Of a stretch of 31,670 nt of DNA, positions 1 through 31,670 are shown one piece after another. Made by a program: the position numbers and the translations under genes. This stretch comes from a virus: IMG/VR virus record IMGVR_UViG_3300025153_000017, positions 1 through 31,670 of that record; one strand, given 5' to 3'. How positions within the stretch are numbered: the stretch's first letter is position 1; every line of letters starts with the position of its first letter. The notes beneath the pieces are model-generated. The model was not told the DNA's origin, did no database searches, and saw only the letters and a list, made by a program, of their open reading frames with translations.

Positions 1-1
1 G

Positions 2-127
2 ACTACACAGAAAACTATCAATGTGCACCAGGAAGATGTGGAAGCAGCCAAAGCGGACCGATACATTGCAGAACTGGCCACAAAGCATAATTATGGTGTT
101 CAGATTATCAATCCTTTATTCAGATAA
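2..127 (+). CDS. C-terminal end of an unknown protein, cut by the window edge
   Basis: An open frame enters from the left edge and ends at TAA 125-127, giving 41 residues that finish NPLFR. It has no stop in this frame, and the next gene begins four bases after its stop, as in a tightly packed operon. The visible part is mixed helix-like and charged, with no recognisable motif. A longer frame beginning at 21 overlaps it but is better explained as the out-of-frame extension of the next gene. Function unknown. Confidence 0.55.
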   Translation, partial: TTQKTINVHQEDVEAAKADRYIAELATKHNYGVQIINPLFR

Positions 128-131
128 ACCA

Positions 132-428
132 ATGGAAGAATTAAAAAAAGCGCTATTCGAGATCCGTGAAGCGCTTGAGATGATGGAATTTCATATCGAA
201 CCAAAGCAAGATGCGCCCTACAAAGTCAAACTTTGGATGCCTGAATTAAAACAAGCTGTCAGCCAATTGGATAAGATCAGCAAAACGATTCACAAGCAAT
301 ACGATATCATTGAACTTCACAATATGACACGCAATGAAATAAACGATATCGCTGACCATTATAAGATCGATTGTCTTCAACATAGACAAATAGTTATCTA
401 CGAAATACTTGATAAACAAGCCAAATGA
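132..428 (+). CDS. Hypothetical small helical phage protein
   Basis: This gene encodes 98 residues starting MEELKKALFEIREALE. The start at 132 is preferred over the further-upstream ATG at 21 because it lies just after the preceding stop (125-127) and begins a clearly amphipathic helix. The first third looks coiled-coil-like and the whole is charged, with no transmembrane segment or cysteine cluster. Its end overlaps the next gene by four bases (ATGA), so the two are probably translationally coupled. It belongs to the early cluster ahead of the primase. I do not recognise the family. Confidence 0.6.
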   Translation: MEELKKALFEIREALEMMEFHIEPKQDAPYKVKLWMPELKQAVSQLDKISKTIHKQYDIIELHNMTRNEINDIADHYKIDCLQHRQIVIYEILDKQAK

Positions 429-634
429 AAGCAAACAAATTAACCGAAGGGGATGGATTTAAACAAAAAGGGCAACGAAAATTCAGAACTGTAGCCAGCA
501 GTACCGTTATTCCCGATTTGGGTGGAAGGCAGCCAAAAGAACATATCGGTAAAATGCTGATTGTCGATACGAATTGCCACCAATGGATGATAGATCCTGA
601 AACTGAAGTCCAGTTGTTTAATCCCTTTATCTAA
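425..634 (+). CDS. Hypothetical 69-aa protein
   Basis: The protein has 69 residues and starts MKANKLTEGDGF. The start overlaps the upstream stop by four bases, and ten bases separate it from the next gene. The N-terminus is basic and the second half beta-like (LIVDTNCHQWMIDPETEV). Size and position fit an accessory early phage gene. No family recognised. Confidence 0.6.
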   Translation: MKANKLTEGDGFKQKGQRKFRTVASSTVIPDLGGRQPKEHIGKMLIVDTNCHQWMIDPETEVQLFNPFI

Positions 635-644
635 AAAACCTCCT

Positions 645-980
645 ATGAACGATACATTAACAGAAGAAGAAGTAATCACTATTAATCAGGGCCGGAGCCG
701 GTCCCCATATTTCTGCATCATCCAACCAGTGCCAGGAATAAAGCTTAATGTCGGCCAGCCTTTACGATGTAAGAATCCAAAAACAAACCAGGTAACTACT
801 GGTATTGTCACAGAACACTTCTGGACGTTCGACTGGGATGAGATGCCCGTTTGGGTAGAAGTTAAACTGCTGGAATGTTACGGAGTTGCACCACAATTGC
901 TCAGAATGGTTCTGAAGGCATCCGATTCCGGATTTAATGACAACTGGGCACGACTAATACTAATCCGCGAAACTATTTGA
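645..980 (+). CDS. Hypothetical 111-aa protein ahead of the primase
   Basis: This is a 111-residue beta-rich protein with a small-barrel appearance; residues around 30-60 (LNVGQPLRCKNPKTNQV) look like a PUA/ASCH-like or SH3-like barrel, but this is only an impression. It lies four bases before the primase-helicase gene and is surely co-transcribed with it, so a role in early DNA metabolism is possible. No catalytic motif is visible. Confidence 0.6.
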   Translation: MNDTLTEEEVITINQGRSRSPYFCIIQPVPGIKLNVGQPLRCKNPKTNQVTTGIVTEHFWTFDWDEMPVWVEVKLLECYGVAPQLLRMVLKASDSGFNDNWARLILIRETI

Positions 981-984
981 AATT

Positions 985-3900
985 ATGATTATTAAAGAAG
1001 CAATAGACAGGTTAAAAGAGAATATCGTTGAAGTGGTAAGTCACTATGTTGAACTAAAATCACATGGCCGCACTCACGAAGGTTGCTGCCCATTTCACAA
1101 CGAAAAAACAGCATCATTTAAGGTTTCGGAGTCGAAGGGTGTATTCAAGTGTTTCGGTTGTGGTGAGGGTGGTGATGCCATTGCCTTTATTATGAAGCAT
1201 GACCATGTTGAATTCATGGAAGCGCTAAAGATAGGTGCCCGGAAACTAAACCTACAGGTTGATTGGAACGAAGAGAAGAAAGATTTTAATGTAGTTGAAT
1301 ATCAGCATAAGGAATCGCTTCGGATCCTTTGCGGGAAGGTGGCCACCTATTACCAGCAATGTTTACGCGATAGCAAAACAGCATCAGATTATATCGCCAG
1401 CCGCCAATTTAAGATTGATGAAGTTCCGGAGGATGATCTGTTGATGATCGGGTATGCTCCTGCAGGAAATGTATTGCTGAAGTGGGCAAAGGAAAACAAT
1501 ATCAATCTTTCACTTATGAAGGAGGCCGGGCTGATTGACCACAGTACCGAACGCAACCAGGACTATGACTTTTTCAGAGACCGGATCATGTTCCCTATCT
1601 GCGAAAAGACGGGTAAGGTGATCGGGTTTACCGGTCGTGCGATCGTTGATAAAAAAGGAGTGGCCAAGTATATGAATTCGCTCGATACGGAGATATTCTG
1701 CAAAGGGAATGAGTTATATGCGCTGAATGTAGCCAGACAACCAATCAGGGTAGAAAGCCGGTTGTATATGGTTGAAGGGAACTTCGATGTGAAGCGCCTG
1801 CATTCGATTGGAGTATTCAACGTTGTGGCGCCTTGTGGAACAGCGCTCACTGTCGATCAGATCAGGTTACTTAAAAACTACACTAAAAATGTGACGATTA
1901 TCTACGATGGCGACGATGCCGGGCATAAGGCAATCGACAGAAATGGAGATCTGCTTGTTAGAGAGCAATGCAATGTGATGGTGATGGAGATCCCCAAAGG
2001 TGAAGATCCTGATACACTTTTTACTTCACTGGTGAAATTTGACGAATTCAAAGAGAAAAACCAGACCGACTACATCATTTATAAGACTAAAAACGGGATT
2101 GACAAATGCAAAAACCCCGCCTTTAAATCTGAGTTTATGAAGGATGTTGCCTCACTTATTATGCGTTACGATGAGCCAAGCGTTCATGAAGTTTACCTCG
2201 ACTTTGTTTCTGCCATCATCAAGCCAAAGAAAGCATGGCAGGATTATCTGAAGAACATTGCATCCGATAAGGCTCCGGTTGAGAAAAAACGCTACATCCC
2301 TGAAGGAATATCAGCTGCTGACCTTGCTGAACAGGGATTCTACGTTGAAAACAATTGTTATTTCTTCAAGAACAAGGAGGATTTTGTTCAGCGCAGTAAT
2401 TTTTCACTGTCACCAATTTTCCACATCGAGAGCACAATAAATGCCAAGAGGCTATATGAGGTAACCAACAACTCAGGAATGACACGTGTAGTTGAGATTC
2501 CTCAAAAGGATATGATCGGCCTGGCTGCCTTTAAGCTGCATGTTGAGAGTTTACCAAAATGCTGGTTTGATGGCTCTGAGACTGACCTTAATCGTTTGAA
2601 AAGGTGCTTGTTTGAGAAAACAGAATCCTGTAAGGAGATTACACAGCTCGGGTGGCAAAAAGAAGGTTTCTGGGCATGGGGAAACGGTATTTTCAATGAT
2701 GAATTTGTGGGGGTTGATAGTTACGGAATTGTGAAACACAACAAACGGAACTACTATATACCTGCATTTTCGAGCATTTATAACAATGAAGATAATCTGT
2801 ATCAATTTGAACGTAAGTTTATTCACATCGAAGGAAACGTTACACTGAAAGAATATGCAGCCAAATTTGTAAAGGTATTTGGCGACAATGCTAAGATCGC
2901 GCTGTGCTTCTACTTTGCATCGTTATTTCGGGATATCATCGTTGGTGGAACCGGCAATTTTCCAATCCTGAATATGTTTGGTCCAAAAGGTGCCGGTAAA
3001 ACAGCCTGTGCCGAAAGCATTGTGCAGTTTTTTGGAAGGCTGGCCAAGGCTCCAAATGTTCACAATACCAGTAAGGCTGCCCTGGGCGATCATGTTGCAA
3101 GTAGTTGTAATGCCATTGCTCATATCGATGAATACCGCAATGACATCGAGATGGAGAAACGTGAGTTCTTAAAGGGAATGTGGGACGGGACTGGGCGTAC
3201 CAGGATGAATATGGAAAAGGACAAGAAGAAAGAAACCACATCAGTTGATCAGGCAGTTGTACTTACCGGCCAGCAGATGGCCACTGCCGACATAGCGCTT
3301 TTCAGTCGTTTTATATTCCTGTCGTTTACGCAAACGGAATTCAGCGAAGAGGAAATTATTGAATTCGATAAACTAAAAGAGATTGAAAAACGTGGATTGA
3401 CCCATATTACTCACCAGGTGTTAAGGCTTAGGGGAGCATTTAAGGACAATTACCTCACAAAATCAAAGAAGATAACCGAAGATATGCGCGCCCTGATGGG
3501 TAATGAGATCGTTGAGACCAGGATTTTCAATAACTGGATGAAACCAATGGCAGCTTATGCTACGCTGAACGAACATCTTGAATTGCCATGGGATGAGCAC
3601 GAAACGATTAAGCTGGCAGTAAGGCTGATGATTGCTCAGAATAAAGAAACCAAGAAGAATGATGACCTTGGCAATTTCTGGAAAGTGATTCAATATCTGA
3701 TATCATCCAATGTATTATATGAGGATGGTGATTATAAGGTAGTGTATGAAGACAAGATAACACGACGATATTTTGAGAATGGAATCTGGAGGAAAGAAAC
3801 TAAACACCTGGAGGGTGGTGCCTATGAATTGCTATATCTAACCACAAGCAGGGTATTCAGTCTTTATAAAACTCAGTGTCTGCGTGAAGGTGATAAGCCA

Positions 3901-4182
3901 TTGCCTGAATCGACCATCGAGTATTACCTGCGCAATTCAGCAGCTTTCGTTTGCGAGACAAAGAAGGAATCGTTCAAGAAAATAGATCCCAAAACAGGCG
4001 CCCAGGAGAGTGATGATTCCGGAGCAAAGAAACGGACAAGTACTACGGCGCTGATCTTCTATGTCGCAAAGACAGGATTGATGCTTGGAGCAACAGATCC
4101 TGCCGGAGGTGTAATGAAGGATGCCTCCGAAGGTGTAATTAATTTTCCTGGTGATGCGGTTAAAGTTGATTTACCGTTTTGA
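985..4182 (+). CDS. DNA primase-helicase: CHC2 zinc finger, Toprim, P-loop ATPase
   Basis: This 1065-residue protein probably makes RNA primers and unwinds DNA at the phage fork. The N-terminus has a DnaG-type CHC2 zinc finger (C35-x2-H38, C56-x2-C59). The primase catalytic part follows, with Toprim motifs EGNFD (E264) and DGDDAG (D308, D310). The C-terminal half holds a P-loop ATPase: Walker A GPKGAGKT at 666-673, Walker B-like AHIDEY with D715 and E716, a polar sensor-like VVLTGQQ, and an arginine in LFSRF. The ATPase resembles SF3/DUF927-type phage helicases more than the RecA-like DnaB fold of T7 gp4, but I cannot settle the family. DnaG proteins are typically about 600 residues, so the extra length fits the fusion. 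The stop is followed directly by the candidate origin. Confidence 0.9.
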   Translation: MIIKEAIDRLKENIVEVVSHYVELKSHGRTHEGCCPFHNEKTASFKVSESKGVFKCFGCGEGGDAIAFIMKHDHVEFMEALKIGARKLNLQVDWNEEKKDFNVVEYQHKESLRILCGKVATYYQQCLRDSKTASDYIASRQFKIDEVPEDDLLMIGYAPAGNVLLKWAKENNINLSLMKEAGLIDHSTERNQDYDFFRDRIMFPICEKTGKVIGFTGRAIVDKKGVAKYMNSLDTEIFCKGNELYALNVARQPIRVESRLYMVEGNFDVKRLHSIGVFNVVAPCGTALTVDQIRLLKNYTKNVTIIYDGDDAGHKAIDRNGDLLVREQCNVMVMEIPKGEDPDTLFTSLVKFDEFKEKNQTDYIIYKTKNGIDKCKNPAFKSEFMKDVASLIMRYDEPSVHEVYLDFVSAIIKPKKAWQDYLKNIASDKAPVEKKRYIPEGISAADLAEQGFYVENNCYFFKNKEDFVQRSNFSLSPIFHIESTINAKRLYEVTNNSGMTRVVEIPQKDMIGLAAFKLHVESLPKCWFDGSETDLNRLKRCLFEKTESCKEITQLGWQKEGFWAWGNGIFNDEFVGVDSYGIVKHNKRNYYIPAFSSIYNNEDNLYQFERKFIHIEGNVTLKEYAAKFVKVFGDNAKIALCFYFASLFRDIIVGGTGNFPILNMFGPKGAGKTACAESIVQFFGRLAKAPNVHNTSKAALGDHVASSCNAIAHIDEYRNDIEMEKREFLKGMWDGTGRTRMNMEKDKKKETTSVDQAVVLTGQQMATADIALFSRFIFLSFTQTEFSEEEIIEFDKLKEIEKRGLTHITHQVLRLRGAFKDNYLTKSKKITEDMRALMGNEIVETRIFNNWMKPMAAYATLNEHLELPWDEHETIKLAVRLMIAQNKETKKNDDLGNFWKVIQYLISSNVLYEDGDYKVVYEDKITRRYFENGIWRKETKHLEGGAYELLYLTTSRVFSLYKTQCLREGDKPLPESTIEYYLRNSAAFVCETKKESFKKIDPKTGAQESDDSGAKKRTSTTALIFYVAKTGLMLGATDPAGGVMKDASEGVINFPGDAVKVDLPF

Positions 4183-4286
4183 TTTTTTGGTAAACCCCCC
4201 GCACCCCCCGATAGAAAAAACCAGTTAAAAGCAAATTTGAGCAATTGATAAAAACGTATTAATTTTTTAGACATTGTAAACATTTA

Positions 4287-4523
4287 CTTACTTCGCTTAC
4301 TTCGGTACTTTTTTTAATAATAATCTAATACTTAAAATAATGATATATAATAAAATAAATATCAAAAATAGCGAAGTAAGTGCTTACTTTTCGTTTCTTC
4401 GCTTACTTCGCCTTACTTCGATTTTGAAATTTTACAACAAATGATATTTTCTTACTTCGCCGTTTTTCGCCTGTATTAAAATAACAGTCAATTAATTAAC
4501 ATCTGCGAAGTAACAGAAGTAAG
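4287..4523 (+). repeat. Iteron-like array of the 9-mer CTTACTTCG
   Basis: Perfect copies lie at 4287-4295, 4296-4304, 4402-4410, 4412-4420 and 4451-4459 on the + strand and at 4372-4380 on the - strand. One-mismatch copies on the - strand occupy 4506-4514 and 4515-4523, and degenerate copies lie near 4383-4401. Several are tandem with 9-10 bp periodicity, and 4372-4393 forms an inverted pair. Such arrays usually bind a replication initiator or repressor. The array directly follows the primase-helicase gene. Confidence 0.8.
4306..4370. other. Very AT-rich tract between iterons (candidate unwinding element)
   Basis: About 65 bp of almost pure A and T sit between the first iteron pair and the inverted iteron pair. 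An easily melted segment next to iterons is the usual layout of a replication origin. The remainder of 4183-4655 contains only a short C-rich patch at about 4193-4210 and more AT-rich DNA, with no credible gene. Confidence 0.4.
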
Positions 4524-4655
4524 CGAATCCACTAAAATACGTCCTCAGTCCAGAAAAATATTTTTTTTTGCTTAAAACAGGGCAAAAACACCTAAATTGC
4601 GGAAAGAGCTATCAAAATAATCCAATTTTTAATAACGTTAAAATTTTTGCCTGCT

Positions 4656-4880
4656 ATGAAATCCAAAAAATTAACACCTAAAATCAAAACAAATGTTGTC
4701 TATTACCTGAAAAAGAAACATCCCATTTTTATTACTGAAAAAAATGAAAACGAAAAGATAATGATTGATAGGATTGATAATTTTGATATTTTATATGGCC
4801 ACTTTGTCGATGATGCTAACGTTACTTTCTTCATTGCAAAAGAGGATTTTAGTAAAATTTTTCAATTCAAACCATCTTAA
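4656..4880 (+). CDS. Hypothetical 74-aa protein
   Basis: The protein is 74 residues from ATG 4656 (MKSKKLTPKIKT). An in-frame TTG at 4647 is a weaker start. It is lysine-rich at the N-terminus and then alternates hydrophobic and acidic residues in a beta-like pattern, compatible with a small nucleic-acid-associated fold, but no motif is diagnostic. It stands alone between the iteron array and a promoter. Function unknown. Confidence 0.5.
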   Translation: MKSKKLTPKIKTNVVYYLKKKHPIFITEKNENEKIMIDRIDNFDILYGHFVDDANVTFFIAKEDFSKIFQFKPS

Positions 4881-4897
4881 TTTGCAATATTATTTTA

Positions 4898-4927
4898 TTG
4901 TAACTTAAGCAAAAATTTATATCTTCG
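4898..4927 (+). promoter_or_regulatory. Bacteroidota-type promoter
   Basis: TTG at 4898-4900 is followed after 19 bp by TATCTTCG at 4920-4927. This fits the Bacteroidota -33/-7 arrangement (TTTG, 19-21 bp, TAnnTTTG) with one mismatch. It would start transcription about 30 bases before the ATG at 4962. Confidence 0.55.
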
Positions 4928-4946
4928 CATGTTCCCACCACAGCGG

Positions 4947-4970
4947 GGGTTTCATTAACCCATGAAACCC
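4947..4970 (+). promoter_or_regulatory. Leader hairpin enclosing a start codon
   Basis: GGGTTTCAT (4947-4955) and ATGAAACCC (4962-4970) are perfect reverse complements separated by six bases. In RNA this 9-bp stem would bury the ATG at 4962. It may regulate translation, or show that the real start is the in-frame ATG at 4980. Confidence 0.5.
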
Positions 4971-5489
4971 TATACTCCTATGAATACACGTCCTCAAATC
5001 GTCATCACGTTGAATCCATTACTCGAATCGTATTGCCGTTTGGTTTTTGGTACCGATCCTAATGTGAAAGAAATTGCGCTCCGTAAAAACTACGACATTG
5101 CTAAACTAATTCACTCGAACGTGATCAGTTGCGATGCTCCCGATCGTCGGTCTTTTATTTCCAACCCGGTTACGTTTATTTTGCCGGTAGATAAGATCAA
5201 CCATCACGACCTGCAGTTTCACTTCCTGCATGTGAATCCCTGGGGAGAGCAAAAGATCGTTGAAGGTATCGAATATGAATTCAGACGATGGATTACCCAG
5301 CGTTTCGATAAAGGATACGATATGGGCTATTCTCAAAAGATCATTGTAGAAGCAATCGTTCGGGGGCTGAATGTTCGGAATAATGCCGCGAATTTCGATG
5401 CCATCAAGAAAATCGACTACCGTCACAGGCGAAAAACAGAGGAACGACGGTTTAATGAGCTTTTAAAGGAGTGTCAAGAATTTGAATAA
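4962..5489 (+). CDS. Conserved-looking hypothetical phage protein
   Basis: There are 175 residues from ATG 4962, or 169 from the in-frame ATG at 4980 (MNTRPQIVITL), which may be the true start because the first is inside a hairpin stem. The protein is soluble-looking: a beta-type N-terminus (IVITLNPLLESYCRLVFGT), a central region with FILPVDKINHHDLQFHFL, and a basic helical C-terminus (RHRRKTEERRF) that could contact nucleic acid. It has its own promoter at 4898. From memory it resembles unassigned proteins of Bacteroidota phages, but I cannot name a function. Confidence 0.7.
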   Translation: MKPYTPMNTRPQIVITLNPLLESYCRLVFGTDPNVKEIALRKNYDIAKLIHSNVISCDAPDRRSFISNPVTFILPVDKINHHDLQFHFLHVNPWGEQKIVEGIEYEFRRWITQRFDKGYDMGYSQKIIVEAIVRGLNVRNNAANFDAIKKIDYRHRRKTEERRFNELLKECQEFE

Positions 5490-5510
5490 TAAAACTTTAA
5501 CAGGAAGAAA

Positions 5511-5531
5511 AAAAATGATTTAATCATTTTT
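5511..5531. promoter_or_regulatory. Perfect 10-bp dyad, possible operator
   Basis: AAAAATGATT (5511-5520) and AATCATTTTT (5522-5531) are perfect reverse complements around a single base. The one-base centre suits a dimer-binding operator better than an RNA hairpin. It lies in the 91-bp gap between 5489 and 5581. A terminator role is possible but the stem has only two G:C pairs. Confidence 0.35.
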
Positions 5532-5580
5532 GCAGTTTTGATACAATAATTAATTAAACATTCAGTTAAAAATAAGTGCC

Positions 5581-5958
5581 ATGAACTTAGGTGTTGTCGT
5601 GAAAATTGAATATAGGCTGATTGGAACCTTACCTTTCACCGATCTGGATGTGATTCCTTATTCAGGAAGTATCTCCGAAAAATGGAAAAAACCATTTGCA
5701 GGACTGATCGCTACTGTGGCTGTTGACTTCAAAAAAGAAAACTGGTCACCGGCAAACAATACGCTGATGAAATCGCTGTTAAACCGGAAAGCGCAATACC
5801 GTGTAACCGATGCAAATGGTACTATTTCACTTGTTGGAAATGATAAGAATCCGGCACGAATGTTATTTGATGCCCAGGTGGCAGGTGCAGCAGGATCGTT
5901 TAACGGATTCGACTGTGCAATCACCTGGTTATCGCCAACCGGATGTACCAAGTCATAA
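5581..5958 (+). CDS. Hypothetical protein before the head module
   Basis: The protein has 125 residues, is beta-strand-rich and has no cysteine motif or membrane segment. Residues 26-62 carry several aromatic residues, and the C-terminus ends in a GFDCAITWLSPTGC segment. Its composition suits a virion structural protein such as a decoration or tail-tube-like component, but nothing diagnostic is visible. It ends five bases before the first phage-type promoter, so it is outside the head transcript and is probably expressed separately. Confidence 0.6.
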   Translation: MNLGVVVKIEYRLIGTLPFTDLDVIPYSGSISEKWKKPFAGLIATVAVDFKKENWSPANNTLMKSLLNRKAQYRVTDANGTISLVGNDKNPARMLFDAQVAGAAGSFNGFDCAITWLSPTGCTKS

Positions 5959-5963
5959 TCAGG

Positions 5964-5998
5964 GTCCTTTATAAAGATTGATTCCCGTTGTAATGTTG
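5964..5998 (+). promoter_or_regulatory. Phage-type late promoter (GTCCTTTA-N19-TAATGTTG)
   Basis: GTCCTTTA at 5964-5971 is followed after exactly 19 bp by TAATGTTG at 5991-5998, one mismatch from TAnnTTTG. The same arrangement recurs ahead of other late modules. It lies 25 bp before the protease gene at 6024 and would drive the head module. Confidence 0.65.
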
Positions 5999-6023
5999 TA
6001 TTGTACAAAAAAGTACTGCAACG

Positions 6024-7097
6024 ATGCAAAAGAAATATTATTCCGTACAAAACAAAGCTGGTGAATCCGTAGATATCATGATCTACGGCATAATTGGCGA
6101 CAGCTGGTATGAGGAGAGCGTGACGGCACGGCAATTTATTGCTGATCTGAAAGCGCTTGAAAAGGATTATTCCAGGATCAACGTCCGGATCAATTCACCA
6201 GGTGGAAGCGTATTTGATGGTCTCCCGATCTTCAACGCATTAAGATCCTCCACAGCCGAAATTCACACTTACAACGACGGACTATGTGCAAGCATGGCCG
6301 GTTTGGTTTTGTTAGCCGGGAAAACCGTTCACACAGCAGACAATGCTCTACTCATGCTTCACTCTCCGATGAGTGGATGCCAGGGAAACGCTTCCGATAT
6401 TCAGCAGGTGATCGATATGCTTGATAAAGTTCAGGATAGCCTGATTGCCTGCATTACCAGCCGTGGCACCGCAACCGCCGATGATATCAAAGCCAAATAC
6501 TTCGACTATAAAGATCATTGGTTGAATGCTGATGAAGCAAAGGCTGAAGGTTTTATCGACGTTGTTGAAAAAGGCGAAAATAAAGTTTCGAATAAGGTCA
6601 CCAACATGTCGTTAAGCGAAATCATGAATCAGTTCGACACGTTGGTAAAAGGCCGGAGCATGTTTGATAAGTTCTTTAGCCAGGCGCACGATTTTTTCAC
6701 ACCCCAAAATTCTATTGATATGGACATTAAAGTGCTTAGAAAAGCCTGTGGGCTGGCTGATGATGCCAGTGAACAGGAGGTTCTCGACTTCATTGCAAAA
6801 AAGAAGGAAGAGGATACAGATGCAGGTGCAGATGATGCCGGCACTGAAGACGATGCTGCTGCAGACGATGCCGGCACCGATGATGATGACGCAGGAGCTG
6901 ACGATGATCAGGCCGATGCAAAGGACCAAAAGATTGTCGATCTTGAAAAACAGATTGCCATTCTCAAAAAAGCACCTGGTGCTGTTGACAAAAAAGTGAC
7001 AAAAGAAACCGATAGCAATAAAACCGCTCCCGAAAGTTTTGACACTTACGCAAATGCACGTGCAACTTACGATGCAGTTCAAAAATGTGTGAAATAA
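6024..7097 (+). CDS. ClpP-like prohead protease fused to an acidic scaffold-like tail
   Basis: This 357-residue protein probably matures the prohead. Residues 1-180 form a ClpP-type serine protease: NSPGGSVFDG at 57-66, catalytic Ser90 in CASMAG, His113 in MLHSP, and a likely third residue Asp163 in YKDHWL, followed by the typical NADEAKAEGFID. Residues 264-298 are a run of Asp, Ala and Gly, and about 300-318 is a short coiled coil (KIVDLEKQIAILKK). This matches phage capsid proteases with a scaffold at the C-terminus. An internal ATG at residue 233 could give a free scaffold. The gene is followed 17 bp later by the major capsid gene. Confidence 0.85.
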   Translation: MQKKYYSVQNKAGESVDIMIYGIIGDSWYEESVTARQFIADLKALEKDYSRINVRINSPGGSVFDGLPIFNALRSSTAEIHTYNDGLCASMAGLVLLAGKTVHTADNALLMLHSPMSGCQGNASDIQQVIDMLDKVQDSLIACITSRGTATADDIKAKYFDYKDHWLNADEAKAEGFIDVVEKGENKVSNKVTNMSLSEIMNQFDTLVKGRSMFDKFFSQAHDFFTPQNSIDMDIKVLRKACGLADDASEQEVLDFIAKKKEEDTDAGADDAGTEDDAAADDAGTDDDDAGADDDQADAKDQKIVDLEKQIAILKKAPGAVDKKVTKETDSNKTAPESFDTYANARATYDAVQKCVK

Positions 7098-7114
7098 TTT
7101 AAATTTTTATTGAT

Positions 7115-8071
7115 ATGCCTACTGTATCTCATGTTGAATTAAACAAAGCCGCTCAGCTGTTTCGCAAGGAATTGCTGATCATGGCCGTGATTGGGCTCGA
7201 AGCAACGCTTCAGCACATGACCCTGCGAACAGGGATCCGCTACAAAGAGACCGTTGGTCAATTGGGTGGACCTGTAGAATTAATGCCTTATACCGGCACC
7301 CTTGCTGATGCCGATGATAATATCGCGATCACTGGACGTGATATTGAAACATTTTTAGGTCAGTCTATCAAACTGTTCGACCCGAACGCATTGCTATCAA
7401 CCCTTTATGGATCTGCAATTACGAAGGGTGATGCGTTAAAAGGAGTTCCGATCAATAAAGCTGTGTTGACGCTTATGATCTCGAAGATCAGCGAAGGATT
7501 GAATAAATCCATATTTGGTGCTGTACGTAATGCTGCCGGTAAAACAACCTCTACCCTTTTTAATGGGTTTGATACGATTGCAGCTGCCGATATTGTTGCC
7601 GGAAACATTTCGGTCGCAAAGAAAAACGAGTACGATTTTACAGCAGCGATTACAAGCTCAAATGCGCTTGATATGCTGAAGGCTTACTATCGTGCTGCGT
7701 CGGACGAACTGAAAGATGTACCTACAAAACTGATGGTACCACGTAGCATCTCCGATGCATACAACGACGATTATCAGACAACGGTTGGCGCTGCTCCTTA
7801 CAACAAGGAGTTTAATAAGACCTTTCTTGAAGGTACAAGCAACCTTTGTGAGATTGTTCCGTTGATCGGGAAAAAAGCGTCTCCGTTCCTTCAGTTGACT
7901 ACGAAGGAAAATATGTTGGTTGGTGTAAACCAGACTGGCGAAGAAGAGCAAATTGAAGTCCGCAGGGGTGACAATCCGTTCAAACTTCAGTTTATCACTA
8001 CGATGTTCTTCGGAACCCAGTACGAAACTATCAGCCCTGAAAAGCTTTTGGTTGGTAAATTATTTGTATAA
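7115..8071 (+). CDS. Major capsid protein
   Basis: The 318-residue protein follows the protease/scaffold gene directly, the usual place for an HK97-fold capsid protein. The sequence has an N-terminal helix with many hydrophobics (ELLIMAVIGLEATL), a segment resembling an extended loop (residues 40-75), a helical central domain and a strand-rich C-terminus ending GKLFV. There is no membrane segment or enzymatic motif. Length and composition are normal for a capsid subunit. The assignment rests mainly on context; an alternative would be another abundant head protein. Confidence 0.75.
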   Translation: MPTVSHVELNKAAQLFRKELLIMAVIGLEATLQHMTLRTGIRYKETVGQLGGPVELMPYTGTLADADDNIAITGRDIETFLGQSIKLFDPNALLSTLYGSAITKGDALKGVPINKAVLTLMISKISEGLNKSIFGAVRNAAGKTTSTLFNGFDTIAAADIVAGNISVAKKNEYDFTAAITSSNALDMLKAYYRAASDELKDVPTKLMVPRSISDAYNDDYQTTVGAAPYNKEFNKTFLEGTSNLCEIVPLIGKKASPFLQLTTKENMLVGVNQTGEEEQIEVRRGDNPFKLQFITTMFFGTQYETISPEKLLVGKLFV

Positions 8072-8079
8072 GCAATAAT

Positions 8080-8640
8080 ATGCCTGTAAATTTCGCAAAC
8101 TTAGACTGGGTTGACGGGCAAGTGTCCGTCCCCGGTATTTACCCGGAGCTTTACTTTGTTCCTAAATCACAGATCGTCACCTGGCCACAGTTCGCTGCGG
8201 CTCCTGCTACAACAGCAGCTGAAGTAACGCTGGCCGGAAATTTCACGCTGGCTGCTCTTGCAGTCTGGAAGAAAATCAACTGTATCGACGTTAAGTCACA
8301 GCCAACTTCCGAACAGCAGGGAGAAATCCGTTGCAAATCGTACAATAACAAATTGAAGGTTGTAGTATCGCTCACCAACGAAGATGCAACAGCGCTTGCC
8401 AAATTGGCCGGGAACTCAGACCTGATTTTTATCTTCCAGGAGCGTGACTCGGGAAAGTATCGCGTTGTCGGATCGGAAAAATTTGCAACCCTCACCAAGG
8501 TAACGCTTGATATTGGCGGCAACCCAACCGGGGAGAAGGGAACAACCCTTGAAATCGAAGCCGCAGACATTTGCCCATTTCCATTCTATGACGGTTTGAT
8601 AACCGACAGCGTTGGAATCGTGAATCCTGCGTCAGTATAG
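8080..8640 (+). CDS. Putative structural protein, tail-tube- or decoration-like
   Basis: This 186-residue, strongly beta-patterned protein begins eight bases after the capsid gene. It contains an Ala/Thr-rich stretch (about 38-60), a segment VVVSLTNEDATALAKLAGN, and a C-terminal GTTLEIEAADICPFPFYDG. The Gly/Thr-rich strands and the linkage to the capsid gene suggest an abundant virion component. A major tail protein or head decoration protein are both possible. It is the last gene before a strong terminator, closing the head operon. Confidence 0.6.
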   Translation: MPVNFANLDWVDGQVSVPGIYPELYFVPKSQIVTWPQFAAAPATTAAEVTLAGNFTLAALAVWKKINCIDVKSQPTSEQQGEIRCKSYNNKLKVVVSLTNEDATALAKLAGNSDLIFIFQERDSGKYRVVGSEKFATLTKVTLDIGGNPTGEKGTTLEIEAADICPFPFYDGLITDSVGIVNPASV

Positions 8641-8660
8641 ATGGTTTTTCAGTTCACTTT

Positions 8661-8688
8661 AAAAGGCAGCCTCAGGGTTGCCTTTTTT
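8661..8688 (+). terminator. Rho-independent terminator of the head operon
   Basis: The stem pairs 8661-8671 with 8676-8686 (11 bp including one G.U pair) around loop TCAG, and a run of T extends to 8688. It ends the protease-capsid transcript and abuts the degenerate phage promoter at 8689. Confidence 0.85.
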
Positions 8689-8723
8689 GTCCTTCGATGG
8701 TAATTACTAAAATATCACCTTTA
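8689..8723 (+). promoter_or_regulatory. Degenerate phage-type promoter
   Basis: GTCCTTCG at 8689-8696 keeps six of eight bases of the phage motif. Exactly 19 bp later lies CACCTTTA, two mismatches from TAnnTTTG. Position (14 bp before a gene start, right after a terminator) supports it, but the sequence alone would be weak. Confidence 0.4.
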
Positions 8724-8736
8724 ATAAAAAAATACT

Positions 8737-9660
8737 ATGGAACTTCAAGAATGGTTTGAATCAAAAGATTACGGTATCGGTCTCAGTTTACTCGGTACAC
8801 ATTGCAAAAACAGAATGCTCCTCCAAAACTTAGGACGTAAACCTAATCCGGAGAAGCTGGAGTATGAACTCCTTAAGATCTGCAAAGAGCAGGGAATCGT
8901 TATTGATGGCATCGAAGAGACTGACAAAACGAATGAAATAAAAGAGTTCAGTCCTAACCTCCCACAACCGCTGCAGGATGATTTGCAATCGCACAGTGAT
9001 CAGGTAATCGATCAGATGAATGCCAAACTGGAGTCGGATGCCGATGATATTGTATCGGATAAGATTTCAGACCTGCAATCAGATGCTGATGATATCGTAT
9101 CGGATAAACTTTCGGACATGGAGTCGGATGCCGATGAGATTGTATCTGATAAGCTGAAAGAACTGGAAGTAGCAGCCGAAGAGTTGTTGACAGGAAAACT
9201 GAAAGTAATTCGTAATGGTCATGAGGTGAATTACACTGATCTTCCTAAAGAACTAAGGGTTGCCTGGGATGCGAACCGTGATGCCTACAAAGAGATCAGG
9301 GCCACGCATGAAAAGCTGAAACTGATGGAGAATGCCAAAGATGAAGACCGGGCACCATTGGTCCAAAACATCGCCAAACTCGATGATAAGATCCGTATTA
9401 ATTGGGAAGCAATTGACGGTTGGAAACAAGGTGATGCACCAATCATTGAAAAGGCAGTGGAAATAGACCATAAACGGATCAATGCAAATCGCAAATTCAT
9501 CTCCACCAACTTGAAAACATTGCTTACAATAACCGATGAGGCTAAAGCGGTTGCAATCAAAGCAAAGATCCAGGAGCGGTATGATGAGCTGAAAAATGCC
9601 GGTGAGGCCGTTCAACCCGAAACAATTGATGAACTGACAAAAGCAGGGATTCAATGTTAA
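8737..9660 (+). CDS. Helical protein with 15-residue repeats, unknown function
   Basis: The 307-residue protein has an N-terminal globular part (1-80) and a repeat region at 85-159 with units such as SDADDIVSDKLSDME. The rest is charged and helical (160-307) with likely coiled coils. The repeat is acidic and amphipathic, suggesting a rod or oligomerising stalk. There is no signal peptide, membrane segment or catalytic motif. It sits between the head operon and the small terminase gene behind its own weak promoter, which fits a virion or assembly protein. I do not recognise the family. Confidence 0.65.
   Translation: MELQEWFESKDYGIGLSLLGTHCKNRMLLQNLGRKPNPEKLEYELLKICKEQGIVIDGIEETDKTNEIKEFSPNLPQPLQDDLQSHSDQVIDQMNAKLESDADDIVSDKISDLQSDADDIVSDKLSDMESDADEIVSDKLKELEVAAEELLTGKLKVIRNGHEVNYTDLPKELRVAWDANRDAYKEIRATHEKLKLMENAKDEDRAPLVQNIAKLDDKIRINWEAIDGWKQGDAPIIEKAVEIDHKRINANRKFISTNLKTLLTITDEAKAVAIKAKIQERYDELKNAGEAVQPETIDELTKAGIQC
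8989..9213 (+). repeat. Five 15-residue (45-bp) tandem repeats inside a gene
   Basis: Residues 85-159 fall into five units of 15: a degenerate first, three close copies at 100-114, 115-129 and 130-144 (SDADDIVSDK...), and a diverged fifth. The three close copies span 9034-9168. The DNA differs mostly at third positions, which suggests selection on the protein repeat. Confidence 0.8.
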
Positions 9661-9664
9661 ACCA

Positions 9665-9703
9665 AATTACGGATTACGAACACACCATTCGTAATCCGTA
9701 ATT
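9665..9703. repeat. Perfect 16-bp inverted repeat between genes
   Basis: AATTACGGATTACGAA (9665-9680) is exactly complementary in reverse to 9688-9703, with a seven-base spacer CACACCA. It fills most of the 57-bp gap before the small terminase gene. It lacks a T-run, so it is not a standard terminator. It may be a processing hairpin or a REP-like host repeat. Confidence 0.75.
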
Positions 9704-9717
9704 CATAATTTTCTACC

Positions 9718-10311
9718 ATGCCCCGTCCTACCACCCTCGAATTATGCCGGATCCATCTTTTCTCTGATACTTGCGACATCCCTGTTGCATACCAGGAGAA
9801 AATAACCCGGATCAGGACCGGCTATTCATTCTGGTACGAATTCCCAACCAAAACAGAATCCCAAATACGCGACCATCTGATGAACTGTTTTCTTTGCGCC
9901 CAGCGAACGGCTTATGAAGATATTCAGATTATTAAGATCTTACTGGGAGACATTCAGAACCCTGGCAAAGAATGGGTCCGTTACCAGGTGAATAACATGC
10001 TGGATGCTGCCTATAAAGTTGCCAAAAAGAAAAAAGACGCGAAAGGGATGGCCATGGCAGCCGGACTGAAAGGAAAATTAAACATGCTGCACCTGAAGGA
10101 TGCTGACCCCTTACCATTTGATCAGATCGTTCCACAACCATTTGAACCAACAGATGACCCGACAGAGTTGGGATTAAAGAAAGATCCTGATATCAGGGAG
10201 AAAAAACGGAAGATGCTCGAAAAATACAACGCTGATATTGAAATTATTGATGTGCCATACGAAGAAATAACTAACCAGGACAATGACAGAGAAAAAGAAG
10301 ATCTACTTTAA
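9718..10311 (+). CDS. Putative terminase small subunit
   Basis: The 197-residue protein lies directly before, and overlaps by 29 bp, the large terminase gene. Small terminase subunits recognise packaging sites and form an oligomeric ring. The N-terminal half is helical with possible DNA-binding character, then a lysine-rich helix (AYKVAKKKKDAKGMAMAAGLKG) and an acidic or basic C-terminus typical of terminase-partner tails. No clear helix-turn-helix signature can be read by eye. The call rests on position, size and the translational overlap. Confidence 0.6.
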   Translation: MPRPTTLELCRIHLFSDTCDIPVAYQEKITRIRTGYSFWYEFPTKTESQIRDHLMNCFLCAQRTAYEDIQIIKILLGDIQNPGKEWVRYQVNNMLDAAYKVAKKKKDAKGMAMAAGLKGKLNMLHLKDADPLPFDQIVPQPFEPTDDPTELGLKKDPDIREKKRKMLEKYNADIEIIDVPYEEITNQDNDREKEDLL

Positions 10312-11905
10312 CGATCCCCAGCTGGAGTTCATGTACACCGGTGCCCACACTTCAGTGATAGCTGGCGGACGTCGTTTAGGCAAATCGCACGGTTTTGCAG
10401 CTCCGTTTCTTCTTCGCAATGTTCAGGCGATGCCCAGGAGCACGGGTGGAATCGTTGGGAGCACTTATCAGCAAATATTATCCCGGACATTACCCGGAAC
10501 GCTTCAGGCACTGGAGACGTTTGGGTATAAACGCGATCTTCATTACTACATTGGCCACAAACCACCAAAAAACAGCAATTTTGCAAAGCCAATCATCGAT
10601 CCTCCAAGCTACGAAAATGCAATGATCTGGTATAACGGATCTATTGACCGTTTTATCTCTCAGGATCGGCCAGGATCATCGAATTCATTAACCCTTGACT
10701 ATTTAGCGCTTGATGAAGCAAAGTTCCTGAAGTTCACAAAGCTTAAGGAAGAAACATTCCCGGCCAATGGTGGATTTCGCGGGCACTTTGGAAATTGCCC
10801 GTTTCATCATGGTATGCTGATTATTTCGGATATGCCAACTACGAAGGCAGGCAGTTGGTTCCTGACCTATAAAGACAAGATGGACCCCGAATTGATCGAT
10901 ACAATACACTCCCTTATCTTCGAACGATGGGATGTACTTCAACGAATTAAGATCGATCCTAAACCTTACCACACGACTTATTTACGCGAATTGGATATTG
11001 CCATGGCAAAGCTCCGATCTGTTGCTGTCTATTATCGTGAATGGTCCAGTATTGAAAACCTGTTACTCCTGGGCGAACGTTACATCAAACAGATGAAGCG
11101 TGATCTTCCACCACTGGTATTTCAGACCGCTATACTGTGCAAGAAGATAGGCAATCAGCGCGATAACTTCTATGCAGCCATGCAGGAGAATGTCCATTAC
11201 TATGATGCTTTTGACAATAGCTTTCTCGATAGTCTCGACTATAACTATAAAGACACTGATGACAACTGTAAACAGGATGGTGATCTTAACCGTGATAAGC
11301 CTATCTGTATTGCATTCGACTACAATGCAAATATCAATTGGTTGGTAGCAGGGCAACGCCAGGGCGTGAAGATGATGACACTGAAGAGTTTCTATGTGAA
11401 GTATGAGCGTAAGATACGTGAGTTGGCACAGGACTTCTGTAAGTACTATCGCTATCAGAACAATAAGACTGTTATCTATTACTATGACAATACAGCATTG
11501 GGTAGTAACTATGCTGTTGATGAAGATGACTTTGCATCTGTGATCTGTAGTGAGTTCGAACGATTGGGATGGTCAATCGAGCGGGTACACATTGGTAACC
11601 CTGTACCCCATAAGGATAAGCATCGTATGATCTTCCAGGCAATGAAGGGACAGCACTTCCTTTTCCCAATGTTCAACCACCCGAACAATGAAGCATTGCT
11701 ACTGGCAATGGAGAACACGGGTGTACGCATTGGCACCAATGGATTTCAGAAAGATAAGTCAGGTGAGAAGTTGACAGAGAGTGAAGAAGATCTATTGCAA
11801 CATCGTACGGATGGTACTGATGCCTGGGACACGCTGTTCGTTGGCATGAATAAGTTTGCTATTAATGATGAGAACGATGACTCGATCGTTAGTATCTTCT
11901 CGTAA
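10283..11905 (+). CDS. Terminase large subunit (packaging ATPase-nuclease)
   Basis: This 540-residue protein would pump DNA into the prohead and cut the concatemer. Walker A is GGRRLGKS (28-35), and Walker B is YLALDEAKF with D144 and E145. The C-terminal nuclease shows spaced acidic residues: D346 in AFDYNAN, D402 in YYYDNTAL and D516 in DAWDT, the usual RNase H-like metal-binding set. Length is typical. The ATG at 10283 lies inside the end of the preceding gene. The portal gene, normally next, is displaced more than 4 kb downstream by the cargo island. Confidence 0.9.
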   Translation: MTEKKKIYFNDPQLEFMYTGAHTSVIAGGRRLGKSHGFAAPFLLRNVQAMPRSTGGIVGSTYQQILSRTLPGTLQALETFGYKRDLHYYIGHKPPKNSNFAKPIIDPPSYENAMIWYNGSIDRFISQDRPGSSNSLTLDYLALDEAKFLKFTKLKEETFPANGGFRGHFGNCPFHHGMLIISDMPTTKAGSWFLTYKDKMDPELIDTIHSLIFERWDVLQRIKIDPKPYHTTYLRELDIAMAKLRSVAVYYREWSSIENLLLLGERYIKQMKRDLPPLVFQTAILCKKIGNQRDNFYAAMQENVHYYDAFDNSFLDSLDYNYKDTDDNCKQDGDLNRDKPICIAFDYNANINWLVAGQRQGVKMMTLKSFYVKYERKIRELAQDFCKYYRYQNNKTVIYYYDNTALGSNYAVDEDDFASVICSEFERLGWSIERVHIGNPVPHKDKHRMIFQAMKGQHFLFPMFNHPNNEALLLAMENTGVRIGTNGFQKDKSGEKLTESEEDLLQHRTDGTDAWDTLFVGMNKFAINDENDDSIVSIFS

Positions 11906-12215
11906 TTACCTCCCTGTCGTCCCGATTACCTCATTACCTTTTTATCGATAATTATAATAAACTGTGGCATATAAGAGCCCTTTTGGAAGGTGGTAATTAC
12001 TTTCCACCCGCAGGGCGATGCGGGGTCATTCGTGCGATACAGTGCACAAAAAACGCCTTTGGCAAAAATAAAGCGCTAAATATGAGGGTTTTGAATTTGC
12101 GAGCTCCGCACGGTAACTAAATCGGAACCGATTACCGAAATTTTTACAGCTAAACAATTTGAAATACAGCTACCTTAACTGCTTTTAAACAGGCAAAGCA
12201 AACAAAATATTTTGT
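11906..12215. other. 310-bp non-coding region with several hairpins
   Basis: I see no credible gene here. Three copies of ATTACCT lie at 11905-11939. CCCGCA/TGCGGG pair at 12007-12012 and 12019-12024 with a six-base loop. CGGTA and ATCGG (12111-12125) pair with CCGATTACCG (12128-12137), followed by AAATTTTT, which could end the terminase transcript. The region forms the left edge of the cargo island. Confidence 0.5.
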
Positions 12216-12223
12216 TAAGTTTG
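12216..12223 (+). promoter_or_regulatory. Host-like -7 box for the lipoprotein gene
   Basis: TAAGTTTG is a perfect TAnnTTTG match, 27 bp before the ATG at 12251. No convincing -33 TTTG is present at 19-21 bp, so the call depends on the -7 box and on position. Confidence 0.45.
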
Positions 12224-12250
12224 TGGGATAAACTTAAAATCAAATTTATT

Positions 12251-12757
12251 ATGAAAAAACTATTGCTTAGTACTGCTTTACTTGTTATTTTATTACAATC
12301 ATGCACAGTTACAAAGGGTGTATATGATGCTTCGCTGAAGTCAACAGATCCTTACAAGCTCACGTTCTCAGGAACCCAGGGAGAATTCGAGAGTGCAATT
12401 AAACGATTCGTTGTTCAGAATGGTTTTTCTATTGCTGACTTTGATAAAGACGCAGGAATATTAGCAACTCAATATAAGGAACTTCCTGATGATGAAAAAT
12501 ATAATGCAAGTATGGCAATGTTAGCGGGGGTTAATGTATCAAGTCAAAAAGGGAAAATCCTATTTATCTATAAAAAGGAAAGCGAACAGGTTAACTTTGA
12601 AATGAGTTCTTACTTAGTGGTAAATGGACAATACCAAAAGAATACATTGTCTGAGGCTGAGATAGGAACTGGTGCCCAAAAATTACCGCAAGGCCATCCA
12701 TTAAATATGAAATACAAAAACATCCTACTGCAGGATGCCAGGTTTAAATTATTATAA
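12251..12757 (+). CDS. Small lipoprotein in the cargo island
   Basis: The start is ATG 12251, which gives a signal peptide; an in-frame TTG at 12212 does not. The 168-residue protein has two lysines, a hydrophobic core and lipobox LQSC with Cys18, so it should be exported and lipidated. The mature part is a single mixed alpha/beta domain with a segment like IKRFVVQNGFSIADFDKDAG, reminiscent of BamC-like or DUF4136-like lipoprotein folds, a weak impression. It has its own promoter and terminator, which is typical of a moron. Superinfection exclusion or host surface alteration is a plausible but unproven role. Confidence 0.75.
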   Translation: MKKLLLSTALLVILLQSCTVTKGVYDASLKSTDPYKLTFSGTQGEFESAIKRFVVQNGFSIADFDKDAGILATQYKELPDDEKYNASMAMLAGVNVSSQKGKILFIYKKESEQVNFEMSSYLVVNGQYQKNTLSEAEIGTGAQKLPQGHPLNMKYKNILLQDARFKLL

Positions 12758-12783
12758 ACCTGCAAACACAGGTATTCACAACA

Positions 12784-12810
12784 AAAAACCCGGTCATTCG
12801 CCGGGTTTTT
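12784..12810. terminator. Bidirectional terminator
   Basis: AAAAACCCGG (12784-12793) pairs perfectly with CCGGGTTTTT (12801-12810) around TCATTCG. A T-run follows on both strands, so it serves the lipoprotein gene on + and the ribbon-helix-helix gene on -, whose stop codon lies in the loop. Confidence 0.85.
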
Positions 12811-12958
12811 CTGTTTCTTGTTTTTCAATGTCTTCCAAATACTTAATAAGTAATGTTTCAATGAAATTTGCCATTGTCCGATTTTCTTTTTTTGCTTGAA
12901 TTTTGGCCTTTTCAAAAACTTCTTTGTCCAATTTTAAGCTTGTAGCTTCTTTTACCAT
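12794..12958 (-). CDS. Ribbon-helix-helix (Arc/CopG-like) regulator
   Basis: This is the only - strand gene recognised. It has 54 residues from ATG at 12958-12956; an upstream in-frame TTG is less likely because it would lie before the expected transcript start. The pattern matches a ribbon-helix-helix protein: a short strand (EATSLKL, 4-10), helix A (DKEVFEKAKIQAKKEN), a turn with R27, and helix B (MANFIETLLIKYL). Such proteins bind operators as dimers, often repressing neighbours or acting as antitoxins. A -7 box lies at 12983-12990, and it diverges from the KilA-N gene. No toxin partner lies on the - strand. Confidence 0.7.
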   Translation of the reverse strand: MVKEATSLKLDKEVFEKAKIQAKKENRTMANFIETLLIKYLEDIEKQETEKPGE

Positions 12959-12982
12959 ATTCTTAGGTATTACTATTTGATG

Positions 12983-12990
12983 CAAATATA
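12983..12990 (-). promoter_or_regulatory. Host-like -7 box for the ribbon-helix-helix gene
   Basis: On the - strand this reads TATATTTG, a perfect TAnnTTTG, 24 bp before the ATG at 12958. The expected -33 TTTG is not evident. Confidence 0.5.
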
Positions 12991-13030
12991 GCAAAAAACA
13001 GCCTTAAAAACACTATTTAGTATATTTCTC

Positions 13031-13051
13031 AAATATTTATAAAATATTTAT
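13031..13051. repeat. Two direct copies of AAATATTTAT between divergent genes
   Basis: Copies at 13031-13040 and 13042-13051, 11 bp apart, lie midway between the two divergent -7 boxes. Spacing of about one helical turn suits paired dimers of a ribbon-helix-helix protein. The AT-rich composition makes chance similarity possible. Confidence 0.35.
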
Positions 13052-13084
13052 CAGATATGTAGTGTATATATCACAGAATACTTT

Positions 13085-13092
13085 TATATTTG
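13085..13092 (+). promoter_or_regulatory. Host-like -7 box for the KilA-N gene
   Basis: TATATTTG is a perfect -7 box, 27 bp before ATG 13120. No phage-type GTCCTTTA lies 19 bp upstream, and -33 similarity is poor. Confidence 0.5.
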
Positions 13093-13119
13093 TGCCATTA
13101 TTAATTAATACTTCAAAGT

Positions 13120-13683
13120 ATGAATATTCAGAAATTTAAGTTTGGTGATGTTGAGATCGAGTTTGATCTCCGTCAAGGGGAAAACATGATGGTAAATGCT
13201 ACCGAAATGGCAAAGGTTTTCGAAAAAGATTTATGGTCATTTACAAAAAGCGATCACGCGAGAGCTTTTATTCAGTCATGTTTAAAACCTCCATATGGAG
13301 GTTTATTAGGTGTAAAATCGGAAGAAGATTTGATTTCTTCCAGCCAAAAATCCGGGACATGGATGCATCAAGTTTTAGCATTAAAATTTGCTGCCTGGTT
13401 AAATTCAGATTTCGAAGTTTGGGTTTATATCACCATAAAAAGTTTATTATATGAATTTGCCCGCGAAATTCAAGACTCAATCAGTGAAACTGTATCGCTG
13501 CAGCGACAAAAAGATGATATAAAGAACCAGCTTGCAAAACGCGAACCTGATTTCTTGGAATATCTCTCAATTGAACAAAAATTAATTAATGCCCGTAGCC
13601 GTCGCAGTAACGCCACAAAGAACAAATTTAGGGAGACAATGGAAGATTTATTTTCACAAAAAGGAAAGGAAGAAAAGCAATGA
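13120..13683 (+). CDS. KilA-N domain protein
   Basis: The 187-residue protein has an N-terminal KilA-N domain (about 1-105): a beta-rich start, MMVNATEMAKVF at 23-34, LWSFTKSDHARAFI, and TWMHQVLALKFAAWLNSDFEVWV near the end of the domain. KilA-N is a DNA-binding fold common in phage regulators and antirepressors. Residues 110-187 form a charged coiled coil (SLQRQKDDIKNQLAKRE), probably for oligomerisation. It has its own -7 box and overlaps the next gene by four bases. A lysogeny or antirepressor role is inferred, not shown. Confidence 0.85.
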   Translation: MNIQKFKFGDVEIEFDLRQGENMMVNATEMAKVFEKDLWSFTKSDHARAFIQSCLKPPYGGLLGVKSEEDLISSSQKSGTWMHQVLALKFAAWLNSDFEVWVYITIKSLLYEFAREIQDSISETVSLQRQKDDIKNQLAKREPDFLEYLSIEQKLINARSRRSNATKNKFRETMEDLFSQKGKEEKQ

Positions 13684-13877
13684 ATACTTGCAAAGAATGT
13701 GTTCACTATAACAATCAGGAAGGCGAACACAAAGGCACATGTATGATAATGGGACTAAAGAGATTAATTTCCAATAATAGTACCATAACTGATTGTTCCG
13801 AGGACGATCTGCAACCTTATTATGCAGAAGTAGGTGAAAACTTTGGATGTATCCACTTTGATAATACATATCGATAA
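13680..13877 (+). CDS. Cys-rich 65-aa protein, possible zinc binder
   Basis: The start overlaps the KilA-N stop (ATGA), so it is co-expressed. It contains Cys4, Cys7, Cys21, Cys39 and Cys57, beginning with CKECVHY, and could hold one zinc ion through CxxC plus two later cysteines. It is otherwise acidic, with no membrane segment. Small proteins of this look are frequent in Bacteroidota phages, but the family is not identified. A hairpin follows its stop. Confidence 0.6.
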   Translation: MNTCKECVHYNNQEGEHKGTCMIMGLKRLISNNSTITDCSEDDLQPYYAEVGENFGCIHFDNTYR

Positions 13878-13885
13878 ATAAAAAA

Positions 13886-13916
13886 CCCCCGGCAGTGCGC
13901 TAACACTAACCGGGGG
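13886..13916. terminator. GC-rich hairpin, probable terminator
   Basis: CCCCCGG (13886-13892) pairs with CCGGGGG (13910-13916), enclosing AGTG/CACT. On the + strand the following bases are CAAGTTTAAATTTT, only a weak T-run, while the - strand has a clear T-run. It ends the KilA-N/Cys-rich operon by position. Confidence 0.6.
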
Positions 13917-13961
13917 CAAGTTTAAATTTTCAGTGAATAAAAATTTTAACACCACAAAAAT

Positions 13962-14219
13962 ATGAAAAATTCAGAATTAAAATGCAACCTCGAAGTTGAA
14001 GGTATTATCCTGACCAAAGAAGCAATCAGGTATCTTAAGGCATTACAGGACAGAAACAATGAAGATATCATAATTGCGCGCGAGATTATTGCCGATGTGG
14101 TTTGCTTCCTTGCAAAAAAGATGGATTACATTGATGATGCAGAAAATGAAGAAATGTCATCGTTGATGAACGGCCTAAGCCATGTTCGTGATGAACTGAA
14201 TAATTTAAGAAAGCCATGA
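13962..14219 (+). CDS. Small helical protein A, paralogue of the next gene
   Basis: The 85-residue, all-helical, acidic protein shares the pattern (V/I)xGxxLTxEAIxxLxxxQ near its N-terminus and the ending LxxLxKP with the next gene product. They are therefore tandem duplicates that diverged strongly. It has no signal peptide or metal site. It overlaps its paralogue by four bases. Function is unknown; a heteromeric pair is possible. Confidence 0.6.
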   Translation: MKNSELKCNLEVEGIILTKEAIRYLKALQDRNNEDIIIAREIIADVVCFLAKKMDYIDDAENEEMSSLMNGLSHVRDELNNLRKP

Positions 14220-14479
14220 GAAAATCACAAAGCGAATCAAAAACAGCCACTATTATCAACGGTGTGGTTCTCACAGATGAGGCAATTGCCTTTTTAGATT
14301 CAATGCAGAACGGTGATAACGATCTCATTAAAGAGACTCGCGATGAAATAAACAATGCTATATCACAATTGATTCTATACACTGAATGGTGCACTGATAA
14401 GCAGATACCCGAAGTCCTCGATACAATTAAATACATAAACGTTTTTAACCGAAGTTTAAAAGAATTAATGAAACCTTAA
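14216..14479 (+). CDS. Small helical protein B, paralogue of the preceding gene
   Basis: The 87-residue protein starts by ATGA overlap. It has INGVVLTDEAIAFLDSMQ aligning with the same region of protein A, and both end in a short LxxLxKP tail. Predicted helical throughout. Identity is low outside the shared motif, so the duplication is old or fast-evolving. No function recognised. Confidence 0.6.
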   Translation: MRKSQSESKTATIINGVVLTDEAIAFLDSMQNGDNDLIKETRDEINNAISQLILYTEWCTDKQIPEVLDTIKYINVFNRSLKELMKP

Positions 14480-14489
14480 ACGTATAACC

Positions 14490-14708
14490 ATGAATACAAT
14501 AGACTTACAAACCGTAAAAGAATTAAAGGCCAGTGAATTGCCAGAATTGCTACAAGCGAAGGTTCGCCGAATCTGTGAACAGGCAAAGATGAACTTTGAC
14601 AATATTCATTTCATCCGTGACAATAAAGAGGAAAACTACATGGATATGTTCGATGGTGATGAATTCACCTATTGGGGATATTTTATTGACACAAACGAAA
14701 TTGATTAA
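14490..14708 (+). CDS. Hypothetical 72-aa acidic protein
   Basis: The protein is 72 residues, starts ten bases after protein B and is followed by a terminator. The N-terminus is helical (TVKELKASELPELLQAKV) and the C-terminus very acidic and aromatic (MDMFDGDEFTYWGYF). Small acidic phage proteins are sometimes DNA mimics or inhibitors, but nothing here proves that. Family unknown. Confidence 0.55.
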   Translation: MNTIDLQTVKELKASELPELLQAKVRRICEQAKMNFDNIHFIRDNKEENYMDMFDGDEFTYWGYFIDTNEID

Positions 14709-14736
14709 TACCTCTATATTTTTGTATGTTTCACGA

Positions 14737-14767
14737 AAACCCGTCTCCCCAAAAGGCGGGTTTCTTT
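14737..14767 (+). terminator. Rho-independent terminator
   Basis: AAACCCG (14737-14743) pairs with CGGGTTT (14757-14763), and the stem can extend inward by two pairs. TTTCTTTG follows. It separates the paralogue operon from the toxin-antitoxin-like pair. Confidence 0.75.
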
Positions 14768-14831
14768 GTACTTTTAATTTGCGAAACAAAAAGGTTAATC
14801 TGCACGTTTATTAATTGATATTTCTTTTACT

Positions 14832-14839
14832 TACATTTG
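14832..14839 (+). promoter_or_regulatory. Host-like -7 box for the Panacea operon
   Basis: TACATTTG is a perfect TAnnTTTG, 36 bp before ATG 14876. A TTTA at 14807-14810, 21 bp upstream, could act as a weak -33. Confidence 0.5.
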
Positions 14840-14875
14840 CAGTGAAAATACACACCGAAAAGAAACAAGACAAAC

Positions 14876-15415
14876 ATGGACAAATTCACCTATAATGAGC
14901 AAAAGGCTGTTGCTGCAGTATTGCTGGTTGTAAACGAGCTTTCCAGCGTCGACAGACACAAAATTGCAAAGATCCTTTTCTTTGCCGATCAAAAACACCT
15001 CGCCAGATATGGCAGAACAATTACTTCCGACTTCTATTGCGCGATGGAAGCCGGTCCGGTTCCTTCAAACATCTACGATTCGATAAAGGTTATTGCACAC
15101 GAACGCAATTTTTATAACCACCATGGTCTTGAAGGTAAAATAGAAGTCCGGGGAAGAGAAATAACCGCGCTTGAAAAACCCGACATTGATCAGTTATCGA
15201 TTTCGGATATGGAATGCCTGGTTGAATCGATCAATGAAAATTCGAAGCTTACCTACGGACAACTCATTGACAAATCGCATGGACCGGCATGGCAGAGCGT
15301 TCCCGACAATCAGTTAATTCCATTTACAGAGATCGCCAAAGAAGTTTCGGCACCTGCTGAAATTCTTGAACTTATAAATTCGAACCTTCAGGCCGAGGAA
15401 CTCTTAAGTTTATGA
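14876..15415 (+). CDS. Panacea (DUF4065/SocA-like) antitoxin-type protein
   Basis: The 179-residue protein shows the hallmarks of the Panacea domain: KILFFADQKHLARYG at 32-46 and AMEAGPVPSNIYD at 56-68, then a long helical C-terminus including KSHGPAW near residue 140. Panacea proteins include the SocA adaptor of Caulobacter and the PanA antitoxins that neutralise unrelated toxins encoded next door. The next gene overlaps by four bases, the standard antitoxin-toxin arrangement. It has its own promoter and a strong terminator after the second gene, so the pair is an autonomous cassette inside the phage. Confidence 0.8.
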   Translation: MDKFTYNEQKAVAAVLLVVNELSSVDRHKIAKILFFADQKHLARYGRTITSDFYCAMEAGPVPSNIYDSIKVIAHERNFYNHHGLEGKIEVRGREITALEKPDIDQLSISDMECLVESINENSKLTYGQLIDKSHGPAWQSVPDNQLIPFTEIAKEVSAPAEILELINSNLQAEELLSL

Positions 15416-15855
15416 GTAGCCTCAGGGACTCCCTTTCTGCCGGAGGTTTAAGAAATTTAATCGCCTCACAAATACAGCCTGGCGCTGTATTTGTAATTTT
15501 AGACCCAATCGCAAAAAAGGAAAAGTTTATTGTGATCTTAGGTATCGATGCCGGTAAGATCTGGGTGGGAACCCTGTTCATCAACAGCGAAAAGAATGTG
15601 AATTTCATCAAGTCGCTGGAACAACATGGTTTGCAGTTTATAATAAAAGCATCCAACTACGAATTCCTTGATTACGATTCCTTTATTAATGCCTCGAATA
15701 TCATCAGGCGTGAGTTTGAAAAGCTGGTTGATATTATAATTGCCAGAGATGGAAGATATTTAACGCACATCATTCCCAATGACTTCGATTACATCAGGCA
15801 AAAATGGCAGATTCGAAAGTCGTTTCAACCGCCGACAAAAAAGACTTTGGATTAA
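15412..15855 (+). CDS. Candidate toxin partner of the Panacea antitoxin
   Basis: The 147-residue protein has no signal peptide or obvious membrane segment. Residues 22-57 are strand-rich (QPGAVFVILDP, EKFIVILGI, KIWVGTLFI), and 82-125 contain FLDYDSFINAS and a further helix. This recalls the small-barrel PemK/MazF-like toxins, whose barrel begins with a PGDxV-like strand, but no catalytic set is certain. Function as a toxin is inferred from the ATGA overlap with the Panacea gene. It could instead be an unrelated regulator or a substrate bound by the Panacea protein. Confidence 0.6.
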   Translation: MSSLRDSLSAGGLRNLIASQIQPGAVFVILDPIAKKEKFIVILGIDAGKIWVGTLFINSEKNVNFIKSLEQHGLQFIIKASNYEFLDYDSFINASNIIRREFEKLVDIIIARDGRYLTHIIPNDFDYIRQKWQIRKSFQPPTKKTLD

Positions 15856-15858
15856 TCT

Positions 15859-15883
15859 AAAACCGCAATACTGCGGTTTTTTT
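15859..15883 (+). terminator. Rho-independent terminator
   Basis: AAAACCGCA (15859-15867) pairs perfectly with TGCGGTTTT (15872-15880) around ATAC, and the T-run continues to 15883. It closes the Panacea operon and the cargo island. Confidence 0.9.
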
Positions 15884-15930
15884 CTTTCTCCCTTTCTCCC
15901 CTTCTCTCCCTCTCACCATCTCCTTTTCAC
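15881..15930 (+). repeat. Pyrimidine-rich low-complexity tract
   Basis: About 50 bases almost purely C and T, built of variants of TTTCTCCC. It separates the terminator from the phage promoter at 15933. No coding potential is seen. It may be a host-type simple repeat. Confidence 0.6.
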
Positions 15931-15932
15931 CT

Positions 15933-15967
15933 GTCCTTTAACCTGCTGTGCGAACGGCCTATCTTGC
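15933..15967 (+). promoter_or_regulatory. Phage-type late promoter (GTCCTTTA-N19-TATCTTGC)
   Basis: GTCCTTTA at 15933-15940 is followed by 19 bp and TATCTTGC at 15960-15967. The start at 15985 lies 17 bp further on. It would restart late transcription for the portal and tail genes after the cargo island. Confidence 0.65.
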
Positions 15968-15984
15968 AATAAAAAAAGAGGGTT

Positions 15985-16209
15985 ATGCTGCATCTTTCAA
16001 AAGCAAGACAATTAATCGAGAGTCACGATCAGCTGGATGTTTCGTTCTGGAAACTAAACGGTGAGATTGTCCACGCACACAACGTGGTCTGTACAAGCTC
16101 TCATTTCAAAGGCAACACATTTAACTTTAAATTCCTTGACTCCGGAGAGTTCCGGAAGGTAAAGGCATTGCTAATATTCAACGTATCAGGCGAGGAGGTT
16201 TTTGTATGA
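15985..16209 (+). CDS. Hypothetical 74-aa protein before the portal
   Basis: The protein has 74 residues and is beta-patterned (VSFWKLNGEIVHAHNVV, FNFKFLDSGEFRKV). It overlaps the portal gene by four bases, so it is likely co-translated. The family is unknown; linkage suggests a virion or assembly role. It is the first gene after the phage promoter at 15933. Confidence 0.6.
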   Translation: MLHLSKARQLIESHDQLDVSFWKLNGEIVHAHNVVCTSSHFKGNTFNFKFLDSGEFRKVKALLIFNVSGEEVFV

Positions 16210-17603
16210 AAAAAAATATTGATATTGGTATTGTATCAGCTGGTGATGATTTTGCCAGCTTAGGTATACATGTTATACCTGGCGTGAATGATTCATTCGC
16301 CGCTGTGATCAACGAAGATTCGCGCGCTATCTTCGATTACGAAGAGGTGAAGCCCAAGGATGTAAAGAAAGGATTTCGCGGCGCTGTACCGTGGGGCGAA
16401 GATAACCTTCAGCCTGATGTGATACTTGCATCTATTCGCAATGATGAAGTAATGAGCTCCAACATGTGGTTCAACATTTGCACTTCATACGGACTTGGAT
16501 TCCGGACTACAAAGTCAGATGGAACACCGCTGGAGGATCCCGAAATCAAAAAATTCTTCCGGAGAAACAACATGGTCAAATTCTGGGCCGAACAGTTTAC
16601 CGATATCAAACACTTTTATTTTTCGGTACTGGTAATCATTCTCGATGGTGAAGGACAAAAGGTAGTGCAGATCAGGCACAAAGAGGCGGTAAACTGTCGC
16701 TTCGAAACGTGCAATCCCGATACCGGAAGGGTTGAAAACATCTTCTATGCCAATTGGAAAGCTTCACCGAAAGATGAAGATATTGAGGCAATAGCATTAC
16801 TCGATGAAGATGATCCGGTTGGTGACTTAATGGTGAGACTGGGCAAAGAACCCGATCCGAAAACCGGGAATGCCGGCACGCCAACCACCGTCCGTAAATT
16901 TGCGATCGTAAACCGGATCCCCACACCAGGACAAAAGTATTATCCATTCGCCTACTACTTCAGCATGTTCAACAGTGGATGGAGTAAGATTAAAGCAATG
17001 ATACCCGTTGCCAAAATTGCGAAGATGACCAACGGCATGGTGATTAAATACATGGTTGAATTGCACCGCGAATATTTCACAAAACTATTCTCCAGCGAAA
17101 GCATTACCGATCCGGAACTGAAAAAAGCGAGAAAAACGCTTGAGATTAATAATATCAAGAACTTTCTCTCCGGGATTGACAATCAAAACAAATCGTGGTT
17201 CAGTACCTACTACATCGATCCTAACGGGAAAGAACAGCAGATGGTCCGGATTGTACGTCTCGATAAAGAAAAGGAAGGAGGCGACTATATTGAAGATGCT
17301 GAAGAGGCTACCAATATCGTATCGTACGCGATGGGTGTACATCCAAGTTTGATCGGAAGCTCACCAGGAAACAGCAAATCCATTAACGGTACCGAAGCCC
17401 GGGAACTCTTCACGATGAAACAAGCCCTGGAGCATCTCACGCGTGATATCATGCTCTCTCCGTTCTACCTGCTAAACGATGTGAATGATTGGGATCTGGA
17501 TTACGATATCCCGGATCTGATGCTCACCACGCTCGATAAAAAGACAGACGCCAAACCATTCACCACAAAACCACAGACCGATGATACTGAAAACGCTGAT
17601 TGA
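16206..17603 (+). CDS. Portal protein
   Basis: The 465-residue protein would form the ring at the capsid vertex through which DNA passes. Supporting features are length, acidic-helical composition, a central strand-rich domain, and the late segment YAMGVHPSLIGS followed by NGTEARELFTMKQAL, the typical portal pattern of a G-hP-L-hG loop then a helix. The C-terminus is a short disordered Thr/Lys/Asp tail. It lies before connector-like genes. No competing candidate for the portal exists in the window. Confidence 0.8.
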   Translation: MKKNIDIGIVSAGDDFASLGIHVIPGVNDSFAAVINEDSRAIFDYEEVKPKDVKKGFRGAVPWGEDNLQPDVILASIRNDEVMSSNMWFNICTSYGLGFRTTKSDGTPLEDPEIKKFFRRNNMVKFWAEQFTDIKHFYFSVLVIILDGEGQKVVQIRHKEAVNCRFETCNPDTGRVENIFYANWKASPKDEDIEAIALLDEDDPVGDLMVRLGKEPDPKTGNAGTPTTVRKFAIVNRIPTPGQKYYPFAYYFSMFNSGWSKIKAMIPVAKIAKMTNGMVIKYMVELHREYFTKLFSSESITDPELKKARKTLEINNIKNFLSGIDNQNKSWFSTYYIDPNGKEQQMVRIVRLDKEKEGGDYIEDAEEATNIVSYAMGVHPSLIGSSPGNSKSINGTEARELFTMKQALEHLTRDIMLSPFYLLNDVNDWDLDYDIPDLMLTTLDKKTDAKPFTTKPQTDDTENAD

Positions 17604-18420
17604 TTTTCAAAATGTGATTCCCACAGCTGCAGGAACCGAAAGCTTTGCAGATTTCGAACCCTATATCCGGAGCGCTGAACTTTGGATGAAGAATAACATC
17701 CTGGGCAAAGCGTTGTTTGATCGCATCGATGCGGAAACAATTGTAGATCCTGATCTTATACGGTTGTGCCAAAATGTAATTGGAAACCATGCTTACTGGG
17801 ATGCGATTCCGTTTCTGGATGTAGTTCATACTGAGAGTGGGTTTGCTATAATCTCAGCTAATGGGAAAGTTCCGGCGAGCAAAGAACGTGTGGAGCGTCT
17901 CCGGGAACAATGTTTAACCAGGCGCGACAATGAAGTTGAATTCCTGATCACTTACCTGGAGGAACAAATAACGCTTCACGATGACTGGAAATCATCTCCG
18001 GCTTATTCTGTGATGACCGATTGCCTGATCCGGACGGCTACAGAGCTCAAACAATACGGCCAGTGGGAAGGATCGCGCCGCGATTTTCTGAAGCTTCGAC
18101 CGCTGATGATCCAACAGACAATGACTAAGTTGGAACCGCTGTTCAGTAAAGACTACATCGAAGAGTTGATTGAAAAACAACGCGATGGAGATATGACCGG
18201 TGATGATTTGAAAGTAATCATTCTGCTGAAATATGCACTTGGTTGTCTGGTAAATGACAACCACGAAGCGGCTAAGAAGATCGCTTCAGATGCAATGCGT
18301 TACATCGATAAAAACCCCGCCGGCTTTATTACCTATGCTGCCAGTTCGGAATACAAAGCACGGATGGCGCCCGGTTATGAAAACGATGCAGCATCAACCA
18401 TCTTTTCAAGTATCTGCTAA
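17581..18420 (+). CDS. Putative head-tail connector protein (DUF6712-like)
   Basis: The 279-residue, largely helical protein overlaps the portal gene by 23 bp. The N-terminus LKTLIDFQNVIPTAAGTESF and the following residues look like connector or adaptor proteins of Bacteroidota phages; I associate it with DUF6712 from memory, not by search. Its place after the portal fits a head-completion or connector role. The rest has charged helices and no catalytic motif. Confidence 0.55.
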   Translation: MILKTLIDFQNVIPTAAGTESFADFEPYIRSAELWMKNNILGKALFDRIDAETIVDPDLIRLCQNVIGNHAYWDAIPFLDVVHTESGFAIISANGKVPASKERVERLREQCLTRRDNEVEFLITYLEEQITLHDDWKSSPAYSVMTDCLIRTATELKQYGQWEGSRRDFLKLRPLMIQQTMTKLEPLFSKDYIEELIEKQRDGDMTGDDLKVIILLKYALGCLVNDNHEAAKKIASDAMRYIDKNPAGFITYAASSEYKARMAPGYENDAASTIFSSIC

Positions 18421-18421
18421 T

Positions 18422-19225
18422 ATGAAGCCACTCAAACTGATATTACCGCAGACATGGATCGAACTGTCGAACCGGCAACTGGTATTCGTCTCCAGGTTAT
18501 GGATGGCAGGATATCCCGAATCTGAATTCCTGGTGAAAGCGTTTATGATGTTGACAGGATTAAAATTGGTGATCGATACGCCCCATCGCCCCGTCGCCCC
18601 CGCGCCCAGTCTCCCCATCGCCCCTTCGCCCCTTCGTTATTCACACCCATCCATTAAAAAACCCTTCCTGATCGATACCGATCTGTTATCAGAGCTTTGC
18701 GAAAAGTGCCGGTTCCTGCTCACTCCGGATGAAGTTCACCCGGTCAAAAGAATTGGTTTTGCACGTGCCAGGCATTTCAGATTATACAATGCAACCTTCG
18801 AAGAATACCTGATGACAGAGAACTATTATTTTGCCTACACAGAAACAAAAAAAGAGGAACACCTTGACAACCTGATTGCCTGTCTGTACCGGAAACCATG
18901 GCAACGATGGAACGCAGGGAAAATTCAGGCACGTGCTAAAGCATTCAGCAAGATAGATCCTGCCATTAAAAATGCTGTGTTTATGGGATATGTCGGATTC
19001 CGTTCGTATGTTCCAAAGCGGTGCAAATCACTCTTTTCCGTGAAAGGTACTGCCAGCGGTCGCCCGTTTAATCCCAGGGAATATATCAACGGAATGATTC
19101 ATACGCTGTCGAATGGCGATATCACCATCAAAGATAAACTCCTTTCCCGTCCGTGCTGGGATGCACTTGATGAGTTAGAGCAGCGTGCCCTTGAACATCA
19201 ATCGATATCCAATCATAAATCGTAA
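18422..19225 (+). CDS. Hypothetical protein with a proline-rich repeat insertion
   Basis: The start ATG 18422 comes two bases after the preceding stop; an ATG further upstream would lie inside that gene. The 267-residue protein has an N-terminal part (LILPQTWIELSNRQLVFVSRL), an unusual Pro/Ala/Ser-rich linker at about 53-72 encoded by seven 8-bp repeats, and a C-terminal globular part rich in Trp, Arg and Cys. The last residues NHKS come from a 7-bp repeat. Similar proteins occur in Bacteroidota phages beside connector genes, but the function is unknown to me. Confidence 0.6.
   Translation: MKPLKLILPQTWIELSNRQLVFVSRLWMAGYPESEFLVKAFMMLTGLKLVIDTPHRPVAPAPSLPIAPSPLRYSHPSIKKPFLIDTDLLSELCEKCRFLLTPDEVHPVKRIGFARARHFRLYNATFEEYLMTENYYFAYTETKKEEHLDNLIACLYRKPWQRWNAGKIQARAKAFSKIDPAIKNAVFMGYVGFRSYVPKRCKSLFSVKGTASGRPFNPREYINGMIHTLSNGDITIKDKLLSRPCWDALDELEQRALEHQSISNHKS
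18579..18636 (+). repeat. Seven tandem copies of an 8-bp unit CGCCCCNT
   Basis: Units such as CGCCCCAT, CGCCCCGT and CGCCCCTT repeat seven times from 18579 to 18634 inside a coding gene. Because eight is not a multiple of three, gain or loss of one unit would shift the reading frame. The GC content is far above the neighbouring DNA. Confidence 0.8.
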
Positions 19226-19244
19226 ATCCTAAATCGTAAATCAT
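19217..19244 (+). repeat. Four tandem copies of a 7-bp unit AAATCNT
   Basis: AAATCGT, AAATCCT, AAATCGT and AAATCAT span the end of one gene and the ATG of the next, with a partial copy before them. Its revcomp resembles the units in the inverted repeat at 9665-9703. Likely a simple intergenic repeat of the host lineage. Confidence 0.7.
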
Positions 19245-19716
19245 GTTCGACCCTATCGCTTATATGAAAACGCTTCACGCAAAGATGAAGCTCACTGTTA
19301 CCAAATACAGGTTTGAAACTGTCAGTGGCGTGGATTCCCTCGAAGGAATACTTGAACACAGTCGCCGGGATAAATATTTCTTTGCGGTGGATGATAGTCA
19401 GGATGGTACAACATTTCGTGGCGCCGGTGGTACCTATTTCGAACGCAGGCCATATACTGTTTTTATCGTTGGACAAGCGGAATATGGCAATATGGTAAAA
19501 CGCGCTGAAGTATTGACCGAAGCCAAAGCGATCTTCAGAACCGTTTTATCTAAGCTGATCCTGGATAAACGGACCATCCCGGTACTCGACGTTGAACGTA
19601 TCCAGTTTTACGAAGTGCCACCTGCATTTGCAACCGGTTGCAGCGGATTGTATTTTATCTTCAATGTCGAAATACCTGTTAATCTTGTCTATAATGGCGC
19701 AGACTGGAACGTATAG
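19243..19716 (+). CDS. Putative neck/tail-completion protein
   Basis: The 157-residue protein sits between connector-like genes and the tape measure, the usual site of neck and tail-terminator proteins. It has an N-terminal helix (AYMKTLHAKMKLT), strands and a Gly-rich loop (FRGAGGTYFERRPY), then LDVERIQFYEVPP and a strand-rich end. The pattern of helix plus alternating strands suits small tail-terminator folds. The next gene overlaps its end by 23 bp. Evidence is context plus general fold pattern. Confidence 0.5.
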   Translation: MFDPIAYMKTLHAKMKLTVTKYRFETVSGVDSLEGILEHSRRDKYFFAVDDSQDGTTFRGAGGTYFERRPYTVFIVGQAEYGNMVKRAEVLTEAKAIFRTVLSKLILDKRTIPVLDVERIQFYEVPPAFATGCSGLYFIFNVEIPVNLVYNGADWNV

Positions 19717-20095
19717 TAACGAAGAAACGATCCGTGCCTGGGCAGATATTGTAATTAAGATCTGGCGTGCTAAGATTGTAGAAATGAAAGTTTGGGATAC
19801 CGGTGCACTGTATAGCTCATTTCTGCAAACACTCACTCTTAATGCAGGTAATAATGTAAGTAAAGTGGAATTTGCTTTCAATCTGTATGGTGTATTTCAG
19901 GATATTGGCCTTGGTCGTGAGATATGGAAGATTAAAAGCGATGGGGATAAGACGAAACTTAAACGTAGGGAGTGGTACTCGAAAGTATTTTACGGTGAAG
20001 TGATGAAACTAAAGGATATACTGGTTGAGAAATATGGCGAAGGTGCAGCCGATTCAATCATATTTGCATTGAAAGCTACAGGAAGAACAAAATAA
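19694..20095 (+). CDS. Putative head-tail joining or tail protein
   Basis: The start ATG 19694 is chosen because the frame upstream of it lies wholly inside the previous gene. The 133-residue protein includes RAWADIVIKIWRAKIVEMKVWDTGALYSSF, a pattern like the HK97 gp10-type neck proteins (a long helix then a D-TG-L motif), followed by strands. Position before the tape measure gene agrees. Confidence 0.5.
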   Translation: MAQTGTYSNEETIRAWADIVIKIWRAKIVEMKVWDTGALYSSFLQTLTLNAGNNVSKVEFAFNLYGVFQDIGLGREIWKIKSDGDKTKLKRREWYSKVFYGEVMKLKDILVEKYGEGAADSIIFALKATGRTK

Positions 20096-20122
20096 AAAAA
20101 TGAATTTATAACATAAATCACT

Positions 20123-22522
20123 ATGGCAGGTTTAAACGATGAAGCGAGGATCCCAGTATATATTAATGATCAGCAGGCAATATCAGCATTAAAAAACCTT
20201 GCATTGGAGGCTGAAAAGTTGGGGCAAACAATGCAGGAAGCCCTGGCTGCTAATGATATGAAAGGATATAAGGATGCGCAGCGCGAACTGGCAAACGTTA
20301 CAAAAGAAACGCGAAACTTACAAAGAGCATCGTTCGACGTGAATAAGGTTCTGAATAATCTATCGTCATCTTCTATCCGGGACATTAAAAAAGCCATTAC
20401 AGAACTCACCCGCGAACAGAACGGGCTAACACGTGGCACACAGGAATACACTGCGAACCAGGGGAGACTTCAGCAGCTCCGCGCGGAGCTCCGTGGGATA
20501 AACGGAGACCTTACACAACAAAAGGGAATACTATCTCAATTAAAGAGTGGGGCAATGGAATTATTGCCGGCCTTTAGTTTTGCGGCCATTGCTGCTGCAG
20601 CTGTATTCGCTTTCAATAAAATCATTTCTGCAACAGATACTTTGGGAACGAAGTGGGAAGCAAGCATGAACGGAATGAAGGAAGGTTTAAATGAATTCTG
20701 GCGTACCCTGGCAACTGGCGACTGGAGTAACTTTACTGAACGTATACAGGAAGCCATTCGGTTTGGGGAAGAATACATTTATACACTTGATGATATTGAA
20801 GACAAAACCAGATCATTAAGTATTATCGAAGCTGAAGCACAGGAAAAGGCAATTGATTTAGAAATTGCTTTGCGTAATAAAACATTGAGTAAGGAAGAAA
20901 GAATTAAGTCTGGGGAAGATCGAATTAAATTAGAGGAAGATTTAGCAGTTTATAGAACAAATTTAGCTCAAAGCGTTTTTGATAATGAGGCAAAATTAAC
21001 AGCAAAACAAACCAACCTGAGTAAAGATCAGCTGATGAAAGTGATGCGTGATATGGACAGTACCACAAAAATAAAAGCGAAAGCTTATAATGATCAGTTG
21101 GAGCAGTTAGATAAGATGAAGAAAGCAAATTTCTTGACAACTTCAGGATTTCAAGGCGCTACCACAACCACACAGCTTCCTGAAACAGTTCAGATGAAGC
21201 AACTCAAAACAGAGATTGAATCCGTATCAGATGCAACAAAAGTTTATGCTGATCAAATCCGTGCAACCGGGCGAACCACCGATGATCAGCTTGATAAAAT
21301 GGTAAAAAGTTATGTGGAGCTTAAAGCAGCTCAAATTTCTGCAAAAGAAAACACACCCAGGGTACGAACACAGGTTAATAGTCTGCTTGCAGGTCAGGAA
21401 GATACTGGTCAAAAAATAGAAGGGAAAAAAGAAACCGATACTGACAAGCTCCGGCTGTTTTTCTCTCTTGACGATCAAACTCAAACAGATGCCATTAAGG
21501 CCGAACTGAATAAGCTGGGTAAGGATGGTGTTGCTGCCTTGGCAAAAGGTATTGAAGATGAAGTGGCAAAGCGTAAAGAGGATGCAGATTTACTAAGCCA
21601 GTTAATGACGCCTGAGACAGAGAAAGCAGATCCTGCAGGTGATTATGCGATGGAGGAATATGCTAAAACCCTTGACGGGAAACGGATGCTATTAATATCT
21701 GATCACGAAGCAGGGCTGATTGGGGAACAGGAGTATCAGGATGAACTGATAAAAATTAATGCAGAAGCGGAAGACAAAAAGAAGGCGAAAAGGGAGCAAA
21801 CAGCAAAGGATATTCAAGGGGTTGCCAATGCAGCCGGTAACTTTGTCGGAGCATTGATGGAGATGGAGCTTCAGGATGCCGGTGACAACGAGGAGAAGAA
21901 AAAGAAGATCAAAAAGAAGTATGCTGATATGAACATGGTTGTGGCCATTGGCCAAATCGTTTCATCAACGGCATTAGGTATCATGCAAGGGTTTGCTCAG
22001 TTGGGTCCGATAGCAGGCGCTATTGCAGCCGTATTTATTGGTGCAACCGGAGCCGTTCAGGTTGCCATGGCCGTGAAGGAAAGAAACAGAATGAAATCAC
22101 TGGCAGTTGGTGGTTACACAGGTGATGGTGGCAAATATGAGGAAGCAGGAATTGTCCATCGGGGTGAGTATGTGATACCACAGGAGGGCGTAAACAATCC
22201 CCGGCTCCGGCCAATGATCAATATGTTTGAGATGGCACGGAAAAACAACAGTTTGGCCCGGCTTGATTTACGGCCTGTAGTGCAAACGGTTGGAAGTTCA
22301 AGCGGATATGCTTCGGGTGGTTTCTCAACTCAGGAAGGATCTGCATCAGCAGGAACACAAACAATAACGGGGCGAGATCCTGAATTAATATCAGCCATCA
22401 AAGAATTAAATCTTCAGCTAAAAGCAGGCATTAAAGCGAACGTGAATAAATTCGGCAATAACAGTCTCTCCGATGCAATGGATGATATAACAAAATTCAA
22501 CTCGAAAATCTACAAGAAATGA
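20123..22522 (+). CDS. Tail tape measure protein
   Basis: The 799-residue protein would set tail length and help DNA entry. The first 145 residues are coiled coil with many Gln and Glu. A hydrophobic segment at about 147-168 (AAIAAAAVFAF) and another at about 602-650 (GIMQGFAQLGPIAGAIAAVF) match the membrane-active stretches of tape measures; the middle is charged and helical. The C-terminus contains a GGYTGDGGKYEEAG-type loop and VHRGEYVIPQ, seen at the end of many tape measures. No separate chaperone gene with a frameshift was found in front of it. Confidence 0.85.
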   Translation: MAGLNDEARIPVYINDQQAISALKNLALEAEKLGQTMQEALAANDMKGYKDAQRELANVTKETRNLQRASFDVNKVLNNLSSSSIRDIKKAITELTREQNGLTRGTQEYTANQGRLQQLRAELRGINGDLTQQKGILSQLKSGAMELLPAFSFAAIAAAAVFAFNKIISATDTLGTKWEASMNGMKEGLNEFWRTLATGDWSNFTERIQEAIRFGEEYIYTLDDIEDKTRSLSIIEAEAQEKAIDLEIALRNKTLSKEERIKSGEDRIKLEEDLAVYRTNLAQSVFDNEAKLTAKQTNLSKDQLMKVMRDMDSTTKIKAKAYNDQLEQLDKMKKANFLTTSGFQGATTTTQLPETVQMKQLKTEIESVSDATKVYADQIRATGRTTDDQLDKMVKSYVELKAAQISAKENTPRVRTQVNSLLAGQEDTGQKIEGKKETDTDKLRLFFSLDDQTQTDAIKAELNKLGKDGVAALAKGIEDEVAKRKEDADLLSQLMTPETEKADPAGDYAMEEYAKTLDGKRMLLISDHEAGLIGEQEYQDELIKINAEAEDKKKAKREQTAKDIQGVANAAGNFVGALMEMELQDAGDNEEKKKKIKKKYADMNMVVAIGQIVSSTALGIMQGFAQLGPIAGAIAAVFIGATGAVQVAMAVKERNRMKSLAVGGYTGDGGKYEEAGIVHRGEYVIPQEGVNNPRLRPMINMFEMARKNNSLARLDLRPVVQTVGSSSGYASGGFSTQEGSASAGTQTITGRDPELISAIKELNLQLKAGIKANVNKFGNNSLSDAMDDITKFNSKIYKK

Positions 22523-24132
22523 AGCTAACGATAGCAGGCAAACCAGTTGCAATACCAGTGGATACGAAAATAAGCCTTCAGCGTTCATCCCCGGCATTGA
22601 ATGAAGATACCGGAGCATTCTCCTACCCGTTTCCTGTTCCAACATCACCCAATCAGCACATAATTGGATGGCCGGGTAAGCTACAACGTGTTGGTGCCAT
22701 TGCCGATCAGTCGTTTATTCTGGAAGATAACGGGCTACAGGTTTTTAGCGGTGAGGTTGACTACGATATGGTAACGAAGGAACAGATTGGCGTTATTCTA
22801 AAGTCTGGTTATACTGTATTTAGGGGAAAAATGGAAGGGAAAAAGCTGACTGATATTGATTATGGGTTCGAAAGCTGGATTCCTGAATTTTACACAGATG
22901 AAGAGTTGGCTGCTAAAATGGTCGAATGGGATGCAGCAAATACAACAAGCAATGGTAAGTATGTAGTCTCTCCATGTCATATCAATGGTGGATTACCCTC
23001 TGGTGTAAATGTAAATTACGTCAATAAAGCGACAGGAAACCTAATAAGCAACGTAATGTATTGCCTGCAATTCAGGGCTTATTTCCTTCTTGAGAAGATT
23101 TTCGAAAGCGCTGGATATACCATTTTAGTGGATGAATTAAAGACAAGCGAATTTAAGGACCTTGTTGTTTTTTCGAGGATCATGCGTGGAGCAGGGTATG
23201 GAGGACATTATACCTGGTGTATTCCCGGACTCGAACCGGGATTTCTTCACTACGCAAAGCTGATGCCTAATGTTTTTGTTCTTGACTTTGTTGACGAAAT
23301 TACAAAACTACTCTGCATGGTGTGTGATGTAGATGAACGCATGAAGACAGTACGCATTATTTTTAAGAAAAACATTTTTGTACCCGGCAATATCGATCCG
23401 CTGAAAATGGTTGAACTGGCAGGTTGGGAACATAGCGAGAAACAAAATACAAAAGGGTTCAGTATTGGCTATAAGTCGCAAACAGACAGCCTTGATACTG
23501 AATCCGGATATATTCCCAATTCAGAAGTAGCGACAACACTTCCAATTGCCACTAAAGAAGGGGAGGTTGTTCGTGTTGTTTCTTTAGGGTATGATTACGT
23601 GACAGAAAGTAACAGCGATGTACTGGAATGGAAACAAATCGGAAGGTTGAAAGATTATCTATCTGGCATTGACCCTGAAAAAACAGAGTTTGCATTTAAG
23701 GTACCGGCTGGAATAATCGATGGCGAAGGAGATGGCACCAGGTATATATCTCCGCATCTTGATATTTCATTGCCTATGTTCACTGATACGAATAATGGAA
23801 TGAATGAGTTGATGATATCACTTTACCATGGCCGCAAAAATAATATTCCATTTCTTTCGGGTGTTCATTGGGAAATTACTACAGTCTGGACAATTGAATT
23901 GCCGGTTTACCTGACTCCTGCCTATTTACTTCCACTTCACGCTGATTTCCTGAACTGGAAAGCCTACCGGGCGCGTGCCTTCACAAAGTATATTGAGTTA
24001 TCGCTTCCTGAAGTTCTTAACCTTCGATTCGACAAAAAGTATGTAATCGATGGTAATGAAGTTATCCTGGATAAAATAAACTTTGAACTTCCTCATAAAG
24101 GCATCGTGAAGATTGAAGGGTTTACTGTGTAG
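22519..24132 (+). CDS. Putative distal tail/baseplate-like protein
   Basis: The 537-residue protein follows the tape measure by ATGA overlap, the normal place for the distal tail or baseplate hub. The N-terminus (LTIAGKPVAIPVDTKISLQR, then FSYPFPVP) resembles the ring-forming domain of distal-tail proteins of Bacteroidota phages. Strand-rich domains follow, and the end is LNWKAYRARAFTKYIELSLPE. There is no peptidase or lysozyme motif. It is the last gene of the transcript before the next phage promoter at 24138. Confidence 0.6.
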   Translation: MKLTIAGKPVAIPVDTKISLQRSSPALNEDTGAFSYPFPVPTSPNQHIIGWPGKLQRVGAIADQSFILEDNGLQVFSGEVDYDMVTKEQIGVILKSGYTVFRGKMEGKKLTDIDYGFESWIPEFYTDEELAAKMVEWDAANTTSNGKYVVSPCHINGGLPSGVNVNYVNKATGNLISNVMYCLQFRAYFLLEKIFESAGYTILVDELKTSEFKDLVVFSRIMRGAGYGGHYTWCIPGLEPGFLHYAKLMPNVFVLDFVDEITKLLCMVCDVDERMKTVRIIFKKNIFVPGNIDPLKMVELAGWEHSEKQNTKGFSIGYKSQTDSLDTESGYIPNSEVATTLPIATKEGEVVRVVSLGYDYVTESNSDVLEWKQIGRLKDYLSGIDPEKTEFAFKVPAGIIDGEGDGTRYISPHLDISLPMFTDTNNGMNELMISLYHGRKNNIPFLSGVHWEITTVWTIELPVYLTPAYLLPLHADFLNWKAYRARAFTKYIELSLPEVLNLRFDKKYVIDGNEVILDKINFELPHKGIVKIEGFTV

Positions 24133-24137
24133 GTTTT

Positions 24138-24172
24138 GTCCTTTAAGGTGAGTGCTCCCGGCATTACCTTGC
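24138..24172 (+). promoter_or_regulatory. Phage-type late promoter (GTCCTTTA-N19-TACCTTGC)
   Basis: GTCCTTTA at 24138-24145, 19 bp, TACCTTGC at 24165-24172. It starts five bases after the previous stop and lies 15 bp before the fibre start at 24188. The -7 box resembles the one at 15960 (TATCTTGC). Confidence 0.65.
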
Positions 24173-24187
24173 AGAAAAATAGACCAG

Positions 24188-27100
24188 ATGAGTATCATTA
24201 TTCAACAGCCAGATGCACTCTCCTTCTCGGGCAACCTGAAAAAGTTCGGGGTTACCTCCGAAACGGAAGTGGTTTTCAGTTTACATAAAGGCGCTGCGCT
24301 TATCCTGAGTGAGATATATCAGCCAGATGCAGCACACTATGTATCTGTAGACCTTCGCACAATCATCGATAAAGTGCTGTCGGTTACATTACCCGGGACA
24401 AACCTGATCACCGAACAGTCTTCCGGCTTTGCCGATTTCACCGCGACAATTGACGGGACCGCCGTTGCATTTCGCGTGATCAAAGGCGGTGTGCTGGAAC
24501 TTGGATCGATGGCAGCTGATTTTGTAAATGAACATTTCCTAACCTGGCAAATGCAGGACAAACAGATACTGCAGCATCAACCCGAATGGCTGACAGTTTA
24601 CACGAATGCAGCCCGCAACCTGAAGGCAAAAGCATACTACCAGGATAACACAAATGCCTCGATGCTGCTAACCGCGCTCGATGCCGGTAAACTTTTGGCT
24701 GTTGATGTGAGCTGGGCTTCGATTAATGCATTATTCGTAAAGAAAAACCCGATTGCCTGGGAGGTATGGTTCGAAGATCTTGCCGGTACCCGGCTAAGTT
24801 ACGTGCAGAGGTATTGCCTCCGGAATTCGGATGACGAAGAGAAAATATTTATCTGGGCGAATACGATGGGAGGTATTGACTCCGTATCACTCACAGGTAG
24901 TGCCGAAGATGATAAAAAGCTCGAGCATTTAATTGCCGAAATGGGTGACGAATCCCTGCAGGAATATCAGACCGATAAGAAACGCGAAATCAAACAGTCA
25001 ACCGGATTTTTGACTGTTGATGAAAGCCGGTGGATAGAAGACTTTTTCTATTCCGGCCGCAGGTACCTGGTTGGCGAGGATGGAGCAGTACGATCGATCG
25101 TATTAGCGAGCTCGAAGATTGTAGGATCAACCGCTGATGACTTGTTTGATTACGAATTTAATTACAGATTAGCGTCTGAAAGTCAGTTACTCAATCTTGA
25201 AAGATCATTTGATTCTTTGCCAGCATTGGAGGTGCCGGTTGATTTTTTTTTAACTGAGTTACTGTCCGGGCTTCCGGTAGCTCAGTATTCTGACGGCCTT
25301 TTGATGGCTGTTCAAAGCCCTTTTGCCCAGGCGTGGCAAAAACTATCCATGGCCCAACTTTGGGGATCCGCACTTCCCGGCCTCGTTGATGGAACTACCA
25401 TCTCAGTCGTGAACGGAAAGCTCCAGGTAAATGGGGTATCCGGAGGAGTTGGCGTTTCAACATGGGGAGATCTCACGGAGAAACCATTCAACTCTTTATC
25501 AAATCTATTTTCTGTCAGTCCAGAGGGAGTATTAACGCTGTCAAATAACTATGCCGCCGCCAATCACACACACCCATACCTTTCTGATTCGGATGCACGG
25601 ATCGGCAATTGGACCACTGCATATAACTGGGGAGATCACGCCGGAAAATACCGGCCAGTTTCATGGGTTCCAGCATGGGCAGATATATCCAATAAACCTG
25701 AGTGGTTGAATAGAATGGGTTGGGATGGAACAGCTACAGTTGTTTCCTCTGATCTGCACGTCACCGGTAAACTCGTAGTCGATGGAACGATTCAGTTCTT
25801 TGGATCAGGTGCAACCGGTGGCGGAGGTGGTGGATCCACAACACTCTGGGAATTAACCGATGTTGCTGATGACATGGTTAATTCAATTTATGGTGATATC
25901 CCGATGTATAACGGGACTCATTTTGCCAGATATAATATCTCAAATTTCGCAACAGTCGGTCACGGACACACGATCGCACAGGTAACAGGATTGCAAGGTG
26001 CTCTTGATGGGAAACAAGCATCATTGGGTTATACTCCTTACTACTCAGCTAATTTTGTGGCCGGTGTAAATTATTCTGCACCACATTCACACCCTTATCT
26101 ATCTGATTCCGATGCACGGATTGCTAATTGGAGTACTGCTTTCGGATGGGGCAATCATGCAGGTTTATACCGGCTAATTGGATACGTGCCCAGCTGGGCA
26201 GAAATAACCAGTAAACCAACCTGGACGGAAAAGATGGGATGGGATGGGACCGCTGTGACAATTGCCGGTGATTTACATGTAACCGGTAAAATTATTTCTG
26301 ATGGTTCGATGCAGTTTTATGGCATCAGTTCCGGTGGTACCGGTGGCGGTGGATCTACAACGCTTTGGGGATTATCGGACGTTGCCGATGACGTGGTAAA
26401 TGCGGTTTATGGAGATCTGATCATGTATAATGGAACCCATTTTGCCAGGATCAATCAATCGATTCTGGCACCGGCTGTGCATACGCACGCGATATCGCAG
26501 GTTAATGGATTGCAGGGAGCGCTCGACACAAAAATGGCAATTCACACACATCCTTACCTATCTGATGCTGATAGTAGAATAGCCAATTGGAATGTTGCTT
26601 ATACTCATAGTCAAAGTGCCCACTACGCCGGGGCGGATGTTGGAAGCTGGGCAAAAGTAGCTACTATCCCTGTCTGGAATCAATCAACAACAGGAAATGC
26701 AGATACAGCATCAAATTCAGGGCAATGGGGAGGCATTTCTACTGGCTTTTGGCAGGGCAATTATACCAGTGGAATCTCAGGAATAATAGGAGTTCACACT
26801 AACGGAATTGCTTATACGTTCAGCGCAGGAGCAGTACAATCTTTTCTTGGTTTAGGCTCTAATGCTTATAATTCAACAGCTTATCAGCTTTTGGAAAATC
26901 AAAGATTATCAACAACTAATTCACCAACCTTTGCAGGTGGAAATTTTACAGGTTCACTATCTGCACCCAATATTCTAACTTACAGAATTTATTATGACTT
27001 AAACGCGTACACAACTGGGTATCCACCAACATACGGATTTACTCACGTTAATACTCCAACAGGTAGTTTTGTAAACTATTTAGTAATTGGTGGTGATAAT

Positions 27101-28093
27101 GGTGGATATGCGACACAAATAGCAGGAGATACTTACGGTAATGGGTTCTATTATAGAAACCTATCAGATAATGTAATTAAAAGTACTGGCTCAAACGGAT
27201 GGAATAGAGTTTATGATGTAACCAATTTGAATCGTTCAGATATTGCTATTACTGCAAGTACTGTAATAATGAATGGTTTATTTCAATCTGACAGTGATTA
27301 TTTCTTTTATAACAAAAATTATTCAGCGTTCCGAAATATTAGCGCAGGTGATATTAATGGAACTGGTTTAGTATTAAGCGGAAGAGCAATATTTAAAACT
27401 GATGTTTGGAACATAAGTAGTGATAATCAACAACGATTTTATTTTTCACCAAATGGAGTAACATATATTAAAGGAGCTGATATAATTTTTCGTAATAACT
27501 CCGATACAGCTTTATTAACTCTTACTTCTACAAATACAGCAATATTTGGTGGTAGTGTTGGAGTTTACGCAACAAACAATTCAACTTATGGACTTAATGT
27601 TACTGGAACAGCAGGTGGAGCAAGAACTATATTTTTAGCAGGTCAAGCAGGTTTTTCAAATGGTTTTAACGTTAGTTATGATGGCACTAAAATGGTTTAT
27701 AACTTTCAAAATGGTGATTCAACTTTTGGTGGTAATATTACTGCAAGTGGCAATATAATTGGCCTTGGCACAATGCAATTTTACACCGCATCCGATCGCA
27801 GGTTAAAAACCGACTTTCAGCCCATCATAAACCCTATCGAGAAAATCAAATCCCTTACCGGTTACTTTTTCAATTACACCGATCAGGCGATGCAATTAGG
27901 AGGCTACACTTCACGCCGGGATATCGGTTTGATTGCGCAGGACGTTGCCGGTATCCTGCCTGAAGCATGTGGAAAACTATGGAATACTGATTTCATGGGC
28001 TACAAAGCAGATAAGCTAATCCCGCTCCTGGTTGAAGCCATCAAACAACAACAAAACGAAATTGACGAACTTAAAAGACAGATAGCGGCATGA
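24188..28093 (+). CDS. Tail fibre with HxH repeats and S74 self-cleaving chaperone
   Basis: ATG 24188 (MSIIIQQPDALSFSG) follows the promoter; an in-frame upstream start at 24152 would overlap it. The 1301-residue protein has an N-terminal virion-attachment region (1-450). Next come two long repeats and part of a third, each opening with HxHPYLSD (H460, H633, H786), a motif common in trimeric metal-binding fibres. Then a region at about 800-1190 has different, AT-rich codon use. The C-terminal S74 chaperone begins SDRRLKTD: Ser1202 and Lys1207 have the same five-residue spacing as the catalytic pair of endosialidase. Cleavage before Ser1202 would release about 100 residues. It ends in a coiled coil. 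Confidence 0.85.
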   Translation: MSIIIQQPDALSFSGNLKKFGVTSETEVVFSLHKGAALILSEIYQPDAAHYVSVDLRTIIDKVLSVTLPGTNLITEQSSGFADFTATIDGTAVAFRVIKGGVLELGSMAADFVNEHFLTWQMQDKQILQHQPEWLTVYTNAARNLKAKAYYQDNTNASMLLTALDAGKLLAVDVSWASINALFVKKNPIAWEVWFEDLAGTRLSYVQRYCLRNSDDEEKIFIWANTMGGIDSVSLTGSAEDDKKLEHLIAEMGDESLQEYQTDKKREIKQSTGFLTVDESRWIEDFFYSGRRYLVGEDGAVRSIVLASSKIVGSTADDLFDYEFNYRLASESQLLNLERSFDSLPALEVPVDFFLTELLSGLPVAQYSDGLLMAVQSPFAQAWQKLSMAQLWGSALPGLVDGTTISVVNGKLQVNGVSGGVGVSTWGDLTEKPFNSLSNLFSVSPEGVLTLSNNYAAANHTHPYLSDSDARIGNWTTAYNWGDHAGKYRPVSWVPAWADISNKPEWLNRMGWDGTATVVSSDLHVTGKLVVDGTIQFFGSGATGGGGGGSTTLWELTDVADDMVNSIYGDIPMYNGTHFARYNISNFATVGHGHTIAQVTGLQGALDGKQASLGYTPYYSANFVAGVNYSAPHSHPYLSDSDARIANWSTAFGWGNHAGLYRLIGYVPSWAEITSKPTWTEKMGWDGTAVTIAGDLHVTGKIISDGSMQFYGISSGGTGGGGSTTLWGLSDVADDVVNAVYGDLIMYNGTHFARINQSILAPAVHTHAISQVNGLQGALDTKMAIHTHPYLSDADSRIANWNVAYTHSQSAHYAGADVGSWAKVATIPVWNQSTTGNADTASNSGQWGGISTGFWQGNYTSGISGIIGVHTNGIAYTFSAGAVQSFLGLGSNAYNSTAYQLLENQRLSTTNSPTFAGGNFTGSLSAPNILTYRIYYDLNAYTTGYPPTYGFTHVNTPTGSFVNYLVIGGDNGGYATQIAGDTYGNGFYYRNLSDNVIKSTGSNGWNRVYDVTNLNRSDIAITASTVIMNGLFQSDSDYFFYNKNYSAFRNISAGDINGTGLVLSGRAIFKTDVWNISSDNQQRFYFSPNGVTYIKGADIIFRNNSDTALLTLTSTNTAIFGGSVGVYATNNSTYGLNVTGTAGGARTIFLAGQAGFSNGFNVSYDGTKMVYNFQNGDSTFGGNITASGNIIGLGTMQFYTASDRRLKTDFQPIINPIEKIKSLTGYFFNYTDQAMQLGGYTSRRDIGLIAQDVAGILPEACGKLWNTDFMGYKADKLIPLLVEAIKQQQNEIDELKRQIAA
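25565..26610 (+). repeat. Long internal repeats of the tail fibre
   Basis: Unit 1 covers 25565-26083 (173 codons), unit 2 covers 26084-26542 (153 codons) and a partial unit 3 starts at 26543. They share HxHPYLSDxD, a WNRMGWDG-like core, LHVTGK, and a Gly-run before STTLW. Unit 2 lacks a 20-codon segment at the end of unit 1. Confidence 0.8.
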
Positions 28094-29100
28094 GCAAAAG
28101 ACTATACACATACGCCGGATTTACCGCTCAGAATCTGAAGAACCGGGCATCAATCCCCAGTCAGGCAGATATCACTGTTGGATCAAATTATATTGATTGC
28201 AGCTCGGTTGATATCCCTTCTGAAATTCGGGATGTAATTGGTGAAGGCAGTAATGATCTTGGAACGATCTACCTGAGCGCGAAGGTTAATAAATGGAGTG
28301 GCTTTGGGCCGCGGGAATGGTATGTTTCGGGCGGTGTTCTGCTTGATCGTCCACGCTCGAACCCTTATGATATGGCCAATTTCTGCGGGTACAATCATAA
28401 TGCAATTCCGCCTATTGCCTCACCCGCCGCATGGAATGTTTCACAAACAGTTGGGGCTAATTTGAATTTAACGCCAGAATTACATTTACGCGAAATTGAC
28501 TGGCAAATTATATCTCTTACAGACATTACAGGCGTATTGTGTGAGGTATATAATGGTACTACATTAATGGCTTCACAGGCGGCATCCTTTTCAAATGCTT
28601 TAGTATTTAATGGTTCATCGGCTTATTTTGACTTGGCATTTGCAAATACATCTACAACATTAACAATAAAATATCAGTTTGTAAGAATGACAGAAAACGG
28701 ATATGCTAAAACATTTTTAATTCCAAATATTGTAAACACACCCGTTAATGTCACTATGATAACTGGTGGAGGAAGTAATTTACCATATATCAACGACATT
28801 AAATTAGGTTTGGGTGTTTACGACACATATCCTACTGCTATGTTGATGTATGGTGATGCCGCTGGAAATAATATATCTGGTAGTACTATTAATTTCACAA
28901 TAAAAGGAATTGATACTGATGCCGATAATATTGGCGATGTCACGGGTGTTACGCTCAATGTTTATGCTTCAAAGAATGGAGGAGCCAATATTAACATAGG
29001 AACAATAAGACCAGCCAGAAGCAACACAGTTAGTTTTCATCAAGTTTATCCGGGAGGATTTGTTCTTTACGATAGCGTCGTAATCACAATAGGGGATTAA
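28090..29100 (+). CDS. Second fibre-like or fibre-associated protein
   Basis: The 336-residue protein overlaps the fibre gene by ATGA. The first 115 residues (SKRLYTYAGFTAQNLKNRAS, FGPREWYVSGG) use the same GC-richer codons as neighbours, while 116-336 are AT-richer and strand-rich with Thr, Asn and Gly (VSQTVGANLNLTPELHL). This resembles a conserved attachment part joined to an exchangeable receptor-binding part. It may be a fibre tip, adhesin or attachment protein. No enzymatic site seen. Confidence 0.6.
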   Translation: MSKRLYTYAGFTAQNLKNRASIPSQADITVGSNYIDCSSVDIPSEIRDVIGEGSNDLGTIYLSAKVNKWSGFGPREWYVSGGVLLDRPRSNPYDMANFCGYNHNAIPPIASPAAWNVSQTVGANLNLTPELHLREIDWQIISLTDITGVLCEVYNGTTLMASQAASFSNALVFNGSSAYFDLAFANTSTTLTIKYQFVRMTENGYAKTFLIPNIVNTPVNVTMITGGGSNLPYINDIKLGLGVYDTYPTAMLMYGDAAGNNISGSTINFTIKGIDTDADNIGDVTGVTLNVYASKNGGANINIGTIRPARSNTVSFHQVYPGGFVLYDSVVITIGD

Positions 29101-29173
29101 TGTTCTCATTTTAGAGGGTTTTAATTAATTCATATTCTATTATTTATATTTATTTACTTAATATTTTTTCATT

Positions 29174-29476
29174 ATGGTACTTATTTCAGAAAAAAAGAGG
29201 TTATCTACCACCAGAGTTGGTAAGATACTTGGCGTTGATGTTAATTTCAACTTTGAACAAAACATTGGCGAAGCTCCTGTTTTGGTTAATGCAAATTGCA
29301 GTATTCCCGGTGCGACACCAGAATCGGGATCGTGTAATATCACGATCAACAGGCAGACGAACGGACAGAAGTCGATCGCTATTAATGGTAACAAGAACAT
29401 TATAGAGCTGTATCCCGTCATCGAAGAGATTGAGGCAGAACTCGAAATCATTGCAGCGGAAGGGGTTGTCGCCTAA
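29174..29476 (+). CDS. Hypothetical 100-aa protein
   Basis: The 100-residue protein is beta-patterned in the first half and has an acidic helix at the end (VIEEIEAELEIIAAEG). It contains two cysteines at CSIPG and CNITINRQ. It follows an AT-rich 73-bp gap, where I see no good promoter, and its stop overlaps the next start (TAATG). Unknown family; linkage suggests a virion or fibre-assembly role. Confidence 0.6.
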   Translation: MVLISEKKRLSTTRVGKILGVDVNFNFEQNIGEAPVLVNANCSIPGATPESGSCNITINRQTNGQKSIAINGNKNIIELYPVIEEIEAELEIIAAEGVVA

Positions 29477-29811
29477 TGAAACTGAAACTAACAGTGAGCG
29501 AGCGACTGAGCGCAGCCCAGTTCTTGCCAACCGAGGGGAATACTTCAGAGCAGATGATCGGGAAAAGTATCCTGGATAAAACCAAGGTTACAAAAACAGA
29601 ACGTGAAAAATTACGTTTCGATCCATTGTACCAGGGAGAAATTGATCCGGATGCAGATTTTAGCCGGGAGTTTGAGTTTAGTGCAGAAGAATTCAATCTT
29701 ATGTACTCCGAATACCGGAAAAAAGAGGATGACAAGAAGCTGAACAAGACGAACATCTGCATGGCACTGAAGTTGATTGAGGCAAAAGATGCGATCAAGG
29801 AAAAGAAGTAA
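29476..29811 (+). CDS. Hypothetical 111-aa protein
   Basis: The 111-residue soluble protein has strands at the start (KLKLTVSERLSAAQF) and charged helices at the end (LMYSEYRKKEDDKKLNK). It shares a one-base overlap with the previous gene and is followed by a strong terminator that closes the fibre operon. No motif or family recognised. Confidence 0.6.
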   Translation: MKLKLTVSERLSAAQFLPTEGNTSEQMIGKSILDKTKVTKTEREKLRFDPLYQGEIDPDADFSREFEFSAEEFNLMYSEYRKKEDDKKLNKTNICMALKLIEAKDAIKEKK

Positions 29812-29832
29812 ACACAACTTCATTTTATTATC

Positions 29833-29870
29833 ACGGGTGATGGTCAGAAATGATCCTCACCCGTTTTTTT
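29833..29870 (+). terminator. Rho-independent terminator with GAAA loop
   Basis: ACGGGTGA (29833-29840) pairs with TCACCCGT (29857-29864). The inner stem closes on a GAAA tetraloop at 29847-29850, and seven T follow. It ends the fibre operon and touches the phage promoter at 29871. Confidence 0.9.
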
Positions 29871-29905
29871 GTCCTTTACCCTGTCGCAGATAAGGATTAA
29901 GTTTG
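29871..29905 (+). promoter_or_regulatory. Phage-type late promoter (GTCCTTTA-N19-TAAGTTTG)
   Basis: GTCCTTTA at 29871-29878, exactly 19 bp, then the perfect -7 box TAAGTTTG at 29898-29905. This is the best member of the family. It drives the lysis operon, whose first ATG is at 29953. Confidence 0.7.
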
Positions 29906-29952
29906 AGATATAAACGCAGTCTAATAGCCGAAAGGCGTAAAAATTGAATACT

Positions 29953-30246
29953 ATGGCAGGAATTGATAATGAAAGTTGGATAAACAAATACGGAACGTGG
30001 CTTTCAATTGGAATAATGATTTTAACCTTTATTTATTACGGTATAATTGAGGGTAATACAGCCAAAAATAAAATAGCGGCGCTTGAATCAAAATCCATCG
30101 AGACAGATGTTAAAATCTCCATAATAGAAAAAGAGAAAGTAAGCAAAGAAACTTTTATTTTAATAATGTCCGGTCAAGTAGAGATTAAGGCCTCTATTGA
30201 AAAAACCAATACTTTGCTTTTAGACCACATTTTAAAAGGTAGATAA
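29953..30246 (+). CDS. Membrane protein with coiled coil, holin-like
   Basis: ATG 29953 is preferred to an in-frame TTG at 29944. The 97-residue protein has one hydrophobic segment at about 13-32 (LSIGIMILTFIYYGII) followed by a charged coiled coil. It overlaps the endolysin gene by one base (TAATG). Position and structure suggest a holin-type or lysis-regulating membrane protein, somewhat like single-span haemolysin/holin families, but without decisive motif. Confidence 0.55.
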   Translation: MAGIDNESWINKYGTWLSIGIMILTFIYYGIIEGNTAKNKIAALESKSIETDVKISIIEKEKVSKETFILIMSGQVEIKASIEKTNTLLLDHILKGR

Positions 30247-30752
30247 TGACACCACGCGAATTTGTATCCTCCTTCCTTCCGTTTGCCAGGCAGACAGAAC
30301 TCAAAACCGGAATAACCGCCATTGCCATCCTTGCCCAGGCAGCACTTGAATCGGGCTGGGGAAAATTTGCACCCGGCAACATGTTTTTTGGTGTGAAGGA
30401 TACCGATGGCATAAATGGCAATGAACAACTATTGACCACTACCGAATACAGCCGTAGATCAGATCTTAAATTTCCGGTAATTATATCGGTAGTTCCCTGT
30501 ATCCTTAACAATCAGAAGTATTTCAAATACACAGTGAAAGATTACTTCAGAAGGTACGATACCGCGGAGAATTGTTTTACTGATCATGTTCAGTTTTTCT
30601 TTAAAAATCCACGTTACGCAACAGCATTAACCTTTCGATCAAATACAGATCGCTTTATCGAAGAAATAGCCAGGGCCGGATATGCGACAGATCCCAACTA
30701 CGCAACGCTTTTAAAATCGGTCGCAAGATCGGTGGAAAGGGCAATTGTATGA
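30246..30752 (+). CDS. Endolysin, GH73 glucosaminidase-like
   Basis: The 168-residue enzyme would cleave peptidoglycan glycan strands at lysis. AILAQAALESGWGKFAPGN at 27-45 is the GH73/FlgJ motif, with catalytic Glu35 in ALESGWG, then MFFGVK. Later motifs CFTDHVQFF and GYATDPNYATLL are also typical of this family. There is no signal peptide, so access to the wall would need the nearby holin. A compact single-domain endolysin of normal size. It sits between two membrane-protein genes. Confidence 0.85.
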   Translation: MTPREFVSSFLPFARQTELKTGITAIAILAQAALESGWGKFAPGNMFFGVKDTDGINGNEQLLTTTEYSRRSDLKFPVIISVVPCILNNQKYFKYTVKDYFRRYDTAENCFTDHVQFFFKNPRYATALTFRSNTDRFIEEIARAGYATDPNYATLLKSVARSVERAIV

Positions 30753-31012
30753 AAGTAAAGGAAATATTCATGTACACATTTGGTGCAGTAATTGTGATTT
30801 CATATTTCGCAGTTCTCATTATCCTTGCTATACAGGGTAATAATCCTGATGCGTTAAATATCATGCTTGGCGTACTGGGAAGTGCCTTCTCAATGGTTGT
30901 CGGTTACTTTTTCGGGTCCAGCATGTCGAGTGCAAAGAAGGATGACGCGATCAACACAATGGTTCAGAATTTACCGCCAACACCCCCAAATCCAATAATT
31001 CCAATTCAATGA
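30749..31012 (+). CDS. Two-span holin-like protein
   Basis: The 87-residue protein has two hydrophobic segments, about 8-28 (TFGAVIVISYFAVLIILAI) and about 38-57 (NIMLGVLGSAFSMVVGYFFG), with a short loop and a polar, proline-rich tail. It overlaps the endolysin by ATGA and the next gene likewise. Size and topology fit a class II holin. Confidence 0.65.
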   Translation: MKVKEIFMYTFGAVIVISYFAVLIILAIQGNNPDALNIMLGVLGSAFSMVVGYFFGSSMSSAKKDDAINTMVQNLPPTPPNPIIPIQ

Positions 31013-31515
31013 GAAAAATCATTAGCATCATTATTGTAACCCTGTTATTTTCCTGCGCTTCAAAAAAGGCGGTTCAACAGTCGAAAATTGAACAAAAGAC
31101 AACGCAGCAGAATTCAATCGCTGATACGAAAGCGAGTCTGGTAAATGTCAATAAAACAGTTATTGACGAAAGCAAAAACAACGATGAAACGGTGACGAAG
31201 ACAACGGTTTACGATACGGAGAAACCCAATGTGGGTGATACAGGTAAACCTCCGGTTAAATCCGAAACCGTTACCACGACCACAAAAGCAGAAAAGAAGA
31301 ATGTTAAAACGGTCGTAGATTCAGCCAAAAAAGAGGAATCGGCTCACGTTGATAATTCAAAATTGGATAATCAGGGCAAAGAGCAAACCAAAACAGCCGT
31401 AAAAACGCAACCAACGGTTAAATATTACTTTTATATTATTGGTCTGTTGGTTCTTATTGTATTGGGATATCTGGGATACAGGAATTTTGGAAGGATAAAG
31501 GCATTGTTTAACTAA
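31009..31515 (+). CDS. Probable unimolecular spanin (lipoprotein with C-terminal membrane span)
   Basis: The 168-residue protein starts with a lipoprotein signal (TLLFSC, Cys16), has a low-complexity Thr/Lys/Glu/Asp linker at about 20-136, and ends with a single membrane span at about 139-157 (FYIIGLLVLIVLGYLGY) and a short basic tail. A lipid anchor at one end and an inner-membrane span at the other is the architecture of unimolecular spanins such as T1 gp11, which join and fuse the two membranes in the last step of lysis. Its position after the endolysin and holin-like genes agrees. The start overlaps the previous gene by four bases. Confidence 0.75.
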   Translation: MRKIISIIIVTLLFSCASKKAVQQSKIEQKTTQQNSIADTKASLVNVNKTVIDESKNNDETVTKTTVYDTEKPNVGDTGKPPVKSETVTTTTKAEKKNVKTVVDSAKKEESAHVDNSKLDNQGKEQTKTAVKTQPTVKYYFYIIGLLVLIVLGYLGYRNFGRIKALFN

Positions 31516-31525
31516 GGTAAAATTT

Positions 31526-31560
31526 GTCCTTTAGTAGCACACCAGGAATAGTGAGATTTG
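31526..31560 (+). promoter_or_regulatory. Phage-type late promoter (GTCCTTTA-N19-GAGATTTG)
   Basis: GTCCTTTA at 31526-31533 with a 19-bp gap to GAGATTTG at 31553-31560, one mismatch from TAnnTTTG. It lies 34 bp before the ATG at 31595. Confidence 0.6.
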
Positions 31561-31594
31561 ACATTGTAATTTATTAACCCAAAAAAGTTTTATC

Positions 31595-31670
31595 ATGAGA
31601 AAGTTAGTTTTGTCTCTTATTTTTTTGGTCGGGTTATTTGCATATTCATGCACCGCACCGCCCGACACTG
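31595..31670 (+). CDS. N-terminus of a lipoprotein, cut by the window edge
   Basis: Twenty-five codons are visible from ATG 31595: MRKLVLSLIF, then a hydrophobic core and a lipobox AYSC with Cys19, followed by TAPPDT. It should be exported and lipidated. Its own phage-type promoter suggests late expression. Too little is seen to assign a function; an outer-membrane-disrupting or exclusion lipoprotein are possibilities. Confidence 0.6.
   Translation, partial: MRKLVLSLIFLVGLFAYSCTAPPDT

Follow-up and report, generated by a model that had tools for sequence, protein, structure and literature searches.

In SaPI replicons, the C-terminal domain of the Rep protein reads iterons that lie directly downstream of the rep gene (PMC7581432), and oppositely oriented repeats recruit two head-to-head hexamers (PMC9894130). 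The P4 alpha protein joins a primase, a helicase and a winged helix that binds origin repeats (PMC4234260). The pRN1 protein ORF904 is likewise a multidomain primase-helicase with a C-terminal winged helix and an origin just past its gene, although its origin consists of a 100-nt stem-loop and has no iterons, and its primase is other than the Toprim kind (PMC4234260). SaPI5 Rep, which carries a fused primase, also ranks among the closest known systems.

We analysed a viral record of 31,670 nucleotides (the window; IMG/VR IMGVR_UViG_3300025153_000017), in which a preliminary description had placed a candidate iteron origin after the gene for a primase-helicase. With the SaPI systems and the SCCmec systems with Cch or Cch2, the locus shares an initiator helicase, iterons directly downstream of its gene and opposed repeats: in the window, a helicase of Rep/Cch fold is followed, 105 bp past its stop codon, by iterons whose outer double units lie on opposite strands. 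In contrast to the SaPI replicon, which is a satellite, the replicons described here belong to phages, apparently of Bacteroidota, that encode capsid and tail proteins themselves, and the window encodes a ClpP-type head protease, an S74 tail fibre and a glucosaminidase. It also differs from SaPIbov1 Rep in that a DnaG-type primase (CHC2, DNAG_N, Toprim) is fused before the Cch/SaPIbov1-like helicase. A Toprim-type primase and a helicase in one polypeptide are shared with P4 alpha (PMC4234260), and a winged-helix-like domain that would bind repeats, as in P4 alpha, is proposed here; in the window, the fusion was recognized from the Pfam Toprim and zinc ribbon matches and from the model of the helicase half. 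The best fold match was nevertheless to Cch and SaPIbov1 Rep, P4 alpha not being among the structures compared. P4 has a second cis site, crr, with the same iterons. No counterpart of crr was found, as three copies of an 8-mer were the most that any other 700-bp tile held across the 31.7-kb window, in a record that may be incomplete. Our literature search returned no account linking iterons, primase and replication origin in Bacteroides phages. We regard the locus as a probable origin of a known kind in phage form, to which a family-wide pattern is added: the plan stays fixed while the iterons change.

The iteron array and the primase-helicase

The match positions and shuffles confirmed that six perfect and several near copies of CTTACTTCG, in both orientations, cluster within about 240 bp, as had been claimed (Table 1). 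With at most one mismatch, CTTACTTCG occurred 12 times in the whole window, eight of them inside the array, against a mean of 4.93 and a largest count of 11 in 100 dinucleotide shuffles. When any 9-mer was counted, the densest exact 9-mer per 300 bp reached six copies in the window, and in 200 first-order shuffles it reached two copies in 164, three in 34 and four in 2. The 9-10 bp phasing was borne out by the pairs 4287/4296, 4402/4412 and 4506/4515, and the tract of nearly pure A+T by the composition of the spacer. Inverted repeats are indeed present, but not as the one inverted pair originally described: three units are inverted (4372, 4506 and 4515), so that the array is bounded at its two ends by double units of opposite direction. 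Since the outer pairs are oppositely oriented (4287/4296 on the plus and 4506/4515 on the minus strand), the outer double units face one another across the array. Degenerate units at 4383 and 4393 enlarge the inner cluster beyond its earlier description. Along the direction of the primase gene, the order is thus a double unit, the A+T spacer, an inverted unit, the cluster with about 10-bp spacing, the element AAATTTTACAACA, a single unit and an inverted double unit.

Table 1 Features at the primase-helicase locus, in window coordinates.
Feature	Coordinates	Strand	Remarks
C4, 111 aa, just before the primase gene	645..980	+	alternative or accessory binder
Primase-helicase, 1065 aa, proposed initiator	985..4182	+	Pfam, PHROGs, model compared with PDB
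Proposed iteron-reading C-terminal domain (aa 895-1035) with a winged-helix-like model	3667..4089	+	model pLDDT 96.2
Iteron array, proposed replication origin	4287..4523	.	exact and near copies of CTTACTTCG; position and plan kept in relatives
Left outer double iteron, two exact tandem units	4287..4304	+	CTTACTTCG matches at 4287 and 4296
A+T-rich spacer, candidate DNA-unwinding element	4305..4371	.	67 bp, 89.6% A+T
Inner inverted iteron	4372..4380	-	exact CTTACTTCG
Inner cluster	4383..4420	+	4383 degenerate, 4393 with 2 mismatches, 4402 and 4412 exact; spacing about 10 bp
Conserved inner element AAATTTTACAACA	4427..4439	+	between the units at 4412 and 4451
Inner iteron	4451..4459	+	exact CTTACTTCG
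Right outer double iteron, inverted, two units (4506, 4515)	4506..4523	-	1 mismatch each; exact in L005, L006 and L008
C2, 175 aa, downstream of the array	4962..5489	+	conserved in many relatives; alternative binder

In the primase-helicase, a CHC2 zinc ribbon, a DnaG core (DNAG_N) and a Toprim domain are followed by a helicase like those of SaPIbov1 Rep and Cch. Pfam confined the first three domains to the first third of the protein and named nothing in its long C-terminal part. A model of the helicase half (aa 500-1065, mean pLDDT 86.8) was superimposed on 5dgk, the SCCmec Cch (Z 24.4, 419 residues aligned, rmsd 6.5), and on 8tch, SaPIbov1 Rep (Z 20.4, 401 residues aligned, rmsd 7.2), with 11% identity in the structural alignment with the latter; the next-best PDB matches were MCM helicases with Z of about 15. 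As modelled, the helicase half is an initiator fold of the SaPIbov1 Rep/Cch type. A DUF927 match (best E 3.3e-6) was obtained for 7 of 36 relatives but not, in the Pfam search, for the window's own primase-helicase; DUF927 is a domain of Cch and has been tied to SaPIbov1 Rep (PMC7581432). The model of the C-terminal domain comprises strands, two helices and a long hairpin, and its top fold matches, at low Z of 5.5 to 2.9, were winged-helix DNA binders, those listed including an accessory relaxosome protein on oriT, RFX, Orc1/Cdc6 and forkhead. When the domain was searched alone, Foldseek gave no match below about E 0.3, and a PDB sequence search returned just cytochromes c at E 0.27 or worse.

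The similarity of iterons between loci was compared with that of primase-helicase segments. Over all 32 aligned loci, it tracked the post-helicase (partial 0.22) and C-terminal (partial 0.28) segments best, with the others near 0. When each close group was represented by a single locus (24 loci), the values were 0.10 for the C-terminal (p 0.14) and 0.12 for the post-helicase segment (p 0.06), and among the 18 loci with at least five copies, covariation with the C-terminal segment was weak and not significant. It was clear in a set of 25 hand-chosen loci, which left out L010, L012, L105, L113, L126 and L135. Covariation of the iterons with the C-terminal and post-helicase segments of the aligned proteins is therefore suggestive only.

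Both the comparison of relatives and the structural models favour an iteron origin whose reader is the primase-helicase. We consider it probable, at about 0.8, that the array is the origin of a temperate phage, where the C-terminal domain of the phage-encoded primase-helicase reads the iterons and loads two opposed helicases. In the proposed mechanism, this domain would read the 9-bp iterons, the end units, being of opposite polarity, would bring two helicase hexamers into a head-to-head arrangement, the A+T-rich spacer would melt and the fused DnaG-type primase would prime the exposed strands. We infer binding of the iterons and origin activity at the array from its layout, its relatives and the predicted fold, and loading of the hexamers and melting of the spacer would follow the same scheme. 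The GC-skew check put forward in the preliminary description lent no support: cumulative skew had no extremum at the array in any of eight records.

The array tracks the helicase half

The preliminary description had held that loss of the repeats from close relatives sharing the primase would count against an origin. The close relatives found by the primase are L004-L008, whose best segments are 73-100% identical to those of the window; the array was present in L005, L006, L007, L008 and the near-identical L004, and its position, about 105-135 bp past the primase, was kept. These relatives share a plan of outer units, a 67-bp spacer of 90% A+T and inner units about 10 bp apart, with the outer units inverted. 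An 18-mer scan of viral contigs yielded 17 contigs, namely the five of this close group, 11 of a second group and a lone match, L021. Aligned primases of the second group are about 58% identical to that of the window, and their arrays lie 1.2-2.6 kb past the primase, just before C2 wherever C2 was seen; nearness of the array to the primase is therefore not universal. The same scan of genome contigs yielded 25 stretches, which comprised arrays in three Bacteroidota MAG contigs (L043, L057 and L064), a double unit at the edge of contig L054 and a CRISPR spacer (L060). The remaining 20 were put aside as single or unrelated matches by local repeat count alone, and three of these (L040, L042 and L053) carry a few extra copies. 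The core TTTACAACA of the element AAATTTTACAACA, or a close variant, was discernible in most of 12 aligned arrays from both groups and the MAGs.

Remoter relatives carry different iterons at the same place after the primase-helicase, arranged on the same plan. These include CTTACTTTA in L095, GTTACTTAG in L093, CAACTACAA in L009, CTTCTACAA in L099 and CTGCACACAA in L111, among others; the iteron of L094, GTTACATTC, lies about 1.1 kb from the primase-helicase. Some loci, L113, L114 and L126 among them, form a set with a mirrored plan, in which the inner units share the direction of the right outer units. The largest gap of the array was richer in A+T than its own locus in 38 of 39 arrays.

Position was counted over 48 loci, which consisted of the window, 11 of the 14 loci of a first primase search and 36 of the 79 loci of a wider search. 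From the first search, L004 and L007 were left out as duplicates and L016 for its 25% identity; from the wider one, duplicates of contigs or phages already included and loci matching the primase part only were left out. Some of the 48 loci are near copies of each other (for example L103, L104 and L105). Within 700 bp past the primase-helicase stop codon, at least five copies of an 8-mer were found in 24 loci and at least four in 31, while at least five were found in 9 of 688 other 700-bp tiles, seven of these nine tiles sitting 0.7-2.8 kb further downstream of the primase-helicase. Fewer than four copies within 700 bp were found at 17 of the 48 loci; some of these have an array further away (the second group, L094 and L125), and none was seen within 3 kb in L013, L014, L015, L103, L106, L107, L112, L115 and L121, the last with little sequence covered. 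Thirty-five left-out loci were analysed as a separate control set, 33 of them with enough downstream sequence. None of the 28 with a primase ORF shorter than 700 aa, without the helicase half, reached four copies of an 8-mer, whereas three of the five with longer ORFs (at least 700 aa) did. These results indicate that the array tracks the fused helicase half and not the primase.

Neighbouring genes and other readings of the array

Two genes near the array could encode alternative binders (Table 1). Neither the C4 nor the C2 of the window had a Pfam or PHROG match. Proteins of the C4 family, 98-113 aa long, were seen solely in phages with the CTTACTTCG array, in 12 of 12 loci found. C2 sits between the primase and the head protease, as does C6 of L005-L009, and both carry an FDxIKKxDYR-like motif near the C-terminus; from their sequences, C2 and C6 may be one remote family.

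One alternative is that the array is an operator, at which C2, C4 or a repressor, acting as a phage transcription factor, switches expression from early to late genes. The array separates the primase operon from the head genes in the window and in the second group, with C2 as the next conserved gene, and the restriction of C4 to phages with the CTTACTTCG iteron also fits an operator. Against it, no C2 was detected close to the arrays of L005, L006 and L008, where C6 is present instead, C4 was not detected beside the L008 array, and relatives without C4 carry arrays of other iterons. No array was found where the primase lacks the Rep-like helicase half, and a scan of positions 4100-5000 detected promoter-like sites at a level near chance (seven found, 4.5 expected) and no terminator. 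We therefore regard an operator as improbable.

A slightly lower probability still goes to an origin whose iterons are read by C4, C2 or a host factor rather than by the primase-helicase. The position of C4 immediately before the primase gene, in the CTTACTTCG group only, favours such a reader, but C4 was not found with other iterons, and the primase-helicase, which served as the query, is the one gene known to be common to all array types. Of the two binders named in the preliminary description, the primase-helicase gained comparative and structural support, while the upstream gene C4 was rejected as a general iteron reader, as it occurs only beside CTTACTTCG arrays and other iterons lack it; it may be an accessory factor.

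Two further readings of the array are very unlikely. In the attP of tyrosine integrases, the arm sites are laid out with inverted outer units, and an array of about 240 bp with inverted outer units recalls this layout; among the records searched, 5 of 17 and 10 of 16 have an integrase. Five of the records that bear an array have one, however, and in each of them it lies at least 7.5 kb from the array, even with the record ends joined, which makes it unlikely that the outer double units are arm sites. Moreover, in BK068105, a P. gingivalis prophage, the integrase occupies one end of the record and the array, intact and of another iteron, is about 9 kb away from the opposite end, and the integrase of G010 falls outside the cluster of the other four integrases while its iteron is identical nonetheless. 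An attP was rejected on the distance in the five records and on the intact array of the P. gingivalis prophage record. That the array serves a plasmid-prophage as a centromere-like partition site is no more credible: partition systems also have iterated sites in both orientations, but nine genes around the array, scanned with Pfam and PHROG, gave no match to a ParA or ParB family, and across loci the array goes with the helicase half of the primase.

Hosts, prophages and origin codes

The MAG contigs that bear the array are labelled Bacteroidia or Bacteroidetes. In a CRISPR array of Mariniphaga sediminis (L060), one of 36 spacers (L060:2206-2241) matches the iteron array, being identical over 27 of 27 bases to the right outer units in L005 and in the MAG contig L043, and over 21 of 21 bases to window positions 4287-4307. 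The spacer and the MAG labels together indicate that the hosts are apparently Bacteroidota, and the match of a spacer to the repeats means that the origin can also serve as an immune target.

Three or four such initiators can occur in a single MAG. G036 holds four (contigs C7, C19, C72 and C88), of which those on C7, C19 and C72 go with three different iterons and the fourth is an 80% relative of the window's. In G287 (contigs C38, C40 and C51), two elements share one iteron, which argues against a private origin code. In three Porphyromonas gingivalis prophages, L209, L210 and L211, arrays of GTCCAACAA or GTCCTACAA that the annotation does not mark lie about 1.4-2 kb past the primase gene; that of L209, at about 8390-8700, corresponds to about 8990-9300 of BK068105. 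Elsewhere in the window, a SocA/Panacea-domain gene (E 5.2e-22) overlaps by 4 bases a gene for a 147-aa protein without a Pfam match (14876-15855), a possible toxin-antitoxin pair, and positions 13120-13683 encode a KilA-N domain protein (E 9.1e-11).

The analysis places a probable origin, together with its initiator, in a phage group in which the annotated records examined mark no origin, and the SaPI/P4 style of replication start reaches these phages. More tentatively, the window may belong to a large unnamed phage family, apparently of Bacteroidota, with SaPI-like origins and a fused DnaG-primase/Rep-helicase, in which the iterons and the reading domain could diversify together, within a fixed origin geometry, into private origin codes; we hold this broader picture to be rather less likely than not to stand in full. 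The matched series of iterons and reading domains could be natural material for deriving the rules of DNA recognition by such initiators. A private origin code, if true, would keep co-resident prophages from firing each other's origins.

Follow-up and report, generated by a model that had tools for sequence, protein, structure and literature searches.

Ordinary promoters of Bacteroidota are read by the primary sigma factor, sigma-ABfr, and carry a -33 TTTG and a -7 TAnnTTTG element. The host -33 element is weak and was not found in F. johnsoniae (PMC7366714); among host transcripts, leaders shorter than 10 nt account for 3.7% and leaderless mRNAs for 5.5% (PMC7366714, PMC9723704). The middle promoters of phage T4, served by MotA and AsiA, are a case of sigma appropriation, in which MotA reads a single asymmetric box that replaces the -35 element and the host -10 element is kept; Pfam holds MotA models. 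Mu C and P2 Ogr are small late activators of temperate phages, and their sites are dyads located further upstream. For Bacteroidota phages, no description of an early-to-late switch was found in the open-access literature searched (preprints and most subscription journals lay outside it), nor was GTCCTTTA mentioned there in connection with phage.

We analysed a stretch of viral DNA of 31,670 nt, referred to in its entirety as the window. The element GTCCTTTA-N19-TAnnTTTG likely serves a large group of Bacteroidota phages and prophages as late promoter, a function inferred from sequence without transcript or binding data. The gene at 4962-5489 is probably the missing activator and a strong candidate for it, its binding to the box being an inference. 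The features of the window are listed below.

4920 to 4927, + strand: -7-like box TATCTTCG upstream of the candidate activator gene, read by eye.
4962 to 5489, + strand: candidate late activator of 175 aa, from an undescribed family; a helix-turn-helix is predicted at its C terminus (residues ~93-174).
5581 to 5958, + strand: small gene between the candidate activator and P1.
5964 to 5998, + strand: putative late promoter P1, GTCCTTTA-N19-TAATGTTG, 60 nt upstream of the head protease ATG at 6024; same place and spacing in relatives.
6024 to 7097, + strand: head maturation protease of the Clp family (PF00574, E 1.2e-32), the first gene past P1.
8689 to 8723, + strand: putative late promoter P2, degenerate, GTCCTTCG-N19-CACCTTTA, with a terminator just upstream and 48 nt to the ATG at 8737; kept in relative G010.
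10283 to 11905, + strand: terminase large subunit, without a Pfam match, named through gene order and annotated relatives.
15933 to 15967, + strand: putative late promoter P3, GTCCTTTA-N19-TATCTTGC, 52 nt upstream of the gene at 15985, which the portal gene follows; same place in several relatives.
16206 to 17603, + strand: portal protein, without a Pfam match, named through gene order and annotated relatives.
24138 to 24172, + strand: putative late promoter P4, GTCCTTTA-N19-TACCTTGC, 50 nt to the ATG at 24188 of a large gene (24188-28093).
29871 to 29905, + strand: putative late promoter P5, GTCCTTTA-N19-TAAGTTTG, upstream of a module with a glucosaminidase (endolysin-type) gene.
31526 to 31560, + strand: putative late promoter P6, GTCCTTTA-N19-GAGATTTG, 69 nt to the ATG at 31595.

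Exact copies of GTCCTTTA occur five times on the + strand of the window (5964, 15933, 24138, 29871 and 31526) and not at all on the - strand. All five are intergenic, the intergenic share of the window being 7%, and exactly 19 bp past each lies a -7-like box (TAATGTTG 5/6, TATCTTGC 4/6, TACCTTGC 4/6, TAAGTTTG 6/6 and GAGATTTG 5/6). The initial annotation had claimed these copies and a sixth, degenerate one at 8689 with the spacing kept, and both claims held; the weaker copy is real, with a -7 box of 4/6 and a terminator directly before it, and G010 repeats it as GTCCTTCG-N19-TAATTTTA. The copy at 24138 looks genic only with a GTG start at 24152; the in-frame ATG is the one at 24188, 50 nt past the G of the box. 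In 1000 dinucleotide shuffles GTCCTTTA appeared on the + strand 0.29 times on average, with a maximum of 3 and never 5, and when a -7 box scoring 4/6 or more at N19 was also required, the average was 0.015. The count alone is weak evidence, because 238 8-mers reach five or more copies on the + strand of the window; what is unusual is the intergenic position of all five copies together with the fixed spacing. Absence of the element from the cargo island promoters, also claimed, was confirmed, as all six TAnnTTTG matches within 11901-15960 are without a GTC box. Matches to the sigma-70 elements TTGACA/TATAAT were no commoner than chance. A hairpin and T-run just upstream of P5 were seen by eye only and are missing from the terminator scanner list.

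The comparative set comprised 38 non-redundant related records (1.16 Mb), 12 of them picked by the motif. With a -7 box threshold of at least 5/6, coding-strand GTCCTTT had its -7 box at N19 in 76 of 118 copies, and every other spacing between 12 and 28 gave only 0-2; the antisense figure was 3/79, and GTCTTTT gave 17/77. No N19 peak was obtained in the 38 records for GTATTTT, GTACTTT, ATCCTTT, CTCCTTT, TTCCTTT, GACCTTT, GTGCTTT or GTCATTT. A motif-independent subset of 24 records, found through protein similarity only and excluding the window and G003, gave 29/55 at N19 versus 0-2 at other spacings, with 0/37 antisense. A GTCCTTT-N19 site was present in 21 of these 24, and two of the other three (G006 and G012) have GTCTTTT-N19 instead. 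Upstream of the head protease, 21 of 23 records carry GTnYT and, at N19, a box scoring 4/6 or better. Single records use variants, namely GTACTTT in G033 and GTATTTT in G017; the latter has the activator-family gene, lacks a GTCYTTT site and carries GTRTTTTT-N19-TAnnTTTG upstream of the protease and two other genes. A blind scan of viral contigs, covering at least 120 stretches as a sample rather than a census, gave 47 at N19 versus 32, 8, 22 and 16 at spacings of 17, 18, 20 and 21 (120 stretches), and 36 versus 20, 3, 13 and 11 for the first 80 loci.

The resulting consensus is (T)GTCYTTTn-N19-TAnnTTTG. Across 116 strict sites position 8 is variable (A50 T33 G21 C12), T is also allowed at position 4 and a T directly precedes the box in 71, so that the fixed letters originally given for the box held only in part. 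From the position of the -7 box, the GTC box is inferred to span -39 to -32, where the weak host -33 TTTG would sit; the -33 position reads TTTA, TTTT, TTTC or TTTG within GTCYTTTn, with G in only 21/116. The same rigid layout, usually beside the same undescribed gene, was found in many Bacteroidota phages from gut, mouth and environment, and the earlier term 'phage-specific' is too narrow if it refers to this phage. Conservation in related phages, whose absence would have refuted the proposal, is strong.

An ATG-initiated ORF of at least 60 aa begins 30-100 nt downstream of 112 of the 116 strict sites, as compared with 35 of 335 antisense core copies. Many intragenic copies would also have counted against a promoter, and they are few: 4/116 strict sites lie within long frames versus 6087/9600 random positions. 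Motif, rigid spacing, strand, placement and conservation are shown by the sequence. The offset to the nearest ATG was 38-41 at 30 sites (exactly 39 at 19 of them), 42-46 at one and 47-62 at 67. Offset 39 corresponds to +1, since TAnnTTTG has been placed at -12 to -5 (PMC9723704). Start codons peak at the predicted +1, as in leaderless mRNAs; they fall at or within 2 nt of it at 30/116 sites, and leaders of 8-23 nt are implied at 67/116. These positions fit transcription starting just past the -7 boxes, as had been anticipated, the starts themselves being unmapped.

The candidate activator represents an undescribed family of ~170 aa with a predicted C-terminal helix-turn-helix, its gene lying a short way upstream of the first late promoter. 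An activator had been expected outside the window; this expectation failed, the best candidate being inside. The gene has no GTC box before it, because the eight bases where such a box would lie read TTTTATTG (by eye). None of 21 family members matched Pfam (E up to 0.01) or PHROGs (E up to 0.001), four proteins had no NCBIfam match above cut-off, PDB sequences yielded nothing convincing for the candidate, and tblastn against a phage collection gave no match for the window protein or the L169 protein. Sigma-70 region 2 or 4 domains are absent from the family as judged by sequence profiles only (Pfam and PHROGs for 21 members, NCBIfam for 4). AlphaFold models of two distant members (pLDDT 89.9 and 93.3) both contain a C-terminal three-helix unit. 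Residues 102-162 weakly resemble helix-turn-helix domains, namely TnpE 2rn7 (Z 5.6, rmsd 3.5, 57 aligned) and Mu transposase Ibeta 2ezk (Z 4.8, rmsd 3.1, 56 aligned); the best Z per model was 5.6 and 3.6, with helix-turn-helix domains among the top matches, and such similarity may reflect merely a common arrangement. Foldseek against the PDB returned no match at E <=0.001 for either model, and a viral fold library returned one, A0A8E5EBJ1 of Polaribacter phage Leef_1 (E 9e-4, TM 0.58/0.63). Arg154 is identical in 31/31 members, and the last helix lacks a strong positive charge in a large part of the clade to which the window belongs, many members having a net charge of 0 to +4.

Family members include gp8 of Bacteroides phage BT-TP2 (PQ571279, XPO95538.1), whose label 'transcriptional regulator' is annotation only, without tested function, and Porphyromonas gingivalis prophage proteins such as XAW31948.1, annotated as hypothetical. 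BT-TP2 and the P. gingivalis prophage each have four strict coding-strand GTC-box sites; the main text of the P. gingivalis prophage paper (PMC10367356) contains neither 'promoter', 'transcription' nor 'late gene'. The other widely shared families were rejected as activators, being protease, terminase, portal, DUF6712 and further virion-module genes. The small gene 3' of the activator is as widely placed and looks virion-like by eye; a role as partner is possible and not excluded. The next frame past the activator encodes 112-164 aa in 43 of 45 records, and 66 and 315 aa in the remaining two.

Protein and box travel together in both directions, an association that the sequence shows. In a 48-record set, 23 records had been found through the activator family, and are positive by construction, and 25 otherwise; the family is present in 22 of the latter. 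No member was detected in the other three, namely G009 (3 sites; 20.0 of 24.0 kb covered), G030 (1 site) and G035 (no strict coding-strand site; weak family match, E 0.0087). The first strict site lies 409-567 bp past the activator gene in 33 of 45 family-positive records. Among non-redundant viral loci found by protein, 21/21 carry GTCCTTT followed at N19, on the protein's strand, by a box scoring 4/6 or better, and a strict N19 site is present in 14 of 15 prophage loci found in bacterial genomes by protein profile alone (32 at N19 versus 0-1 elsewhere; antisense 0). Among named-genome loci, 7/10 have strict sites within reach, and the remaining three (L252-L254, excluded from the 48-record set) show GTCCTTCA or GTCCTTCC in the position where a site would be expected. 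Of twelve sites located 5' of the activator gene, 11 belong to four records; circular permutation is possible in these four, and is not shown. The activator gene is not always free of a GTC box, since L242 has a strict site ~100 nt 5' of the gene itself and G012 has GTCTTTCA-N19-TAAATTTG 5' of the frame at the gene's place. It is also possible that conserved gene order links protein and promoter without direct contact.

In the mechanism that we propose, recognition of the -7 box would be left to the host RNA polymerase carrying the primary sigma factor, just as at the host's own promoters, and the GTC box (-39 to -32) would stand in for a -33 contact that is weak or missing. The GTC box would be bound by a small phage protein (in the window, the product of 4962-5489), which would be made from a promoter usually lacking such a box and would probably bind as a monomer through its C-terminal helix-turn-helix; monomer binding is probable because the site is asymmetric and no second half-site was seen. 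By holding sigma region 4, or taking its place, at a set distance from the -7 box, the protein would let the late operons (head, portal, tail, lysis) start together. The initial annotation had suggested that the element replaces the -33 TTTG and that a phage activator or an altered sigma-factor contact is involved; the comparative evidence supports a late-promoter family located at the -33 position and probably dependent on a phage activator, with binding inferred. Likewise, promoter activity, activation, sigma contact and the order of timing are all inferences made without transcript or binding data. The same rigid layout, usually with the same adjoining gene, across phages suggests a shared early-to-late switch.

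Among alternative explanations, it is conceivable, if unlikely, that the promoter family is real but that reading of the GTC box falls to the host, through an activator or through a sigma factor of the alternative or ECF type, and that 4962-5489 serves another purpose. Bacteroidota have many alternative sigma factors (PMC7366714), and two -7 boxes of the window are TAnnTTGC, resembling Flavobacterium psychrophilum motif SM5, TAnnTTGY (PMC9723704). Against this, 41 host genomes contained 18 strict matches, 7 of them within two prophages, versus 15 in the reversed control, and the motif tracks the phage protein family over many hosts. Outside prophages there was no motif excess over the reversed control in these 41 genomes, as the sequences show; N20 matches there numbered 11, versus 15 in the reversed control and 5 at N18 spacing, and a small host residue is not excluded because of the 11 against 5. 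The only clusters (defined as at least two same-strand strict sites no more than 30 kb apart) in 149 host genomes were two prophages, G049 and G100. Taken together, the host scans (41 and 149 genomes) gave three clusters, G049, G080 and G100, the first being a prophage known beforehand and the others not; in all three the protein gene is on the same contig and strand. A host sigma factor or host regulon was rejected as the main reading after these scans.

In another alternative, which we also consider improbable, the phage protein would not activate an intact host holoenzyme but would be an alternative sigma factor in its own right or a stand-in for sigma region 4. In its favour are a box at the expected contact point of sigma region 4, a rigid spacing and the C-terminal location of the predicted DNA-binding part. 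However, none of the 21 members matched Pfam or PHROG profiles at the above limits, and the -7 box is the one recognised by the host sigma factor (PMC7366714); the protein is judged too small to hold sigma regions 2 and 4 together. That the element is some other DNA signal (part of a terminator, an attenuator, or a packaging or recombination site) is very unlikely: at least five consecutive T within 25 nt upstream accompany 21/116 strict sites and a spacer hairpin 6/116 (shuffled expectation 1.1), but most copies have no preceding T-run, coding-strand GTCCTTT is in register with a -7 box far more often than at other spacings, an ORF follows nearly every strict site and there is a peak of start codons at the predicted +1.

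Returning to a phage activator acting at a host-type promoter, a bolder reading, towards which we are slightly more sceptical than inclined, is that many Bacteroidota tailed phages and prophages share one undescribed late-transcription switch: the host polymerase would be reprogrammed by a small protein, belonging to a new family and acting as a monomer, that takes the part of sigma region 4 at a box dedicated to it, and many late mRNAs would start at or within 2 nt of the start codon. Bacteroidota are major gut and oral bacteria, and a fixed promoter signature paired with a candidate activator allows late operons, prophages and true start codons to be predicted from sequence alone. Prophage induction becomes testable by a simple reporter, and the pair would yield a phage-controlled promoter and activator for Bacteroides laboratory genetics.

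The proposed system resembles Mu C and P2 Ogr in that one phage protein, made before the late genes, would turn on several late operons; it differs in that the 21 family members have no Pfam or PHROGs match. The inferred likeness to T4 MotA/AsiA is that of a phage protein on an asymmetric box replacing the upstream element, and the layout is MotA-like, with the box over the -35 region (-39 to -32, inferred from the position of the -7 box) and N19 to the host -7. The differences from T4 lie in the absence of any sequence family match (Pfam, E up to 0.01, 21 members), in another host phylum and sigma factor, and in the genes served, here late and in T4 middle. With sigma-ABfr promoters the phage sites share the same -7 box, the TTT of the GTC box is in register with the -33 TTTG, and short leaders, common in the host (PMC7366714), are matched by the 8-23 nt implied at the phage sites. 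Start codons within 2 nt of the predicted +1 are, however, far commoner in phage than short-leader or leaderless mRNAs in the host, and, unlike the weak host -33 element, the phage sites have a strong seven-base box at one fixed distance.

The 31,670-base window is the entire IMG/VR record, and its coding sequence lies mainly on the + strand (92% by a simple gene call). The octamer GTCCTTTA occurs on the + strand at positions 5964, 15933, 24138, 29871 and 31526, with zero copies on the − strand; 1000 dinucleotide shuffles of the window gave a mean of 0.29 copies and a maximum of 3. All five copies are intergenic, given that the frame at 24152 is restarted at ATG 24188, and exactly 19 bp (N19) after each lies a box matching the host-type −7 element TAnnTTTG at 4–6 of 6 positions. 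The copies, strand, intergenic placement and spacing claimed in the initial annotation held in the window scan. A degenerate copy at 8689 is kept in one relative. The −7 boxes at 15960–15967 and 24165–24172 read TAnnTTGC and fit SM5 (TAnnTTGY), a motif described for F. psychrophilum (PMC9723704), better than TAnnTTTG.

Relatives were retrieved through terminase, protease and portal similarity. Upstream of the head protease, 21 of 23 stitched records carry the core GTnYT and, at N19, a box of ≥4/6, the cores being mostly GTCCTTT or GTCTTTT, with GTACTTT, GTGTTTT, GTCCTGG and GTCCTAG also present. The exceptions were records G035 and G042, the latter carrying GTCCTTGG-N19-GATCTTGC, with a box of only 3/6. 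A blind viral-contig scan over spacings 17–21, a sample rather than a census, gave at least 47 matches at N19 versus at least 32, 8, 22 and 16 at 17, 18, 20 and 21. Within a non-redundant set of 38 records (1.16 Mb; 12 selected for having the motif), coding-strand GTCCTTT was followed at N19 by a −7 box (≥5/6) in 76 of 118 copies, each other spacing carrying a box in at most two; among antisense copies, 3/79 had the box at N19. GTCTTTT had the box at N19 in 17/77 copies, and eight further box variants showed no N19 peak in these records. The 24 records reached by protein similarity alone, excluding the window and its close relative G003, gave 29/55 on the coding strand and 0/37 antisense, with a GTCCTTT-N19 site in 21 of them. 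Among the other three, G006 carries six GTCTTTT sites and G012 one instead, and G017 has GTRTTTTT-N19 upstream of the protease and two other genes. The 8-mer given initially is widened to a relaxed consensus, (T)GTCYTTTn, here termed the GTC box.

Strict sites (GTCYTTT, box ≥5/6, N19) were scanned in 48 records (the 38 plus L251 and L255–L263; L252–L254 excluded), yielding 116 sites over 45 records. An ATG ORF of ≥60 aa starts 30–100 nt downstream of 112 of the 116; the same placement was seen for 35/335 antisense core copies and 51/122 coding-strand copies without a box, some of which are likely to be actual sites with weaker boxes. Only 4/116 strict sites fell inside long frames versus 6087/9600 random positions. 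Start-codon offsets from the box were bimodal, at 38–41 (n=30, 19 of them exactly 39) and 47–62 (n=67), with one at 42–46 and none at 30–37. TAnnTTTG lies at −12 to −5 in F. psychrophilum (PMC9723704), and therefore an offset of 39 corresponds to +1. This places the GTC box at −39 to −32, its TTT aligned with the −33 TTTG, and puts the start codon at or adjoining the predicted transcript start in about a quarter of promoters, versus 3.7% for leaders <10 nt in B. thetaiotaomicron (PMC7366714) and 5.5% for leaderless mRNAs in F. psychrophilum (PMC9723704). This comparative evidence suggests that the motif behaves as a promoter, and the late-promoter reading of the initial annotation essentially held.

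A few late promoters have a 19-bp spacer consisting of a terminator-like hairpin then TATTTTTG, the −7 box doubling as a T-run. Spacers with a stem ≥6 numbered 6/116 versus 1.1 expected from shuffling, and similar prophage-type matches occur in G045 and G046. A promoter fused to a terminator is a possibility inferred from sequence alone. The second late promoter of several relatives has a palindrome within its spacer or its −7 region; the palindrome lies around TTTGCAATTGCAAA or TTTGTGCGCACAAA, its offset varies, and it might be a separate operator.

Predicted late promoters with hairpin or palindrome
G023, 23836 and 25050: hairpin spacer
G021, 18950: hairpin spacer
L263, 7562 (−): hairpin spacer
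L230, 13157: palindrome, second late promoter
L236, 14175: the same
L242, 14166: the same
L243, 12580: the same
L244, 12674: the same
L249, 15062: the same

Clustering of the proteins of 26 stitched records brought out, in addition to virion-module genes, one family of ~150–230 aa, the candidate activator. The initial annotation had placed the search for an activator outside the window; the candidate was found inside it.

Window features
4962–5489 (+): candidate activator, family member by clustering
12000–15860: cargo island, terminase–portal interval, with a KilA-N protein and the next two features
12794–12994, opposite strand: ribbon-helix-helix-like gene, below Pfam's cut-off
14876–15415: SocA/Panacea-type protein

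The family falls into three sequence groups that share no record (12, 6 and 4 records). In profile comparison the two smaller groups each matched the largest along most of their own length (probability 95.8, E 7e-9; 97.6, E 5e-12), and each other only weakly (37.3; E 4e-4). Searches of PHROGs, Pfam and NCBIfam gave no match for the window protein, and those of Pfam and PHROGs none for 21 members; these profiles showed no membership of the family in a known activator or sigma family. Confident models of two members (pLDDT 89.9, pTM 0.81; pLDDT 93.3, pTM 0.84) predict an N-terminal part of alpha/beta type followed by three helices at the C terminus; residues 102–162 of the first bear a weak likeness to helix-turn-helix domains. 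An arginine of the last helix is conserved in 31/31 members. The best viral fold match, A0A8E5EBJ1 of Polaribacter phage Leef_1 (E 9e-4), raises the possibility that the family extends into phages of Flavobacteriia. In the phage collection, members were found in Bacteroides phage BT-TP2, in 18 records of Porphyromonas gingivalis phages and in 5 of fecal phages; among genomes, the family occurs in Bacteroides, Prevotella, Hoylesella and others. On the coding strand, BT-TP2 and P. gingivalis phage019b each have four strict sites, lying 39–56 nt upstream of annotated genes; the opposite strand carries none.

The candidate activator gene is present in 22/25 non-redundant records not retrieved through it, the remaining 23/48 being positive by construction. 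The first strict site lies 409–567 bp downstream of the gene in 33/45 records, nearly always with one small gene between. Overall, 100 strict sites lie downstream and 12 upstream, 11 of the latter in four possibly permuted records and one in record L242, ~100 nt before the gene. A viral-contig scan with the protein gave 31 loci; GTCCTTT with a box ≥4/6 at N19 lay on the protein's strand in 21/21 non-redundant viral loci, and strict sites in 7/10 loci of named genomes. The other three, L252–L254, have GTCCTTCA or GTCCTTCC with a 5/6 box at N19, 493–563 bp downstream of the protein match. When 41 genomes from the family of Hoylesella marshii (G049) and 149 from its order were searched by profile, 5 and 12 of them, respectively, had the protein, giving 17 loci. 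Fifteen were retrieved for scanning (the G049 locus and G080:C16 were left out), and 14 had strict sites downstream, the other having just 1.3 kb of downstream sequence; 32 sites fell at N19, 0–1 at other spacings and none antisense. Conversely, scanning these genomes for the box gave three strict-site clusters, in G049 (already known) and in G080 and G100 (newly found), each accompanied by a candidate activator gene that shares its contig and strand; in G100 this gene precedes the first site by 463 bp. Three scattered single matches that were retrieved had no candidate-family, protease, terminase, portal or DUF6712 profile match in the 8–12 kb covered. Without the two prophage clusters, the 41 genomes gave 11 strict matches versus 15 in the reversed control and 5 at N18. 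The association was borne out both from protein to box and from box to protein.

TAnnTTTG boxes of the cargo island lack the GTC box. The protease gene contains a 33-bp tandem repeat at 6819–6888, and the 8737 gene a 45-bp one at 9037–9153.

This analysis adds the breadth of the family, a relaxed consensus, a candidate activator within the window, predictions that succeeded both ways, and start codons as evidence for where transcription begins. In the proposed mechanism the host polymerase with its primary sigma would read the −7 box. The phage protein, probably monomeric, would read the GTC box and, acting at a fixed distance, would substitute for the −33 contact. Promoter function is supported by comparative sequence evidence; binding and activation by the phage protein are inferred, and we consider this reading likely. 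The window's candidate activator gene has a −7-like box upstream without a GTC box, unlike L242 and perhaps also G012, where the gene is not free of one. MotA of phage T4 is a known case of sigma appropriation, and by analogy the proposed phage switch would work in a similar way.

What the first reader, a model, noticed from the sequence alone, without database searches (positions are those of the whole stretch)
14876..15855. Panacea-type toxin-antitoxin cassette carried by the phage, with an unassigned toxin
A clear Panacea/DUF4065 protein is followed by a 147-residue partner with ATGA overlap, with a private -7 box and terminator. Panacea antitoxins are known to pair with many unrelated toxins. 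The partner has only a weak PemK/MazF-like look, so it may be a new toxin type. Carried by a phage, it may act in superinfection defence or lysogen stability.
Basis: partly seen in the sequence, partly recalled or inferred. Interest (0 to 1): 0.72.

Follow-up and report, generated by a model that had tools for sequence, protein, structure and literature searches.

The report
Phage Panacea antitoxin with MazF-fold toxin
This phage carries a two-gene toxin-antitoxin cassette of an already described type, in which a Panacea antitoxin sits in front of a protein folded like the RNA-cutting toxin MazF, and the toxin copy in this phage has lost its normal tail through a shift of reading frame.

Summary
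ORF A (14876-15415) is a SocA_Panacea protein (Pfam E 5e-22). ORF B (15412-15855, 147 aa) overlaps it by ATGA. The pair has its own Bacteroidota-type -7 box and a terminator on each side. The idea of a new toxin type is not supported. An AlphaFold2 model of B (pLDDT 89.5) matches MazF: Foldseek probability 1.00, VIA-align Z up to 10.7, and all 50 listed second-look matches are MazF/Kid. A profile of B's family also finds S. aureus MazF as its best PDB hit, weakly (E 0.007). B's relatives, found by searching with B's family alone, are next to Panacea in 88 of 90 loci; the other two are cut at a contig end. The two proteins diverge together (Mantel r 0.85). Panacea/MazF-like pairs are already described, so this is a new member of a known kind. 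This toxin may be weakened or dead, while the antitoxin shows strong purifying selection. Toxicity, RNA cleavage and superinfection defence remain untested.

The parts
14876..15415 (+). ORF A, 179 aa, Panacea-domain antitoxin (PanA, SocA_Panacea)
   Evidence: Pfam PF13274 E 5.2e-22; NCBIfam SocA_antitoxin 31.7 bits, below its cut-off of 190; dN/dS against the L004 copy 0.0024/0.242
15412..15855 (+). ORF B, 147 aa, MazF/PemK-fold putative toxin (PanT)
   Evidence: AlphaFold2 pLDDT 89.5; Foldseek and VIA matches to MazF; next to Panacea in 88 of 90 relatives
15412..15415 (+). ATGA stop/start overlap of A and B
   Evidence: sequence; the same -4 overlap in many relatives
15793..15855 (+). C-terminal ~20 codons of B, out of frame relative to the L004/L101 copy and the family tail K[KR]x[FY]G[LI]; approximate left edge
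   Evidence: the same state in L002 and L003
14832..14839 (+). TAnnTTTG (TACATTTG) Bacteroidota-type -7 box
   Evidence: sequence; motif enriched upstream of Panacea in relatives, 46/88 against 6.1 expected
14737..14763 (+). intrinsic terminator upstream of the cassette
15859..15880 (+). intrinsic terminator directly after B
14454..16002 (.). block 90.4% identical to phage L004 while the terminase region is about 65% identical: unit of module exchange
   Evidence: blastn

Best explanation
The cassette is a Panacea (PanA) / MazF-fold (PanT) toxin-antitoxin pair. Shown here: the antitoxin family, the predicted MazF fold of the partner, the almost exclusive pairing of the two families, and signals of an independent transcription unit. 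Inferred: A is made first and binds B. Free B cuts cellular RNA and stops translation, using a conserved Lys38 (strand 2) and Ser/Thr59 (end of strand 3) where MazF uses Arg and Thr, and A blocks this. The phage carries it as an exchangeable accessory module between terminase and the next structural genes, where it would help keep the element or interfere with competing phages. In this phage B's last ~20 residues are out of frame, so this copy may be weakened or inactive.
For: A: PF13274 E 5.2e-22. B: AF2 pLDDT 89.5, pTM 0.83; Foldseek best 6kyt MazF-mt1 E 8.4e-5, probability 1.00; VIA Z 10.7, all 50 listed entries MazF/Kid/MoxT; family profile to S. aureus MazF E 0.007; PemK_toxin matches weakly in 11 of 64 members, best E 1.3e-4; PHROG 'MazF-like growth inhibitor' in 5 of 64. 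Pairing: 88 of 90 loci; full-profile search of 198 Bacteroidales genomes gives 9 matches, 8 beside Panacea, one near a contig end. Co-divergence Mantel r 0.85, 0 of 2000 permutations. K38, N58, L86, S90 invariant and residue 59 S/T in 64 of 64. K38 aligns with the MazF catalytic Arg in two alignments. Purifying selection on both genes. Precedent: PanT of P. moraviensis and B. ruminantium, predicted PemK/MazF-like, are toxic, PanA-neutralised and inhibit protein synthesis (PMC8832971); Serratia phage OS31 p23/p24, found here as relative L011, was read as DUF4065 + MazF-like (PMC7556043).
Against: No toxicity or RNA-cleavage data exist for this family member. B itself has no significant Pfam, NCBIfam or PADLOC hit. 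hhalign of the family against single genomic MazF proteins is not significant. The MazF Arg is replaced by an invariant Lys, and the Thr equivalent is ambiguous in sequence alignments. The fused A+B model does not place the two domains confidently (pTM 0.58). The window copy of B is out of frame at its C-terminus.
Confidence: 0.78

Rival explanations
1. The toxin of this phage copy is already broken: the frame shift removes the conserved C-terminal tail, so the locus is a decaying TA or a retained antitoxin. This rival concerns this copy only and can be true together with the best explanation for the family.
For: The tail is out of frame in the window and in L002 and L003. Model confidence of the tail drops to 67-71, against ~96 in the intact L066 protein. 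Other loci also show a broken B beside an open Panacea: L054, L069, L085, L076, L090. A is under stronger constraint than B.
Against: Only the last ~20 of 147 residues change, the MazF-like core is intact, and codons 1-127 of B still show purifying selection against L004 (dN 0.020, dS 0.317). The three contigs are nearly identical phages, so they are not three independent events.
Confidence: 0.4
2. B uses the MazF/CcdB fold as a gyrase poison (CcdB-like) instead of an RNase.
For: CcdB structures also appear in the Foldseek list (E about 0.1); the two toxins share one fold (established knowledge).
Against: MazF ranks far above CcdB by Foldseek and fills all 50 listed second-look entries. The best sequence match is MazF. 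The two described MazF-like PanT toxins inhibit protein synthesis (PMC8832971).
Confidence: 0.08
3. A works as a SocA-type (type VI) proteolytic adaptor that delivers B to ClpXP instead of blocking it by binding.
For: A is in the SocA_Panacea Pfam family and matches the NCBIfam SocA model weakly (31.7 bits).
Against: The SocA score is far below the curated cut-off of 190. Complex formation was validated for five PanAT pairs, including the MazF-like P. moraviensis pair, as in type II systems (PMC8832971). B has the MazF fold.
Confidence: 0.07

Closest known systems
PanA-PanT pairs of Pseudomonas moraviensis and Bifidobacterium ruminantium (Kurata et al. 2022, PMC8832971)
   Same: Panacea antitoxin with a partner that lacks conserved-domain hits but is predicted EndoA/PemK/MazF-like; reported toxic, neutralised by PanA and translation-inhibiting
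   Different: Sequence relation to B not tested here (sequences not available with these tools); B's family is mostly in Bacteroidota; the window copy has an out-of-frame C-terminus
Serratia phage vB_SspS_OS31 p23/p24 (PMC7556043; L011)
   Same: Phage-borne Panacea + MazF-like pair; p24 aligns with B (blastp E 4e-4 in a small set) and p23 with A (36% identity)
   Different: 1-nt overlap, different host phylum, lies downstream of the replication genes; C-terminus extended
MazF/PemK/Kid mRNA interferases (type II)
   Same: Predicted fold, Z up to 10.7; basic residue in strand 2, Ser/Thr at the end of strand 3
   Different: Lys in place of Arg; extra N- and C-terminal elements; partner is Panacea, not MazE/PemI; Pfam PemK model does not hit B and hits only 11 of 64 relatives weakly (best E 1.3e-4)
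SocAB (Caulobacter, type VI)
   Same: Panacea-domain antitoxin
   Different: SocB blocks the replication clamp; B is MazF-like; the SocA equivalog cut-off is not met

Membership tests
Panacea (PanA) antitoxin | SocA_Panacea domain over the curated cut-off | tested here: met
   PF13274 79.3 bits against 25.7, residues 31-140
PanAT toxin-antitoxin pair | conserved two-gene operon with a dedicated partner family | tested here: met
   88 of 90 partner loci have Panacea directly upstream, the other two are cut at the contig start; 8 of 9 in the profile search
PanAT toxin-antitoxin pair | partner is toxic and neutralised by the Panacea protein | not testable with these tools
   needs expression in a laboratory strain
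MazF/PemK family (PF02452) | Pfam PemK_toxin model over its cut-off in the window protein | tested here: not met
   no hit for B; weak hits in 11 of 64 relatives, best E 1.3e-4
MazF/PemK superfamily (fold) | MazF fold | tested here: met
   Foldseek probability 1.00; VIA Z 10.7 over 106 residues, rmsd 3.4, on a predicted model
MazF/PemK mRNA interferase | catalytic Arg (strand 2) and Thr (strand 3) | tested here: inconclusive
   Lys38 invariant at the Arg position; S/T59 in 64 of 64 at the end of strand 3, but sequence alignments do not fix the Thr equivalence
MazF/PemK mRNA interferase | sequence-specific RNA cleavage | not testable with these tools
   needs purified protein
SocA (type VI antitoxin) equivalog | NCBIfam NF047745 over its cut-off | tested here: not met
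   31.7 bits against a cut-off of 190

The most novel reading that the evidence does not exclude
The phage has kept an intact Panacea antitoxin while its toxin lost the C-terminal tail. The cassette may now work as an antidote that neutralises related Panacea-paired toxins of the host or of rival prophages, an anti-defence role and not addiction or defence.
Probability: 0.1. Interest if true: 0.5.

Novelty: new member of a known kind. Interest (0 to 1): 0.3.

Why it matters
It assigns a fold and a likely mode of action to a partner family that the standard protein-family libraries do not name, and shows that this MazF-fold family is tied to Panacea almost without exception across Bacteroidota, and in some cyanobacterial, proteobacterial and other loci. 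The intact copy in one phage and the out-of-frame copy in a close relative make a natural pair for testing what the conserved C-terminal tail does.

Tried and rejected
B alone against Pfam, PHROGs, NCBIfam, PADLOC and PDB sequences gave nothing useful. tblastn of B against phages gave no match; the plasmid search opened the family. hhalign of the family against single genomic MazF proteins was not significant, so the MazF relation rests on the structure model, the PDB profile hit and weak PemK hits. The A+B complex was approached through a neighbour pair that happens to be in one frame (L066, stop read through): both domains fold well (pLDDT 91.3) but pTM is 0.58, so no interface is claimed. 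The possible orphan G042:C35 (L149) has an internal stop and only about 157 nt of upstream sequence held, so it is not a counterexample. Only one sigma-70 promoter-like site appeared, fewer than expected by chance, as expected for a Bacteroidota phage.

Full report
OBSERVATION. A, 14876-15415, is a Panacea-domain protein (PF13274, E 5.2e-22). B, 15412-15855, overlaps it by ATGA. A TACATTTG box lies 44 nt upstream of the A start, and terminator hairpins lie at 14737-14763 and 15859-15880. The TAnnTTTG motif is found within 120 nt upstream of Panacea in 46 of 88 related loci, against about 6 expected from shuffled sequence, so the box is likely functional. The window is an IMG/VR virus record of 31,670 bases. 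It encodes primase, Clp-type head maturation protease, terminase, tape measure, tail fibre and endolysin genes.

FAMILY OF B. Alone, B matches nothing significant in Pfam, NCBIfam or PADLOC, and only a PHROG of unknown function weakly (E 0.039). A tblastn search of plasmids with B alone found five weak matches in Bacteroidales. The three loci examined (L008-L010) have an annotated Panacea gene directly upstream. An alignment of these with the partners of two phage Panacea genes (L011, L012) and the L004 copy was used to scan 84,980 genomes and IMG/VR for the partner only. It returned 78 and 12 loci, including the contigs already known. In 88 of the 90 a Panacea ORF lies directly upstream, mostly within about 25 nt; in the other two (L083, L096) B begins at the contig end. 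A separate full-profile search of 198 Bacteroidales genomes gave nine matches. Eight lie beside Panacea, and the ninth has an internal stop and little upstream sequence. Pairwise distances of A and B proteins correlate (Mantel r 0.85, no permutation of 2000 as high). Of the 30 Bacteroidales Panacea loci examined, 7 have this partner family, so it is one of several partners, as expected of a promiscuous antitoxin.

FOLD AND LIKELY ACTION. AlphaFold2 with 64 relatives gives a confident model of B (pLDDT 89.5, pTM 0.83). Foldseek ranks MazF-mt1, MazF-mt3 and E. coli MazF first (best E 8.4e-5, probability 1.00). VIA-align gives Z up to 10.7 (106 residues aligned, rmsd 3.4), and all 50 listed entries are MazF, Kid or MoxT. 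The family profile's best sequence matches in the PDB are S. aureus MazF (E 0.007), and 11 of 64 members show weak PemK_toxin hits. K38, N58, L86 and S90 are invariant, and residue 59 is Ser or Thr in all 64. K38 aligns with the catalytic Arg of MazF in two alignments and lies in strand 2. S/T59 lies at the end of strand 3, where MazF has its Thr (strand positions of the MazF residues: PMC11130411). Sequence alignment does not fix that second equivalence. RNA cleavage is therefore an inference from fold and from the two described MazF-like PanT toxins, not a result.

THE OUT-OF-FRAME TAIL. The homologue in phage L004/L101 is 86% identical to B and ends ...KKDFGLI, like most of the family (K[KR]x[FY]G[LI]). 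The window copy ends ...KSFQPPTKKTLD, because its reading frame shifts about 20 codons before the end; the DNA of the normal tail is still recognisable in another frame. L002 and L003 share this, but they are the same phage at 99.99-100% identity over 12.4 kb. Separate assemblies thus agree, which argues against an assembly error but does not give independent events. In the intact L066 protein the tail is predicted with confidence about 96; in the window protein it falls to 67-71; the window's tail also disagrees with the other rows of its alignment, which by itself lowers confidence. Against L004, A has 24 synonymous and 1 non-synonymous codon changes, and B (codons 1-127) 19 and 6. Both were selected for function, A more strictly. 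Elsewhere in the family B is broken beside an open Panacea ORF in L054, L069, L085, L076 and L090.

MODULE. The region 14454-16002 is 90% identical between the window and L004, as is 13874-14224, while the terminase region is only 65% identical. The cassette, with the 72-aa gene before it, is exchanged as a unit between otherwise distant phages.

COMPARISON. Panacea antitoxins with many partners are established (PMC8832971, PMC10440598). Two validated partners were predicted PemK/MazF-like and inhibit protein synthesis. The authors of Serratia phage OS31 described its p23/p24 as DUF4065 plus MazF-like (PMC7556043), and that pair appears here as a relative (L011). The finding is a new member of a known kind, with an unusual frame-shifted toxin tail in this copy. 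Whether B belongs to the same sequence family as the two tested MazF-like toxins could not be checked here.

Noticed in passing
L016, L017, L018 (about 2900-6230 in each): An ~8.5 kb region holding a Panacea/B cassette is 99-100% identical in Phocaeicola coprophilus, Leyella stercorea and Parabacteroides gordonii, with direct repeats of about 90-395 bp on either side of the cassette; it looks like a recently spread element.
   Followed up: partly
L054, L069, L085, L076, L090: B genes broken by frame change, internal stop or loss of the N-terminal half, next to an open Panacea ORF.
   Followed up: partly
window 14736-14767 and L004 6449-6480: The terminator before the cassette in the window recurs (94% identical) just after the B gene in L004, possibly a point of recombination between modules.
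   Followed up: no
window 12794-12994, minus strand: A 66-aa ORF with sub-threshold ribbon-helix-helix matches (DUF6364 E 3.5e-5, RHH_5 E 4.4e-4), on the opposite strand to the main phage genes.
   Followed up: partly
window 13120-13683: KilA-N domain protein (E 9e-11) in the same accessory region between terminase and the next structural genes.
   Followed up: no
L004 4532-5047: L004 has a 171-aa ORF that resembles a RadC/JAB-type protein (not tested) where the window has an unrelated 87-aa ORF: neighbouring accessory genes are swapped too.
   Followed up: no
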